DNA of 64,000 nt from Axinella damicornis (lineage: Eukaryota > Porifera > Demospongiae > Axinellida > Axinellidae), in contig OZ007512.1 of NCBI GenBank assembly GCA_963931865.1, positions 2,089,950 through 2,153,949 on the forward strand. The letters are read 5' to 3'. The position numbers and the translations under genes are program-made. The notes beneath the pieces were generated by a model. That model searched no databases, was not told the DNA's origin, and was given only the letters and a program-made list of their open reading frames with translations. How positions within the stretch are numbered: the stretch's first letter is position 1; each line of letters starts with the position of its first letter. This document shows, in pieces, positions 1 to 64,000 of the stretch.

Positions 1-56
1 CGTGTGCCTTCCTGAGAACGGTACTGCCACCGGAAGTCGAAGAGAGCGCTCGAGCA

Positions 57-103
57 ATGGCGGCCAACGGCGAGACAAAAGCGCTCATATCTCAGCCACC
101 AAG
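57..103 (+). CDS. Short first coding exon of an unidentified gene
   Basis: An ATG at 57 opens a 15-codon stretch (MAANGETKALISQPP plus a split codon) that runs into a good splice donor, AAG|GTGAGT, at 103/104. The preceding sequence is GC-rich and promoter-like. No continuing exon could be assigned with confidence, so the protein is not identified. A diverged copy of the exon and its flanks lies 614 bp downstream. The residue pattern (Met-Ala-Ala, charged, then Pro-rich) suits a cytosolic N-terminus but is not diagnostic. Confidence 0.4.
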
Positions 104-670
104 GTGAGTTTCAGCACCAACTTTTATCATTCAGGTCAGTGCTTGATAGCGATCACGGCGGAGTAGTCAGAATCTATGTAGGCCAATCCTAAGTACTCGA
201 ACATTATATTATATTATATTGGATTGGATTATATTATATTACGCGGCACAATTTTTCCCCTACCAGGAGTGTCATTTTATTTTTATTTTTTATTCTGATG
301 ATGATATAAAGGTTTCTTTTTACAGAAAAGGGGATAATTGCGTATTTTACGTTCCTAAACTTGCCAGCCTCATTCCCACGTCAATATGGCCGTAGCCTCG
401 TTCCCAGGCTTGAGAGGGGGAGGAGAAAAGGGCCTGGTATCCACTGTTTGCGCGTGCGCGTAACCTTAAAAATTACTTAAATTAAATCAGCGCATGTGCA
501 CAACTATGACCATGGAAATGGCCTTTATACTTGAAGCCTAAGTGAGCTCGAGTTTCGGCACATAAGCGTCACTGAACGACAGCGATCACGACTGTGTGGT
601 CAGAATGTTTGCTGGCCTTTCATAGGAGCTGTACTGGCAACGAACATATATGGAAGAGAGCGCTCAAGCA

Positions 671-717
671 ATGGCGGCCGACGGGAAGACAAAAGCACCT
701 GTATCTCCTCCATCAAG
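671..717 (+). pseudogene. Diverged duplicate of the first exon at 57-103
   Basis: The same exon recurs with substitutions (MAADGKTKAPVSPPS) in the same frame, again preceded by GAGAGCGCTC and followed by the same AGTTTCAGCACCAA intronic sequence. The donor is changed from AAG|GTGAGT to AAGGCGAGT, so the GT is lost. The duplicated block also takes in the downstream GATAGYGATCA-type sequence. It is read as a local duplication with a dead donor; use with a non-canonical donor is unlikely. Confidence 0.4.
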
Positions 718-1699
718 GCGAGTTTCAGCACCAATGTTTTACGTTTGTGTCACTGAATGATAGTGATCATGGCAGCATATAGTCAGAACCTTTGTAGGCC
801 AGTGGTCATAGTACTTATGCGGCACAATTCTTCCCCTACCCGTAGTGTAACATTTTATCATTCAAGGGGCAACCGCACTCTGGTAGCTGGTTGCAACTCA
901 CAGGTGACCCAAGCATAGTAAGGTAACTTGGAATGATTTTCAGGGAAATTAATTTCTGACTGGAAGTAGACAGACTTGCGCTGCATGTAACAATCAAAAG
1001 ATAGCACAGTCTTTCCTCCAGCTTCGATGCAAATTTCATGCCTCTAGCTGCTGTGGTTCCTTCGCAATGTATCAAGGCACAGCAAAGTTATAGTCAGTAT
1101 GGTAGCTAACTTGGAACAGTAGCTCGCTGCACAAAGCAGGATATATAGTATACCAAAAGAAAACCATATTTCGTTACACATGAATCGAAAAGCAGCTGGA
1201 TGATACAGATAGTGGTTCAAGATGGAGCACTATCAAAAGAGGTCAATGTCTGAATCAGCACTACATGTCTAAATGAAGAGATATTGGCTGATTCTGTTAC
1301 ACAGGAAAGACAAAAATGGAAAAGATAGGCTGGAGGAGAGCAGGTTATAGGCCTATTAGGTACACAAATTCATTAGAACAACATTGCATGGTGGTGCCAT
1401 ATTGAGGTTGGGATTAAATTTGGTCCTTATTACACTGCTATAATAGCTATACACGCATGCAAGCTCTACCACCTGAGTGCTTCACCTCAATTGTCACTGC
1501 TCTGGAGAGATTAATTACATGCCCCCAAAACAGCTGCCAGATTAGCTGAAGGTTACGGTATAACAGATCCTGCATGCATGCACAGCTAGGAGGCCTGGGA
1601 CATGTAGCTACTTACTGTATAATCGTGATTGCTGTTGATGTCTGCAGCCTTTCATGCATAGTGACCTGAAATGGTCCCATGCAGTAACACCTGTCCAAA

Positions 1700-1925
1700 G
1701 CCAAGTGTAAGCTTTACTGCCACTTCCACCAAGCGGATCAACAGACACCCTCCCATCTCTACAAAACTATCATCGGCGTCCTGCCTAACCTTGACTACTG
1801 CAGTAGTATGATTGTGGGATCCCCACCACATAACCTACATCATCAAATTGAAGGAGTCCAGAGGTTTGCAGCCAAGCTGTCCTCAAAGAGGTGGTCTGAC
1901 TCACTACTATAGCATGCAGTCTTCT
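1700..1925 (+). mobile_element. Non-LTR retrotransposon reverse-transcriptase remnant
   Basis: Across frames the plus strand reads like the end of a LINE reverse transcriptase: HLYKTIIGVLPNLDYCSS, then WDPHHITYIIKL, then a degraded 'ESRGLQPSC..QRGGL'. That follows the common LYK.......LDYC..VWDP....I..LE..QR.AA pattern of RT C-terminal regions. Frame changes between the pieces show it is dead. No target-site duplication could be placed. Confidence 0.55.
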
Positions 1926-2040
1926 CAGCAGATTGAACTGAGAGCTTCTGTCCATGAGGCGTACAAAGCAGGAGGTTATTTTTGTGTTGGCATATTCTGG
2001 CTGGGGAATCCATCATTCACCCCGTGATCTTACTTCACCC

Positions 2041-2096
2041 TAGCCTCGTTCCCAGGCCCCTTTCTGATTTTCGGATGGGGCCTGGGAACGAGGCTA
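2041..2096. mobile_element. Foldback element, TAGCCTCGTTCCCAGGC family
   Basis: A 56-bp near-palindrome opens with TAGCCTCGTTCCCAGGC and closes with GCCTGGGAACGAGGCTA. It belongs to a family with over a dozen members in this window. Confidence 0.75.
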
Positions 2097-2259
2097 ACTT
2101 CACCATGCACCCCCACCCAATTTACCGGTTTCATCCCACTCATCCTCTTTTTGTTCCATTTGCTCATATAGATCTATACTGTAACCTTCCAAACTCTTTT
2201 TTTTAAATTTCTGTAGCCTCTCTTTGGAATTGTTTACTTCACTCAGTTGTTTGTTGCAT

Positions 2260-2605
2260 GCCTTAAAAGGTTTACCCACTAGCTATGTAAATTGTACATT
2301 TGCCCCCTCATTGCTCACACATCCTGTATTTTAGTCCTTGTTTTTATTGTTGTTTTTGTTCTCCTTTCTTTCTAACTAGCATTTTGGCTGTACCTATTGC
2401 ACCAGAAGCCTAGCCTCGTTCCCAGTCCCACGCCCAGCTTTTCGTCGCTTGCAGTACGGGCGTGGGACGGGGTACGAGGCTACAAGGAGCCCATAATGCT
2501 TCGCGGCGCTCATAAGCTCCTGATTGCACTGAAACTATTTAGAACAATCGGATGCTGATCTACTCTACTGCCTCAACTGATTTGTTCCAACCAGTACGAC
2601 AGGTC
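2260..2605. repeat. Direct repeat, copy 1 (second copy 3745-4100)
   Basis: The block with GTACATTTGCCCCCTCATT, TGCTCACACATCCTG, an embedded foldback at 2411-2482 and CCCATAATGCTTCGCGGC recurs almost unchanged about 1.48 kb downstream. The content (T-rich, no ORF) suits the 3' untranslated part of the LINE remnant just upstream, or a segmental duplication. Confidence 0.7.
2411..2482. mobile_element. Foldback element of the TAGCCTCGTTCCC family
   Basis: Left end TAGCCTCGTTCCCAGTCC pairs with right end GGGTACGAGGCTA around a CGCCCAGCTTTTCGTCGC core. The same subfamily core occurs at 3904-3975 and 46201-46292. Confidence 0.7.
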
Positions 2606-3744
2606 TCAGTCTGAGCAAGCTCATGCCAACTCTGAAACACTTACAGTACGAGGACAACTAAGACCTGTGTACTCTTATGGCTCGATCAGCTAATGCACCA
2701 ACATTATTTTGCTTGTGTATAAACATGAAAATGTTCCAAACCTTTTTGAGTTAGTTATGCATAACTGTTGCCCCGCCATGGCCCTATTATAGCTCTCATC
2801 TGTGCATACTGATTCCAGACAACTTCAAACTGGTGGACAACGAACGGTACTTCTCTCCACATCGAGACACACAGCAACTCCAGTGTCAATGGACAGCGAC
2901 ACACTCACCACATGCAGGAACGAGTGGTGGTGCAGAGATGTATACCAGCGTGGGTACAACAGCAATGAAGATCTACCTTGGCAGACAGATGGTACCTCAG
3001 AGTGAACTCTGACAATTAACAATGAGGCTGTGGAGATTGTCAGTGAAAGCTACGTCAATGTGTATGTGTATGACTCACTACTACTGAATAGACTTTAATT
3101 TTGTCCCATTCCTTGAGTCCAGAATCCCATTCCACCATGTAATTAATGTTGTGCATATAAGTGTCAGATAAAACATTCTGTAGTGCACCCAAGTTAAAGC
3201 ACAATAATACAGTATGTTAAAACTGAAAGCTCTTTGTTGTGTTCATCTGCAGATTGAGAGTTGAAATCCCCAGGACGTTTCCAAGATACAGTTTGTCCTT
3301 GAGGTTGAGCTTGAGCCTCCCTCCTGCAGTAGTCGATAAACACCCTGTCATGCAGTGATCCAGTGTATACATTTGATTCAACCAGTCTTTTTTTTTTCCC
3401 TCCGCTATGAAAATTTTAATGTTGGTATTTGCATAGCTTCAGATGGGTTGGCAGATAGCAAACCCTGCTTGCTAACTATGACGCTTCTTGTTACTACCTA
3501 TATGTAACTATGTAGATGAATTATAACTCCCGTCAAATACTCCCGGTCATGCATGAGGTCATATTATCTGTGTGGAGTTGTATAATTATCCCACCGAATT
3601 CTTCCCACTAAGACAACACATTTTCATGCATTCAGCGCACACCACTTTCATAGGTACTCCTCTCCCACAGCATTCGCTCCTCAGCGGCCAAACTTGGTGG
3701 GGCCTGCACATATGGAGACTACAGCAGATTTCCCAAAATAAAAT

Positions 3745-4100
3745 CGTTGAATACACATAGGTACATTTGTACATTTGCCCCCTCATTGCTCACACATCCT
3801 GTATTTTAGTCTTTGTAGCATATTTTATTGTTGTTTTTGTTCTCCTTTGTTTCTGGTCTAGCCTTTAACTAGCATTTTGACTGTACCTATTGCACCAGGA
3901 GCCTAGCCTCGTTCCCAGTCCCACGCCCAGCTTTTCGTCGCTTGCAGTACGGGCGTGGGACTGGGTACGAGGCTACAAGGAGCCCATAATGCTTCGCGGC
4001 GCTCATAAGCTTAAGCTCCTGATTGCACTGAAACTATTTAGAACAATTGGATGCTGATCTACTTTCTCATCGACTGATTTGTTCCAACCAGTACGACATT
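3745..4100. repeat. Direct repeat, copy 2 (first copy 2260-2605)
   Basis: Second copy of the block at 2260-2605, including its embedded foldback (3904-3975). The copies differ by substitutions and a small insertion near 3816-3870. Confidence 0.7.
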
Positions 4101-4295
4101 CGGATGTGTTATAATATTATTATGTAATTCGGAGCTCCTATTATGTAATTCAGATATTGTAATTCAGAGCTAGCTCCTATAAATCATGTAATTCGGATGT
4201 GCTATATGTAATTCGGATGTCCGTAATTCGGATGTCCTATATTATGCAATTCGGATGTCCTATATGTAATTCGGACGTGCTATAATTATGTACAT
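4100..4295. repeat. AT-rich minisatellite, GTAATTCGGATGT units
   Basis: Irregular tandem copies of GTAATTCGGATGT-CCTATAT (13-25 bp spacing) fill this stretch; about eight copies can be counted. No coding signal was seen. Confidence 0.7.
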
Positions 4296-4624
4296 GAGAC
4301 TTGTAAGTTTGAACCGACTGGCTTTTTGACTCATTTGGCCGCCCATAGTATCCTGCTGGGCATCCACATTAATGTCAAAGCCTCCCAAAGCATGGGCCAT
4401 GGACTATGCATGGCTTCAAATCTAGCTTACTCACTCCTAAAATGTACAACAGTAAATTGTTGTATGGAAAAAGCATTCAGTCCTGTAAACAGCTCTAATT
4501 TATCCAATGGTGGAATACTGACCTCACTCTCATTCCACACGGTACGCCGGTTCCCATCTGACCACCGAAGCTAAAGGTGTTCTGGTGGAAAGCAGGCTAG
4601 CCTCCTGTGATTCTAGACACGCCT

Positions 4625-4626
<2 letters not shown>

Positions 4627-4664
<38 letters not shown>
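4627..4664. repeat. Poly-C run
   Basis: A long uninterrupted C homopolymer. Its true length is probably uncertain in the assembly. Just downstream, 4690-4786 is a partial member of the foldback family (TATTATTGTCAACGGAAACC and GCCTGGGAACGAGGCTA). Confidence 0.8.
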
Positions 4665-4665
<1 letters not shown>

Positions 4666-5082
4666 GCTTCTTTTTTTCTTTTCGTAGGCTTCTTCTTTTC
4701 TCCTTTTCAGGCCTGCTTCTCTGTGTATTATTGTCAACGGAAACCGAAGAACAGAAATACCGGGGTAGGCCTGGGAACGAGGCTAGGTTTTTACTTGCAA
4801 CGTCATAAAACCCAGCACTGCATGCAACAGTATTGCCAGATCGAGTCCCCAAGCCGTGGGGGCTCCATGCATGTGTGGGCTCAACTCTGTCTGGCCAGCC
4901 CATGGGGAGTGAACACAGCACCTAATAATCGTTCACTGCAGCGGTCATCGCCTGAAGTACATTCTGTTGAGGTGCATGCAATTGCAACAGCATGCTCCAT
5001 GTTCTGTACAAGCACTCACTCCAACTCACCCCCACATCACAAGAATGTACTCATCAGCTAATAATTTCAGGATGCGGGGGTG

Positions 5083-5282
5083 NNNNNNNNNNNNNNNNNN
5101 NNNNNNNNNNNNNNNNNNNNNNNNNNNNNNNNNNNNNNNNNNNNNNNNNNNNNNNNNNNNNNNNNNNNNNNNNNNNNNNNNNNNNNNNNNNNNNNNNNNN
5201 NNNNNNNNNNNNNNNNNNNNNNNNNNNNNNNNNNNNNNNNNNNNNNNNNNNNNNNNNNNNNNNNNNNNNNNNNNNNNNNNNN
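5083..5282. other. Assembly gap (200 N)
   Basis: 200 consecutive N, a likely placeholder length. The gap lies directly after eIF2D exon 11 (minus sense), so exons for the SUI1/C-terminal part may be hidden here. None was recognised between 1 and 5082. Confidence 0.99.
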
Positions 5283-5318
5283 AATCAGCGCATGTTTTTC
5301 ATTTCTGCCAAACCTTAC

Positions 5319-8236
5319 CTTGGGTCACTCGCAGATGTTAGATCATTCGACTTGACGTAGCTGGTGACGGTCTCCCGGACACCAGTGTGGTCCAGGATGG
5401 AGATCTTTGTGTACCCAGCGGGGGAGAACAGCTGAAGCATCTTGTGTGAGGGCATGAAGAGCTCAGTCACTCGCAGCACCTGCACGCAGGGGAAGAGGAA
5501 GATTAGAGGCTGCTACTGCAAGCAACAGGGCATTGTAACACCAGCTGCATTTAAGTTCATTTCCATGGCAACAACTGAACTATCTATGCATAAGTCCAGC
5601 AGTTTTTGACCTGCTCTACTCCTCCAATATCATAATACGTGTGTTGCGGTATACATCTAAATTCACGTAACAGGGCTTAAAATCTAAAAAGGCCCGGTGC
5701 TAAAAGATGATTTTTAGTTCTTAGATTTTAAACCCTATGACGTGGAACTGGGCGTTGTAACACCAGCTGCATTTAAGTTTTAACTTTATTCCCTTCGCCT
5801 TGTACCCAGACCTTCTTACCTCCAGCATTTTTTGTTTGCAGTAGTAACACAGGTTTGTACCGCAAGTGACGAATGCTGGGGTGAGAAGGCCTGCATGGGT
5901 ACGACGCTAAGTTAAGAGGTCATAAAGCAGCTGCTTAATTAGCACTAAACGGCTTCAACAATACATGCATACACATACCTTGGGTGAGGGTGTGGTCACA
6001 GTGGACAAGGAAGGATCACCTGATGCATCATGTGACTCCTCAGTAAGCAACTTGGGTGAAAATCTTTTAACCCTACATACGTAACAGCAATACACAAAAC
6101 TTTTAGGTCGGGTACGCAACATAAAACCTTACTACACCTACGCACACAGTGCAGTTCTGCTCAAGTTGAATGAATTGCCGAGCGGGAAGCGAGGCAACTA
6201 ATCGTGCAGTGTGGAGGCTGAATGTGTGCCAGTGCGACTATATTTGTCTGTAACGCACTGTGGCCCCCGCACGTAAATTACAATTTGGACCCCCAGCGCG
6301 CGTGCGGATACAACCCGCCCATGTGATCTCACGTTTGTCACTAGCTGAAATCAACATGGATGAGTATGAGTCCATTTCTGACCGGAGACGACGATTTCCC
6401 GCGAGGCATCTCTGCGTGGTCAACCACGTATGCACTAGTAACCCAGGATTGCTGTATCTCCAATGCAGAAGGTTTTCATTTTCATGCAGGTCCCTGGGTC
6501 CCATTAATGGGGGATGGTGATGACATCATCACTGAACTCAGTTGAGTTACCATAAATGGCATTGCTCAAACTTCAACAGAAAAACAAAGTCTTTAGTGGA
6601 ATTCGGACCCAGGACAGAGCCTGAGTCGAGACTCAGACTCACTCTACAAGTACACCACCGCACACAGTGAGACACTGGTGCTACAGCTCAGTACAAACTT
6701 CCCAAGAGCTGAGAAAGCATCTTTGTCAATCCTTACATTGGATGTTTGAATTCAACATTTGTGATCCGCTCGACTCCTTTCGACTGTTCCTCGACCTTGA
6801 TGACCCCACGGGTCTCCATTGCATTCAGAAACCTGGACAACTGGTGGGAGACAGTGTTATAATTAGTGAAAGTCACACGATTCACATGATACTCATATGA
6901 CTCTGCATGACTGCCACATGATTCAGTTACACTCAGGAACCAGAATCACATGATTAACATTTGAGTGTCACATGATTGTCACATGCCTCAAATACAATCA
7001 GAGCTAGAATTGGCTGAGGTCTCTAGCCTGTGCTGCTGTATGCAGACTTGCTTCAGCTCCTCTGCCGAGGGCCCATCAGTATCCTACACTAGTTGATCCC
7101 AGATTTTCCGGCAGACTTCATTTGCTTGCAACGCTTTCCTACGCATGCATGACTATTGTGTACCCATCATATGACTGTCACATGACTCTCACACGTTTCT
7201 CACATGATATCAGATATCTGCCCCACAATCATCACACGACAATCAAACAGGTCCTGACCATTGCATTCAGGTACATGTATCTAGTGAGAGCCTTCAACAA
7301 GAAGATCGTCTTCTCACCTCACAAATTTCAAGTTACTGCTCACCTTTTTGTAACTCGTCTTTTTCATATCCAACTTCTTGCTAGCCGGACTGAAAACAGG
7401 GAGGGTCACACATATGACTAACACTGGCAGTCTGATACACTGCACATGGTATCATGTGACAGTCATGTGACTTCTTGTTAGCCATACTGAAAACAAGAAG
7501 GGTCACACATAGCCGCGTACCCAGGCATACACGCGTTTCGTGTGTGGGCCTGGGAACAAGGCTAGGTCACACACATGACTAACACTGGCAGTCACATACA
7601 CTGTACATGGTATCATGTGACAGTCATGTGATAATCCAGCCACAGGGTAACAACAATGTGAGTCATGTACATGCAATCATGCGAAAATAATGTGATACAA
7701 AACCGTATTAATAGACGGTACAAACACTTAGTCTACTTACGTACATAGCACCTACCACAAGACCAGCATGAAGGATCGGTAGAAGGTGCTGGCTAGGAGA
7801 GGCAAGTCCGACTTTGTCACTCTGGACTTCAATGCTTGCAGGAAGCACTCTACCAGAAGGTCGTCCATCTCTGAGTGAAAATGGCAGGGCCCACAATGAC
7901 AGCCTGGCAACTGACAATTTCTGATCAATTTTGCAGCAAGTCTGACCACCTTGTCCGGCGGATATCTGGTCAATTCTGAGCTGAATTTCAAGCATAGTGA
8001 ATCCTGTTTCAAACTTCTTGAAATATTTATTCAGTTGGTGTGCGAGCTAATACACTGGGCATGGATACACCCAACCACACAGGACTTTACAGAATACACT
8101 GGGCAAGCATAATGAATATCTGTCATGGAGCACTGCAAATGGTGATCTTACTGCCATGAGTCACTCACTGCCATCCTCCTTCAACCCCTTCTTTCATTCT
8201 TCCCTCCCTCATCTCCTTCCTCTATCTCTACCTCGT

Positions 8237-8272
<36 letters not shown>

Positions 8273-11200
8273 ACCATTGGTTTGCACAGGTGCACCACTC
8301 TCCAGGATGGCACCAGAGTTTCCGGCTGCCTCATCCCTCATTTCACTAACCCTGTCTCCCAGACACTCGAGATCAAATCCGCTCACGCCACCTCCTCCCT
8401 CTTGCCCCACTCCAAGCAGACACACAGGACTGTCAGTAACACGGACATCCTTAGAACTGCCACCTGCGCATAAAACAGCCTGTTCATCCCCTCCTCCAAA
8501 TTCCTCTGACTCAGTAGTGTCTGTCTGGTGTGAAACTGATTGTCCAGAGGAAGGATGTCCACCATGTGCACCTCTGAGGACAGTTTCTGAGGTCAATTCA
8601 CTCCTCAAACAAGCATCCTCTTGTCTCTCATTCAACGCAAGCTGAAGCACTTGTTCAGAGAGGTCAGCTGCACCTCCGCCTCCGACCAGATCAGCGACAG
8701 TGAAGAGTTCAGCAAGATCACATCTCGGATCATCCCAACCTATATTGTCAGAGACACTGTCGGCCACCTGGTTTGTAAACACATCACTACGGACTTCTGG
8801 TACACTGGAAGACGCTGTGTGACCGTGCACAGACATTGTAGCATCCTCTGTCGTTTCTTTGTGGCAGGATGAGTCACCGGGGACAGTCGCCGGATCATCA
8901 CCATCACCTTCTTGAGTGTCTAAGTTGTGTTTCTGTACCGTTTCCATGGGCAACAGTGGTAGGTGGAGCTTAGAGCCCATTTTCCTGCATATTATTATAG
9001 TACGCACATTTAAGTGCTAGCTAGAACACACTCCGGACTGTGAGCTGCAATACACGGCCATAGTCTCGGCCCCAGACCCAAACCGACCCCAGCTTGGAAG
9101 AGATCCGTGCTGGGGTTGGGTTGGGTCTGGGACCGAGACTAACATGGCCAAGACAAACACCACTTCATAATTATAGTGCAAGCATACAACCATGCAATTC
9201 ATATCCCTAGCGCAAGCAAAGATCACATGGCCATGTACGACAGTTAATAGTCTTGAGTGTGTTCTAGCTAGCACTTGAATTAATTTATCTATCTATCTAT
9301 CTATCTATCTACATGCACACCCAAGCACTACCACAATATAACAACCTGACTCAGCACATTCTCTCCTCTCGTTCACCATCTTCCCTGCCCTCTTCCCCAC
9401 TCTCCTTTCCTCCCTTCTCCTCCTCCCCCCCCCCCCCCCCCCCCCCCCACCCCCTCCCTTCCTCCCTCCCTCTCTCACTCCCACCCTCACTCCCACCCTC
9501 CCTCCCTCCACTCTACCACCCACCCTCCCTCCCTCCACTCTACCACCCACCCACCAGAGATGGTCTTCGTAGAGATGTACTACTCTGAAGCCCTTTCCTC
9601 TCATCCCCTTCCCCACCATCACCTCCCACGCCATCAGAGCCACTGCCACGCCCACAGGGGACCTGCACGCACACATACACAGGAGAGTACATCATGAACT
9701 CAGCCTCGTTCCCGCGTGGCCTGGGAACGAGGCTAAACCTGAACTGTGAAGACCTCACAGTGTAGCCTCGTTCCCAGGCCGCACCAAGCTTTTCGTCGCT
9801 TGCAGTACGGAAAAGCGGGGAGAGCCTGGTATGTTTCCTCACGTGAGCGTTACGTAATCGACAAATGGCCAAATTTCAGAACGAACAAGCGCATTGTTCA
9901 ACCAACTACACGTTCAATGCTTGGTGTGTATGACAGTCGCCCCCCCCCCCGCTAGCCAGATATGCGTGGTAAGTTACCTGGTACCTCAGCTCTTCTTGCT
10001 GTTCTGAGCCCCGGCCAGATCGCCCACGATCAATTAAATCCTTTCTACCCTTGACGTCACGCACGTGAGGAAACATACCAGGTCCTCCGCGTTCTTTCGT
10101 GCAACCGGAGCGGCACATGGGCCTGGGAACGAGGCTACTCACAGCACACACTACTGCTACTAGCCTCATCCCCAGTCTGTTCCCACCTCCAGTCTGTGCT
10201 GTATGCAACTACGGAGGGGGCCAAGAGTCCACCAAAATACAGAGGGGGCCCAGAGTCCACCAAAATACGGAGGGGGGCCCAGAGTCCACCAAAATACGGA
10301 GGGGGCCAAGAGTCCACCAAAATACAGAGGGGGCTCAAAGTCCACCAAAATACAGAGGGGGCCCAGAGTCCACCAAAATATGGAGGGGGCCCAGAGTCCA
10401 CCAGAAGCAACCTCCCTCAAGAGTCTTCATTTTAAAATCTTCAAACAATGGTTTACTGATAATTGATTTGTTTCCACACTCCATCCCTCAAATGGATCCT
10501 TTAGGGTAGTTCACGGGAATAAACTAGTTGAGACCAGCCTCAATACCAGATCTCTACCCAGCTTATTGCTTGAGGAGATCCTGGGAACATGATGGAACAT
10601 CTCGCTTTTCACAGAAGAACTAGTACTCACCTGTTCCCAATGAGGTTAATGGCGCACACTTGTCCTCTTGACACTCCCTCCACACCGAGGCCTCCTCTCC
10701 CAGCATCTACCACACCCGGCAGCATCAGATCTGTGCACACAGGAAGCATTGCTCAGTATACTATAGTATACTATCCGTATCCCAACACTCCCTCCACACC
10801 GAGTCCTGCATCGACCACACCCGGCAGCATCAGATCTGTGCACACAGGAAGCACTGCTCAGTATACTATAGTATACTATCCAACACTCCCTCCACACCAA
10901 GTCCTCCTCTCCCAGCATCTACCACACCCGGCAACATCAGATCTGTGCACACATGCAGGAAGCACTGCTCAGTATACTATAGCCCATACTGTGTACATAC
11001 ATGGCTGTATATGCACAGTTTGTTCAGTTCTGTAGCTCTGTATTCTATGCCATACTTGAATAATACTACACTGTGCACACAGGAAGCACTGCTCAGTATA
11101 CTATAGTATACTATCCAACACTAGTATACTATAGTATACTGGCAGCGGTGACTGATCCCTAGCCATGACTCAACTCAACCTCAAACCGCCCGAAACATTT

Positions 11201-14200
11201 GATTTCAGAAACCCGGACGACTGGCCGCGATGGAAGCACCGCTTCGAACAATATCACGTCGCATCAGGACTGACTGACGACAGCGAAGGGAAGCAAGAGA
11301 GTACACTGCTGTACTGCCTGGGGAACAAGCAGAAGCTGTCCTGAACTCCACGAACGCCAGCAAAACCGACAAAACAAAGTACGAAACGGTCATTGCCAAG
11401 TTGGACGAATTCTTCAAAGTGCAGAAGAATGTTATCTTCAAGCACGCACGATTTAACCGGAGAAACCAACGCGATGGAGAGAGCGCTGAGCAGTATAAAA
11501 TGGCTCTGTACGATCTGGCCGAGAACTGCAAGTATGGAAATTTGCAGTCGGAAATGATTCGAGACCACCTGGTAGTTGGAATCCGAGATGCAGCACTATC
11601 TGAGCGACTTCAGACAGACACAGAACTCAAACTCGAGAAGGCGAAAAAGACCATACGCCAATGCGAAGCCATCCATGAACAGCAATGCGTGCTCAAAGGA
11701 GCAGAACCTTCCAGTCTCGAAGCTGTTCAGTACAGCCGTAGCAGCAACAGGCGACTACGGGGCAGCTAGCAACAAGGAGTCCGAAGCAAATCGAAAACGC
11801 CCTCTGACACACGCTGCGGCAAAGATGCATGGGAAAAATGCCCAGCCAAGGACGTTGAGTGCCACCCCTGCAAACGGAAGGGCCACTATGGAGCTATGTG
11901 TTTCTCAAAGGCTGTTGCAGGTTCCTTTGAAGCCTCCGCGTCCGCCGCTGCCGCTTCCGCCTCCTCCGCCTCCGTGGACACTTTGATGTCAGCTAGGCAG
12001 GAAACCATCTGGTTTGCACTGAACAGTAAATAGACACCTTTCAAGCTGGACACAGGAACTGAATCAATGGGGATGCTCATGACGCCTGGGAGAACCCAAA
12101 CGTGACACCCACCTTTCAAGCTGGACACAGGAAGTGAATCAATGGGGATGCTCATGACACCAGGGAGAACCCAACCGTGACACCCACCTTTCAAGCTGGA
12201 CACAGGAACTGAATCAATGGGGATACTGGTGGACACCTGAGAGAACCCAAACTTGACATCCTGGTAGGTCAGTTCAAAGGGAGGTTACCCCTAATACCCA
12301 CAAAGTTCACAGTCGCAACAATGGCATCAAAGGACTCAAAACCAACCTGTTGGGCCTAACAACCATTACTGCACTTAACCTTGCTGCCTTAGATACTGCA
12401 GCACACGATGAGCCTGAATGAGCCTGAATGAGCCTGAGAATAGCATACGGAAACAGTTCCCAAAAGTCTTTGAAGGACTGGGAAATCTTGGGGAAGAGTT
12501 TACAATTAAACTCAAGCCAGATGCTACCCTCACCTCCAGAAGGAGTCCAAAATCTCAGCAGATGCCTCAGAATATGGACTGGGAGCAGGTTTACTGCAAA
12601 AGACAGATTCTTGCCGTTGAGAAGCAAGTAGCTAGTTGTTCGCGCGATTCTCGAGGCGTAATGGGTCTATACTCTTCAAAGGATGGCGTGACAGCAAGTG
12701 ATTTCGAAAGCGGGACGACTCCCACATTGGAAATACGAAGGGCCATCTTCGATACTAGTCAAAGCAGTTTAAACGTAGAAGGAGAGAAGCCTAGTGTTCC
12801 TGTAAATGCAAAGGAACTGAAGACAAAACAACTGAACGTGAGGTGAGCTGTAAGGATCTAACTCCGTTAGTTTCTGGTCTCCGTGGTTGGTTCTGGCCAC
12901 GTGAGAGTGTGCTTACAGCATGAAGCAAAGCGATATAGTAGCCGAAAGCTCTGTGCCGACCGTCCATCTATCGCATAGACCAATAGTGCTTACGCATGAA
13001 TACCTAGCTACTTCTCAACTGTTGATCTGGACTACAAACTGCTTAGCCACAGTCTCCACTGATCTGTGTGAAATACTGTGACTTTTGAAGTTCACAAACT
13101 AAGTGGTTGAACAAACCATGAACAGTGGGGCTTCCCAGGGCATGTATCAAACATCAAAGGGAAATACATCACCCCTGTTGCTGTAGTGCGTATACAGTGA
13201 CTACCGGTACATGTACGTTTGATCAGCCCACGCAACGTGAGATAATTTGCACTATCCATATATATGGCTGTATGCACAGTTTTAATTGTTCTGTTCTGTA
13301 GTTCTGTATTCTATGACACAATTGAATAATACCTCACTGTGCACACAGGAAGCACTGCTCAGTATACTATAGTATACTATCTCAATACCTCCTTCAACCA
13401 GGTCCTCCTCTCCCTGTGTCTAGTATTCTACCACACTGGGCAGCATCAGATCTGTGCACACAGGAAGCACTGCTCAGTATACTATAGTATACTATCCAAC
13501 ACTCCCTCCACACCGAGTCCTCTCCCAGTATCTACCACACCAGGCAGCATCAGATCTGTGCACACAGGAAGCATCACTCAGTATACTATAGTATACTATC
13601 CAACACTCCCTCCACACCGAGTCCTCCTCTCCCAGCATCTACCACACCAGGCAGCATCATATCTGTGCACACAGGAAGCATCACTCAGTATACTATAGTA
13701 TACTATCCCAATACCCCCTTCTGCAACCAAGTCCTCCCCTCCCAGCATCTACCACACCGGGCAGCATCAGATCTGTGTACACAGGAAGCATTGCTCAGTA
13801 TACTATAGTATACTATCCCAATACCCCTTCAACCAAGTCCTCCTCTCCCAGCATCTACCACAACAGGCAGCATCAGATCTGTGCACACAGGAAGCATTGC
13901 TCAGTATACTATCCCAATACCCCTTCAACCAAGTCCTCCTCTCCCAGCATCTACCACACCGGGGGTCTGTGCACACCGGAAGCATTGCTCAGTATACTAT
14001 AGTATACTATCCCAATACCCCTTCAACCAAGTCCTCCCCTCCGAGCATCTACCACACCGGGGGTCTGTGCACACAGGAAGCATCTCAGTGCACTCAGGAG
14101 CGCATGAGCCGCTGAAGGCGGCGAAGGAGTGTCGAACTAGTACAGACATGTTGTGATCCCTCACGCCTTACGGTCATACCTTATATGGAAGACCTTTGCG

Positions 14201-16989
14201 GTACCGCACAAACACCAATTTGTATTTCACACTTTCGCGTAACGGCCTCTTGCCGTACAAGTAATAAAAAACATTTGAAAATGTAACAGGATGTAGGGAT
14301 ACCAGAACGGCAAAAAGTAAGGAAACAAGGTAGGGATGATTGCACAAAACAGTGAAGTATACAACCCCCCTACATATCTTTTTTCATTATACACGTATAT
14401 GGAACAAGATCTCTGTAGGGGGGTTGTATACTTCACTGTTTTGTGCGATCATCCCTACCTTGTTTCCTTACTTTTTGCCGTTCTGGTATCCCTACATCCT
14501 GTTACATTTTCAAATGTTTTTTATTACTTGTTTATGTCATTTTTTTAGCAGCAGCACATGCAATTTGCCATCACAGAGCAGAAGTCGGTGTCCTCACAAG
14601 TAGTAGGAGCCCTTGCTTTGGTATATGGACAATATTGACTCCGGTATTCACACTGCCAACATTGGCTGAAGAATCAGACCCAAGTCAACCCAAGTTTTCT
14701 GGATGGATAGCTACTAAGGCAGTAATCCTTGTCTGAAGACCATAATAATTATTAGCTAGCTATACCAGAAGTAGCAAGATTTATATATTGTTGAGTCTTT
14801 AGATAGGCATTCAGCCCTCTCACAGAACACAGTAGGTAGTAACATACATAAACTATACGCACAGAATTTACCTCGAAGTACGAAATTATGTCAACACAAC
14901 GGGCGCAAGACACTTCTAATTCAGCGATCTTGAGTAATAATTACGTTCGTTGCTAAGTGATCGCGCATGCGTACAAACGAGAAAATGGCGTGACTAAAGA
15001 AGCCATAGTTATTGAGTGGGCAGCTGCAGCCGCCTGGTGAAGACTTGGACGTTGCGAAAAAGCGATGGGCTGGTGCACCACTCGGTGTGAAATGCTGCTG
15101 TTTCGTGCGAAAACCATCATGAGAGATTGAGTCGACGTTGAGCTAGCCCGTCTGAAAGAAGAAGAAGAAAGAAGAAAGAAAAACAATTTGCCCGTTTTGC
15201 GAGTACCTGGTTTGTGGTACTTTCGCGACGGTTTTTCGCGACGCGAGGAGTCTTGTTGGTCATGTAAGCATTCGAAGACGAACGGTATGTGGTTAAAGGC
15301 TTATAAGTGTGCCGTTTCTGAGATTTGGTGAGATTTTTTTGTATTAGCATATATTGCGAGAGTCTACCGACTCTGTGATAAGGTAAAAATTTGGCGTGTG
15401 AGAAGGACTACTATTTCGGCTAGGGTGCACATACAGAGTTCGACACTCCTTTGCCGCCTTCGGCGGCTCATGCGCTGCTAGCTGGTACACTATAGACTAC
15501 ACCAAGAGAGGCTAGATGTGTACCTGCTCCTCCCTGTAGTCGTGGCAACACTTGAGGCCAGGTGGAGACGCAGGGCAGCATCTCAGGAAGCCGCCAGAGT
15601 GCATACACTGTGTATGTTCGTGTATGTGTGTGCGTGTGCAAATTCATGTTTACAAATGCAATACCATAGTCTCCTGTTAATACCCCCCTTCCCTCCCTCA
15701 TTTTGTACCCAACTTTGAGGGGCACATGGGGCTAACAAGGTCCGATGTTACACAATGTGTAACAGCTGCACAGAGGCACCCAACGAGCAGAAGTCACATG
15801 TAGAGTGACGACAGGATATGCTACAGAGCCTGACGACGGGAACGGATGCTGGAGTACGGATGCTCGCGGTCCCGTTTACCTTGCCAGTGGCTACAGTGAA
15901 TGGGGCTACCGCACAGCAACAAAGACAGTGAGACTCTTTTCATCTGCCGATACTGTTGCAACCTTCCACAGAATACACGGTAGCTTTGGTCAGTACAGTC
16001 AATATCTTGATACCGATCCAATTATCAGTGGATCAGTAGGTAAAGCATTCCTACGTACCTGTTGGAAAGAGTGTTCCATCATCGTCGAAGAACAGCGGCT
16101 CCCCCTCAACCACGTAAATGGTGACAGTGCTCCCGGCATGAGTGACCAGCCGTGTTGTCGTGAGGCTACACTTGGGGGACAGCAGCTGCTCTGAGGATGG
16201 AAAGATGGAGGATACGTCTCGCCTTAGCTTCTTCCTAAGGAGTGCAACAAACATGCGGTGGGGTAATACCGTAGTCGCGCGTTATTAGGCGCATGCGCCT
16301 ATAACTCCACAGGAAGGAAATATGCGCCTATAAGCGAGATGTGCCTAATAACATTCCTCGAATAGGAAGTGTGCTTCAATTCGAATTATAGCTATTTTCC
16401 ACTCCGTATAGGATCGAAAATGGCAAAGTTTGAGTTTCTGAAGAAGACTGCAGCGCTTAACAGCGAGTACCCGGGATGAGAGTTGAACCTGCCCCTAACA
16501 GTGAATACACGCCCATAACAGATCGCGGTCTCGTTCCCAAACCGTTCAGTTTCAGGCAAAGCACGGTATATTGCGATCTGAAGAGACCAGGCCAGGAGTT
16601 AGCAAAAATGATTTTTGTGACGAAACTATTGGTCCAGCGACTACCGGACCTGCCGGACCGTCTGCTACGCCTATGGCATGTACATCTCCATGGCAACTTT
16701 AAGTCAACAGAAGTGACTTAAAAATGCTCCCATGGGTGTCCCATGAGTTCTGGTGACTTAAACCAGTCCCACGAGACATCCATGTAATTTTTTACACTTT
16801 TAGCTAAAAGTTAATTGCTGCACAACCTTCAGCATACCCTCTAAAAACAACATAATCACAAACATAATTTCCGAACTTCCACCATACACGATCCAGCTCC
16901 TTATCTACCTAAGCACACTACTCACGTGCCTACCTGTCAGACCCTCTGACAGCAGTACTGGACTTTACCCTGACAGGTCGTTGAAACAT
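5319..16989 (-). CDS. EIF2D: eIF2D (ligatin) translation factor, C-terminus missing
   Basis: eIF2D delivers tRNA to the ribosomal P site without GTP and helps recycle 40S subunits. Eleven minus-strand coding exons were placed: 16989-16934, 16234-16059, 15607-15524, 10730-10631, 9662-9555, 8984-8275, 7870-7756, 7389-7344, 6840-6737, 6063-5979, 5479-5319. All have GT-AG borders and matching phases. The start MFQRPVRVKSSTAVRGSDRK matches the family N-terminus. Next come the DUF1947-like domain, the PUA hallmark GGA|DLMLPGVV across exons 3/4, GKGFRVVHLYEDHLW, a 236-codon acidic linker (exon 6, poorly conserved), the winged-helix/SWIB part (MDDLLVECFLQALKSRV, DLPLLASTFYR, LSRFLNAMETRG, SKGVERI..VEFKHP) and the start of the next domain. 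The SUI1 domain is not found; the 200-N gap follows exon 11. Exon 10's acceptor has a poor pyrimidine tract. A TATA-like TTTATATA (minus sense) sits near 17024-17031. The identification is secure; the linker is less so. Confidence 0.92.
6230..6545. other. Promoter-like or retrocopy-like insert in eIF2D intron 9
   Basis: This intronic stretch has higher GC, CpG-rich words (CCCGCACG, GCGCGCGTGCGG) and a plus-strand ATG at 6356 with a 55-codon open frame, MDEYESISDRRRRFPARHLC onward. No family was recognised. It could be a 5' fragment of another gene carried in by an insertion; coding status is doubtful. Confidence 0.2.
8241..8270. repeat. Poly-C run beside the eIF2D exon 6 donor
   Basis: A C homopolymer of about 30 bases (poly-G in gene sense) begins four bases beyond the exon 6 splice donor AATG|GTGAG. 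The run therefore lies in the first bases of intron 6 and makes any ORF reading through here (glycine tract) an artefact. Confidence 0.8.
9010..9277. mobile_element. MITE with AAGTGCTAGCTAGAACACAC inverted ends, nested foldback
   Basis: AAGTGCTAGCTAGAACACAC at the left end is answered by its reverse complement GTGTGTTCTAGCTAGCACTT-type sequence (9256-9275). Inside, 9060-9141 is a second palindrome (TAGTCTCGGCCCCAGACCC against GGGTCTGGGACCGAGACTA). The insert sits in eIF2D intron 5. It is non-coding. Confidence 0.65.
9284..9311. repeat. (TCTA)n microsatellite
   Basis: Seven tandem ATCT/TCTA units. The same repeat forms the tail of the LINE at 18297-18347, so this may be the tail of another heavily truncated LINE copy. 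Confidence 0.75.
9764..10136. mobile_element. Inverted-repeat element (373 bp), TAGCCTCGTTCCC family
   Basis: The ends TAGCCTCGTTCCCAGGCC and GGCCTGGGAACGAGGCTA flank inner arms that also pair: GCCTGGTATGTTTCCTCACG near 9822 with CGTGAGGAAACATACCAGG near 10062. It is a long member of the dispersed foldback family, in eIF2D intron 4. No transposase ORF is present. Confidence 0.65.
10208..10408. repeat. 27-29 bp minisatellite in eIF2D intron 4
   Basis: About seven tandem copies of a unit containing AGAGTCCACCAAAATA and GGAGGGGGCC. The open frames it produces on both strands are by-products of the repeat length and are not taken as genes. Confidence 0.85.
10670..11125 (-). repeat. Minisatellite derived from eIF2D intron 3/exon 4 junction, block 1
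   Basis: Tandem units of about 100-110 bp. In minus sense each contains the perfect palindrome AGTATACTATAGTATACT, the intron end CTTCCTGTGTGCACAG and the first 55-60 nt of exon 4 (encoding DLMLPGVVDAGR). Junctions fall near 10730 (the real exon 4), 10832 and 10942, with a partial unit at about 11070-11125. Only the first unit keeps the rest of exon 4 and its donor, so the extra units are acceptor-plus-half-exon copies. Confidence 0.85.
11135..12850 (+). mobile_element. Decayed Ty3/Gypsy-type LTR retroelement (gag, protease, RT start)
   Basis: A gag-like frame begins at 11165 (MTQLNLKPPETFDFRNPDDW) and continues with shifts at 11401-11769, a frame rich in charged helix and typical of Gypsy gag. 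A CCHC zinc knuckle, CHPCKRKGHYGAMC, lies near 11860-11902. Next is a protease active-site segment, FKLDTGTESMG, present three times. The start of the RT region follows (FPKVFEGLGNLGEEF, about 12460-12500), then ends in unrelated sequence. Stops and shifts in every section show it is dead. A primer-binding-site-like TGGCAGCGGTGACTGATC precedes gag. No clear LTR pair was found. It lies inside the eIF2D minisatellite. Confidence 0.75.
12045..12235 (+). repeat. Triplicated protease active-site segment in the Gypsy remnant
   Basis: Three tandem units of about 60-70 bp each encode the aspartic-protease core LDTG(T/S)ESMG and are separated by in-frame stops. Units start near 12048, 12111 and 12187. 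This is a post-insertion tandem duplication within dead pol sequence. Confidence 0.75.
12851..13257. other. Right flank of the Gypsy remnant, no gene seen
   Basis: No ORF or exon was recognised. It may hold the remains of the 3' part or LTR of the retroelement. From 13258 the sequence again resembles 10995-11070 (GGCTGTAT..GCACAGTTT, TCTGTATTCTATG), so the two sides of the element share about 75 bp of direct repeat. Confidence 0.3.
13330..14085 (-). repeat. Minisatellite derived from eIF2D intron 3/exon 4 junction, block 2
   Basis: About seven more units of the junction-derived repeat, with CAGATCTGTGCACACAGG-type junctions near 13455, 13555, 13660, 13770, 13878, 13968 and 14068. Several units carry a variant exon part (CTTGGTTGAAGGGG in minus sense) that introduces a stop in the PUA frame; the last two lack part of the exon segment. 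All lie within the 4.8-kb intron between exons 3 and 4. Confidence 0.85.
14094..15474. mobile_element. 1.4-kb element with ~38-bp imperfect terminal inverted repeats
   Basis: The left end, CGCATGAGCCGCTGAAGGCG, continuing to AAGGAGTGTCGAAC, is the reverse complement, with two or three mismatches, of 15437-15474. The inside holds a 116-bp-arm hairpin, a GAAGAAG-rich tract and two short minus-strand ORFs of no known family. It is a likely non-autonomous DNA transposon in eIF2D intron 3. No transposase was recognised. Confidence 0.6.
14258..14530. repeat. Large near-perfect hairpin (~116-bp arms)
   Basis: 14258-14374 and 14414-14530 are reverse complements with very few differences, around a 39-nt AT-rich spacer. 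Such a young hairpin would form a long dsRNA stem if transcribed as part of the eIF2D intron. Confidence 0.85.
16265..16355. repeat. Short palindromic element, GGCGCATGCGCC core
   Basis: TTATTAGGCGCATGCGCCTA followed by ATGCGCCTATAAGCG and GTGCCTAATAAC makes overlapping inverted repeats of one word, in the intron between eIF2D exons 1 and 2. A small MITE fragment is likely. Confidence 0.5.
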
Positions 16990-17259
16990 CTCTCTTCGCA
17001 TGAAACCACATGCCCTACGATTCTATATAAAGAACAGTCACCACGCCTCTCGCCACACCCACTACGGGAGTCTGGGCCCACGAGACTAGTAGTAGTATAG
17101 CTAGCTACATGAAAAAGTAGGCATGGCACACAGGTTTTATTTTTTACAGCCCCGTACAGTCTTGACTCGTATACTGATCAGTAAACGAACCGACACGAAC
17201 ACAAGCACGACTAGTGTAGTCGACTCCAACAGCAGAGATAGGCCCGACCGGCTAACCTC

Positions 17260-17283
17260 GGCGAACTATGACCTCTAGCCCAG
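17260..17283 (+). CDS. Possible first exon of a gene divergent from eIF2D
   Basis: ATGACCTCTAGCCCAG is followed by the strong donor GTGAGTCT, about 275 bp from the eIF2D start on the other strand. That fits a bidirectional promoter. Only five codons are present and no next exon could be assigned, so this is a weak call. Confidence 0.2.
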
Positions 17284-17569
17284 GTGAGTCTTCGCACGCA
17301 CATAGCCACGCGGTCACCTCGTTCCCAGCCTCGTTAGACTCATCCCCATGGGCAGGGAACATGAATATAAATTGCTAGCACGCAGCCTGCGTACCAGCAA
17401 AGGCGCGAGCGAAGGTTACGGGATACTCGTATACGCGTGCCGTAAAAAATCTCTAATCTTGCCAAATACTACATTTCGCACGGTGCGCGCACGATGAATA
17501 GTATTACCAGTGAGATTACCCAGTCACTAGAATGGCCATGAGAATAGTATAGGTTTGCTTTAGGTAATT

Positions 17570-18296
17570 ATAATAAGCAGTAATGCCAATCATATTCAAA
17601 TTCGAAATGTTTCGATTGTTCCTAGTATACACAGATGTGTCACAAGGACAGCACCAAAAAGCCTGAGGGAGAGCCTTCGAACGAATGGAGACATGGGAAA
17701 CAGGAGGACTCGTGGTATTAATAATTTATTCTTACCGTTAGTTAGAACTGAGTTTTTCAGAAGATCATTCACATTCAGAGGTGCACAACATTGGAACAGT
17801 CTGCCATGCAACTTGAAGGCTGTGAGTTCTTCCAGTGGTTTTAGAACAGGTTTGAAACATTATGTGAAAGAAAAGTACTTTATGGACGTCACCTAGGTTC
17901 TTTTATCTTGTATTGGTTACTGTTTTGTGCTGTTAACGTTGTAAAATCTGTAATTTTTATCCACTGATTTTGAGGCCGCATGACTTTTTCACTGATTACT
18001 GTAACTTTCATGTCTTGTTTATATTATAATTTTATATTTTATATTCTGTTTTATATTCTGTTTTATATTTTGTTCCTTACATTTATCTATTTGTTTGTAA
18101 CCTTCATTTACGTAGCTATTGTTTTTCTTGCATGGTCATTGCTGTTTGTGTTAGTGTTCTGCTTGCAGAATTTGTTAATTGTTTTTGTAAACATATACTT
18201 TTTATCCACTGATTTTGTATGCATCCTATGTAATATGCAGGACTCTCAGGTAGACCAGCAACTGGCTGATGAGACATTCCTGTCGAAAATTAAAAT

Positions 18297-18347
<51 letters not shown>

Positions 18348-18350
18348 ATT
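17570..18350 (+). mobile_element. 3' end of a non-LTR retrotransposon (LINE) with (TCTA)n tail
   Basis: The frame 17693-17896 ends in a typical LINE RT C-terminus: LVRTEFFRRSFTFRGAQHWN, SLPCNLKAVSSSSGFRTGLK, then a stop. The T-rich 3' region contains GACCAGCAACTGGCTGATG and ends with AAAATTTATCTATC running into (TCTA)n at 18297-18347. Upstream parts of the element are missing (5' truncated), as is usual for LINEs. Confidence 0.8.
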
Positions 18351-18552
18351 GAGTTAGCAAGAATAATATAAGTCACTAATTATTATAGTTCAGTGTTGAT
18401 TACAAAGGTACTAAAGATGTTGTAACTAAATCAGGCATTGATAATATTATGACTGTTGATAATCAAATCAAGTGTGCTTCCTCATGCACACACTAAACCT
18501 CATTATACTGACAGAACAATGATGCTCGTATACAGTTAGCAAACAAACCTCA

Positions 18553-18724
18553 TGCAGTCCTTGTCGTTTGGATACGCATATACAGTTTCACCAGATCACA
18601 TGGGAAGTAAACTCCAGTCAGCCCATCATAGTAATCTGACCCTTGAACCAACCACTCTGTCTTAAATTTCCAGATGCCACTTAGAATTTCATTTCCACTG
18701 CCTTTCCAAAGAGTGTCGTATTTG
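18553..18724 (-). CDS. Unrecognised exon-like open frame
   Basis: The minus strand reads KYDTLWKGSGNEILSGIWKF, then TEWLVQGSDYYDGLTGVYFP and CDLVKLYMRIQTTRTA before a stop. The composition (aromatic, few low-complexity runs) looks like genuine protein, yet no family was recognised. It may be the C-terminus of an element-encoded protein together with the frame at 18976-19164. Confidence 0.35.
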
Positions 18725-18975
18725 GAGGTTTGTTACAGTACACAACATGCAGTTAGTGCATTGTCTGCCCTAAAGCAGAAAGTGCAATTCATCATAATTA
18801 TTATATTATCGTTGACCCAAAAGTGCATACATAATCAATTAATTACCCACCATGCACACACGATTATGCTTCACCTGCATGTCCTCGTTCACCCAGATAG
18901 CTAATACTTGAAAGTCACTGTCACTGTCTCATTGTGTGGTTTCTTAGCCTTTGAAGTTTCTTTGCTATCTGAGGG

Positions 18976-19164
18976 CTACAGAATTGATTTTAAGTGAGAT
19001 GGTTTACATTCTGCATTCCTGTGCTCTACAACATTTGTGGTCGAAGGGCATTTATTCCACACTTCATCGTTCATGGTGGAGTTATCCTTGTGTATAGCAT
19101 AGCAAGGTGATTGGGCCCCATCCACGTCACCACTGAGCCCAGTTCTTTGCAGCAGACCAGTCAC
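18976..19164 (-). pseudogene. Probable transposon-encoded protein fragment
   Basis: A 62-codon frame contains CYAIHKDNSTMNDEVWNKCP and STTNVVEHRNAECK. The 'W.KCP.TTN.VE.RN..CK' pattern resembles segments of element-encoded proteins found in many copies in invertebrate genomes; that resemblance is from memory and unverified. There is no neighbouring exon besides 18553-18724. Confidence 0.3.
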
Positions 19165-19309
19165 ACTTTAATATTGTCAACAAACTGTGCCTCGTTTAGT
19201 TGAAGACCTTTGATAATTCCAATCAGTGAACGTGCTGTTCAGCAGTTGGTGTTTAGATGTGAGCAGGTGGTAAAAAAGGCACAAGATATTGCACTTCGAT
19301 ACTCAGGAG

Positions 19310-19410
19310 GCTGGGCTGTAGCACTGCAATCGTCTGGAGGCGGGGCTGCACGGCAGTACTTTGGAGGCGGGGCTGCAGCACTTGCAATCACCTGGAGGCG
19401 GAGCTGTATG
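19310..19410. repeat. Short repeat, GGAGGCGGGGCTG units
   Basis: Three to four copies of (T/C)TGGAGGCGGGGCTG about 40 bp apart. Nothing coding was seen. Confidence 0.6.
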
Positions 19411-20042
19411 TACTTAGACTGGCCAGTAACTTGGCAAATGGCAGGAACTTACTCTATACTGGAGTTAGCTAGACGACAGGAACTTACTCTTTAATGACTG
19501 GACACCAGTCTTAATGATCCCACAGTAGCGCATGACTTTTTTTTTTTTTTGACCTTTTTTTTTAGGGATGCATGAGTAGCATATAGAACTGTTACGAGCA
19601 TACATCCAGAAAAGAGAAATTAACTTAAATACAATTGTACAATGACACAAAGAAATCGTATTGGGAAAAAAGGAGTTCAGGTATCTATTAGTATGATGGC
19701 GTGATACGACAGGGGCATGATAAAACGGTCCGATAAATAGTATGTTGCAATTGTCCATTACTCATGGGACCATTTTAAGTGATTATGACTGGGTAATTGG
19801 CAGGGACTTACTCTGATGGTGTGAGACGATGGGGGCATACTCCTTGATGATTTGACCTAAGATGGTCCCACACTGAATAAAATAGTATGTTGTCTATTAC
19901 GCATTCTTCATTTTTCGCAAGCGGACGAAGTGGTTGACGTTGCTGTATTCAAAGTGCCGTCCGGTAATTAACGCCTACGTAGCGAACAACCGAAGCACAG
20001 GTAACGGAAAGGACGCCAACGCCGGCGCCCATGTCCATGCGG

Positions 20043-20049
20043 TATAAAA
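20043..20049 (+). promoter_or_regulatory. TATA box (TATAAAA) of the propeller-like gene
   Basis: GGTATAAAAGAGC lies 122 bp before the ATG at 20165, in a locally GC-rich stretch. A start site about 30 bp downstream would give a 5' UTR of roughly 90 nt. Confidence 0.65.
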
Positions 20050-20164
20050 GAGCAGCAAACAAAGCCCCATTTCATCGGCTCGCATCACCGTCTCCACACA
20101 GTCGGACCTTACACGCGATTGCGGAATTTAGTTTGCGAGGTACCACAGTGCCGTCACTGCGACC

Positions 20165-21743
20165 ATGGCTGAGGATATCATCCGCAAGCGCATTGAGAAA
20201 CTGTGCGATGTATTGCCCGCCCAGAGCCTGAACAACCTGTTCGGTGGCGCCGCCAATGCACCCCCGCAATGTCCCGGTCTCGGAGCAAACAACTTTAATA
20301 GCGGCCACCAGGATGGCTACTGCTCTGAATCCGTCGGCCTTACGGGGCCCACAGGGAGGAAACTACGACTGATCATGCAGCCTCAACCTTACGGTCTTAT
20401 GGGAGTCATGGGCTGCAACGAGCATAACCAGATGATAGGGGTCACCAACCGAGGCGTCGGAAAATTTAGGCTCGTTGTTTTCGATTCTGAATGCCGCATA
20501 CTAAGCGTAACCGAGACTACCGGTAAAGCCTCGTTCCCCAGCTTTGGCGGAGGGTACTTCTATTTGAACGACAAATACAACGCTGTTGTGGTCAGCGGCA
20601 ACACGTTGGCTTGCTACCCCACGAACCACGTGGAAAAGAAAGAGTCTGTGCATGCATTGGACACGATATGGACAAGCGACGACCTGGTTGTGATGATAAC
20701 CGGCAAAGCGACATCCGAAAACAGCGTCTATGTCGCAATGCCTGTTTGGCAAACTGGCAAGGACCAGAACCCCAACCTCTACTGGGTCCTACTTGCTGGC
20801 AACTATGACTTGGGTACCAGCACTCTGAATTCCAATGCCTTTATTGCCGTTGTGGAAATAACACCGGATAAAAGCGCCAGTGGGTTGTTCAACAAAACTT
20901 CTCGGTTCTCATGAATTGCGCAGACAGTGGAACAACAACACTATCGCTATCAGTGAGCAGGGCGTCTTCTTCGTCACCAACGCCTGTGATGACTCGGGTG
21001 CTTGTACCTCAGGGTACCTACACTCCTTCCGTTATGATTCCACATCGCGATCATCAAAGGTCCGGAAAAATTGGTCCACCAGCTATCAAAACAGTGGCTT
21101 CCTCAAGGTTGGGCAAACAAATATTGGCTCTGGCACCACCCCCACCCTCTTTCAGGGTAAAGATGGAACCGACCTCGTGGCCATTACCGACAATGCATAC
21201 CCAAAACTGCATGTGGTCATCTGCAACCGTGCTACTGGTAAAATTATCGACGAGGTACCTGTGTTTTCAAGCATGCGGGGATGCGCGGAGGCTTCTGTAA
21301 TTGGTGTAAACGGCCACGTTGTGGTTGAAAACAACTTTGGCCACACAGTTGGGTTGCTGAATTCGCAGTATGTTCCTAACGAGCCAGGCTTGGCCATGAT
21401 CAAAGTCAAGTCCGGCAAAGAGTGCGAGAGCAAGGTTGTCTGGCAGAATGATGGCTACCCGTCGGGCTTTCTTGCAATGAGCCAGCTTGCACGAGAGAGT
21501 GGAATCATCTTTGCTCATTTGTGCAACTGGAATGTTGCCGACTCAGCAACAAAGGGAGGTCTGTATAGCATTGCTGCCATTGATTCTTGGGATGGGCGTA
21601 TAATTTGGAATATCCCATTGGGACAGGGAGTGGACTATTGCCACGACTACGGCGGGATCTACTTCAACCGGACCGGTACTGGGACCAGCATCTACATGGG
21701 AACGATGGGGTATTTTGTTTCAATCCAGGACATCATACCGTGA
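20165..21743 (+). pseudogene. Intronless propeller-like (PQQ-like) protein gene with one frameshift
   Basis: Two overlapping frames (20165-20914 and about 20890-21743) make one protein of about 520 residues with no introns. The switch between them, near 20890-20912, requires one extra base (or two missing). The N-terminus MAEDIIRKRIEKLCDVLPAQ is helical with no signal peptide. A conserved-looking CPGLGANNFNSGHQDGYC and repeated strand-turn units follow (FGGGYFYLND, NSGFLKVGQTNIGSGTTPTL, VVENNFGHTVG, LARESGIIFAH, SIAAIDSWDGRIIWNIPLG). The 'D...G..IW' ending of blades suggests a quinoprotein-like beta-propeller; the exact family is not certain. The absence of introns, unlike its neighbours, suggests retroposition or horizontal origin. 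The frameshift could be a recent lesion or an assembly error. Confidence 0.6.
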
Positions 21744-21821
21744 GACAGCTGCTCAGATGTGACCTGAACTCGATTGTTACAAACTGTTCTGATCATTCAT
21801 TCATTTTCATTAGACAGTCCA

Positions 21822-22035
21822 TCCGCTGAACATTGAGTTTTTGAATTGTTGTTTGAGTTGTAACTAAACACGAAATTTTGGATAACCATTTGTAGCTGCT
21901 TTCATTGTTACCGACTAATCTCACTGATCTAATCCATCGGCTGAACATTGATTTTTTGAGTGCAAGCGTTGTAATTCATTTTTTAGTTGTAAATGTTTAA
22001 CGTGAGATTTTGGATACACATTTGCAGCTATAAGT
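21822..22035 (+). repeat. Tandem duplication in the 3' flank of the propeller-like gene
   Basis: Two diverged copies of a ~100-bp block (CTGAACATTGA, then TTTTGGATA and ACATTTG(C/T)AGCT-type words) follow the stop codon at 21741-21743. There is no coding content. Confidence 0.6.
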
Positions 22036-22090
22036 ATACGACCTAGTACCTACCACTGCAAACAGTTTAAGAAGCAGCTGCAGAAGAGCG

Positions 22091-22228
22091 TAGCCTCGTT
22101 CCCAGGCCTAGGCTACCCCGTTTTTTTTCTGTTCTTCGGTTTGCGTTGACGGATGCGGAAGAGTGGCACATCCGTGTATTATTGTCAACACAAACTGAAG
22201 AACCGGGGTAGGCCTGGGAACGAGGCTA
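22091..22228. mobile_element. Foldback element of the TAGCCTCGTTCCC family, 138 bp
   Basis: TAGCCTCGTTCCCAGGCCTA pairs with TAGGCCTGGGAACGAGGCTA. Inner arms TTCTTCGGTTTGCGTTGAC and GTCAACACAAACTGAAGAA also pair. The same inner core occurs at 4690-4786 and 49675-49805. Confidence 0.8.
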
Positions 22229-22531
22229 AGAAGAGCATGTACAAAGTATTAATGCCTAATATTAAACTTTCTATTATGAGCTTATGGGTATTCTCCGGGT
22301 TCATTTGGCTGTGACAGGGTGCATTAATTAATGAATAGCTGCAAGGATTGGCTTGTGGATTGTACAAAACATTGCACACACATCATTTTTGTATTTCAAC
22401 TGCATGCATGCGGTGCAATGGCCATACTAGTAAGTACAGGCACTGTATGCATATGGTCCCTATTATGGCCACCATGAACATCAGGCACTAAAGACCACCT
22501 CTGTTTCGTTTATTCCGACCAAGAATTAACA

Positions 22532-22684
22532 ACGTGGATATTGGTCCGGCAGGAAGTACATACTTTAGGTATAGGTACCGGAAATGCGCACACATCTAGA
22601 ACCGGCCTTAGACCTAATATAATTATACCCTAACCCATTGCCCTAACCCATTGCCCTACTTCCTGCCGGATCAATATCCACTTC
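22532..22684. mobile_element. MITE with 25-bp terminal inverted repeats
   Basis: GTGGATATTGGTCCGGCAGG at the left and CCTGCCGGATCAATATCCAC at the right are inverted with one mismatch, about 150 bp apart. The inside is non-coding and includes two copies of CCCATTGCCCTA. Confidence 0.75.
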
Positions 22685-23571
22685 GAACAATTAATGCTGA
22701 AGGTTGGTTGCAAGTAGCTAGCTGTAATAATGTGTGCAGATCTGTGGGCAGAGTGAACGCACGATTGTGTAGATAACAGAAACTAGTGACAACGTGACCA
22801 TATAGGGGGCCGGCGTAGCTACTTTTCGACGTGCGGCAATACCTTAAGGCTGAAATTCATTCGCCTAGGAGCTCCAATATAATTATCGCATGCAATATGC
22901 ATGTGTACACAGATGTACAGTGAATATCCCTTGGTCTGCGTTCATTAATATTCATAACTTCCGCTCACGCGACTCGTGATCAATTTATTGCCTAGGTTAC
23001 ACATCTCTAAGGCTTCTCGCCGTTTAACCCTTTAAGCCCCATTGATGTCTATAGGCGTCATTGAGACCCTATGCACTTGTAGGGCTTCTCGCCAGTCCAA
23101 AAAGAGACCAAAAAGTCTTCAGAGGGCCTAGGGACGACTTTAAGGCACGAACTCAAAAATTTGGTCAGATTTCGGTGCGCCTCCCCCACTAAACATACAA
23201 GCGGGGGGGGGGTTTCGAAGGGGGGACGGCAGCCCCCCCTTCGGCCTGTCGTGGGTGTTTTTTGATTTTAATGAGATTCATTGACCCAAGAATTTTTGAT
23301 TCTAATGATATTCATAGACCCCACCCAGGGCCTCAAGATAACCTGCAAATTGGTGGTGTAAGGTGTGCCATCAGTCAGATCTGGCCCAAGTTTAGGGAAA
23401 TGCTGGGCGAAAATCCGGCTGACATCCACCTTTGACCTCCGATTGCTGGCCTTGTGGGGGGTCATGAATATCATTAACGGTATTGCCAGAGGGGTCTATG
23501 CATTTCAAATCAGTTTCAACTCCAGCAGACAGAATGTAGCTGCACTTAGCTACACAAAGCTGGCTACGGGT

Positions 23572-23613
23572 AAGCCTCGTTCCCAGGCCCGAGACGGCCT
23601 GGGAACGAGGCTA
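23572..23613. mobile_element. Minimal foldback of the TAGCCTCGTTCCC family
   Basis: AGCCTCGTTCCCAGGCC and GGCCTGGGAACGAGGCT are separated by about seven bases. This is the shortest family member in the window. Related single ends follow at 23725-23795. Confidence 0.75.
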
Positions 23614-24184
23614 GCTATGGGTAATCCGTGAACATAGAGCCACTGTGTGTCACAATCCAGTCATGAGATGTATGAGGACAGCTTTGAGTCCTACTTTGCT
23701 GCATGTTGTCTTGCGGGGCCAGACCCAGCCTCATGGCCAAGGGAACGAGGCTAGGCCAGACCCTGCGATTTGAAGGCCTGGGTACGAGGCTAGGCCAGAC
23801 CCAGCAAGACTATGCTGCATGCATGTGTCTCTCCACTGGCTGAAACCTACTTCAAAGTCTGGATGCACAGTGTTTGGTACTGAAGCAGCAGCTAGGCAAC
23901 CCTTCTTCCAGCAGAGTAGAAATGCAGGTGCATGCAGTCCTACTTCTCCTATAGTTCCCATGACTCAGAAACCTGACCTTGCCTATATCCAACAGGCTGC
24001 AAAAAGACCCAGGTTGTTTCAACTGAAACTCAGAAAGCATGCATCCTAAAATGCTATCCTGTGGATGCATCTCAAGAGCGGCTTGGAGCGATCAAGGTCA
24101 TGGTAGCTAGCTACTCCTATGGTGTGCCTGTTTGTTATACCAAAATGATTAAAAGCAAAAGGCTACAATCAATGATGTCCTTGC

Positions 24185-24725
24185 TTGTTACCAAAGCTTA
24201 CAACGTGCGTACAATGTGTTACTAAGGTCTCCTCTACAAGCTTACAATGTGTTACATACATGCATGTGCCTAGCTACACATCACCAAAGTCACCTAGCTC
24301 TACAAGCTTACAACGTGCATACAATGTATTAAATTAAAAAAAAGAAGAAAAGAAAAAAGAGGAAAAAAAAAAAAAAAAAAGGATGTACGTACTTGTAACT
24401 AAACAAGGGACACTTTAGTAACAAGCAGAGGCTAAAAGCTTCCAACGTGCATACAATGTACGTACTTGTAACTAAACAAGGGACATTTTAGTAACAAGCA
24501 GAGGCTAAAAGCTTCCAACGTGCATACAATGTGCCTGCATGTTAACTTACCAAAGTCTACGGCTCCTCTACAAGCTTACAACGTGCGTACAATGTGCCTG
24601 CACAATGTTAATTACTAAGGTCTCCTCTACAAGCTTACAACGTGCGTACATGTACAATGTGCCTGCACGTTGGCAAAGACTCCTCTACAAGCTTACGTAC
24701 AATGTGCATACATGCAGCTACCAGT
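24185..24725. repeat. Degenerate satellite, CAAGCTTACAACGTGCGTAC units
   Basis: Roughly nine imperfect units with ACAAGCTTACAACGTGC(G/A)TACAATGTG, some preceded by CTCCTCT. A poly-A stretch (24360-24380) interrupts the block, and part of it (24395-24450 against 24452-24505) is directly duplicated. Non-coding. Confidence 0.75.
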
Positions 24726-25429
24726 GACTGGTAGCTGAGTGCCTGTTTGTTACCAAACATGTCAGTTTAGTGTCCCTTGAAATGATTACCAAAGTGCTGC
24801 AAAGTGTTGCCTATATAGAAGCTCCACAAACACACGGGTATAATTATTGGCCTAGAGTCTGCTACCTAGAGGTGAGCGTGGAAAAGCATGCCTATTTTGT
24901 AGCGGGTAGATTGACCTTCAGAAACTGCTAGTTGGTGTGTGTGGAATTTATTTGGAAAGACATTAGGGTACCTAAATCCTTGTTTTTGGTGCATTTACAT
25001 GACAAATCACCTTGCCATCGCTCTGCTCTGATCATCTTCGCTACTGATCATGACCTCTTTCTCACACCGACGTTTTGGCAGTAGAACTTTCCCCTAGCTT
25101 CACACTCAAACACTCACTTGTAATATTGTTGACGTCTTGGCCGTAGGAAATGTCATTGACTAACCATTCAATGGTACAACAGCAGCATATTTATACAAAC
25201 TGCGCACTACCAAATATAGTATGACACAACATATACCGTACTAAGCAGCGACGAAAGCTGGGCGGGGGACTGGGAACGAGGCTAGATGGTACTGCATGTC
25301 CATTCCACATCACTCACACCCAGAAGATCCATTTGCATTGCTGAGGTGCATGAGAGCCCCCATAAAATTTGTGATGCTACTTGTGCACAGAAATTTACAG
25401 TTGCAGTGTGAGTACGTAGCTGCAGCAAT

Positions 25430-25704
25430 ATCAGAGGGAGAGAGAGGAGGAAGAGAGGGAGAGGGAAGAGCTGAAGGCAGTCTTGATGAACAAGGATGCA
25501 GAGGTGAGGCAGTTGCAGGATCAGTTGAGGGAGGTGGAGAGGGAGTTGGGGGGTGCCAGAGAAGAGGTCCGAAGCTTCCGTCATGCCCTGCACCTTGTGA
25601 CAGCGCACCTCCACCGCCAGAATCAAGTTGCTCACGCTCTTCGTACTCGAGATTTTTGGTTAGCGAGGCGCGCGCACGAGCATCCTGTAACCTTAATGTG
25701 CTGA
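25430..25704 (+). pseudogene. Inverted coiled-coil exon fragment of the Death-NHL family, fused to other sequence
   Basis: The plus strand reads MMNKDAEVRQLQDQLREVER and ELGGAREEVRS, nearly identical to exon 4 of copies A-C, which lie on the minus strand. After RSF it changes into HALHLVTAHLHRQNQVAHAL, a segment also found at 61270-61330 behind a splice acceptor. Preceding bases match the same exon in another frame. This is an inverted, frame-broken fragment, most likely a by-product of the array's rearrangements. Confidence 0.65.
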
Positions 25705-26123
25705 AATTTAAATATCGTTGCTATATAGCTAGCTAGTGATATAACAGTCAGTCTACCCTTTTTGCCCAATTAAACCAACTAATTGTCGTTATAAGACATG
25801 AAACCATTCAAGAAACCAACAAGCTACCAATTAACAGGATGTCATTGTGCTACAGTAGCTACAGGTATAACACTACAATCCATGGTAGGCAAAATTTCAG
25901 TGTCCTCTCTCTATACTGTAGTTGAGCTGCATTTTTATCACTATGTTAGTGAGGCAATTATATATGGGGCAGTGTAGGTATTATGACTCCCATCAGTTTT
26001 TGCTATATATAATTATGTTTCACACTTAATCATTGTTTGGCTAGGTATATAGCTAGGGCGTATTTTCAAAGGGGGCATATTAGCGGGACACTACGGTATT
26101 AGCAGCATGTTTCCCCTCCCCAG

Positions 26124-26260
26124 GCTACACCCACCTACTATACTTCCCCCCTCTACGAGCTGATGTGTTCCCTAGAGGTGTTCCTCCTCCCACGATGCTC
26201 CCCCCACACCCTCACCCCCACCCTCCCACACCCTCCACTGTTTTGATTCCAGGACAACAG
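26124..26260 (+). pseudogene. Copy of the last NAF1 exon at the left edge of unit A
   Basis: CTCCCCAG|GCTACACCCACC matches the terminal NAF1 exon at 52969 with indels (ACTATACTTCC for ACTACTTCC), which break its reading frame. Flanks on both sides (TGTATCACTATTAGCAGCATG-like, and GGGGGTTTCCCCGTAT) also match, showing it is part of a larger duplicated segment. Confidence 0.7.
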
Positions 26261-26383
26261 TCACCATTTCATTGTGTACATTATCAAATGACTTCCAAAT
26301 TCTGGCTGATCAATGTGAGAGGGGGTTTCCCCGTATTGACACAGAAATCAGTGATCAATGATCTGTACAAAAATAATAATTAA

Positions 26384-26592
26384 TAATTGACCCCTCAGAA
26401 CCAGAGCTGGTCTAACCCACGAGCATTGAACTAGCCCCCCATAGTGTTTCAGGAGCTGCTGAAATTTCAAGAATTTCAAAATTTCGGTCATATGCTCATA
26501 CCAATTGCATATTTTTTACTCCATTTTGTACAATTCGTGCAATTTCCAGTACTTGACTTTGGCACTCTGGTTCTGAGGGGTTCAATTATGCA
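26384..26592. mobile_element. MITE with TTGACCCCTCAGAACCAGAG ends
   Basis: The left end is answered by its complement CTCTGGTTCTGAGGGGTTCAA about 180 bp later. The equivalent place beside copy B (about 36850-36880) lacks it, giving an empty-site comparison. Confidence 0.65.
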
Positions 26593-26769
26593 TTGCATCA
26601 GTTCTATAATTGCCACACACTGGAAAGGGTCGTACAGAAGGTAATCCGATATAGGTACTCCCATACAAATAAACAATAAAACGAGGCGTGCAGACAACAA
26701 GGAATTCTAATACAGGAAGTAAAATAGCTTAAAACAAAAGAATAATTTAAGGCATACATTAGTATTTAC

Positions 26770-26945
26770 ACGGGATAAATTGAACAAGAATTAAGTTCCT
26801 TAGTGTAGTTTTGAAAGAGCAAAGGGATGGGGCATTAGCTATGTCAAAGGAAAGCTCATTCCATAAAATGAACAATGTACAAAGAAAGAACATCAGATTC
26901 TATTCTTGACCGACTACAAGAAGAGTAAGGGTTAGGGCTAATTAA
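26770..26945 (-). mobile_element. LINE reverse-transcriptase C-terminal fragment
   Basis: The minus strand reads LWNELSFDIANAPSLCSFKT and TLRNLIL, matching the common LINE ending 'WN.LP......S...FK..L...'. Frames are broken. It lies between the NAF1 tail copy and copy A and is absent beside copies B and C. Confidence 0.55.
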
Positions 26946-26983
26946 TTAGTATGACATCATAATTATGACACTGATATAATTGG

Positions 26984-29900
26984 TCAAAACACTTGAATGC
27001 GACTGTTTTCAGTGTCACAGACATACAGGAATCCATCCTGGTCAGTGGTGATCCCATATGGCAAGTCTAGTTCTCCTACTCCACTGCCCTCCCACCCAAA
27101 TGAGGTGATGAATGCTCCTGATGTTTGGAAAATCGATATACGGTTGTTCCACCGCTCAGCGACATAGACATGGTCATGGTCCACATGGATACCCACTGGG
27201 TAAGACAGTTCACCCGGTCGACTGCTAGGCACACCAAATGTTCTCAGATATGTTCCATTCTGGGAAAACACCTGGACACGAGAATTGTCACGATCTGCAA
27301 CATACACACTACCAGCAGGGTCAAAGCTCAGATCATAAGGCGAACTCATCTCACCCTCACCACTTCCTGCTTTGCCAAAACAGAAGACGGATTTCAGGTT
27401 AGTGTCAAATACTTGTATCCTCTGATTGAGGGAGTCACAAACAAACAGCTTGTTGTCCTGACTGAGAGCAATGTCACAGGGAAAATGAAACTGTCCTGTC
27501 TTGCCACCCTCACCACCAACTGACTTCACTAATTTTCCATTGGAGTTAAACTTGGACAATCTGTGCGATTTTGTATCAGTAACATAAATGTTACTATCCT
27601 CGTCAATAGCAACTCCCAATGGGTTCAGCTTGTGCCTTCTGATGCCTGACCTAACAGATGTAGTGTCAATGCTCCTGATCCTCTTACAATCTCCACCGAT
27701 TATAGAGACTTTGTGGTACTCACTAACAACGAGCTCTCCACTGCTAGTGGTGGCTACCATAAGTGGATTGTGAAGTTCTTTGTGGATGACTCTGACTGGC
27801 CTGCCCAGTAGATGAGGAGCTTGCCTGGCGTACACTAGGAATGGGCTTCCCTGCACTGGCACATCATTCACTCGTATACTCAACTCGAATCGACCTCGTG
27901 TGTTAGGCTGGTATGAAACCTCATAAATGTCTGGGGTCTTGTGTGCTACACTGGCGGGAGTGACTGAGCTGTCTACGAGGGACCTCAGCTCTGTAGTGAC
28001 CTGCTGTTCAGTGGTACGGGGATCACCAGCCATGTCCACCAAGTGGACCTCAAAGTGAGCTTGTTGACCAGTCTCTGCCAGCTCCAAGCCCTGCCCAACC
28101 ACAGTGCATCTCTGAGGATCCGGCTGTAAGGCAGGGAGGGGTAGGGAGGGAGTAGTTGAAATTAGCATAATTATTTCTAGTGACTTCCTGCATTGCGTAC
28201 AGACAATCACTATAGCGACCAGCCCCGGGTACTTCCTTGATACGAAATGATTGCCTACCCATCATCTAACAATGGGATCTAAGGAGTGATTTAAAACAAG
28301 GTCACACGATCGCACATGCTTGTTCAATTTGATCTTGGGATAATGGATCTGGAAGTGCAATTTCGTTGTCAGTACCACCACCATCAACTACTAGTAGCCT
28401 CATTCCCAGGCCCTGTACCGACTACCTGGGAATGAGTCTATGTCAATGCATGGGTACTTCCTTGACAAAGTTTGTCTCCAAGCAGATTGATCACAAGATG
28501 TGTTCATTCGGTGTCAGTACCATCACCATCTAGCTAGCTAATGCTGTACATCTGGTAACGATCATTTCATGAAATTTCATGAGATGAGTTAGATTTGTCG
28601 GAGAGCAAGCCATTAATGGAATATGTAGCTTGCGTTTGTGGCTACCGTGTTTGTTGTGAGATGTGGGAAACAAGTATTCTCATGTGAAAACGTGCCGGGT
28701 AGCACTATACAAACAGGTTCATGTATGATGTGACACACACATTCCAAAACTACCTGAGATGCAGCATTCTTCTTCTCCCTGAGCTCTGCTATCAGCTGCT
28801 GGAAGGACTCCATTTGTCGGTGGGTAGCCTCTAGCCGTCTCTTCCCCTCCTGTTTCTCATCCTCAGCCTCCACCAACTTGGCCCTCAGCTCTGAGGTCTC
28901 CACCATCAGCCTGTGCAGTTCCTCCTCCTCCTCCTCTGATTGGCACCTGCTCACTCCCTGCAGTCGAGCTTGCAGTGTCTGCAGCTCTTCCGAAAGCTCT
29001 GCAATCTCCCTCTCCCTCTCTGCAATGGTCTGCTTGAAGCCCTCAACTTCAGAATGTGGTATTGCGTTATACTCCTCCTCCACAGAGGACAGTTGATCCT
29101 TGAAAAGAAATGAACACACACATAGTTGATACACCATTGTTGACTACGTGGTGTACACTAACCAATCAGGTGTGTATGCGAATTATTGCAACTAAAATCA
29201 AAATCAGTCAGCAAAATTAATTTACAAGCACCTTAATTTCCTTTTGAAGAGCCTCTTTGGAGCTAGCAGCACTCTGAATCAGTAGCATCTCCACCTTCAT
29301 ATTCTCCCTATCCAGGTAGATCTCCAACCTGTCCCTTTCCCGCTCCAGTTGACGTACGGTTGCCGACTTCCCTTCCAGTTTAACGGTCACCTTCTGGAGT
29401 TCCTCCCTCATACTTCGGGCCTCTTCTCTGGCACCCCCCAACTCCCTCTCCACCTCCCTCAACTGATCCTGCAACTGCCTCACCTCTGCATCCTTGTTCA
29501 TCAAGACTGCCTTCAGCTCTTCCCTCTCCCTCTCCTCCTCCTCTCTCTCCCTCTGCTGTCCCTGCAACTGCTGCAGAAACCTCAGCTCCCTCTGCCTAAA
29601 CTGTAGCTGCCTCTCCACTTCCTTCCTTCTCTCCAGCAACACCTTAACCCTCACATAGGCACCATCAGCCTCCTGTCTGGTGTGAAGTCGCTTGTTTCTG
29701 GCAGACATTCTCTCGTTTGTGGCCTGCTCAAGGGCGTGGTTTATCCTACTCAGTCGCTGGTCGTCCCCCTCCAGTTCATGGTTCAGCTGCTGAGCATGAC
29801 CGAGTAGTTGAGACTGGAGGGATGACACTTTCTGCAGAGAAGGAAAGAGAAATTGTATTTACAAGGGAACAAAATTAATGGTGTTGTTAATGAATTCAAA

Positions 29901-32900
29901 GTTCACTAGGTACCTCTTTCACAACAGGGAACTGCAGTAGCTCCTTTCTCTCCACTGCAGATGGGACTGCCACTCCTGCACATGTGAAAGAACAATGAGA
30001 TGGAAATTCATTAAATGGCTTGTCCACTGAACAATAGTACTGATTTATAATTCCACAGAAGCCACATAAGGAGATCCCTTCTGGCAATACTGGTAATGAT
30101 ATTCATGACCACCCACAAGCCCAGCAATTGGAGGTCAAATCCGTGTTCTTAGTTCTCTGTAGGCCTGTAGGTTTAGGTTGGTCCAAGCGTTCATGCAGCA
30201 CTCTTTACACTGTCGGTGTCTCTCACAGTACAAGAAGTTCATACATGAAGATCACACATGAATAGTATCTGTGGTGTCACTCACCATATTTCAGTGCAAC
30301 TTTCTGAGCGAGGGCTCCCATCCTCATCCCCACCAGAGCCCTGACCACGGTGGACCATGAGGCCTCCCTGGTCTGCCTCAGCCACGTCACAAGCATCTCG
30401 GTCTTGCAGTCCTCTGTCTCCCTGCGGTCTGCCCTGATCTTCATCAGCTCAGGTGGAGAGATGTCCAGGTAGATCCCCAGCTGGAACCACCTGATGACAT
30501 CGTGCAGCTCACAGACAAGATCTTTTATGGCGAGTTGAGCTGAAGAAAGGAGAGTGTGCCTCTCATTCAGAACAGTAACTGGACAACGTCATCATTACTA
30601 ACCGGAGGAATACCAGGGTTCTCCAGGGGCACCACACTCCCACCATGTAGCCCTTCCCATTTTATAGGCCTTGATTACATGCATGCAGTGTTCCCAACTT
30701 ATTTTCGCATTGCATGTAAAGGGGTCATATTGGAATGGTGTGAATCTCATTATTTATATACACTCTCTTAAACAGATTTCTGGCAAGCCAATGGAGGTGT
30801 AGAACAGCAATGAAAACTGGATAAACATAATTGAGCATTACTTAGCTAGTTATTAAAAAGCAATTTCAAAGTTGGTTACAGGAAGGAACCTGGAGTTACA
30901 TCCCATAGTTGCATTCACTGTACCTTAAGGCTACTATTAATTGTGGGGACTGATTTCAGCAAGCACAGCCGAATTCGCTAAAATTTGTAGTCACTAATAA
31001 TTAAAATAGCTTAATACCCTACCACATTGACTGATCCTGTGGAAATTGCTAAGTTGTACTCACAGTTAATAGCAACCTAGTATATTTTCGTTGCGTGTAA
31101 ATTTGTCGGAATGGGTAGATTGTGTCACTTGTGGCAGCCAGCTATTGGCAAATACAAAATTCATCAACCGCTGAATTCAGTACATATATACAGGATGGAA
31201 GTTTACTCATACCAAAAATTAGTGTATATACTACAAAAGGAAATAGTTGTTTTAAGGATTACAACCAGACCAGATACTGGAGTGACCCTTGAGTAAACTT
31301 TCAGCCACACACTCTGAATTAGCGCTGAGGGAGAATCCCGCAACTGTAGCAAGTACATGTATTACGCAAGCTGTTAGGATTTTTTTTGCAATGTTTACGG
31401 TAAGGGTATTCCTACATTAATAGTACAGCTAAATAAATAAGGAAGCCTCATTCCCAGGCCTTCTACACCTCCAGTTTTTGATTGACTGCAAGCAATCAAA
31501 AACTGGAGGCATAGAAGGCATGGAAACAAGGCCATAAATATGGTGCGTTGCTCCAAACATAGATACTACTTCCAAGAGCAGAATTAAGCTGTGTCCGCAA
31601 GCCCGGTACAAAGCATAGTTGTATGTATGACAGTCGCAAGCTAGTCCATGCAGGCAAGCCATATATGGTAGTAATACCCTGCTCAGTTGAACCTACGCGG
31701 GCTTCACGTACTACTTAGCGCTGTTGGCTCATTTCCTACCATCAAGATGGTGGCTAAAGAATGGGTGTGGCAGTGGCACACTCTTATTGTGATTAATTTT
31801 TGTCATACACCAAGATGAATATTTCCAAGATCCGGATCCGAGGAGCCAAAAGAATCCATGCATACTCGTGAGCTGCATGGTGCTCTCATATCCTGTTCCC
31901 CAACAAGCTTAGGAAAGGGTTACTATTGGGTGGACCTCTTTGAAATAACTGATCCGGTGGTTTACATAAGTAGATGTCACAATCATAAACCAAACTATGG
32001 AAAATGTTAAGGTTGGCTGCATTATAAGCCGCTACATGTATAAGACATACATGGGGAAACTCCCAGTAATGAGATCAGTGCATGGTATCACACTAACACA
32101 CACGGTCTCCTATACCTTGTCCAGGTGTCTTCTTGATCTTAGTCCTGTACGCCTGAAAGAGGGACCAGTAGTTAAACATTTCACTCTCCTTGAAGAGAGC
32201 CATGCAGGCAGAGTGGTTCTCCAGGGTCACTTCCACCACCCGGGCATCCTTCGTCACTGTATCAGGACGAACAAGAAACAGCTGAAGCTGGACATGAGTG
32301 GGGAGCTGATCACTAGCTGGCTGTTGGCTGCTAGCAGGCTGCTGGTCAGAGGTAGGCTGGACACTACCGGGCTGCTGGTCAGAGGTGGGCTGGACACTAC
32401 CGGGCTGCTGGTCAGAGGTGGGCTGGACACTACCGGGCTGCTGGTCAGAGGTGGGCTGGACACTCCTGGGCTGCTGGTCAGAGGTGGGCTGGACACTACC
32501 GGGCTGGTCAGAGGTGGGCTGGACACTACCGGGCTGCTGGCATTGAGTGGGGAATCCCACAGGGAATAGAGACTCCAGTTGCTGCTGAGCAGATCCTCTA
32601 TTAATGAGAAATTTCCTCAGATTGTGCTCAGAGGAGAAGGAGACTGGGAACAGAGGCACTTCCTCGCAGTGGACATCACCGACTCGAGAGACCCCACAAG
32701 TCTTCACCACCTCTTCCAGGGAGGATCGGATGGAGTGGAGGGGGAGACTGAGGCTGGGGTAGCGGCAGCTGAGGGTGAGTTCTCCCTCAATGGAGCACCC
32801 AACTTGAGCAGGTTGGCCGTTGATGGTGACTGGTGTTCTCAGCAGGAAGAAGCTGCTGTAGTAGGTGGTGTGGGGAGTTAGTCGGAGCTGGCTTGGTAGG

Positions 32901-32935
32901 ATTTTGGCAGAAGACAGTGGCTCTTCAGAGGTCAT
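26984..32935 (-). CDS. Copy A: Death-coiled coil-filamin-NHL protein, apparently intact
   Basis: Six coding exons: 32935-32116, 30539-30285, 29975-29914, 29831-29232, 29098-28754, 28123-26984. They sum to 1,073 codons plus stop with every phase matching. Residues 1-125 form an unrecognised conserved region, then Q/P/S-rich 11-residue repeats (QPGSVQPTSDQ), then a second unrecognised block to ~273. A Death domain follows at ~275-355 (ELMKIRADRRETEDCKTEML, TWLRQTREASWSTVVRAL), coiled coil at ~380-690, a filamin-type Ig repeat at ~695-800 (PNTRGRFELSIRVNDVPVQG, SPFLVYARQAP) and five to six NHL repeats to the end (GVAIDEDSNIYVTDTKSHRL, FDPAGSVYVADRDNSRVQVF), stopping right after RIQVF. MTSEEPL at 32935 is preferred as start because TATTGCAG just upstream looks like an acceptor; an alternative ATG is at 32959. 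There is no RING or B-box, unlike TRIM2/3/71. Function is inferred: cytosolic adaptor or sensor. Confidence 0.85.
28394..28440. mobile_element. Foldback insertion in copy A intron 5
   Basis: AGCCTCATTCCCAGGCCC pairs with CTGGGAATGAGTCT. The same insertion is at the matching position in copy D (63680-63725) and missing from copies B and C. Confidence 0.7.
30540..32115. other. Intron 1 of copy A
   Basis: No gene was seen. The stretch contains a TAGCCTCRTTCCC-family foldback at 31442-31533 (inner arms CCAGTTTTTGATTG and CAATCAAAAACTGG) and otherwise AT-rich unique sequence. Parts (AGTTTACTCATACC, CTACAAAAGGAAA) recur in intron 1 of copy C near 57910. Confidence 0.7.
32335..32545 (-). repeat. 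33-bp coding repeat in exon 1 of copy A
   Basis: About six tandem units of 30-33 bp encode QQPGSVQPTSD. Copy B has four units (about 42845-42985) and copy C three or four diverged ones (58600-58715). Unit length is a multiple of three, so the number of units can change without breaking the frame. Confidence 0.9.
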
Positions 32936-33093
32936 GGCTGATTGTGTGAGTGTCTGCAATAATTTATATGCTCGCAGCTACACGGTGATATAGTCTATAG
33001 AACGTTCCACAGCCTACAGACGAAAGTGCAAATTAGCAATCACGATCACCCTAGATCTACTATGATCTCCAAGATGCCGGGGAAACAACGTAC

Positions 33094-33150
33094 CTTTGCT
33101 TCGCTTTGCTTTATTCGCTCTGTAGGTCACCGAGTATCTCGCCCTGCGAG
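33094..33150 (-). other. Probable 5' untranslated exon of copy A
   Basis: AAAGCAAAGCGAAGCAAAG|GTACGT is a clear donor on the minus strand. Copy C has the same at 59259 (AAGCCAAG|GTACGT). With the acceptor-like TATTGCAG at about 32953, this makes a non-coding first exon; its 5' limit is a guess. Confidence 0.45.
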
Positions 33151-33158
33151 CTGTGTGG

Positions 33159-33192
33159 TAGACTATTTCCGGTGATTAAGTAATTACGTAAT
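33159..33192 (-). promoter_or_regulatory. Conserved promoter block of copy A: ETS-like and bZIP-like sites
   Basis: TAGACTATTTCCGGTG (an ETS-type CCGGAA on the minus strand) is followed by ATTACGTAAT, a palindromic PAR-bZIP/C/EBP-type site, some 65-100 bp upstream of the proposed first exon's donor. The block is almost identical at copy C and changed at copy B. Binding proteins are inferred from the motif only. Confidence 0.45.
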
Positions 33193-33479
33193 CATTGATC
33201 AGCCCCACCCATCCTGCAGCATGCCAAAAAAAAAAATTAAACCCAGGCAATTTCGATCGTTATGTCATGTCGATCGTCTGCACACAGAACTATGGTTCAC
33301 GGAGGTGCACCTTCAGCCTGGTATGTATCACTATCAATTTATAAATTAGTGGATTCAATTTCAATTCAAGTGTAGCCATCAATTTCTATGTGGTAGGCTA
33401 TGTTTTTGCCTGCAAGTTTAAAATATAGAAAACGCAATTCCTTTGGTAGCCAGACTGTGTTGGTAGCCAGACTGTGTTG

Positions 33480-33600
33480 GACTCAGATTAGCCCTTCTCC
33501 CAGCCACCCCACCCATGAGGAAGACAGTGGGTGTGGCAGCCTTGCTCCCAGCCACCCCACCCACGAGGAAGACGGTGGGCAGAAGTCGGGGTCTGGGAAT
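33480..33600 (+). repeat. 48-bp minisatellite, two units
   Basis: Two to three units of CCCAGCCACCCCACCCA(C/T)GAGGAAGAC; four more units of the same repeat are at 48150-48350. Sequences following both blocks are also shared (TTCAAAGGTCAAGTGTGCAT, TTGGCAGCTTGATGTGCATC), so the two loci are duplicates of each other. Confidence 0.75.
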
Positions 33601-33864
33601 GAGACTACACGGTTACAGGGTCACCAGCAGTTTAACAGTGTGGTCACATAGTCCATTGGGATTGGAAACTGACTAGCCTGTATAGCAAGACAGTTCTTGT
33701 TTCAACTGAGATAGCTAGCCAGCTGGAGAGGAAACAGTTCACGAGGTCCAATGTTTCAAGGCACTCCACACAGTTCAAAGGTCAAGTGTGCATGCTGCTC
33801 CATCCGCTCAGTTCAAAGGTCAAGTGTGCATGCTGCTCCATCCGCTCAGTTCAAAGGTCAAGTG

Positions 33865-34063
33865 CAAGAACGTGGGGTGTGAAAGAACCCAGGGGCGAGG
33901 CTGTTGGCAGCTTGATGTGCATCAAGTGGGTCTGCTGAATCTGATTGCTCTGTCTTCCTCTCCTCTGCCAGAGTTGAGTTCTCTGATGAGGTGAGCAGGG
34001 TGGAGTGAAGCTGGGCAGTGCTGACCTCAGCAATGTGAGGGCAGACCCGGAGGAGACCTTCAA
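33865..34063 (-). other. Exon-like segment shared with 48745-48830, gene unknown
   Basis: The minus strand is open from an acceptor-like ACCATTGAAG with LLRVCPHIAEVSTAQLHSTL then LTSSENSTLAEERKTEQSDS. The plus strand also has plausible splice sites (TCTCCTCTGCCAG and GATGAG|GTGAGC). Substitutions between the two loci keep both frames open, so the coding strand is undecided. No family was recognised. Confidence 0.3.
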
Positions 34064-34344
34064 TGGTGAGAGGAGGAAGGAGGGAGTGTGTGCATGCGGG
34101 TGTGTATATTATTGTTATTTGGGCAATTCAATGCAATCCACTAGGGTGCATCCCATATCATGACTATCACAACACAAACACACGATCATGCATGTCCTAT
34201 GTTGTAGCACTGGCCACTTCTGGGCAGACCAACTTTAAATGGGCCTATCAAATTCAGCATGCTAATAATCATGGAATGGTCATACTTGTATGACTCACTA
34301 ACCCAGCTGGTCACATGACTAAGTCAGTGGTCACATGAACTCAC

Positions 34345-34445
34345 TATTTCCACAAGTGGAGGGTGCCACTCTGGTCAGAGGTCAGAAACACGTCCCTATT
34401 CTGAGGGAGGTGTCGAATGCACCGCAGCGTGCTTGCCTTGTGCAC
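34345..34445 (-). pseudogene. Orphan exon of WDR92/DNAAF10-like WD40 protein
   Basis: Between a CACTGTAG acceptor and an AAATA|GTGAGT donor the minus strand encodes [20 protein letters not shown] and [14 protein letters not shown]. That closely fits one blade of WDR92 (DNAAF10), a dynein-arm assembly and R2TP co-factor, whose matching segment has HLPQNREL.LT and LHLWKY. No other WDR92 exon was found within several kb. It is either an isolated fragment carried by duplication or part of a gene with long introns. Confidence 0.55.
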
Positions 34446-34748
34446 CTACAGTGAAGCCAAGATTTTAATGTGTGTCTGTCTCAGAAGTGGGATGTTCGTG
34501 TGGCAGTACTTGACATAGCGTCCTTCGCCCATGTTTCCTCCCTTCCTCCCTCCCTTCCCCCTCTTCCCTTCCCTCCTACTCCCCCACTTCCCCACTTCCC
34601 TCCCTCTCCCCTTCCCTTCCTCGCCCATCCCTCCCTTTCCTCCTTTCTTCTATCCCCTCCTTTCCTTTCCTCCCTTATCCAAGTCTCTGCAAATACCCTG
34701 ACGGTTCTCTCTCCCCATCCTTTAAGGCTTCCTAGCGTATACCTATAG

Positions 34749-34892
34749 CCCTGGCCAGCAGGGATATCAAAAGTGAGACCCTACCAGGACCCAAGCTGGA
34801 GGTGGAGGGGGTTGTTGGGTCTTTGCATCTGCTGATCTGCCCACAGCAGCTCTTCATGCTGCTTGAGATGGTCAGAGGAATCTCAAGCAAAG
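34749..34892 (+). CDS. Isolated exon, possibly ATG2/VPS13-type lipid-transfer protein
   Basis: An open 144-nt exon lies between acceptor CCTATAG and donor AAAG|GTGCGT. It reads LASRDIKSETLPGPKLEVEG then VVGSLHLLICPQQLFMLLEM. The pattern 'L.LE....G.LHLLL.P.QL..LLEM' resembles segments of autophagy protein ATG2, which channels lipids between membranes. The match is from memory and short, and neighbouring exons were not found. Confidence 0.35.
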
Positions 34893-35359
34893 GTGCGTGA
34901 TCAGAGGAAGAAGGTGATGTACTGAAAATTTGTGTTTCACAATGTAAACGGCTAAACCCAAATGCGGCCACCGGATATGCTTCTTTTAGATATTTTCATG
35001 TAGCGATGTATGTGAAAGAATGCAATTATGCCATTTAATATAATTATTGTAGAGCAGGCCAGAGTGCATAGAGTGGATGAGTGTACGCCATCCAAGTTTA
35101 TACGGCTGACAAATACGTCCCTGTCCATCCTATATGCGGCATCATTACACACAGGTATCGTAGCGGCAATGGTATGCATGACTACGTAATCTGGAGGCAT
35201 GGTTTCTGATTCACCACTCTCGAGTGCGCCAGCAACAGCTATGCCACCTTTCCTCTTCCAAGGCTGTTGGGCGTCCATTGTCAATGTGCCGAGTAGTCTT
35301 GGTACCAGACTCCCATACCCAAAGGGGGAGGGGGAGGGCTTGCTGTGAAGTGCCACAAC

Positions 35360-36120
35360 GCAATCACACCGCTTTCTGCCTCGTCAAAACAGAAGACGAA
35401 TTTCAGTTTAGTGTCAAATACTTGTATCCTGTGATTGTAGCTGTCACAAACAAAGAGCTTGTTATCCTGACTGAGAGCAATGCCACGGGGAAAATCAAAC
35501 TGTCCTGTCCTGACACCCTTACCACCAACTGACTTCACTAATTTTCCATCAGAGTTCAACTTGGACAATCTGTGTGATTTTGTATCAGTAACATAAATGT
35601 TACTATCCCCATCAGCAGCTACTCCTGAAGGGTTCAGCTTGTACCTTCTGATGCCTGACCTAACAGATGTATAGTGTCAATGCTGCTGACCCTCTCACCA
35701 TCTCCACAGATTTCGCCCGGCTCACAAACAATGAGCTCTCCACTGCTAGTGGTGGCTATAACACATGGATAGCTAAGTCCTTTGATGACTCTGACTGGCC
35801 TGCCCAGTAGATGAGGAGCTTGCCTGGCGTACACTAGGAATGGGCTTCCCTGCACTGGCACATCATTCACTCGTACACTCAACTCGTGTCGACCTCGTGT
35901 GTTAGGCTGGTATGAAACCTCATAGATGTCTGCGGTCTTGTGTGCTACACTGGCGGGGGTGACTGAACTGTCCACGAGGGACCTCAGCTCTGCAGTGACC
36001 TGCTGTTCAGTTGTGCAGGGATCACCAGCCATGTCCACCAATTAAGTGGACCTCAAAGTGAGCTTGTTGACCAGTCTCTGCCAGCTCCAAACCAACCACA
36101 GTGCATCTCTGAGGATCTGG
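35360..36120 (-). pseudogene. Copy E: truncated filamin-NHL exon
   Basis: This is the last exon of the family with several lesions: a 6-bp deletion near 36090, a 4-bp insertion (ACCAATTAAGTGG) near 36043 that shifts frame, a 2-bp insertion (GATGTATAGTG) near 35668, and truncation after the second or third NHL repeat at about 35360. The filamin part (PNTRGRHELSVRVNDVPVQG) is readable. Upstream intron sequence is kept to about 36450, then breaks into NAF1-flank sequence. No other exons exist. Confidence 0.85.
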
Positions 36121-36597
36121 CTGTAAGGCAGGGAGGGGCAGGGAGGGGCAGGGAGGGGTAAGGAGGGAGTAGTTGAAATTTGCATAATTCTAGTGACCTC
36201 CTGCATTGCATACAGACAATCACTATAGTTACCAGCTCATAATGATGAGATGGGTATATAGCTACTTCCTGAATACAAAATGATTGCCTACCCACTATCT
36301 AACAATGGGATCTAAAGTCACTACACAATCTCACATGCTTCCAAGCACATTGATCTCCCCGATCCAAGATGAGCTCATTCGGTGTCAGTACCATCACCAT
36401 CAATAGCTCTAGCTAGCTAATACTGCACATCTGGTAATGATCATTTCATAAAATTCAGTACGTATTCCAGCTCTTTGTATCACATGAGTAAGTTTCAGGC
36501 CAGTTCACCTCATTAGGAATGACATCACTGGTCAAATTACTTTGTATCACTATTAGCAGCATGTTCCCCCTCCCCTGGCTCCGCCCACCTACTACTT

Positions 36598-36643
36598 CCC
36601 CCCTCTACGAGCTGACATGTTCCCTAGAGGTGTTCCTCCTCCC

Positions 36644-36675
<32 letters not shown>

Positions 36676-36725
36676 ACCCTCACCCTCCCACAGACCGTAC
36701 CACACACCCTCCACTGTTTCCATGA
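36598..36725 (+). pseudogene. Copy of the last NAF1 exon beside copies E and B
   Basis: CTCCGCCCACCTACTACTTCC matches the terminal NAF1 exon, but the acceptor CCCAGG has become CCCTGG. A poly-C expansion (36646-36675) replaces part of the sequence that follows. It cannot be spliced as in NAF1. Confidence 0.7.
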
Positions 36726-37049
36726 CAACAGTCACCAGTACATTATCAAAATGACTTCCAATTTTCTGGTCTGCAAATAATTAATGTGAGAGGGGGTTTC
36801 CCCGTATATTATGTATTGACACAAATCAGTGATCAATGATCTGTACCTGTATGAAATAATTATACATTGCATGAGTTCTACAATTCCCACTGCGATAATA
36901 ATAGTATATAGCTAATCATAGTCATAATGCTATTAATAATTATACAACCAAACCTTAGCGGTTATGTTGATACAAAACAACAACAAAAAGAGTATGTAAA
37001 AAAAGGACAGAACAAAACAAACAAACAAACAAACACACGAATTTACACC

Positions 37050-37092
37050 CCCCCCTCCCCCCCCCCCCCCCCCCCCCCCTCCCCCCCCCCCC
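37050..37092. repeat. Poly-C tract downstream of copy B
   Basis: A near-continuous C run just after AAACAAACAAACAAAC. Absent from the matching position of the other copies. Confidence 0.8.
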
Positions 37093-40000
37093 AAAAAAAA
37101 GGAAGAAAGCTATGGGCCTATAGTAAGTATAATAATCAATAATTATGGCAAACAATACTGATACATACTCACATGTTCAAAACACTTGAATGCGATTGTT
37201 GAATGAGTCACAGACATACAGGAATCCATCCTGATCAGTGCTGATCCCATATGGGTTCCGCAGTTCTCCTTCTCCACTGCCCCTCCTGCCAAATGAGGTG
37301 ATGAATTCTCCTGATCTGTGGAATATTGATATACGGTTGTTCCCCCCCTCAGCAACATAGACATGGCCATGCTCCACATGGATACCCCTTGGCCTAGACA
37401 GTTCACCTGGTCCACTGCCACCCACACCAAATGTTCTCAGATATGTTCCATTCTGCGAAAACACCTGGACACGATGATTGTTACTATCTGCAACATACAC
37501 ACTACCAGCAGGGTCAAAGGTCAGATCATTAGGGAACCTCATACCACTTCCTGCTTTGCCAAAACAGAAGATGAATTTCAGGTTAGTGTCAAATACTTGT
37601 ATCCTGTGATTGTCCCTGTCACAGACAAAGAGCTTGTTATCCTGACTGAGAGTAATGCCACGGGGATAGTCAAACTGTCCTATCTTGCTACCTTCACCAC
37701 CAACTGACTTCACTAATTTTCCATCGGAGTTCAACTTGAACAATCGCTGTGATACTAAATCAGTAACATAAATGTTACTATCCTCGTCAACAGCTACTCC
37801 GTATGGGTCCAGCTTGTACCTTCTGATGCCTGACCTAACAGATGTAGTGTCAATGCTCCTGATCCTCCTACCATGTCTACTGATTATGGAGATTTTATGG
37901 TCCTCACTAACAACAAGATCTCCACTCCTAGTGGTGGCAACCATGAATGGAGCATCAAGATCTTTGATGACTCTGACTGGCCTGCCCAGTAGATGAGGAG
38001 CTTGCCTGACGTACACTAGGAATGGGCTTCCCTGCACTGGCACATCATTCACTCGTACACTCAACTTGTGTCGACCTCGTGTGTTAGGCTGGTATGAAAC
38101 CTCATAAATGTCTGGGGTCTTGTGGGCTACACTGGTGGGGGTGACTGAGCCATCCACGAGGGACCTCAGCTCTGCAGTGACCTGCTTTTCAGAGGTACAA
38201 GGATCACCAGCCATGTCCACCAAGTGGACCTCAAAGTGAGTTTGTTGACCAGTCTCTGCCAGCTCCAAGCCCTGCCCAACCACAGTGCATCTCTGAGGAT
38301 CCGGCTGTAAGGGATCGAGGGATGGGTAGGGAGGGAATACTTGAAATTTGCATATTTCTAGTGACATCCTGCATTGCATACAAACAATCACTATAGTTAC
38401 CAGCTCATAATGATGAGATGGGTACTTCCTGGATATAAAAGATTATCTACCCACTATCTAACAATGAGATCTAAAGTAAACAATGTCACTACACAATCTC
38501 ACATGCTTGTTTAATTTGACAAAGTTTTGTCTCCCAGCAGATTGATCACAAGATGTGCTCTTTCAGTGTCACTCAGTACCATCACCATCAATAGCTCTAG
38601 CTAGCTAATACAGCACATCTGGTAATGATCATTTTGTAAAATTTCATGAGATGAGTTAGATTTGTAGGGTCGGAGAGTTAGCCATTAACTGAATAGGTTT
38701 GACCTCACACACAGGCTTTTTGATTTACCAAACACAGTTTGAAATAGCTACCGTGTTAGTTGTGAGATTTGGGGAAACAAGTACTCACATGTCAAAAGGA
38801 ACCGAGTAGCACTATACTGTATAGTGCTATAGAGTGCTATAATAGGCAATTGTGCTTATTGTAAGATTTGGGGAACAAGTAGCTACTCACATGTAAAAAG
38901 GTATCGGGTAGCACTATACAAACAGGTACATGTATGATGTGACACACGTTCTAAAACTACCTGAGATGCAGCATTCTTCTTCTCCCTGAGCTCTGCTATC
39001 AGCTGCTGGAAGGAGTCCATTTGTCGGTGGGTAGCCTCCAGCCGTCTCTTCCCCTCCTGTTTCTCATCCTCAGCCTCCACCAACTTGGCCCTCAGCTCTG
39101 AGGTCTCCACCGTCAGCCTGTGCAGTTCCTCCTCCTCCTCCTCCGATTGGCACCTGCTCACCCCCTGCAGTCGAGCTTGCAGTGTCTGCAGCTCTTCCGA
39201 AAGCTCTGCAATCTCCCTCTCCCTCTCTACAATGGTCTGCTTTAAGGCATCAACTTCTGAATCAGAATGTGGTATTGCGTTAAACTCCTCCATCATAGAT
39301 GCTAGTTGATCCTTGAAAAGAATACGCACACACAGTTATACACCATTGTTGACTACATTTAGTGTGGTGTGCACTAACCATTTAGGTGTGTATGGGAATT
39401 ATTCAATTTGTAGGGCGTATGACAACTAAAATCAACATCAGCCCGCAAAATTAATGTACAAGCACCTTAATTTCCTTTTGAAGAGCCTCTTTGGAGCTAG
39501 CAGCACTCTGAATCAGTAGCATCTCCACCTTCTTATTCTCCCTATCCAGGTTGATCTCCAACCTGTCCCTTTCCCGCTCCAGTTGTCGTACGGTTGCCGA
39601 CTTAACTTCCAGTTCAACGGTCACCATCTGGAGCTCCTCCCTCAATTTTCGGGCCTCTTCTCTCGCACGCCCCAACTGCCCCTCCACCTCACTCAGCTGA
39701 TCCTGCAACTGCCTCACTTCTATATCTTTGCTCATCAAGACTGCCTTAAGCTCTTCCCTCTCCTCTTCCTCTCTCTCCATCTGTTGCCCCTGCAACTGCT
39801 GCAGAAACCTCAGCTCCCTCTGCCTAATCTGTAGCTGCCTCTCCGCTTCCTTCCTTCTCTCCAGCAACACCTCCACTCTCACATAGGCACCATCAGCCTC
39901 CTGTCTGGTGTGAAGTCGCTTGTTTCTGGCAGACACTCTCTCCTTCAGCTCCTGCTCAAGGGCGTGGTTTATCTCACTCAGTTGTTGGTCGTCCCCCTCC

Positions 40001-40252
40001 AGTTCATGGTTTAGCTGCTGAGCATGACTGAGTAGTTGAGACTGGAGGGATGACACTTTCTGCAGAGAAATGGACAGACAGTAAATATGGGATATATATT
40101 ATGGTGTTGCTAATGAGCTACCTCTTTCACAACAGGGAACTGTAGTAGCTCCTTTCTCTCCACTGCAGACGGGATTATCACTCCTGGACATGTGAAAGAA
40201 CAATGAGATGGAATTTGAGAATCTACACCGATTTATATTCCACAGAAGTCAC

Positions 40253-40546
40253 CAGTGGCGGATTTGGGGGGGGGGGGGGGGGGGGGGGGGGGGTGCAAAT
40301 GCATCCCCTTTGGTGGCTAGTGAAAGTAACTTACATCTCATGTACAGCAGTTTTGGATTTGTTCCATCATCTTTTTTAGTCTACAGCGCTAGACAAGCCA
40401 CCTTGAATTTCAGAACTCAGGTCAGACATACGTGTGTCATGAATGCATTCACATGACCTGTAGTGGGTGTGGCAACACAATTTTGCTGGCACACTTTGCA
40501 CGTCAGTGACTGAACTCCCTTTTCTAAATTTCTATATCCGCCACTG
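40253..40546. mobile_element. MITE, CAGTGGCGGAT ends, with 5-bp target duplication
   Basis: CAGTGGCGGAT and ATCCGCCACTG are perfect inverted ends, flanked by GTCAC on both sides (40248-40252, 40547-40551). The undisturbed site is seen in copy A as CACAGAAGCCACATAAGG. The inside begins with a long poly-G run (40266-40293). Inserted in intron 2 of copy B. Confidence 0.85.
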
Positions 40547-41023
40547 GTCACACAGGGAGATCCCCTTCTGGCAAAGCTATTATTGATATTCATGACCACC
40601 CACAAGCCCAGCAATTAGAGGTCAAAGTCTACTTAGTGCTCTATCAAGTGTATTATTCTCTGCAAGCTAGGTTGGTCCAAATAATCATACAGCACTCTGT
40701 GCAGCGTTGGTGTCTCTCACAGCGCAAGAAGATCACACATGAATATTATCTGTGGTGTCACCCACCATATTTCAGTGCGACTTTCTGAGCAAGGGCTCCC
40801 TCCCTCATCCCCACCAGAGCCCTGACCACAGAGGACCATGAGGCCTCCCTGGTCTGCCTCAGCCACGTCACAAGCATCTCGGTCTTGCAGTCCTCTGTCT
40901 TCTCCCTGTGGTCTGCCCTGATCTTCATCAGCTCAGGTGGAGAGATGTCCAGGTAGATCCCCAGCTGGAACCACCTGATGACGTCATGCAGCTCACAGAC
41001 AAGATCTTTTATGGTTAGTTGAG

Positions 41024-42627
41024 CTGAAGAAGGGAGAGTGAGCAGGCCTCTTGTTGATTTCAGAATGACCAGTATTGATATTCTCTCTATAGTCTAGTAG
41101 TTCTGCAGCCATGCAGCTAGTACTTGTCTATACCATTCCGAAACACACTTGTGAAACCAGCACTCCCATCACACCCCACCACGTAGCAACCATATATAAT
41201 TGTAATGGAAAAATATCGTGTTGTAATTTGTATCCTGGTCGGAACTAGCATCGAACCCAGGCACATGCAGAGGAGGGGAGAGAGTTAGGTTTGAGGCTAG
41301 GTCGTAACTACCTAACCAATTAAATAGGGTTTGTAGGTCTCCTGGATGCTAGTGTGCATGGGAACACCGTAAAAATTCTGAGTAGTTAGCGGTGGGGTAT
41401 AACCTAAATTCGTTGCATGAATTGCAATTTTTGTACTGGGTTTGTGAGATCTGCAGCACCAGGTTGGTGTGCAACTCAGAATTGGATACCCATGTCAGAG
41501 TGCAGTAACATTCATCACATTGGTGCCATCTGGGTGCAATATTCACACGATGACGCTCAATGGTCAGGAAAATATTCATGGTTAATTGGAACTCAGGTTA
41601 CTATATTCATGCATCAGCTATTGGCTAGCTAGTTGTGTTTGTGGGGCAAAAGCTATTCATATTTTTGTTATTGGATAAACAACTGTTTAAGTGGCAAAGG
41701 CAGGACCAAGGTCTGGGGATGAGTCATCGCTGAACTGCAACTGAGGCAGCTGGTGAAACCAAACCTCCGAACAGACCCAACTATGATTGTAGCAATCATA
41801 ATTAATATAAAATTTGTAACATGGTCGTAACTTCCTAACCAATCAAACAATGAAATAGGGTCTAACACAGGTTTTATGAATTGGCACTTCAAATAGCCTG
41901 AGGCATTATAGTGGCAAATGTCTCTGCCTGTCATGTGGAAGAGTCAACGTGGATCATGAGTCCTCTCTTTCCTAATCTTGCTGCTAGCACAGAAACCTTT
42001 GTTAGTGTGCAGCCTGATAAAGCCTCCCCACGGAAATGGACTAGTTGATGCAGACTAGACAGTAGATGCTCATTGTAATGTTTGGTTAATTTCCTGTATG
42101 ATGATGCATTATGATGTCATGACCTATTATAAAATGCTGCAGTTGATTCAGTTTAGTCAGTGTTGCATTTTGTTGTTGTATGAGCTCAATAAAGAGATTT
42201 CCTGTATGATGATGCATTATGATGTCATTTCCTGTATGATGATGCATTATGATGTCATGACCTATTATAAAATGCTGCAGTTGATTCAGTTCAGTCAGTG
42301 CTGCATTTTGTTGTTGTATGAGCTCAATAAAGAGATTTTGGATATCAATACTACTCGATAGAGCCGTACAAACACTACATTCATCACACCTGTCAGTCCA
42401 TAATCATGCTTCATCTATGAACTTTGACATTAGATCTCGGTTGGAAGTTTGGAGTAGCCGCATGCAGTCAGACAACACATGACCTAGCTACATACCTACA
42501 TAAATTAAGCATTCACTGGCCACCTGCACAAGGGTCAAAGGTTAATTAGGGTGGGGCAAAGGCTCAGTTGACTATTCATGGATAACTGCAAGGCATGCAT
42601 CACACTCACATAAATGGCCTCCTATAC
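41024..42627. other. Intron 1 of copy B
   Basis: No gene was seen. It includes a phrase used twice (GGTCGTAACTTCCTAACCAA at 41824 and a near copy at 41301) and the tandem duplication at 42092-42340. Confidence 0.6.
42092..42340. repeat. Tandem duplication carrying AATAAA signals
   Basis: TTTCCTGTATGATGATGCAT ... GAGCTCAATAAAGAG occurs twice (about 42092-42200 and 42226-42338) with a short third start between them. Each full unit ends in CTCAATAAAGAGATTT, a possible polyadenylation signal on the plus strand. Confidence 0.8.
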
Positions 42628-45300
42628 CTTGACTGGGCGTCTTCTTCCTGTACGCTTGGAAGAGGGCCCTGTAGTCAAATAACTCACTCTCCTTGAAGAG
42701 AGCAATGCGCAGGCAGAGTGGTTCTCCAGGGTCACTTCCACCACTCGGGCATCCTTTGTCACTGCATCAGGACGTACAAGAAACAGCTGCAGCTGGACAT
42801 GAGTGGGGAGCTGATCACTAGCTGGCTGTTGGCTGCTAGCAGGCTGCTGGTCAGAGGTAGGCTGGACACTACCGGGCTGCTGGTCAGAGGTGGGCTGGAC
42901 ACTACCGGGCTGCTGGTCAGAGGTGGGCTGGACACTACCGGGCTGCTGGTCAGAGGTGGGCTGGACACTACCGGGCTGCTGGTCATGCGTGAGGAACATC
43001 ACAGGGAATATAGACTCCAGCTGCTGTTGAGCAGACCCTCTATTATCGAGAAATTTCCTCAGATTGTTCTCAGAGGAGAAGGAGATTGGGAACAGAGGCA
43101 CTTCCTCGCAGTGGACATCACCAACTTGAGAGATCCCACGAGTCTTCACCACCTCTTCCAGGGAGGCTCGGACGGAGTGGAAGGGGAGACTGAGGCTGGG
43201 GTAGCGGCAGCTGAGGGTGAGTTCTCCGTCATTGGAGCACCCAACTTGAGCGGGTTGGCCGTTGATGGTGACTAGTGTTCTCAGCAGGAAGAAGCTGCTG
43301 TAGTAGGTGGTGTGGGGAGATAGGCGGAGAGGACTTGCTAACATTATGGCACAAGACAGTGACTCTTCAGAGGTCAAGGCTGATTGTGTGAGCTGTGCCT
43401 CCTAGTATATTTGCTCGTAGATACAGTGATACGGAATGTTCCACAGCCTACAGATCGAAAGTGCAATATTGGGAAAAACAGCCAAGGTTAATACAAAAGC
43501 AACATTGTCTATTCGTAACAGCATAGTAAATAACAATTATGCAGCCAATTTTTAAAAGGCGCTAGTAATTCCGCTGACTCTGTCATGATCTGCAAGATGC
43601 CAAGAAGTGGGGAAGCAACGTACCTTGGTTCCACTTTTCCTACTCGCTCTGTAAGACTTATTTCTGGCGATTAGGTAAACAACGATCAGCCCCACCCACC
43701 TTTAGAGCACGCTTTCTAATTAACCGTTAGTTTACATTCGATAATCAAAAAAAAACAAACCGGAAATAAACATGGATCGACCACCGGGGAGTGCGCCGGC
43801 GCGAATTTTTTTTTTGGACGTACTGCAGTTTTCATGAACCTTGCAAAGTGGAGACGGTAAACGCAAAACGGTTACACAATAATTCAATCAGCAAATTTGC
43901 ATGCCAAGTGCATGAAACCATTCAAGTCGATCTCTATCACTGAGAGCAGCGACCAAACTCCTTAGCTAGCTGTTAGTAGAGTGTGTAACAAGAGTACTAT
44001 ACTGATCTGACCCTGTATGCATGTACCTAACGTTCTCCGTTTACCGTCTCCAAGTTGCAAGGTTCATGAAAACTGCAGTACTTTCGACTTAGTCTCTGGC
44101 AGATCCACCAACTACGCATGCGCAGATTAGTACGACACACCCCCATAAGCACATGGTGGGGCAAAGTATACACACAGGACTGTCCTGAGAAGGAAAGCAG
44201 AGAAGGAACGCTGAACAACTGCTGACAAAGCTGTAAACAGAAGCGATGAAGCTGTCATGAGGTACAGAGATGGATATAATATTATTACATGGATTTCCCG
44301 CCATTTCTGTTCCAAAGTACTACTGTACTGACATTTATCAGGGTTCAAATCACTCTATCGACTGGTAGTTGAGTCCGGTAGATAAGTCTGCATTCGCTGA
44401 TATTGTCAGTGATGCTGCATATTATATTGTGCTCAGTAGTCTAACAAGCTAGCCCTTCGCTTTCTCCAGCGCGCGATCGCTTTCAGTATGCGTGCGCGGA
44501 GAAGGAAGGTCTAGAAACTTTGGACCATTTTACTCGGTACGAAAGAATGCAATTAAGCTTACATCATGTCCATTTACGTCATAATATTCCAATTAGTGCA
44601 ACTGCAGTCAGTCGATTCCGGCCCGCTAAACTCGTTGGCTGTTTGTACGTCTGTCTGTTTGGTCGTTGTGCAGGAGAACAGCAATCGCAGGCAACTTCAG
44701 ACAGTCCTCAACGCTTGTACTGAGCGATTTGAAAGATCACCACGTGACAGCTGCAATCTGATTGGCTCTACCCGATTTCGAGTAGAGCCCAAGCAAAGTG
44801 GTCCAAAGTTTCTAGACCCTCCTTTTCCCCGTGCGGTCGCGTGAGTCGATCCGTGCTGGGGAAAATTCGAGGGGCTAGCCCGCTAGACTATTGTGCTCAG
44901 TATACAATAATGTAGTTGAAGTATAGTCTCAGTCACCACACTCGCGCACAGCGGAGGAATCTGGTCGACTGCCCATATACGACTTGTTCTGAGGTGGCTG
45001 ATAAGTAGCTGTGAACCACAGTGCTTCCATATACGGTGTTTTTTCCCAGGCGTTAAGTACACTACCCGCAAGCAGATTACTAAAGTATAGAGAAGTGCTG
45101 TGGTTTCCACCTGTTTAGTGTCAGAACAAGTCGTATGTCGTCGACTAGCCTCGGCCTTCAATCGCCGGGGGAAGGCCTGGTATACACTGTTTGCGCATGC
45201 GTTTAATTTCCCCAAAAATCAGGATATCTCGGTATTCTTCCGTGAAACGATGACGTCTACGTTTACATTCCTAGAAGAACCGCCACAAAGAGTAGCAATC

Positions 45301-45600
45301 ATGGCATGCAAAAGTTCCGGTGGTAGTAGTTTCTCTGAGGCTCTTTCCTATGCTTTGCGAAGGCTGAAAATGACACTAATTACTGTGAAAGAAGAGCAGC
45401 GCTCCTCCATGAGACCTGTGTACGAAGGCAGCGACGTGTTCGTGTGGCTAGCTACCTACTGGCTATGGCAAGAGCCTGTGCTACCAAGCGCTCCCTTTCC
45501 TCATGGACTAGCTACAAGAAGGGACTTGTAGACAGTGGAAAGAGCTGTGGTGTGCTTGTTGTGAGCCCTTTGATCGCTCTCGTGCACGCGTACGTGGGTG
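45301..45600 (+). pseudogene. RecQ-like DNA helicase fragment in the inserted element
   Basis: The plus strand reads MACKSSGGSSFSEALSYALR, then MRPVYEGSDVFVWL. A 4-nt duplication (CTAGCTAC) then shifts frame, and the Walker A part (PTGYGKS) plus a motif Ia/II-leading segment (VSPLIAL) follow in the next frame before the match ends. RecQ helicases unwind DNA 3'-5'; similar single-domain copies are often carried by invertebrate repeats. Dead by frameshift and truncation. Confidence 0.6.
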
Positions 45601-46200
45601 TGTAATGTGATCGGTTAAACCCAACCCATTCGCAAACGTTGACCAAACTCCTCTGCCGTGAGTGAAAGTCTGGTACCAGACTAAGCTAAGTAAGTCGCCT
45701 GAAGTCTGTACTGTATTTTGGGATGCATTATTTGAAAGTACAGAGCAGCCTTCTCCATGGAGAACTTGAATCGTAGAGCAAACGAAATTACTGTGTATGT
45801 GACCTTGTCACACTGCCACTCCCTCTAGTCGGTGCTAAAGCACCCCACCTATAGCTAATAGTAAAAAGTTGGAGGGGGGTGATGGCGAATCCACATGCAT
45901 AGTTGTGCATGCCTCAGGGATATCGATATACTGTGCAAATGTATCACAACCTACGTGGGGCACCCCTTTCAGAATGTTATACTCCATTCTAGCTGATTCA
46001 TTTTCTTCATCTTTACACAGATGGCTTGTTGACTGGCACCAATCTACTAGCTACCTGGAGTACGACGTAAAGCAGCAAGCAGCGTTTTGGCCAGTGTGGG
46101 TGGCTGAAGAAATTGAAGATGCATATAGGACTGTTTGCAAACACTTTGATTGAGCCCATCATGTGTACATGAGCATGGTAGTAGCTGTATACTGATGCAG

Positions 46201-46292
46201 TAGCCTCGTACCCAGTCCCACGCCCAGCTTTTCGTCGCTGCTTAGTACGGTAAAGCGGGGAAAAGCTGGGCGTGGGACTGGGAACGAGGCTA
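46201..46292. mobile_element. Foldback element of the TAGCCTCGTTCCC family
   Basis: TAGCCTCGTACCCAGTCCCA pairs with TGGGACTGGGAACGAGGCTA around a CGCCCAGCTTTTCGTCGC/AAAAGCTGGGCG core. Confidence 0.8.
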
Positions 46293-46756
46293 CTGATGCA
46301 GTACAAAAAACTAAATAGACAAATGAATGGCTAAGGTAGTTGAGGGGTTCCAAGTTTAGTTTGGGGTCCAGGCCAAGTTCATGGGGACTCAGCAAACACC
46401 AGCTCCTTCTGTCTCTGCTACCAAACACTCGTCCGCTCCAAGCTCCTTGTGCTGCACGTTCAAATTGCAAATTTGTGGGTGTGGTTAGGGTTGGGTTACG
46501 GTTTAGCGCATGCGTAGTTGATGGATCTGCCAGAGACTAAGTCGAAAGTACGTCCAAAAAAAAAATTCGCCCGGGGAGTAGCCTAAACATGCAGACTGAT
46601 GCATCTGATCCGTGCATGGTGCATCTTCAGACCGTATGCTCTGTGCTGCGTTGATCGACCGCTACTGGTATCTATCACTGTCAATTAGCGGATTCAACTT
46701 CTTAAGGTAGGAAGCACGGCATCGGCGAAATCGCGCAATTTTGCTCATGAATAATT

Positions 46757-46860
46757 AATGAGATGACGTCACTCGCATACGGTTATTTAGAGTTATTCAT
46801 CTGTTTACGTTTCCCATGGCGGCAACCGGAATAAACAAGGGGGGCTTCTCTCTTTGATGC
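46757..46860 (+). promoter_or_regulatory. Possible promoter with CRE-like TGACGTCA
   Basis: GAGATGACGTCACTCG is followed about 50 bp later by ATGGCGGCAACCGGAATAAA. It could be the 5' region of NAF1, which runs rightwards, but no exon joins it to the NAF1 exons at 50 kb. Weak call. Confidence 0.25.
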
Positions 46861-47112
46861 GGCTAGCGGCCCTTTCAAGTTTCAAATCGGCACTCTGATG
46901 TGGCCGTGCGGTACTTTGAAGATCTGTTCGAACACTTTTTTTATTTTTATTTTTTTAAGTAAAGAGCTATTCTGGCTTATTGAATGTAGCGATGGGCTAT
47001 CTGAGTGTGAATAGCTAGGTGGAGTGAGCAGGAATGTTTGTGGGTCTGCTGAAGTGGCCGAAGAACAGCCTGGAAAGTGAACAGCCTCCGACAGCTCCCT
47101 GGCCAAGGTACT

Positions 47113-47706
47113 CTAGAGAGTTGACCTTTCGGCATTACAGGCCCCGCCCATTTTCGTGTTAGGGCGAATTTGGCTGGTTTGGTAGCTGGACTGGGCTGGT
47201 GAGAGGGAGTAGATGTGTGGCCAAAACTCTGTAACCGAGAGGTGAACGTGGAAAAGCATCCCTAGTTTTGCAGGGGGTAGGTTGACCTTTTGGAAACTGG
47301 CCTTGGCTTGAGTCGGTTTTAGTCGGTGTGCGTGGAATTTTTTTTGAAAGCCTAGGGTAGCCAAACCTCTGTTTTTGAGGGTGGCAGTGAGTTTTGGGCT
47401 GTAGCCTGCAAGTGAGGAGAGCAGGTGGTAAATCCATCCGTAGTTTTGGGGCCTGTTTTGTGTGTGTATTGATGATGGGGTCAGAGTGTGGGTGGGGCCT
47501 TGGAGAGGGTCCAAATTTTCAGTTTTGTAGAGGGCCTTAAAATTGAGTTTTAGGGCATTTTCAAGCAGAGGGAGCAGTTTGATGCAAAGTATTGCTGAAA
47601 CTTGTGTACGCTTTGATGCTGCCCATTTATCCATCCACTTGGTTTCGGAGATCGCGGTACCCATGTTTACTACCTTAACACGGCAAGTGCGCAGAGGCAA
47701 GTGCAT
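47113..47706 (-). other. Unidentified 197-codon open frame in repeat-like sequence
   Basis: An uninterrupted minus-strand frame. The plus-strand words GAGGTGAACGTGGAAAAGCAT and GGTTGACCTTTTGGAAACTG recur in degraded form at 24868-24990 (GAGGTGAGCGTGGAAAAGCA), so the region belongs to a dispersed repeat. The protein resembles nothing known; coding status is uncertain. Confidence 0.25.
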
Positions 47707-48074
47707 AATTTAGAGTTAGTCTATCGAGCTAGACCAATATTCTCTCGCTTTCCGGAAGTTGGGGGCGGATAAAGGTACGTCGGGGTAATTTCGGTCACGG
47801 TTTATTTCCGGTCACTTAGTAGAGAAGGGCTTCTCTATTCTAAAAGGTACGTTTTCAGCCAAAACTATGGTGCTGTGCAGATAGAGGCAACACTCAGCTA
47901 TAACATATCTGTCGGCAAAATGGAGACCTTGCGTCCTTTGCGCGTATCTGCAAGTGACCGGAAATACCTGGTGACTGAAATTACCCGGACTTGCCTTAGA
48001 TAATTTCTGTGTGGAGGGTAATGTATGCTTGCATGTTTCAATATATAGTAACCCATTCTCTTGCAAGCCAGACA

Positions 48075-48355
48075 GTGGTGACACACCCACTCTTGACAGT
48101 GGTGACACACCCACTCTTGACAGTGGTGACACACCGACTCTTGAACTCAGACCAGCCTTGCTCCCAGCCGCCCCACCCGTGAGGAAGACAGTGGGCGTGG
48201 CAGCCTTGCTCCCAGCCGCCCCACCGATGAGGAAGACAGTGAGCATGGCAGCCTTGCTCCCAGCCACCCCACCCATGAGGAGGACAGTGGGCGTGGCAGC
48301 CTTGCTCCCAGCCGCCCCACCCGTGAGGAAGACAGTGAGCATGGCAGCCTGAACC
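48075..48355. repeat. Two adjacent minisatellites (23-bp and 48-bp units)
   Basis: GACAGTGGTGACACACC is repeated three times (48073-48140), then four 48-bp units with CAGCCTTGCTCCCAGCC(G/A)CC (48152-48350). The 48-bp repeat is shared with 33480-33600. Confidence 0.85.
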
Positions 48356-48589
48356 ATTGGACCTCACAAACTGTTTCCTCTCCAGCTGGCTAGTCTCATT
48401 CCCAGACCGACTACCAGCTGCCTGGCTATCAATAACTAAAACAATGACTGTCTTGCTAGTTAGTTAGTCTATCCTGTAACCGTGGCTGTGTGACTTGTAG
48501 AAGATGGAGTAATACAGCAAGCCACACCCACACCACACCACACTGAATATGGGGTCACAATCCTGGTCGCTGCTCTAAGTGTGGAGTGA

Positions 48590-48830
48590 CCACGCCTTGC
48601 ATGCTCTCTCCGGCTTCACTCCACGCAGTTCAAAGGTCAAGTGTGCATGCTCTCTCCGGCTTCACTCCACACAGTTCAAAGGTCAAGTGTGCAAAGAACG
48701 TGGAGTGAGAGAGAGCCTGGGAACGAAGCTGTCCTCTCACTGTTGGCAGCTTGATGTGCATCAAGTGGGTCTACTGAATCCGATTGATCTGTCTTCCTCT
48801 CCTCTGCCAGAGTTGAGTTCTCACCCCTTC
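48590..48830. repeat. Segment duplicated from or with 33770-33990
   Basis: TTCAAAGGTCAAGTGTGCAT units followed by TTGGCAGCTTGATGTGCATC and CTGCCAGAGTTGAGTTCTC match the region right of copy A. This supports unit B and unit A sharing their right-hand flank. Confidence 0.7.
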
Positions 48831-49340
48831 CCTACCTCCTTTATTTTCCTTCCTCCCCAACAAAATTCAACCTACTGCAAAACAGACATCATCGGAATGC
48901 GCAATTTGTGCTGATCACAATGGTGCAAATGCCAGCTTCATATTTCCTTCCTAGCCCAATATACCTAGCATAGTACATAGCCCAATATTTGGCCTGATTC
49001 CTTCTCTGTGTATCCAATGTTGGAAGAAAGACTCATTATATCTTGGCACGAGAACGAGATATGAAGCTGGGGATTGTGCCATTGTGATCAGCATGAAAAC
49101 AGCTTTCAAATGATGTCCTAAAATTGGTCGGTCACATTTTTGCCAAAAATCACACTCGACCAAAGGCTATATATAATCCATGGTTTTTCATGATTTTGGG
49201 TCAAAATTCAACCTACAGCAAAACTGACATCATTGGAATGTTCCATTCATGCTGATCACAGTGGTGCAAATCCCAGCTTCATATCTCATTCCTAGCCCAA
49301 GATACCTAGTACATAAGTGTGCTACATACAGCTGCATGCC

Positions 49341-49441
49341 TAGCCTCATTCCCAGGCCTTCTAGACCACCAGTTTTTGATCACTTGCAGTATTTTTGAAT
49401 ACTGTAAAACTGGAGGTGTAGAAGGCCTAGGAACGAGGCTA
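49341..49441. mobile_element. Foldback element of the TAGCCTCRTTCCC family
   Basis: TAGCCTCATTCCCAGGCC pairs with GGCCTAGGAACGAGGCTA; inner arms CACCAGTTTTTGA-like and AAAACTGGAGGTG pair. Same subtype as 31442-31533. Confidence 0.75.
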
Positions 49442-49671
49442 TGCTTGCCCCCAGGACTCCTTCCACAACAGAACTTAGTGGCATACATGTAGCAAACAAG
49501 ACAAAACTTCCATCTTTGCTGGCCTCACTGTGTATCCTTGGTGTGCTGTCGTTCACCAGGAGTGCTAATTTGATTCATTGTTTTATTTTGGGCAGGAAGG
49601 CACATCAGTCTCCCTACAGAACAGGAGTGCTGTTTCTGCCAATTTTAGCCCTTATCAAGGAAGACAGCTAG

Positions 49672-49808
49672 CCGGCCTACCCCGTTCTTTCTGTTCTTCA
49701 GTTTGCGTTGACAATAATACACGGATGCGGAAGAGCGGCGAAGAATGCCGTGCCGCCCTTCCATCAACAGAACAGAAAACAAAAACGGGGTAGGCCTTGC
49801 AACGAGAG
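49672..49808. mobile_element. Foldback element, subtype of 22091-22228
   Basis: GCCGGCCTACCCCGTTC pairs with ACGGGGTAGGCC. The core holds TTGCGTTGACAATAATACAC. The outer TAGCCTCGTTCCC ends are degraded. Confidence 0.6.
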
Positions 49809-50036
49809 TTGTGAGACAGCTGTCTTCCCAAAAAAGCGCAATGGTCCCAATCTGAGATCTCAAGATTCACTGCACAATCTCGAGACTGGCACGCAACTCC
49901 CGGATTCCGAGAATGTGCAGCGCAATCTCAAGATTGCACAAATTCCTAATTTGCGCAGACCCTATGGTTATGATTATAATGACAGAATTAGGGGGAATGG
50001 CAGGTTAGGACGGAGTGTTACTGTCATCATATCAGT

Positions 50037-53000
50037 ATGCACTGCAGACAGTGGACTACTTGTCTCCCAGGTCTTTGAGACGTTCGGCCCAGTGAAGAAG
50101 CCGTACCATTCCATCCGTGTCAACTCCCCGGATCATGTGACCTCTCCGGGACTGACCCCCAACACCGTAGTCTATGTTGTTGCTGGCAACCTTGAAATGA
50201 CGAGATACGTCTTCACAGAGAAGCTGATGAGGTAGCACCCTCTCTCTCCCCTTTACCCCTCTTTCCTTCCCGCCCCCTCCTCCCTCTCCCTCACACCCTC
50301 ACGCTCTGCTAGCTGTGACCCTGTCCCCTCCTCCCTTTCCCTCACACCCTCACACTCTACTAGCTGTGACCCTGTCCCCTCCCTAGCTCTCCCTCACACC
50401 CTCACATTTGAATCCCTTCGTTGCTCCTTTACCACCCCACACTCTCCTCACACACTCTCCTCCTCCCTGACACCATCGTCACACCCTCACCCCACTCTCT
50501 CCACAACACACTCTCCTCCCTCTCCTCACACCCTCACACCCTCACACCCTCACATCTTCATTCCTCACACCTACACTCTCCACACTGCAGCCAGAGGGTA
50601 TCTGACTCATCGTGGAAAGATGATTCAGAAATCCCAGCAGAGGTACGTGTGTGGAGTGTGAGATGTGACGTGTGAGGGGTGAGATGTGACATATGTGTGA
50701 GGTGTGTCAGATATGATTGTGTGGTGAGATGTGGGGTACGTGTGAGGAATGAGGTATAATATGATGTGTGCGTGGTGTGAAATGTGAGGTGTGTGAGATG
50801 TGAGATGCATTCATAGTGCATGGTGTGAGATGTGAGGTGTGTGAGATGTGAGATGCACGGTATTATTACAGTGACAGTATAAGGACGATGTTCTGCTATA
50901 TAGTAGGGCTGTGCGATAATCGTAATTTATCGTGATAAAGATATCAATTATCGTGTGACATTTTAGTTCTTAATGGCATAACAACCTTGCTGTTTCCTGT
51001 GAAGAACATGCTAACCACTGCCACTAAGATGTGTTCTATATGGTACAGGACTAGCCATGTCAATTCTGGAAAAGGGCACATTAATGTTGTCACGTTTGTA
51101 GTAGTTCCCATACTGCGCCCATGCATGCAGGCCTACTACATAGGCCTCTATGCAGACTAGTAGTTCCCATACTGCGCCCATGCAGGCCTACTATATAGGC
51201 CTCTATGCAGACTAGTAGTTCCCATACTGCGCCCATGCAGACCTACTATATAGGCCTCTATGCAGACTAGTAGTTCTCATACTTCGCCCATGCAGGCCTA
51301 CTATATAGGCCTCTATGCAGACTAGTAGTTCCCATACTGTGCCCATGCAGGCCTACTATATAGGCCTCTATGCAGACTAGTAGTTCTCATACTTCGCCCA
51401 TGCAGGCCTACTATATAGGCCTCTATGCAGACTAGTAGTTCTCATACTTCGCCCATGCAGGCCTACTATATAGGCCTCTATGCAGACTAGTAGTTCCCAT
51501 ACTGTGCCCATGCAGGCCTACTATATAGGCCTCTATGCAGACTAGTAGTTCTCATACTTCGCCCATGCAAAGGAAAGGACATGTTAATGTTGTCATGTTG
51601 TAGTGGTTCCCATGGATACTTTGCCCATGCAGGCCTACCATAATATGCCTCTATCAAAGGGCACGGTGACACATACATTTATACACATTGTGTGTTACAC
51701 ACAAAACACATACACACACTCACAGTTCCAGGAGTTCTCCGACGATGAAGCTGAGGCTAAATCTCGTGACCAGAAGCACGGAGGAAGAAAGTAAGTTTGT
51801 TAATCTCTTTGTCTTGTCTGGCCACTCAACTGCATAATACAGCATCACTTTGTATGTCTGTAACATTAAGTGAAGCAGAAGTAACTTTGTACGTGCTTAG
51901 TGGAAGAACAGCATTGCGCTCATGTTGATTCCCACATTGCTTGTTCCTTTCTTCCTCCCTCGTCTTCTCCCTCCTCCTCCCTTCCCATGCATTCTCCCCT
52001 CCCTACCTCCTCCTCTCCTCTTCCTCTCCTCTTCCTATCCTCCTTCCCTCCCCCTTCTCTTCACTTACCCTCTCCACAAACACCCCCACACAGAAGAAAA
52101 CTAAATGCCTCCAACCACCCTCACGTACCACATGGAAACCAGCACAGAAGTGCCACATCCCATGTTCAACCGAACACCAGACCGTTCTTTGAACGACCTC
52201 CCCGGCCCCACAGAGCCCCCTCGACGATCCCCCCGGTCATACCACAGCAGGGAGATTACCCTACTCTTCCTCCGTACTTCATTGGGCAGCTGCCTCCTGG
52301 AGGGTTCCCACCAGCTCTCCCCTACTACCAACAACCATATGGACCTCCTCTACAGGTAGTAGCCATGGCAACAGTGCACACTTGGGGGGGGGGGGGGGGG
52401 GGGGGGGGGGTGAGGAATTGGGAATTGGCCCAGGAGTAGGTGCGGGCATCAAAGTAGATCACTATTCTGGGTTAACCAACCAGAAAGGACACATTAGAGA
52501 GGCACAGGCCCTTACATGTAGCTAGGCCTGGCGAGAACACAACCTGTGCCAGGCATTTGACCCGGTGGATCATGAAGGTCACTGACCTAGGGACCCACAG
52601 GAAAATTCCGGAACCTTACAAACCGACTTCTGACTTGTAAGCTCTGGAACCGTGCTAAAGTGGCGGGCAAGCAATGGTATGCGTGACTGCGCAATTTTTG
52701 AGGCGTGGTTTCTGATTCACCACTCTCGAGTGCACCAGCAGCAGTACAAGCCATCCAAGATGTCATACCACCATCCCCCTTCCAAGGCTGTTGGTTGACA
52801 CCGTGCCGAGTTGCATGAGAGCTACTTTGTACATACTTCGTACACATGATGACAACGCCAGCTGTAAATCTCCAATGCTCTCATCCACTCTCAGCTCTGG
52901 CAGCTGGTTTCAGTATTACTAGTCTAATTACTTTGTATCACTATTTGCAACATGTTTCCCCTCCCCAGGCTCCGCCCACCTACTACTTCCCCCTCTACGA

Positions 53001-53037
53001 GCTGACATGTTCCCTAGAGGTGTTCCTCCTCCCGTGA
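50037..53037 (+). CDS. NAF1: NAF1, H/ACA snoRNP assembly factor (3' exons)
   Basis: NAF1 escorts dyskerin and H/ACA RNAs in the nucleus and is replaced by GAR1 in the mature snoRNP. Exons placed: about 50037-50231, 50591-50642, 51726-51790, 52094-52355, 52969-53037, in phase throughout. The GAR1-like core reads VFETFGPVKKPYHSIRVNSP, then TRYVFTEKLM; the family signature continues with SDSSWKDDSEIPAE and FQEFSDDEAEAKSRDQKHGG. The Pro-rich tail is PPYFIGQLPPGGFPPALPYY and the end APPTYYFPLYELTCSLEVFL before a TGA at 53035. The first exon's acceptor could instead be at 50048. The N-terminal acidic exons were not found upstream. An alternative frame of the last exon (DMFPRGVPPPVMLPPHPH) also looks Pro-rich, so the exact C-terminus is open. 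Exons of this gene recur in the neighbouring array units. Confidence 0.85.
50645..50865. repeat. GT-rich low-complexity repeat in NAF1 intron
   Basis: Irregular GTGTGAGATGTGAGGT words. The open frames on the other strand (Thr/His-rich) are by-products. Confidence 0.75.
51105..51565. repeat. 55-bp minisatellite in a NAF1 intron, about eight units
   Basis: Units ACTAGTAGTT(C/T)(C/T)CATACT, GCCCATGCAGGCCTACTA, TATAGGCCTCTATGCAG repeat every 55 bp (starts 51156, 51211, 51266, 51321, 51376, 51431, 51486, 51541). Units are highly similar; CCCATACTGCG and CTCATACTTCG variants alternate. Contains the palindrome TATATAGGCCT-like core. Confidence 0.9.
52384..52410. repeat. Poly-G run in NAF1 intron
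   Basis: A G homopolymer after CACACTTGG; the matching duplicate at 60809-60828 also has one, so the run predates that duplication. Confidence 0.85.
52655..52810. repeat. Repeat shared with 35160-35290
   Basis: GGTTTCTGATTCACCACTCT CGAGTGC and CTTCCAAGGCTGTTGG occur at both places. In minus sense a short frame ALESGESET is common to both. It is probably a dispersed element; no family was recognised. Confidence 0.5.
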
Positions 53038-53800
53038 TGCTTCCCCCACACCCCCACAGACCGTACCACACATCCTCCACTGTTTCCAGGACAACAGTCA
53101 CCATTTCATTGCATGAGTACATTATCAAATGACTTCCAATTTTCTGGTCTGTAACTGATTAATGTGAGAGGGGGTTTCCCCATATAATTATGTATTGACA
53201 CAAATCAATTTTTGATCAATGATCTGTACCTGTACAATAATAATAATTCATAACTAGAGGTGCTCATGCAGCAGAGCACGTACCCCGTGCGCAACTTTGA
53301 CTTGACAGCTATATATAGGCCTACCACCGAATCACCGATTATTCATACAGCATGCATGCGATGTCAGCATGCAGAATGAGATACCGTAAGTTGTGGCAGT
53401 AATGTTAGAAATTGGGTGTGGTCAAGTTGTATAAATTAGAAGCACGACTTTCACGCAGCTTTTCTCAGCCTTTCGAGTAGATCTCTGGTCTGTGAGTTAT
53501 GTAGACGCTAGTATTTTCTGAATTCTGGCACTTCTATCCTGAAATAAGCCTTCAACAAGGCCTTCACTGCTCAAACCGCGCTTAGACTGTGGACAGACTG
53601 ACACAAACCGATCACTCTACCCCTTGCTGCGCATGCGCACGGGGTAAATATTATGTATTAACTGGAAGAGGAATGGTGGCATTATGCATTAATGCATTTG
53701 CTACAATTGCCACAGATAATAGTATAGCACACACGAACTATCATAATAAGTAGCAGCTACATCATAGACAAACAATACTGATACATACTCATAATTATGT

Positions 53801-56800
53801 TCAAAACACTTGAATGCGATTGTTGTAAACATCACAGACATACAGGAAGCCATCCTGGTCAGTGGTGATCCCACGTGGGTACTGCAGTTCTCCTTCTCCA
53901 CTGCCCGGCCTGCCAAATGAGGTGATGAATGCTCCGGATGTGAGGAATATCGATATGCGGTTGTTCCCCCACTCAGTAACATAGACATGGTCATGGTCCA
54001 CATGGATACCCATTGGGGCAGACAGTTCACCTGGTCCACTGCCACACACACCAAATGTTCTCAGATATGTTCCATTCTGGGAAAACACCTGGACACGATG
54101 ATTGTCACAGTCTGCAACATACACACTACCAGCAGGGTCAAAGGTCAGATCATAGGGCAAATTCATCTCACCCTCACCACTTCCTTCTTTGCCAAAACGG
54201 AAGACGAATTTCAGGTTAGTGTCAAATACTTGTATCCTGCCATTGGTTCTGTCACAAACAAAGAGCTTGTTGCCCTGACTGAGAGCAATGCCACGCGGAT
54301 CACCAAACTGTCCTATCCTGCCACCCCCACCACTAACTGACTTCACTAATTTTCCATCAGAGTTAAGCTTCGACAACCTGTGTGATTCCCCATCGGTAAC
54401 ATAAATGTTACCATCCTCATCAACAGCAACTCCCCATGCATCCAGCTTGTATCCGATCGCTGTCCTAACAGATGTAGTGTCAATGCTCCTGATCTTCTCA
54501 CTATCTCTACTGATTGTGGAGATTTTATATTTCTCGCTAACAACAAGCTCTCCGCTGCTAGTGATGGCTACCCTACGTGGACTATTAAGTTCTTTGATGA
54601 CTCTGACTGGCCTGCCCAGTAGACGAGGAGCTTGCCTGGCGTACACTAGGAATGGGCTTCCCTGCACTGGCACATCATTCACTCGTACACTCAACTCATG
54701 TCGACCTCGTGTGTTAGGCTGGTATGAAACCACATAAATGTCTGGCGTCTTGTGTGCTACACTGGCGGGGGTGACTGAGCTGTCCACGAGGGACCTCAGC
54801 TCTGCAGTGACCTGCTGTTGGGTGGTACAGGGATCACCAGCCATGTCCACCAAGTGGACCTCAAAGTGAGCTTGTTGACCAGTCTCTGCCAGCTCCAAGC
54901 CCTGACCAACCACAGTGCATCTCTGAGGATCCGGCTGTAAGGGAGGGAGGGGTAGGGAGGGGTAGGGAGGGGTAGGGAGGGGTAGGGAGGGAGTAGTTGA
55001 AATTTGCATATTTCTAGTAGCTCCTGCATTGCGTACAGACAATCACTATAGTTACCAGCTGGATACAAATGATTGCCTACCCATTATCCATCACAATTAA
55101 TGGAAAAACCAATCTGTTAGGAGACAAAACTATGTCAAGCATGTGAGGCTGAGTAGTGACATTGTTTAGATCTGAGTGCTTCCATTGCCAGTACCATCAC
55201 TGTCAACAGCTAATACCGCCACGATGATACTCTGTGTGTGCTTCCATTGCCAGTACCATCACTGTCAACAGCTAATACCGTGGTAGCCATCATGACCGTC
55301 ATAAATTTTCGGGAGATATGGTTCATGGTTGGAGAGCTAGGAATTAACGGAATATGGTTGACCTCATACACAGGCTTCTTGATTTGCGAAAGAGACTTAT
55401 GAAATAGCTTAGTTGGGGCAAGCCTGAGCGAGCCCCACACTAGCGTGACTTCATTGCGCTGTGCGTGTGTATGTTTGGCTGGATCTTGCAATTACTGTAA
55501 CTTTTAAATCAGCGAATTCCACTTGCACGTGCACAATAACATTCAAATTCAACTAACTCAAGCCCTACGCACTTGCAAGGAATCGTTAGCTACCTGTTCG
55601 ACGGACGATGGCGACAACAAAGACGGAGAGACCACTCGTGGACATTGGCTAGAGCACCATGAACATTCTGCCTCCTCGGTGGCGACACTGGCAAAGACGG
55701 AGACCATTGCTCGTGGACCTATATACCGCCATGGCCGGTGATGTTGCTGCTAGACTGCTTCAGCTATAAACGCTAACATGACTCTCACAGTTGCTGTGAT
55801 GTGTACGAGTATTATGTTCAGTGCCATAATTTCTGTAGCCTATGCTCATTGCCCTGTCACATTCTGATGACAGTCATGTGAATGCAACTGCTCCATGCAT
55901 GTCCTGCAGCACATGCATGCACTTCGCTCAGGCTCGCCATCCACTGTCCTGCATTCCACTAGTTTAGGATATTTGGGAAACACGTACTCGCATGTAAAAA
56001 GGAGCTGGGTAGCACTATACAAACAGGTATATATTTATGATGTGATACACACATCCTAAAACTACCTGAGATGCAGCATTTTTCTTCTCCCTGAGCTCTG
56101 CTATTAGGTGCTGGAAGGACTCCATTTGTCGGTGGGCAGTCTCCAACAGTCTCTTCCCCTCCTGTTTCTCATCCTCAGCCTCCACCAACTTGGCCCTCAG
56201 CTCTGAGGTCTCCACCGTCAGCCTGTGCAGTTCCTCCTCCTCCTCCTCCGATTGGCACCTGCTCACCCCCTGCAGTCGAGCTTGCAGTGTCTGCAGCTCC
56301 TCTGAAAGCTCTGCAATCTCCCTCTCTCTCTCTGCAATGGTCTGCTTGAAGCCCTCAACTTCAGAATGTGGTATTGTGTTATACTCCTCCTCCATAGATG
56401 CTAGTTGATCCTTGAAAAGAAATAAACACACACATGCACACAGTTGATACACCATTGTTGACTACATTTAGTGTGGTGTGCACTAACCATTCTGGTGTGT
56501 ATGGGAATCAACATCAGCCCACAAAATTAATGTAGCTACAAGCACCTTAATTTCCTTTTGAAGAGCCTCTTTGGAGCTAGCAGCACTCTGAATCAGTAGC
56601 ATCTCCACCTTCTTATTCTCCCTATCCAGGTAGTTCTCCAACCTGTCCCTTTCCCGCTCCAGTTGACGTACGGTTGCCGACTTCCCTTCCAGTTCAACGG
56701 TCACCCTCTGGAGCTCCTCCCTCAAACTGGAGGCCTCTTCTCTTGCACCCCCCAGCTCTCTCTCCACCTCCCTCAGCTGATCCTGCAACTGCGTCACTTC

Positions 56801-59107
56801 TGCATCTTTCCTCATCAAGACTGACTTCAGCTCTTCCCTCTCCCTCTCCTCCTCCTCTCTCTCCATCTGTTGCCCCTGCAACTGCTGCAGAAACTTCAGC
56901 TCACTCTGCCTAAACTGCAGCTGCCTCTCCACTTCCTTCCTTCTCTCCAGCAACACCTCCACCCTCACATAGGCACCATCAGCCTCCTGTCTGGTGTGAA
57001 GTCGCTTGTTTCTGGCAGACACTCTCTCCTTCAGCGCCTGCTCAAGGGTGTGGTTTATCTCACTCAGTTGTTGGTCATCCCCCTCCAGTTCATGATTCAG
57101 CTGCTGAGCATGACCAAGTAGTTGAGACTGGAGGGATGACACTTTCTGCAGAGAAATGGACAGACATGCACAGTAAATATGAGACATATATTATGGTGTT
57201 GCTAATGAGCTACCTCTTTCACAACAGGGAACTGCAGTAGCTCCTTTCTCTCCACTGCAGACGGAACTGCCACTCCTGCACATGTAATAGAACGAGACAG
57301 AGTCTGGATCGTTGGTCAATAGCTATAGTTCCACAGAAATCACTGCATGTTAGCTGCTTACTCGCTGATTACAACGTTCATGGTCAGTATTAGATTCTGT
57401 GGTGTGGCTGACCATATTTCAGTGCGACTTTCTGAGCGAGGGCTCCCTCCCTCATCCCCACCAGAGCCCTGACCACAGTGGACCATGAGGCCTCCCTGGT
57501 CTGCCTCAGCCACGTCACAAGCATCTCGGTCTTGCAGTCCTCTGTCTCCCTGCGGTCTGCCCTGATCTTCATCAGCTCCGGTGGAGAGATGTCCAGGTAG
57601 ATCCCCAGCTGGAACCACCTGATGACATCGTTCAGCTCACAGACAAGATCTTTTATGGTTAGTTGAGCTGAAGAAAGGAGAGTGGGCCTTTTATTATTTT
57701 CGGAAATGTAAAAAATTATCATAAGCACATGCTTTTCGCATATTATCTGTGATCCAACTTGGAGTAACCTTACCATATTGGTGTAGTAAACACTCGTGCG
57801 ATAAACTTCATGGAGTTTCAGTGTGACAGTGTCATTCTGACTCACTCACAGTCTGACGTGTAGTATCTACAGCAACCACTGAATTTGGTACTGTAACAAG
57901 GGTTGAAGTTTACTCAGACCATGTACTACAAAAGGAAACAGTTGTTTTACGAAACTATTTGATTAGACAACCACACCAGATATTGGAGTGGTACTTGAGA
58001 AGCCACTCACTGAATTAGCAGGAAAGAAACCACGAAAATGGGACAAGTTCAACAACACAACTTTCCTATGTAGCTCCCAATACAGTTGCTATACTTCCAA
58101 GCAGTGCATTTGTCAACAAGCGTGGGAAAGGGTTGGTAACCAACACCAGTGCTGATCTCTTTTAGTATTGTGAATTATCTGGAACTGTTCTTCGGCGGCT
58201 CGATGCACCCTTGGTACCAGTCACAAACACAATCACATTAAATGTTATGGCTGCTTGGTCAGTTTAGAAGTCCATTGAGCGACCAGGTTCTAAATATGTA
58301 TGTTGCGGCCTGATTTTGAACCTTTGACCCTAGCAATAAAACTACATCCTCCACATCACACTCACACACACAGCCTCCAATACCTTGAGTGAGTGTTATC
58401 TTGCTCTTTGTTCTGTACGCCTGAAAGAGAGACCAGAAGTCAAACATTTCACTCTCCTTGAAGAGGGCCATGCAGGCAGAGTGGTTCTCCAGGGTCACTT
58501 CCACCACCCGGGCATCCTTCGTCACTGCATCAGGACGGACAAGAAACAGCTGCAGCTGGACATGAGTGGGGAGCTGATCACTAGCTGGCTGTTGGCTGCT
58601 AGCTGGCTGCTGGTCAGAGGTGGGCTGGTCACTAACGGGCTGCTGGCCAGAGGTGGGCTGGTCACTACCAAGCTGCTGGTCAGAGGTGGGCTGGACACTA
58701 CCAGGCTGCTGGTCACAAGCGGGGATCGTCACATGAAAAAGAGACTCCAGTTGCTGCTGAGCAGATCCTTTATGAATCAGAAATTTCCTCACATTGTGCT
58801 CAGAGGAGAAGGAGACTGGGAACAGAGGCACTTCCTCGCAGTGGACATCACCGACTCGAGAGACCCCACGAGTCTTCACCACCTCTTCCAGGGAGGCTCG
58901 GATGGAGTGGAGGGGGAGACTGAGGCTGGGGTAGCGGCAGCTGAGGGTGAGTTCTCCCTCACTGGAGCACCCAACTTGAGCAGGTTGGCCGTTGATAGTG
59001 ACTGGTGTTCTCAGCAGGAAGAAGCTGCTGTAGTAGGTGGTGTGGGGAGTTAGTCGGAGCTGGCTTGGGAGGATTTTGGTAGAAGACAGTGGCTCTTCAG
59101 AGGTCAT
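53801..59107 (-). CDS. Copy C: Death-coiled coil-filamin-NHL protein, apparently intact
   Basis: Six coding exons: 59107-58384, 57667-57413, 57275-57214, 57145-56546, 56410-56066, 54934-53801; 1,039 codons plus stop with all phases matching. Order: unrecognised N-terminal region (LTPHTTYYSSFFLLRTPVTI, GELTLSCRYPSLSLPLHSIR), shortened diverged Q/P/S repeats, second conserved block (ARVVEVTLENHSACMALFKE), Death domain at ~243-325, coiled coil at ~348-660, filamin repeat, NHL propeller. The exon 2 donor is the weaker G|GTCAGC. Exon 4's donor AAG|GTGCTT is unusual but the same in all copies. It lies convergent with NAF1, whose last exon ends about 760 bp from its stop. This copy sits next to the parental NAF1 and may represent the founding unit. 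Confidence 0.85.
55412..55942. mobile_element. Inverted-repeat element in copy C intron 5
   Basis: GGGCAAGCCTGAGCGAGCC at the left pairs with GCTCAGGCTCGCC at 55925-55937. The insert of about 530 bp has no equivalent in introns of copies A and B. There is no transposase ORF; short exon-like reading near 55600-55740 is not supported. Confidence 0.5.
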
Positions 59108-59258
59108 GGCTGATTGTCTGAGTGTCTGCAATAAGTTATATGCTCGCAGCTAGACAGTGATATAGAACGTTCCACAGCCTACAGACGAAAGTGCAAATTA
59201 GCAATCACGATCACCCTAGATCTACTATGATCTCCAAGAAGCCGGGGAAACAACGTAC

Positions 59259-59320
59259 CTTGGCTTCGCTTTGCTTTATTCGCTCTGTAGGTCACCGAGT
59301 ATTTACCTAGCAGTAGTGTG
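59259..59320 (-). other. Probable 5' untranslated exon of copy C
   Basis: The donor AAGCCAAG|GTACGT ends a segment rich in GCTTTGCTTTATTCGCTC (plus sense), shared with copy A. The 5' limit is uncertain. Confidence 0.4.
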
Positions 59321-59362
59321 TAGACTATTTCCGGTGAATCCGTGATTAAGCGATTACGTAAT
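59321..59362 (-). promoter_or_regulatory. Conserved promoter block of copy C
   Basis: TAGACTATTTCCGGTG and ATTACGTAAT are kept as in copy A. A possible plus-strand first exon (ATGTCGATCGTCTGCACACA, then a CTG|GTATGT donor near 59508) starts just beyond, so the promoter may be bidirectional. Confidence 0.45.
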
Positions 59363-60515
59363 CATTGATCAGCCCCACCCATCCTCTAGTATGAACGCAG
59401 CCATTGCATGTGTGATGTCGATCGTCTGCACACAGAACTATAATGGCCACGGAGGGGTGCACCTTCAGACCGTATGCTCTGTGCAACGTGGAACGACAGC
59501 TACTGCCTGGTATGTATCACTATCAAGTAGTGGATTCAATTTCAAGTTTGCACTTGTTTTGGTTGTATCACCATGGTGATCTAGCCTTAGTTGTTTACCA
59601 TACCGATACGTCTACTCCAGGTTTAGTCCGGTTCCCAGACCCTTGTGTGTAACCCGACCCGTCTGGGAGCCAGACTACGCCAGGTTCAGCTACTCAATAA
59701 TCCTCCCTTCTCAGATCACGACTAATGTGACGAGACCAATAGCAGTAGACTCAAAACAATGATAGTCAAACCAGTAGATGAATCTGTGGTCAGATCCATC
59801 ACCTTCCATGCAAGAGTGTGAGACATGGCCGTGGAGCGTTTTGTCACCCGTACCCCAGAGTGTGCACCAATCACAGCCAAATACTCAGTCACATGCGATC
59901 TGAAGTATGTGATTTGGCAGTGTGGGTGAAGTGTAGGGTGAGAGTTGAATATTGAGTGGAATAACGTCCTTTGTCACTGAACACGGTAGAATTGGAAAGT
60001 GCAAGTGTGGCGAGGTCACAGTCTTCAATGATCATTTTCTCGTGCTGTTGATAATGCCATGACTTACATAACTGATTAAATTCCTGAGTGACGAGCCAAC
60101 CCATGGCCGTGTCCCAGACCCCTTCCCTCTGTTTGGGACATACTCTGGCCATGGGAGGCTACGGACAAACCATCCTTGTTTCTACCGCATGCAGCTGCCT
60201 AGCTATCTCCGATCCATGAATCACTATACTCTAGGTGCGCATGACTGCAGTCTTGTTAGCTAAGTTGGATTCCACAGCCCACAGAGGGTCTGGTTCCTAC
60301 ACTGTCCTAGCCAGGCTCCATTCCATACTGCAACTGGAGAGGGAGAGGACTGGGAATGAGGCTGTGAACATAGTGACCTGCATGTTTGTGCAACCCTGGG
60401 ATCCCCCTCCTCCCCTCCCATTCTCCCCTCCTCACCTCTTCCCTCTACTCTCCTCTTTCTGTCCACCTCCCCTCCCCCTTCTCCCCTCCTACCTTCTCCA
60501 GAAACACCCCCACAG

Positions 60516-60780
60516 AAGAAAACAGGCCTCCAACCACCCTTACGTACCGCATGGAAACCAGCACAGAAGTGTCACATCCCTTGTTCAACCGAACTCCAGA
60601 CCGTTCTTTGAACGACCTCCCCGGCCCCGCAGAGTCCCCTCGACGATCCCTCCGGTCGTACCACAGCAGGGACATTACCCTATACTCTTCCTCCATACCC
60701 CATCATGGGGCAGCTGCCTCCAGGAGGGTTCCCGCCAGCTCTCCCCTACTACCAACAACCATATGGACCTCCTCTGCAGG
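60516..60780 (+). pseudogene. Duplicate of NAF1 exon 4 at unit D
   Basis: After CCCCCACAG the sequence gives ASNHPYVPHGNQHRSVTSLV and RPFFERPPRPRRVPSTIPPV, about 90% like the parental exon. An insertion near 60680 (ACCCTATACTCTTCC) shifts frame, and a 3-nt deletion is near the start. Upstream NAF1 exons are not present here. Confidence 0.8.
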
Positions 60781-61264
60781 TAGTAGCCATGGCAACATTA
60801 CACACTTGGGGGGGGGGGGGGGGGGGGGAATAGCCTCGTTCCCAGACCTTTTCCCGCCTCCAGTCTTTGATTGCTTGCTGTATGTAACACAGAGGGGGAA
60901 GGCCGGGGAGATTCGATCATGTGTGGTGATGTGAGGATGACAGCACACAAGGGGCATTGCCCGACCGTAATAACTCCCTTTCAGTGTCAACCCGTCCCCA
61001 GCGTCATGAACAGTGAGCAGTGCTGTAACTAAGTGCACTGGAAGCTTCTACTGAATTTTGGAACAAAAATAAAATCATGGGACTGGAATTGGACCAGGTA
61101 GCTAAACATCATCAGCGGGCAGGGGCACATGATGGAAGCTTTTTTGATAGCTTTTCCATTGCAACTTTATCTGCTGTCTTGCTCGAGAAAAGCGGCTAAT
61201 ACTGCTCTTTGGTGAACTAAATTGCTCGTTTGGGGACGGCTATTCAGTGTATTTGTAATGACTT

Positions 61265-61340
61265 CTGTCAGGTCATGGAGCTTGTGACAGCGCACCTCCG
61301 GCACCAGAATCAAGCTGCTGACGATCTTTGTGCTTGAAAG
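61265..61340 (+). other. Small exon-like segment shared with 25580-25650
   Basis: Acceptor-like TTCTGTCAG is followed by a frame VMELVTAHLRHQNQAADDLC and a stop. The same segment is fused to the inverted coiled-coil fragment at 25.5 kb. Gene of origin unknown. Confidence 0.35.
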
Positions 61341-61914
61341 TTTTGATTAACCAGCTCACTGGAGTTCCAGTGAGAACCACACTGGAGGGTATATAATGAG
61401 ATTCATACCATTACATCGCCGTATATTATCAGGGGGAAGCCCCTAATGATTTGACTAGTGTTTCAAATGTTGCTATAATAACCACAGTGCAAAGGGTACA
61501 GTGTGTTTCAACCATAGAGCCAGTTACCGTCAAAGGGCCGTCCATCCAAGAAGTTTCATGCATCTGCTGGAACGTTCAACAAGGGGTTACGCATCCTCAG
61601 TCCAATCCTAATCCATAATTTAGGGATGGGAGGGGACATACCAAGTATCTTTGCTTTATCGAAAGGTATAGGCCATTGCTAAAATCCTTTTGATTTTATG
61701 AAGAAAACCTTTCTTCTTTGTTAATTAATTCGTAGTGGATACAAGCACACTGTCCCAGGCAAGGTCGAGTGGGTACTCAGTGTCATGTCAGTAGTGCAGG
61801 CCGGCTCCTTGTATCACAAGACTAATCACTTTCAAACCAGCTTTACTTCATTAGAATGACATCACTAGTCTAATGACTTTGTATCACTATTAGCAGCATC
61901 TTTCCCCTCCCCAG

Positions 61915-62050
61915 GCTCCGCCCACCTACTACTTCCACCCTCTATGAGCTGACGTGTTCCCTAGAAGTGTTCCTCCTCCCACGATGCTCCCCCTACACCC
62001 TCACCCTTACCCTCACCCTCCCACAGACCGTACCACACACCCTCCACTGT
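61915..62050 (+). pseudogene. Copy of the last NAF1 exon at unit D
   Basis: CTCCCCAG|GCTCCGCCCACC with intact acceptor matches the parental last exon, but downstream bases differ (CCACCCTCTATGAGC). It lies 1.1 kb after the exon 4 duplicate, in the same order as in NAF1. Confidence 0.75.
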
Positions 62051-62309
62051 TTCCATGCAGGACAACAGTAACCGTTTCATTGAGTACATTATCAAATGAC
62101 TTCCAATTTTCTGCTGTGTAATGTGCATGAGAGCGGGTTTCCCAGTACAAAATCAGTGATCAATGATCTGTACCTGTACAAAATAATTATGCATTGCATG
62201 AGTTCTACAATTGTCACAGTGATAATAATTGTATAGCACACAGTATGAACAATCATAATAAGTATGATGTCATAATTATGGTAAACAATACTGATACATA
62301 CTCACATGC

Positions 62310-63446
62310 TCAAAACACTTGAATGCGATTGTTGCCATTGTCACAGACATACAGGAATCCATCTTGGTCAGTGGTGATCCCATCTGGGTACTGCAGTTCT
62401 CCTTCTCCCCAGCCCCACCTGCCAAATGAGGTGATGAATGCTCCTGATGTGAGGAATATTGATATACGGTTGTTCCTCCACTCAGTAACATAGACATGGT
62501 CATGGTCCACATGGATACCCCATGGTGAAGACAGTTCACCTGGTCCACTGCCACGCACACCAAATGTTCTCTGATATGTTCCATTCTGGGAAAACACCTG
62601 GACACGATGATTGTTACTATCCGCAACATACACACTACCAGCAGGGTCAAAGGTCAGATCATAGGGCCAACTCATCTCACCCTCACCACTTCCTGCTTTG
62701 CCAAAACAGAAGACAAATTTCAGGTTGGTGTCAAATACTTGTATCCTGTCATTGCCGCTGTCACAAACAAAGAGCTTGCTATCCTGACTGAGTGCAATGC
62801 CACTGGGATAGACAAACTGTCCTGTCTTGCCACCCTCACCACCAACTGACTTCACTAATTTTACATCAGAGTTAAACTTGGACAATCTGTGTGATTCCCA
62901 ATCAGTAACATAAATGTTACTATCCTCGTCAACGGTAACTCCGAATGGATTCAGCTTGTACCTTCTGATGCCTGACCTAACAGATGTAGTGTCAATGCTC
63001 CTGATCCTCTCACCATCTCTACCGATTATAGAGACTTTGTGGTCCTCACTAACAACGAGCTCTCCACTGCTTGTGGTGGCAACCAGACGTGGACTTCTAT
63101 GTTCCTTGATGACTCTGACTGGCCTGCCCAGTAGATGAGGAGCTTGCCTGGCGTACACTAGGAATGGGCTTCCCTGCACTGGCACATTATTCACTCGTAC
63201 ACTCAACTTGTGTCGACCTCGTGTGTTTGGCTGGTATGAAACCTCATAAATGTCTGGGGTCTTGTGTGCTACACTGGCGGGAGTGACTGAGCTGTCCACG
63301 AGGGACCTCAGCTCTGCAGTGACCTGCTGTTCTGTGGTACAGGGATCACCAGCCATGTCCAACAAGTGGACCTCAAAGTGAGCTTGTTGACCAGTCTCTG
63401 CCAGCTCCAAGCCCTGCCCAACCGCAGTGCATTTCTGAGGATCCGG
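62310..63446 (-). CDS. Copy D: last exon (filamin-NHL) of a further family member
   Basis: A 379-codon terminal exon is open from a TTATAG acceptor (63447-63452) to the stop after RIQVF. The filamin repeat (PNTRGRHKLSVRVNNVPVQG) and NHL repeats (NIYVTDWESHRLSKFN, VYPSGIALSQDSKLFV, GIHVDHDHVYVTEWRNNRIS) are complete. The pyrimidine tract of the acceptor has become a pure C run (G on plus strand, 63452-63469). Exons 1-5 should lie beyond 64000; 63470-64000 is intron 5, matching copy A. Whether the gene is intact cannot be told. Confidence 0.8.
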   Translation of the reverse strand, partial: PDPQKCTAVGQGLELAETGQQAHFEVHLLDMAGDPCTTEQQVTAELRSLVDSSVTPASVAHKTPDIYEVSYQPNTRGRHKLSVRVNNVPVQGSPFLVYARQAPHLLGRPVRVIKEHRSPRLVATTSSGELVVSEDHKVSIIGRDGERIRSIDTTSVRSGIRRYKLNPFGVTVDEDSNIYVTDWESHRLSKFNSDVKLVKSVGGEGGKTGQFVYPSGIALSQDSKLFVCDSGNDRIQVFDTNLKFVFCFGKAGSGEGEMSWPYDLTFDPAGSVYVADSNNHRVQVFSQNGTYQRTFGVRGSGPGELSSPWGIHVDHDHVYVTEWRNNRISIFLTSGAFITSFGRWGWGEGELQYPDGITTDQDGFLYVCDNGNNRIQVF

Positions 63447-63679
63447 CTATAAGGGGGGGGGGGGGGGGGGGTAGGGAGGGAGTGACCAGCTCATAATGAT
63501 GAGATGGGTACTTCCTGGATACGAAATGATTGCCTACCCATTATCTAACAGTGGGATCTAAGGAGTGATTTGAAACAATGTCACACGTGCAATTGCAATT
63601 GCACACGCTTGTTCAGTTTGATCTTGGGATAATGGATCTGGAAGTGCAATTTCGTTGTCAGTACCACCACCGTCTACAG

Positions 63680-63725
63680 TAGCCTCATTCCCAGGCCCTG
63701 TACTGACCGGCTGGGAATGAGGCTA
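63680..63725. mobile_element. Foldback insertion in copy D intron 5
   Basis: TAGCCTCATTCCCAGGCCC pairs with CTGGGAATGAGGCTA, at the same place as 28394-28440 in copy A with the same upstream phrase (AAGTGCAATTTCGTTGTCAG). Confidence 0.75.
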
Positions 63726-64000
63726 TGTGTCAATAGATGGGTACTTCCTGGATAGGAAATGATTCCCTACCCACTATCAAACAATGGGATCTACAATGTC
63801 CCTACACAATCTCACACACATGCTTGTTTAATTTGACAAAGTTTTGTCTCCTAGCAGATTGATGTGCTCATTCGGTGTCAGTACCATCACCATCTAGCTA
63901 GCTAATGTTGTACATCTGGTAGTGATCATTTCATGAAATTTCATGAGATGAGTTAGATTTGTCGGAGAGCAAGCCATTAACGGAATATGTTTGACCTCAC

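Follow-up and report, generated by a model that had tools for sequence, protein, structure and literature searches.

What kind of protein is encoded by clustered sponge genes in which a Death domain is followed by a coiled coil, a filamin repeat and an NHL propeller, and why should such genes lie side by side as intact, damaged and truncated copies? The question was raised by a stretch of 64,000 nucleotides (C8:2089950-2153949, referred to here as the window; coordinates without a contig name count from its first letter) in an assembly of 226 Mb and 120 contigs. The cox1 on contig C120, which is of mitochondrial type, lies in separate pieces, was translated with TGA as Trp and looks like that of a demosponge.

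The encoded order, read on the minus strand, is an N-terminal domain, Q/P/S repeats, Death, coiled coil, filamin and NHL. Alignment of copies 1, 3 and 4 predicts a gene with six coding exons, separated by introns of phases 1,1,0,0,0 that all have GT-AG borders, an exon model that upholds the domain order and exon phases of the original prediction. An upstream splice donor common to the same copies suggests that the first exon is non-coding. Exon identity between the three copies is 89-97%; among 15 intron comparisons (gaps not counted), 7 gave 44-64% and 8 gave 66-97%. Across the array, acceptors are conserved at 20/20, 21/21, 22/22, 18/19 and 16/16 readable exon edges, and donors at 18/18, 20/20, 22/22, 21/21 and 15/16.

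Copy 1 (26984-32935) is stop-free and encodes 1,073 aa, as originally predicted. Its coding exon 1 (32116-33013, ATG 32935) carries the TRADD-N-like domain, a fold assigned through its relation to copy 4, with the Q/P/S repeat falling in the linker of that domain; the relatives seen have only a short linker there. The exon model then places the Death domain in exon 2 (30285-30539), a short linker in exon 3 (29914-29975), the first and second parts of the coiled coil in exons 4 (29232-29831) and 5 (28754-29098), and the filamin repeat with a six-bladed NHL propeller, closed by the stop, in exon 6 (26984-28123). Copy 4 (53801-59107), likewise stop-free at 1,039 aa, comprises a TRADD-N-like exon (58384-59178, ATG 59107), a Death exon (57413-57667, supported also by alignment with the paralogs), a linker exon (57214-57275), two coiled-coil exons (56546-57145 and 56066-56410) and a filamin and NHL exon ending in a stop (53801-54934); its coiled coil is made up of 21 + 200 + 115 residues.

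Copy 3 (37177-43447) follows the same model with a Death exon (40766-41023), a linker exon (40122-40183), the first and second coiled-coil exons (39466-40059 and 38961-39311) and a filamin and NHL exon (37177-38304), but its N-terminal exon (42628-43447) is damaged: in the alignment of the copies, the ATG used by copies 1 and 4 is lost and 2 bases are inserted in this first coding exon. Copy 2 (~35368-36120) is truncated, retaining filamin in a broken frame and around half of the NHL. The original census of two intact, one damaged and one truncated copy stands, whereas the copy described as partial, copy 5, is merely cut by the window end. Its filamin and NHL exon (62310-63446) lies inside the window and the remainder of the gene outside it, to ~C8:2158678; followed into the genome, all seven of its coding segments lack stops and reach 93% coverage or more of those of copy 4.

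Pfam scores for NHL and filamin were far over the cut-off in copies 1 and 3, and both domains are also supported by PDB sequence matches (in copy 4, for the filamin and NHL exon). The coiled coil was identified by composition together with weak coiled-coil family matches only. Death scored 22.4 bits in copy 1 and 21.6 bits in copy 3, both just under the cut-off of 22.6, and exceeded it in two diverged paralogs (27.0 bits in L034, 23.6 bits in L032); in a third, L033, the Death exon had no match to the Pfam model and a 41% match to the array Death exon. In copy 1, the exon-by-exon Pfam matches listed (25 of 34 weak ones in the case of one coiled-coil exon) included no RING or B-box, and likewise no NACHT or WD40. 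The view that RING and B-boxes have been replaced is fair: the copy 1 exons encode TRADD-N-like and Death parts in their stead, and open reading frames with RING, B-box, filamin and NHL are, by eye, also present elsewhere in the genome (RING/B-box in locus L008 being partial).

The N-terminal region had been regarded as novel, a description that gives way at the level of fold. For the AlphaFold2 model of the copy 4 N domain, which has the RRM-like fold of TRADD-N, the best structural match was TRADD-N itself (1f3v), in one Foldseek-derived ranking. Since this model is nearest to TRADD-N, the N-terminal part and Death would together form a module nearest to that of TRADD. Sequence comparison of the N domain with PDB and Pfam gave nothing convincing. 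Pfam listed no TRADD-N or NCOA6 family for 11 members (E up to 1) or for 41 (E up to 10), and the PF13820 profile matched nothing in the genome, but nothing in the controls either. Weak Pfam matches, such as that to the first RNA-binding domain of ZCCHC3, were set aside (5/41 members, best E 0.02). The conserved stretch is E-x-x-P-L-F, and the tiny-Ser motif in the beta2-beta3 turn, given as a TRADD-N mark in the available part of PMC8195603, was not seen in alignment A4, as judged by eye. A homology search with a single sequence (residues 1-350 of copy 4) yielded 0 of 6,824 candidates at E <= 0.001; with alignment A2 as the query, the number rose to 390. No relative was confirmed in bacterial or archaeal genome contigs or in viral contigs.

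The window samples a far larger array of 22 filamin-bearing units (C8:2116936 to ~2353844). Every unit is on the minus strand, and across this region the opposite strand holds two small fragments only. Minus-strand matches covering at least 90% of a segment number 19 for N (2 with a stop), 18 for N2, 20 for Death, 22 for the linker, 20 and 20 for the coiled coil, 21 for filamin (1 with a stop) and 20 for NHL. Of the 19 copies used for codon analysis, 13 are complete, with all 7 segments stop-free at >=93% coverage. In the last unit, the N exon was detected neither in the 3 kb upstream of Death nor on C8 2346372-3491476. The genome contains at least 26 filamin-NHL exons of the array type, 21 of them inside the array (alternative NHL query; 105 of 398 candidates scored); those outside lie at C2:13474419, C2:14955328, C8:3494474, C8:7168678 and, diverged, C2:8165604. 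The last of these, L034, preserves every part in sequence, N-N2-Death-coiled coil-filamin-NHL, with each part 38-63% identical. Genome-wide, 77 N-domain matches were found, together with 150 scored Death matches among 673 candidates.

Exon distances among the 13 complete copies are nearly uncorrelated between exons (-0.22 to 0.37), and one pair of copies differs by 0% in Death and 0.3% in N, yet by 8.3% in NHL. This pattern fits exon-scale gene conversion or recombination. The clustered, turning-over family of the original prediction is supported.

The N-terminal module is constrained and one face of the propeller is under positive selection. Codon analyses covered 19 of the 22 units (omitted were the truncated copy 2, a two-piece NHL near 2283 kb and the last unit), with 17 to 19 copies per segment contributing to the means. 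Mean dN/dS among array copies was 0.32-0.36 for N, N2 and Death, 0.46-0.50 for the coiled coil and filamin, and 0.79 for NHL. Variation in the NHL is periodic, recurring in each blade at residues P-2, P-1, P+1, D+1, D+2 and partly D+4. Chosen by leaving one blade out, 35 of the 278 NHL codons gave a dN/dS of 2.16 (bootstrap 1.36-3.56) and 55% of the nonsynonymous differences, the remaining 243 giving 0.45. All 14 RNA-contact residues of zebrafish LIN41 given in the available portion of PMC5908797 fall on variable NHL registers. At the 30 codons of the five LIN41 contact registers, a class derived from the literature but looked up only once the pattern had been seen, dN/dS was 2.31 against 0.48 elsewhere, and maximum likelihood gave an omega of 4.69 (2dlnL 78.9 against omega 1). 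The five-residue combinations are highly individual, 18 or 19 per blade being distinct among 19 copies.

Such variability does not belong to the fold by nature, because human TRIM71 and zebrafish LIN41 are identical at 30/30 registers (and at 209/240 other positions). Register codons differ at positions 1, 2 and 3 in 0.53, 0.44 and 0.24 of comparisons, and neighbouring codons in 0.02, 0.04 and 0.12. Regional hypermutation or a diversity-generating retroelement was rejected as the main cause, because positions 1 and 2 are near-fixed in the neighbouring codons and position 1 of the register codons has no clear adenine bias. The proposal that the propeller is a sensor is strengthened by positive selection focused on ligand-contact registers, from which the sensor role itself is inferred. 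The hypervariable registers appear not to be unique to the array, as TRIM-NHL-type paralogs in the genome seem to share them. Three such paralogs (L001 and L003 being classed by their 72-77% similarity to L008) gave a dN of 0.73 and dS of 0.37 at the registers and 0.10 and 0.20 elsewhere; with two more distant paralogs added, register dN (0.87) was below a near-saturated dS (1.09).

A second propeller type is found in a sister family. On C14, locus L033 encodes N-N2-Death-coiled coil and then a Kelch propeller, and at 9.77-9.87 Mb of that contig 5 loci have segment matches to N, Death and Kelch that follow one another in that order and strand. The Kelch segment has 142 matches in the genome, fragments counted, of which 79 are on C14 and 67 of those within 8.46-10.56 Mb. 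On the same contig, L032 carries N, then four Ig domains and then Death, and the following 20 kb contain no Kelch match; N and Death matches resembling it, farther on, do have Kelch after them. Because the sister family bears a Kelch propeller, the sensor end seems to be exchangeable between NHL and Kelch.

The Kelch propellers were compared as a set of 11, namely the query with the ten best-ranking others among the 142 matches; of these 11, only 3 lie downstream of N and Death exons found. Their overall dN/dS was 1.09, with 2.15 at 30 codons in Keap1-contact registers and 0.69 elsewhere (maximum likelihood 2.56, 2dlnL 10.1). On the Keap1 sequence and numbering, the contacts correspond to registers -16, -15, +1, +3 and +6 from GG. 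The contact residues are those of PMC12266349, save Asn414, which has 0 occurrences in the portion available (Gln530 is also spelled Glu530 there); Val369 and Gly371 are named in it as bottom-side residues and were therefore excluded from the registers.

Related sequences were also sought among database proteins, for which the best 120 of 440 matches were considered. A database contig of 306,922 bases represents this array, with 19/19 proteins matching at 99.7-100%. Contigs of 255,893 and 261,178 bases hold 13 NHL exons, 12 at 83.6-89.5% identity to the reference array and 1 at 99.7%; two of the 13 were searched in this assembly and found to be absent (best 89% and 86%). These two contigs may stem from a different haplotype, a different individual or a closely related species. 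Among the matches listed, the N and NHL exons of a second lineage, 70-75% identical, share eight contigs, distinguished by length. In 26 of its proteins from long contigs, register entropy was 2.08 compared with 0.36 elsewhere, and 25 of the 30 most variable columns were in register.

How, then, is the selected face to be explained? Were it simply that loop residues drift in young tandem copies, with no selected recognition function, one would point to the tolerance of loops to change and to the copies that are broken or truncated. Such relaxed constraint is disfavoured, and we consider it highly improbable, as dN exceeds dS at the registers (omega of 4.7), neighbouring codons are nearly fixed at positions 1 and 2, and the TRIM71 registers are fully conserved from fish to human. 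Quite unlikely, in our estimate, is that the proteins are RNA sensors or regulators that, like LIN41 and Brat, bind RNA through the NHL face, the copies tracking viral or transposon RNAs and the Death/TRADD-N parts triggering a response. The coincidence of the hypervariable registers with the LIN41 RNA contacts would favour it, as would the binding of RNA on this face by NHL proteins (described in the parts of PMC5908797 and PMC9070667 used) and the hypervariability of the TRIM-NHL-type genes. However, the net charge of the 35 variable positions ranges from -3 to +2 and lysine is 0.4-fold depleted, unlike the basic patches of RNA-binding NHLs, and the same pattern is displayed by Kelch propellers, a fold that in Keap1 binds peptides.

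An allorecognition system, in which the array would supply self markers specific to each individual, or the sensors that read them, to govern compatibility in grafting and fusion in the manner of het-d/het-e, draws on other evidence. The 12 of 13 NHL exons at 83.6-89.5% and the two lacking from the assembly are what is expected if repertoires vary between haplotypes or individuals, and the WD40 geometry of het-e is the same, its selected positions likewise adjoining a conserved residue of the d-a loop and b-c turn (in the available part of PMC1805685). Nevertheless, the two further contigs may come from another specimen or species and immune receptors diversify likewise, and allorecognition in this specific form seems unlikely to us. 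On balance, the array probably encodes intracellular recognition receptors, in which a TRADD-like module and a coiled coil are joined to a filamin-NHL part with a hypervariable face on a near-fixed scaffold.

In such receptors the coiled coil would pair the proteins, as it does in TRIM proteins, and the face of each copy would bind its own ligand, as selection at contact registers suggests; that ligand could be an allotypic self molecule or a product of a microbe or virus. By analogy with TRADD, ligand binding would cluster the Death and TRADD-N parts, and these might recruit Death-fold partners and TRAF-type adaptors, leading to cell death or NF-kB-like signalling. The pattern seen between copies is consistent with germline diversity being maintained by duplication, exon exchange and diversifying selection on the face. 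The array proteins would then have an immune or self-recognition role. Sponges are one of the oldest animal lineages, and the array looks like a germline-encoded recognition set, bearing on the open questions of how a wide range of targets is recognised by animals that lack adaptive immunity and how sponges tell self from non-self. It offers a compact candidate defined by sequence, dozens of genes that pair a constant signalling module with a hypervariable binding face on either of two propeller types; as the registers of the selected residues are already defined, it could be taken straight into ligand screens and population tests.

Among known systems, the TRIM-NHL proteins (TRIM2/3, TRIM71/LIN41) share the C-terminal half, coiled coil-filamin-NHL, whereas here RING and B-box were not found, TRADD-N-like and Death parts stand instead, and TRIM71 is conserved at the registers that vary here. 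The finTRIM and TRIM5 B30.2 proteins belong to TRIM families that are large or evolve fast and whose C-terminal binding domain has variable loops; that domain is B30.2 where the array has a propeller, and RING is kept. TRADD itself has the same order, TRADD-N then Death, but the array proteins are fused to a sensor arm and lie in tandem, and sequence similarity to TRADD was undetected. The open-access papers surveyed contained no named family with this exact domain order, nor a Death-filamin-NHL order or hypervariable NHL faces. Within that survey the original statement that no named family is known stands for the exact order, but a broader kind is already in print: the available part of PMC8195603 (eLife 2021) describes lineage-specific expansions joining TRADD-N, Death-like domains and variable C-termini in marine animals, a sponge included, with 357 such proteins in Amphimedon and with WD40 propellers in the amphioxus and oyster versions, the amphioxus WD40 being highly variable. 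The array resembles these in its lineage expansion and variable C-termini (NHL, Kelch), with TRADD-N recognised by fold only. It differs in that TRADD-N precedes Death, as in TRADD, where the published sponge order has the Death-like domain first, in that it ends in coiled coil-filamin-NHL or Kelch (the words 'nhl' and 'kelch' have 0 occurrences in the text of that paper), and in that selection at contact registers was measured. Because the TRADD-N clade of TRADD is described there as confined to vertebrates, the array would also bear on the age of the TRADD domain order. DEATH-domain and Kelch genes are among the sponge transcripts changing after microbial signals (PMC6208332, in part), kinship to the array family not being implied.

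We put forward only tentatively, as a possible but doubtful extension, that TRADD-like receptors whose hypervariable NHL and Kelch propellers are interchangeable form a germline repertoire, exon-shuffled and near-completely different between haplotypes, and that this repertoire is an animal counterpart of fungal het-d/het-e, TRADD-ordered outside vertebrates. In het-d/het-e, positive selection acts on four WD40 codons that lie next to conserved residues of the d-a loop and b-c turn (PMC1805685, as far as available), and a beta-propeller, positive selection at loop positions of its binding face and concerted evolution in a gene family are common to both systems. Unlike them, the array has no NACHT among the domains seen, uses NHL or Kelch propellers in an animal host with Death and TRADD-N-like parts, and displays its exchange between exons.

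The N and Death parts of the array family are joined to a Kelch propeller in a sister family on contig C14 (8460000-10560000; loci L032, L033 and L038-L047), and at one locus of this region four Ig domains sit between N and Death. Hypervariability is also present in the Kelch faces. Beside the Kelch exon of L033, an ORF (L033:7294-8178) was observed that by eye resembles the reverse transcriptase of non-LTR retrotransposons.

Death-exon matches are clustered on contig C4, where 30 of the 150 scored matches in the genome fall within 13520000-13670000, often several per few kb; the genome-wide search for the N domain gave no match on this contig. The same large contig carries a second COX1 match (14811759-14813060; L030), with a 486-codon frame without interruption, which may derive from a symbiont or from an insertion. 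The mitochondrial cox1 on C120 (L029 and L031) is split by introns, and these carry ORFs which, judged by eye, resemble homing endonuclease and reverse transcriptase.

Within the window, an ORF on the plus strand (49672-50235) gave a Gar1/Naf1 RNA-binding match (30.4 bits against a cut-off of 29.3), and hence an unrelated gene seems to lie between copies 3 and 4, on the opposite strand to the family. A lone coiled-coil fragment of the family, 67% identical, is likewise found on the plus strand, opposite to the family copies (25420-25653), and a run of 200 N occupies positions 5083-5282. The NHL copies of the array family on database contigs of 255,893 and 261,178 bases were unmatched in the reference array on C8, apart from one that was near-identical, and these copies possibly represent an alternative haplotype.

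Expansion was also observed for NHL genes of the TRIM-NHL type (L001, L002, L003, L005, L006 and L008 (C6)), some of which, on inspection by eye, contain RING and B-box. Between recent paralogs of these genes, the same registers, that is, the periodic blade positions on the ligand-contact face of the propeller, are hypervariable.
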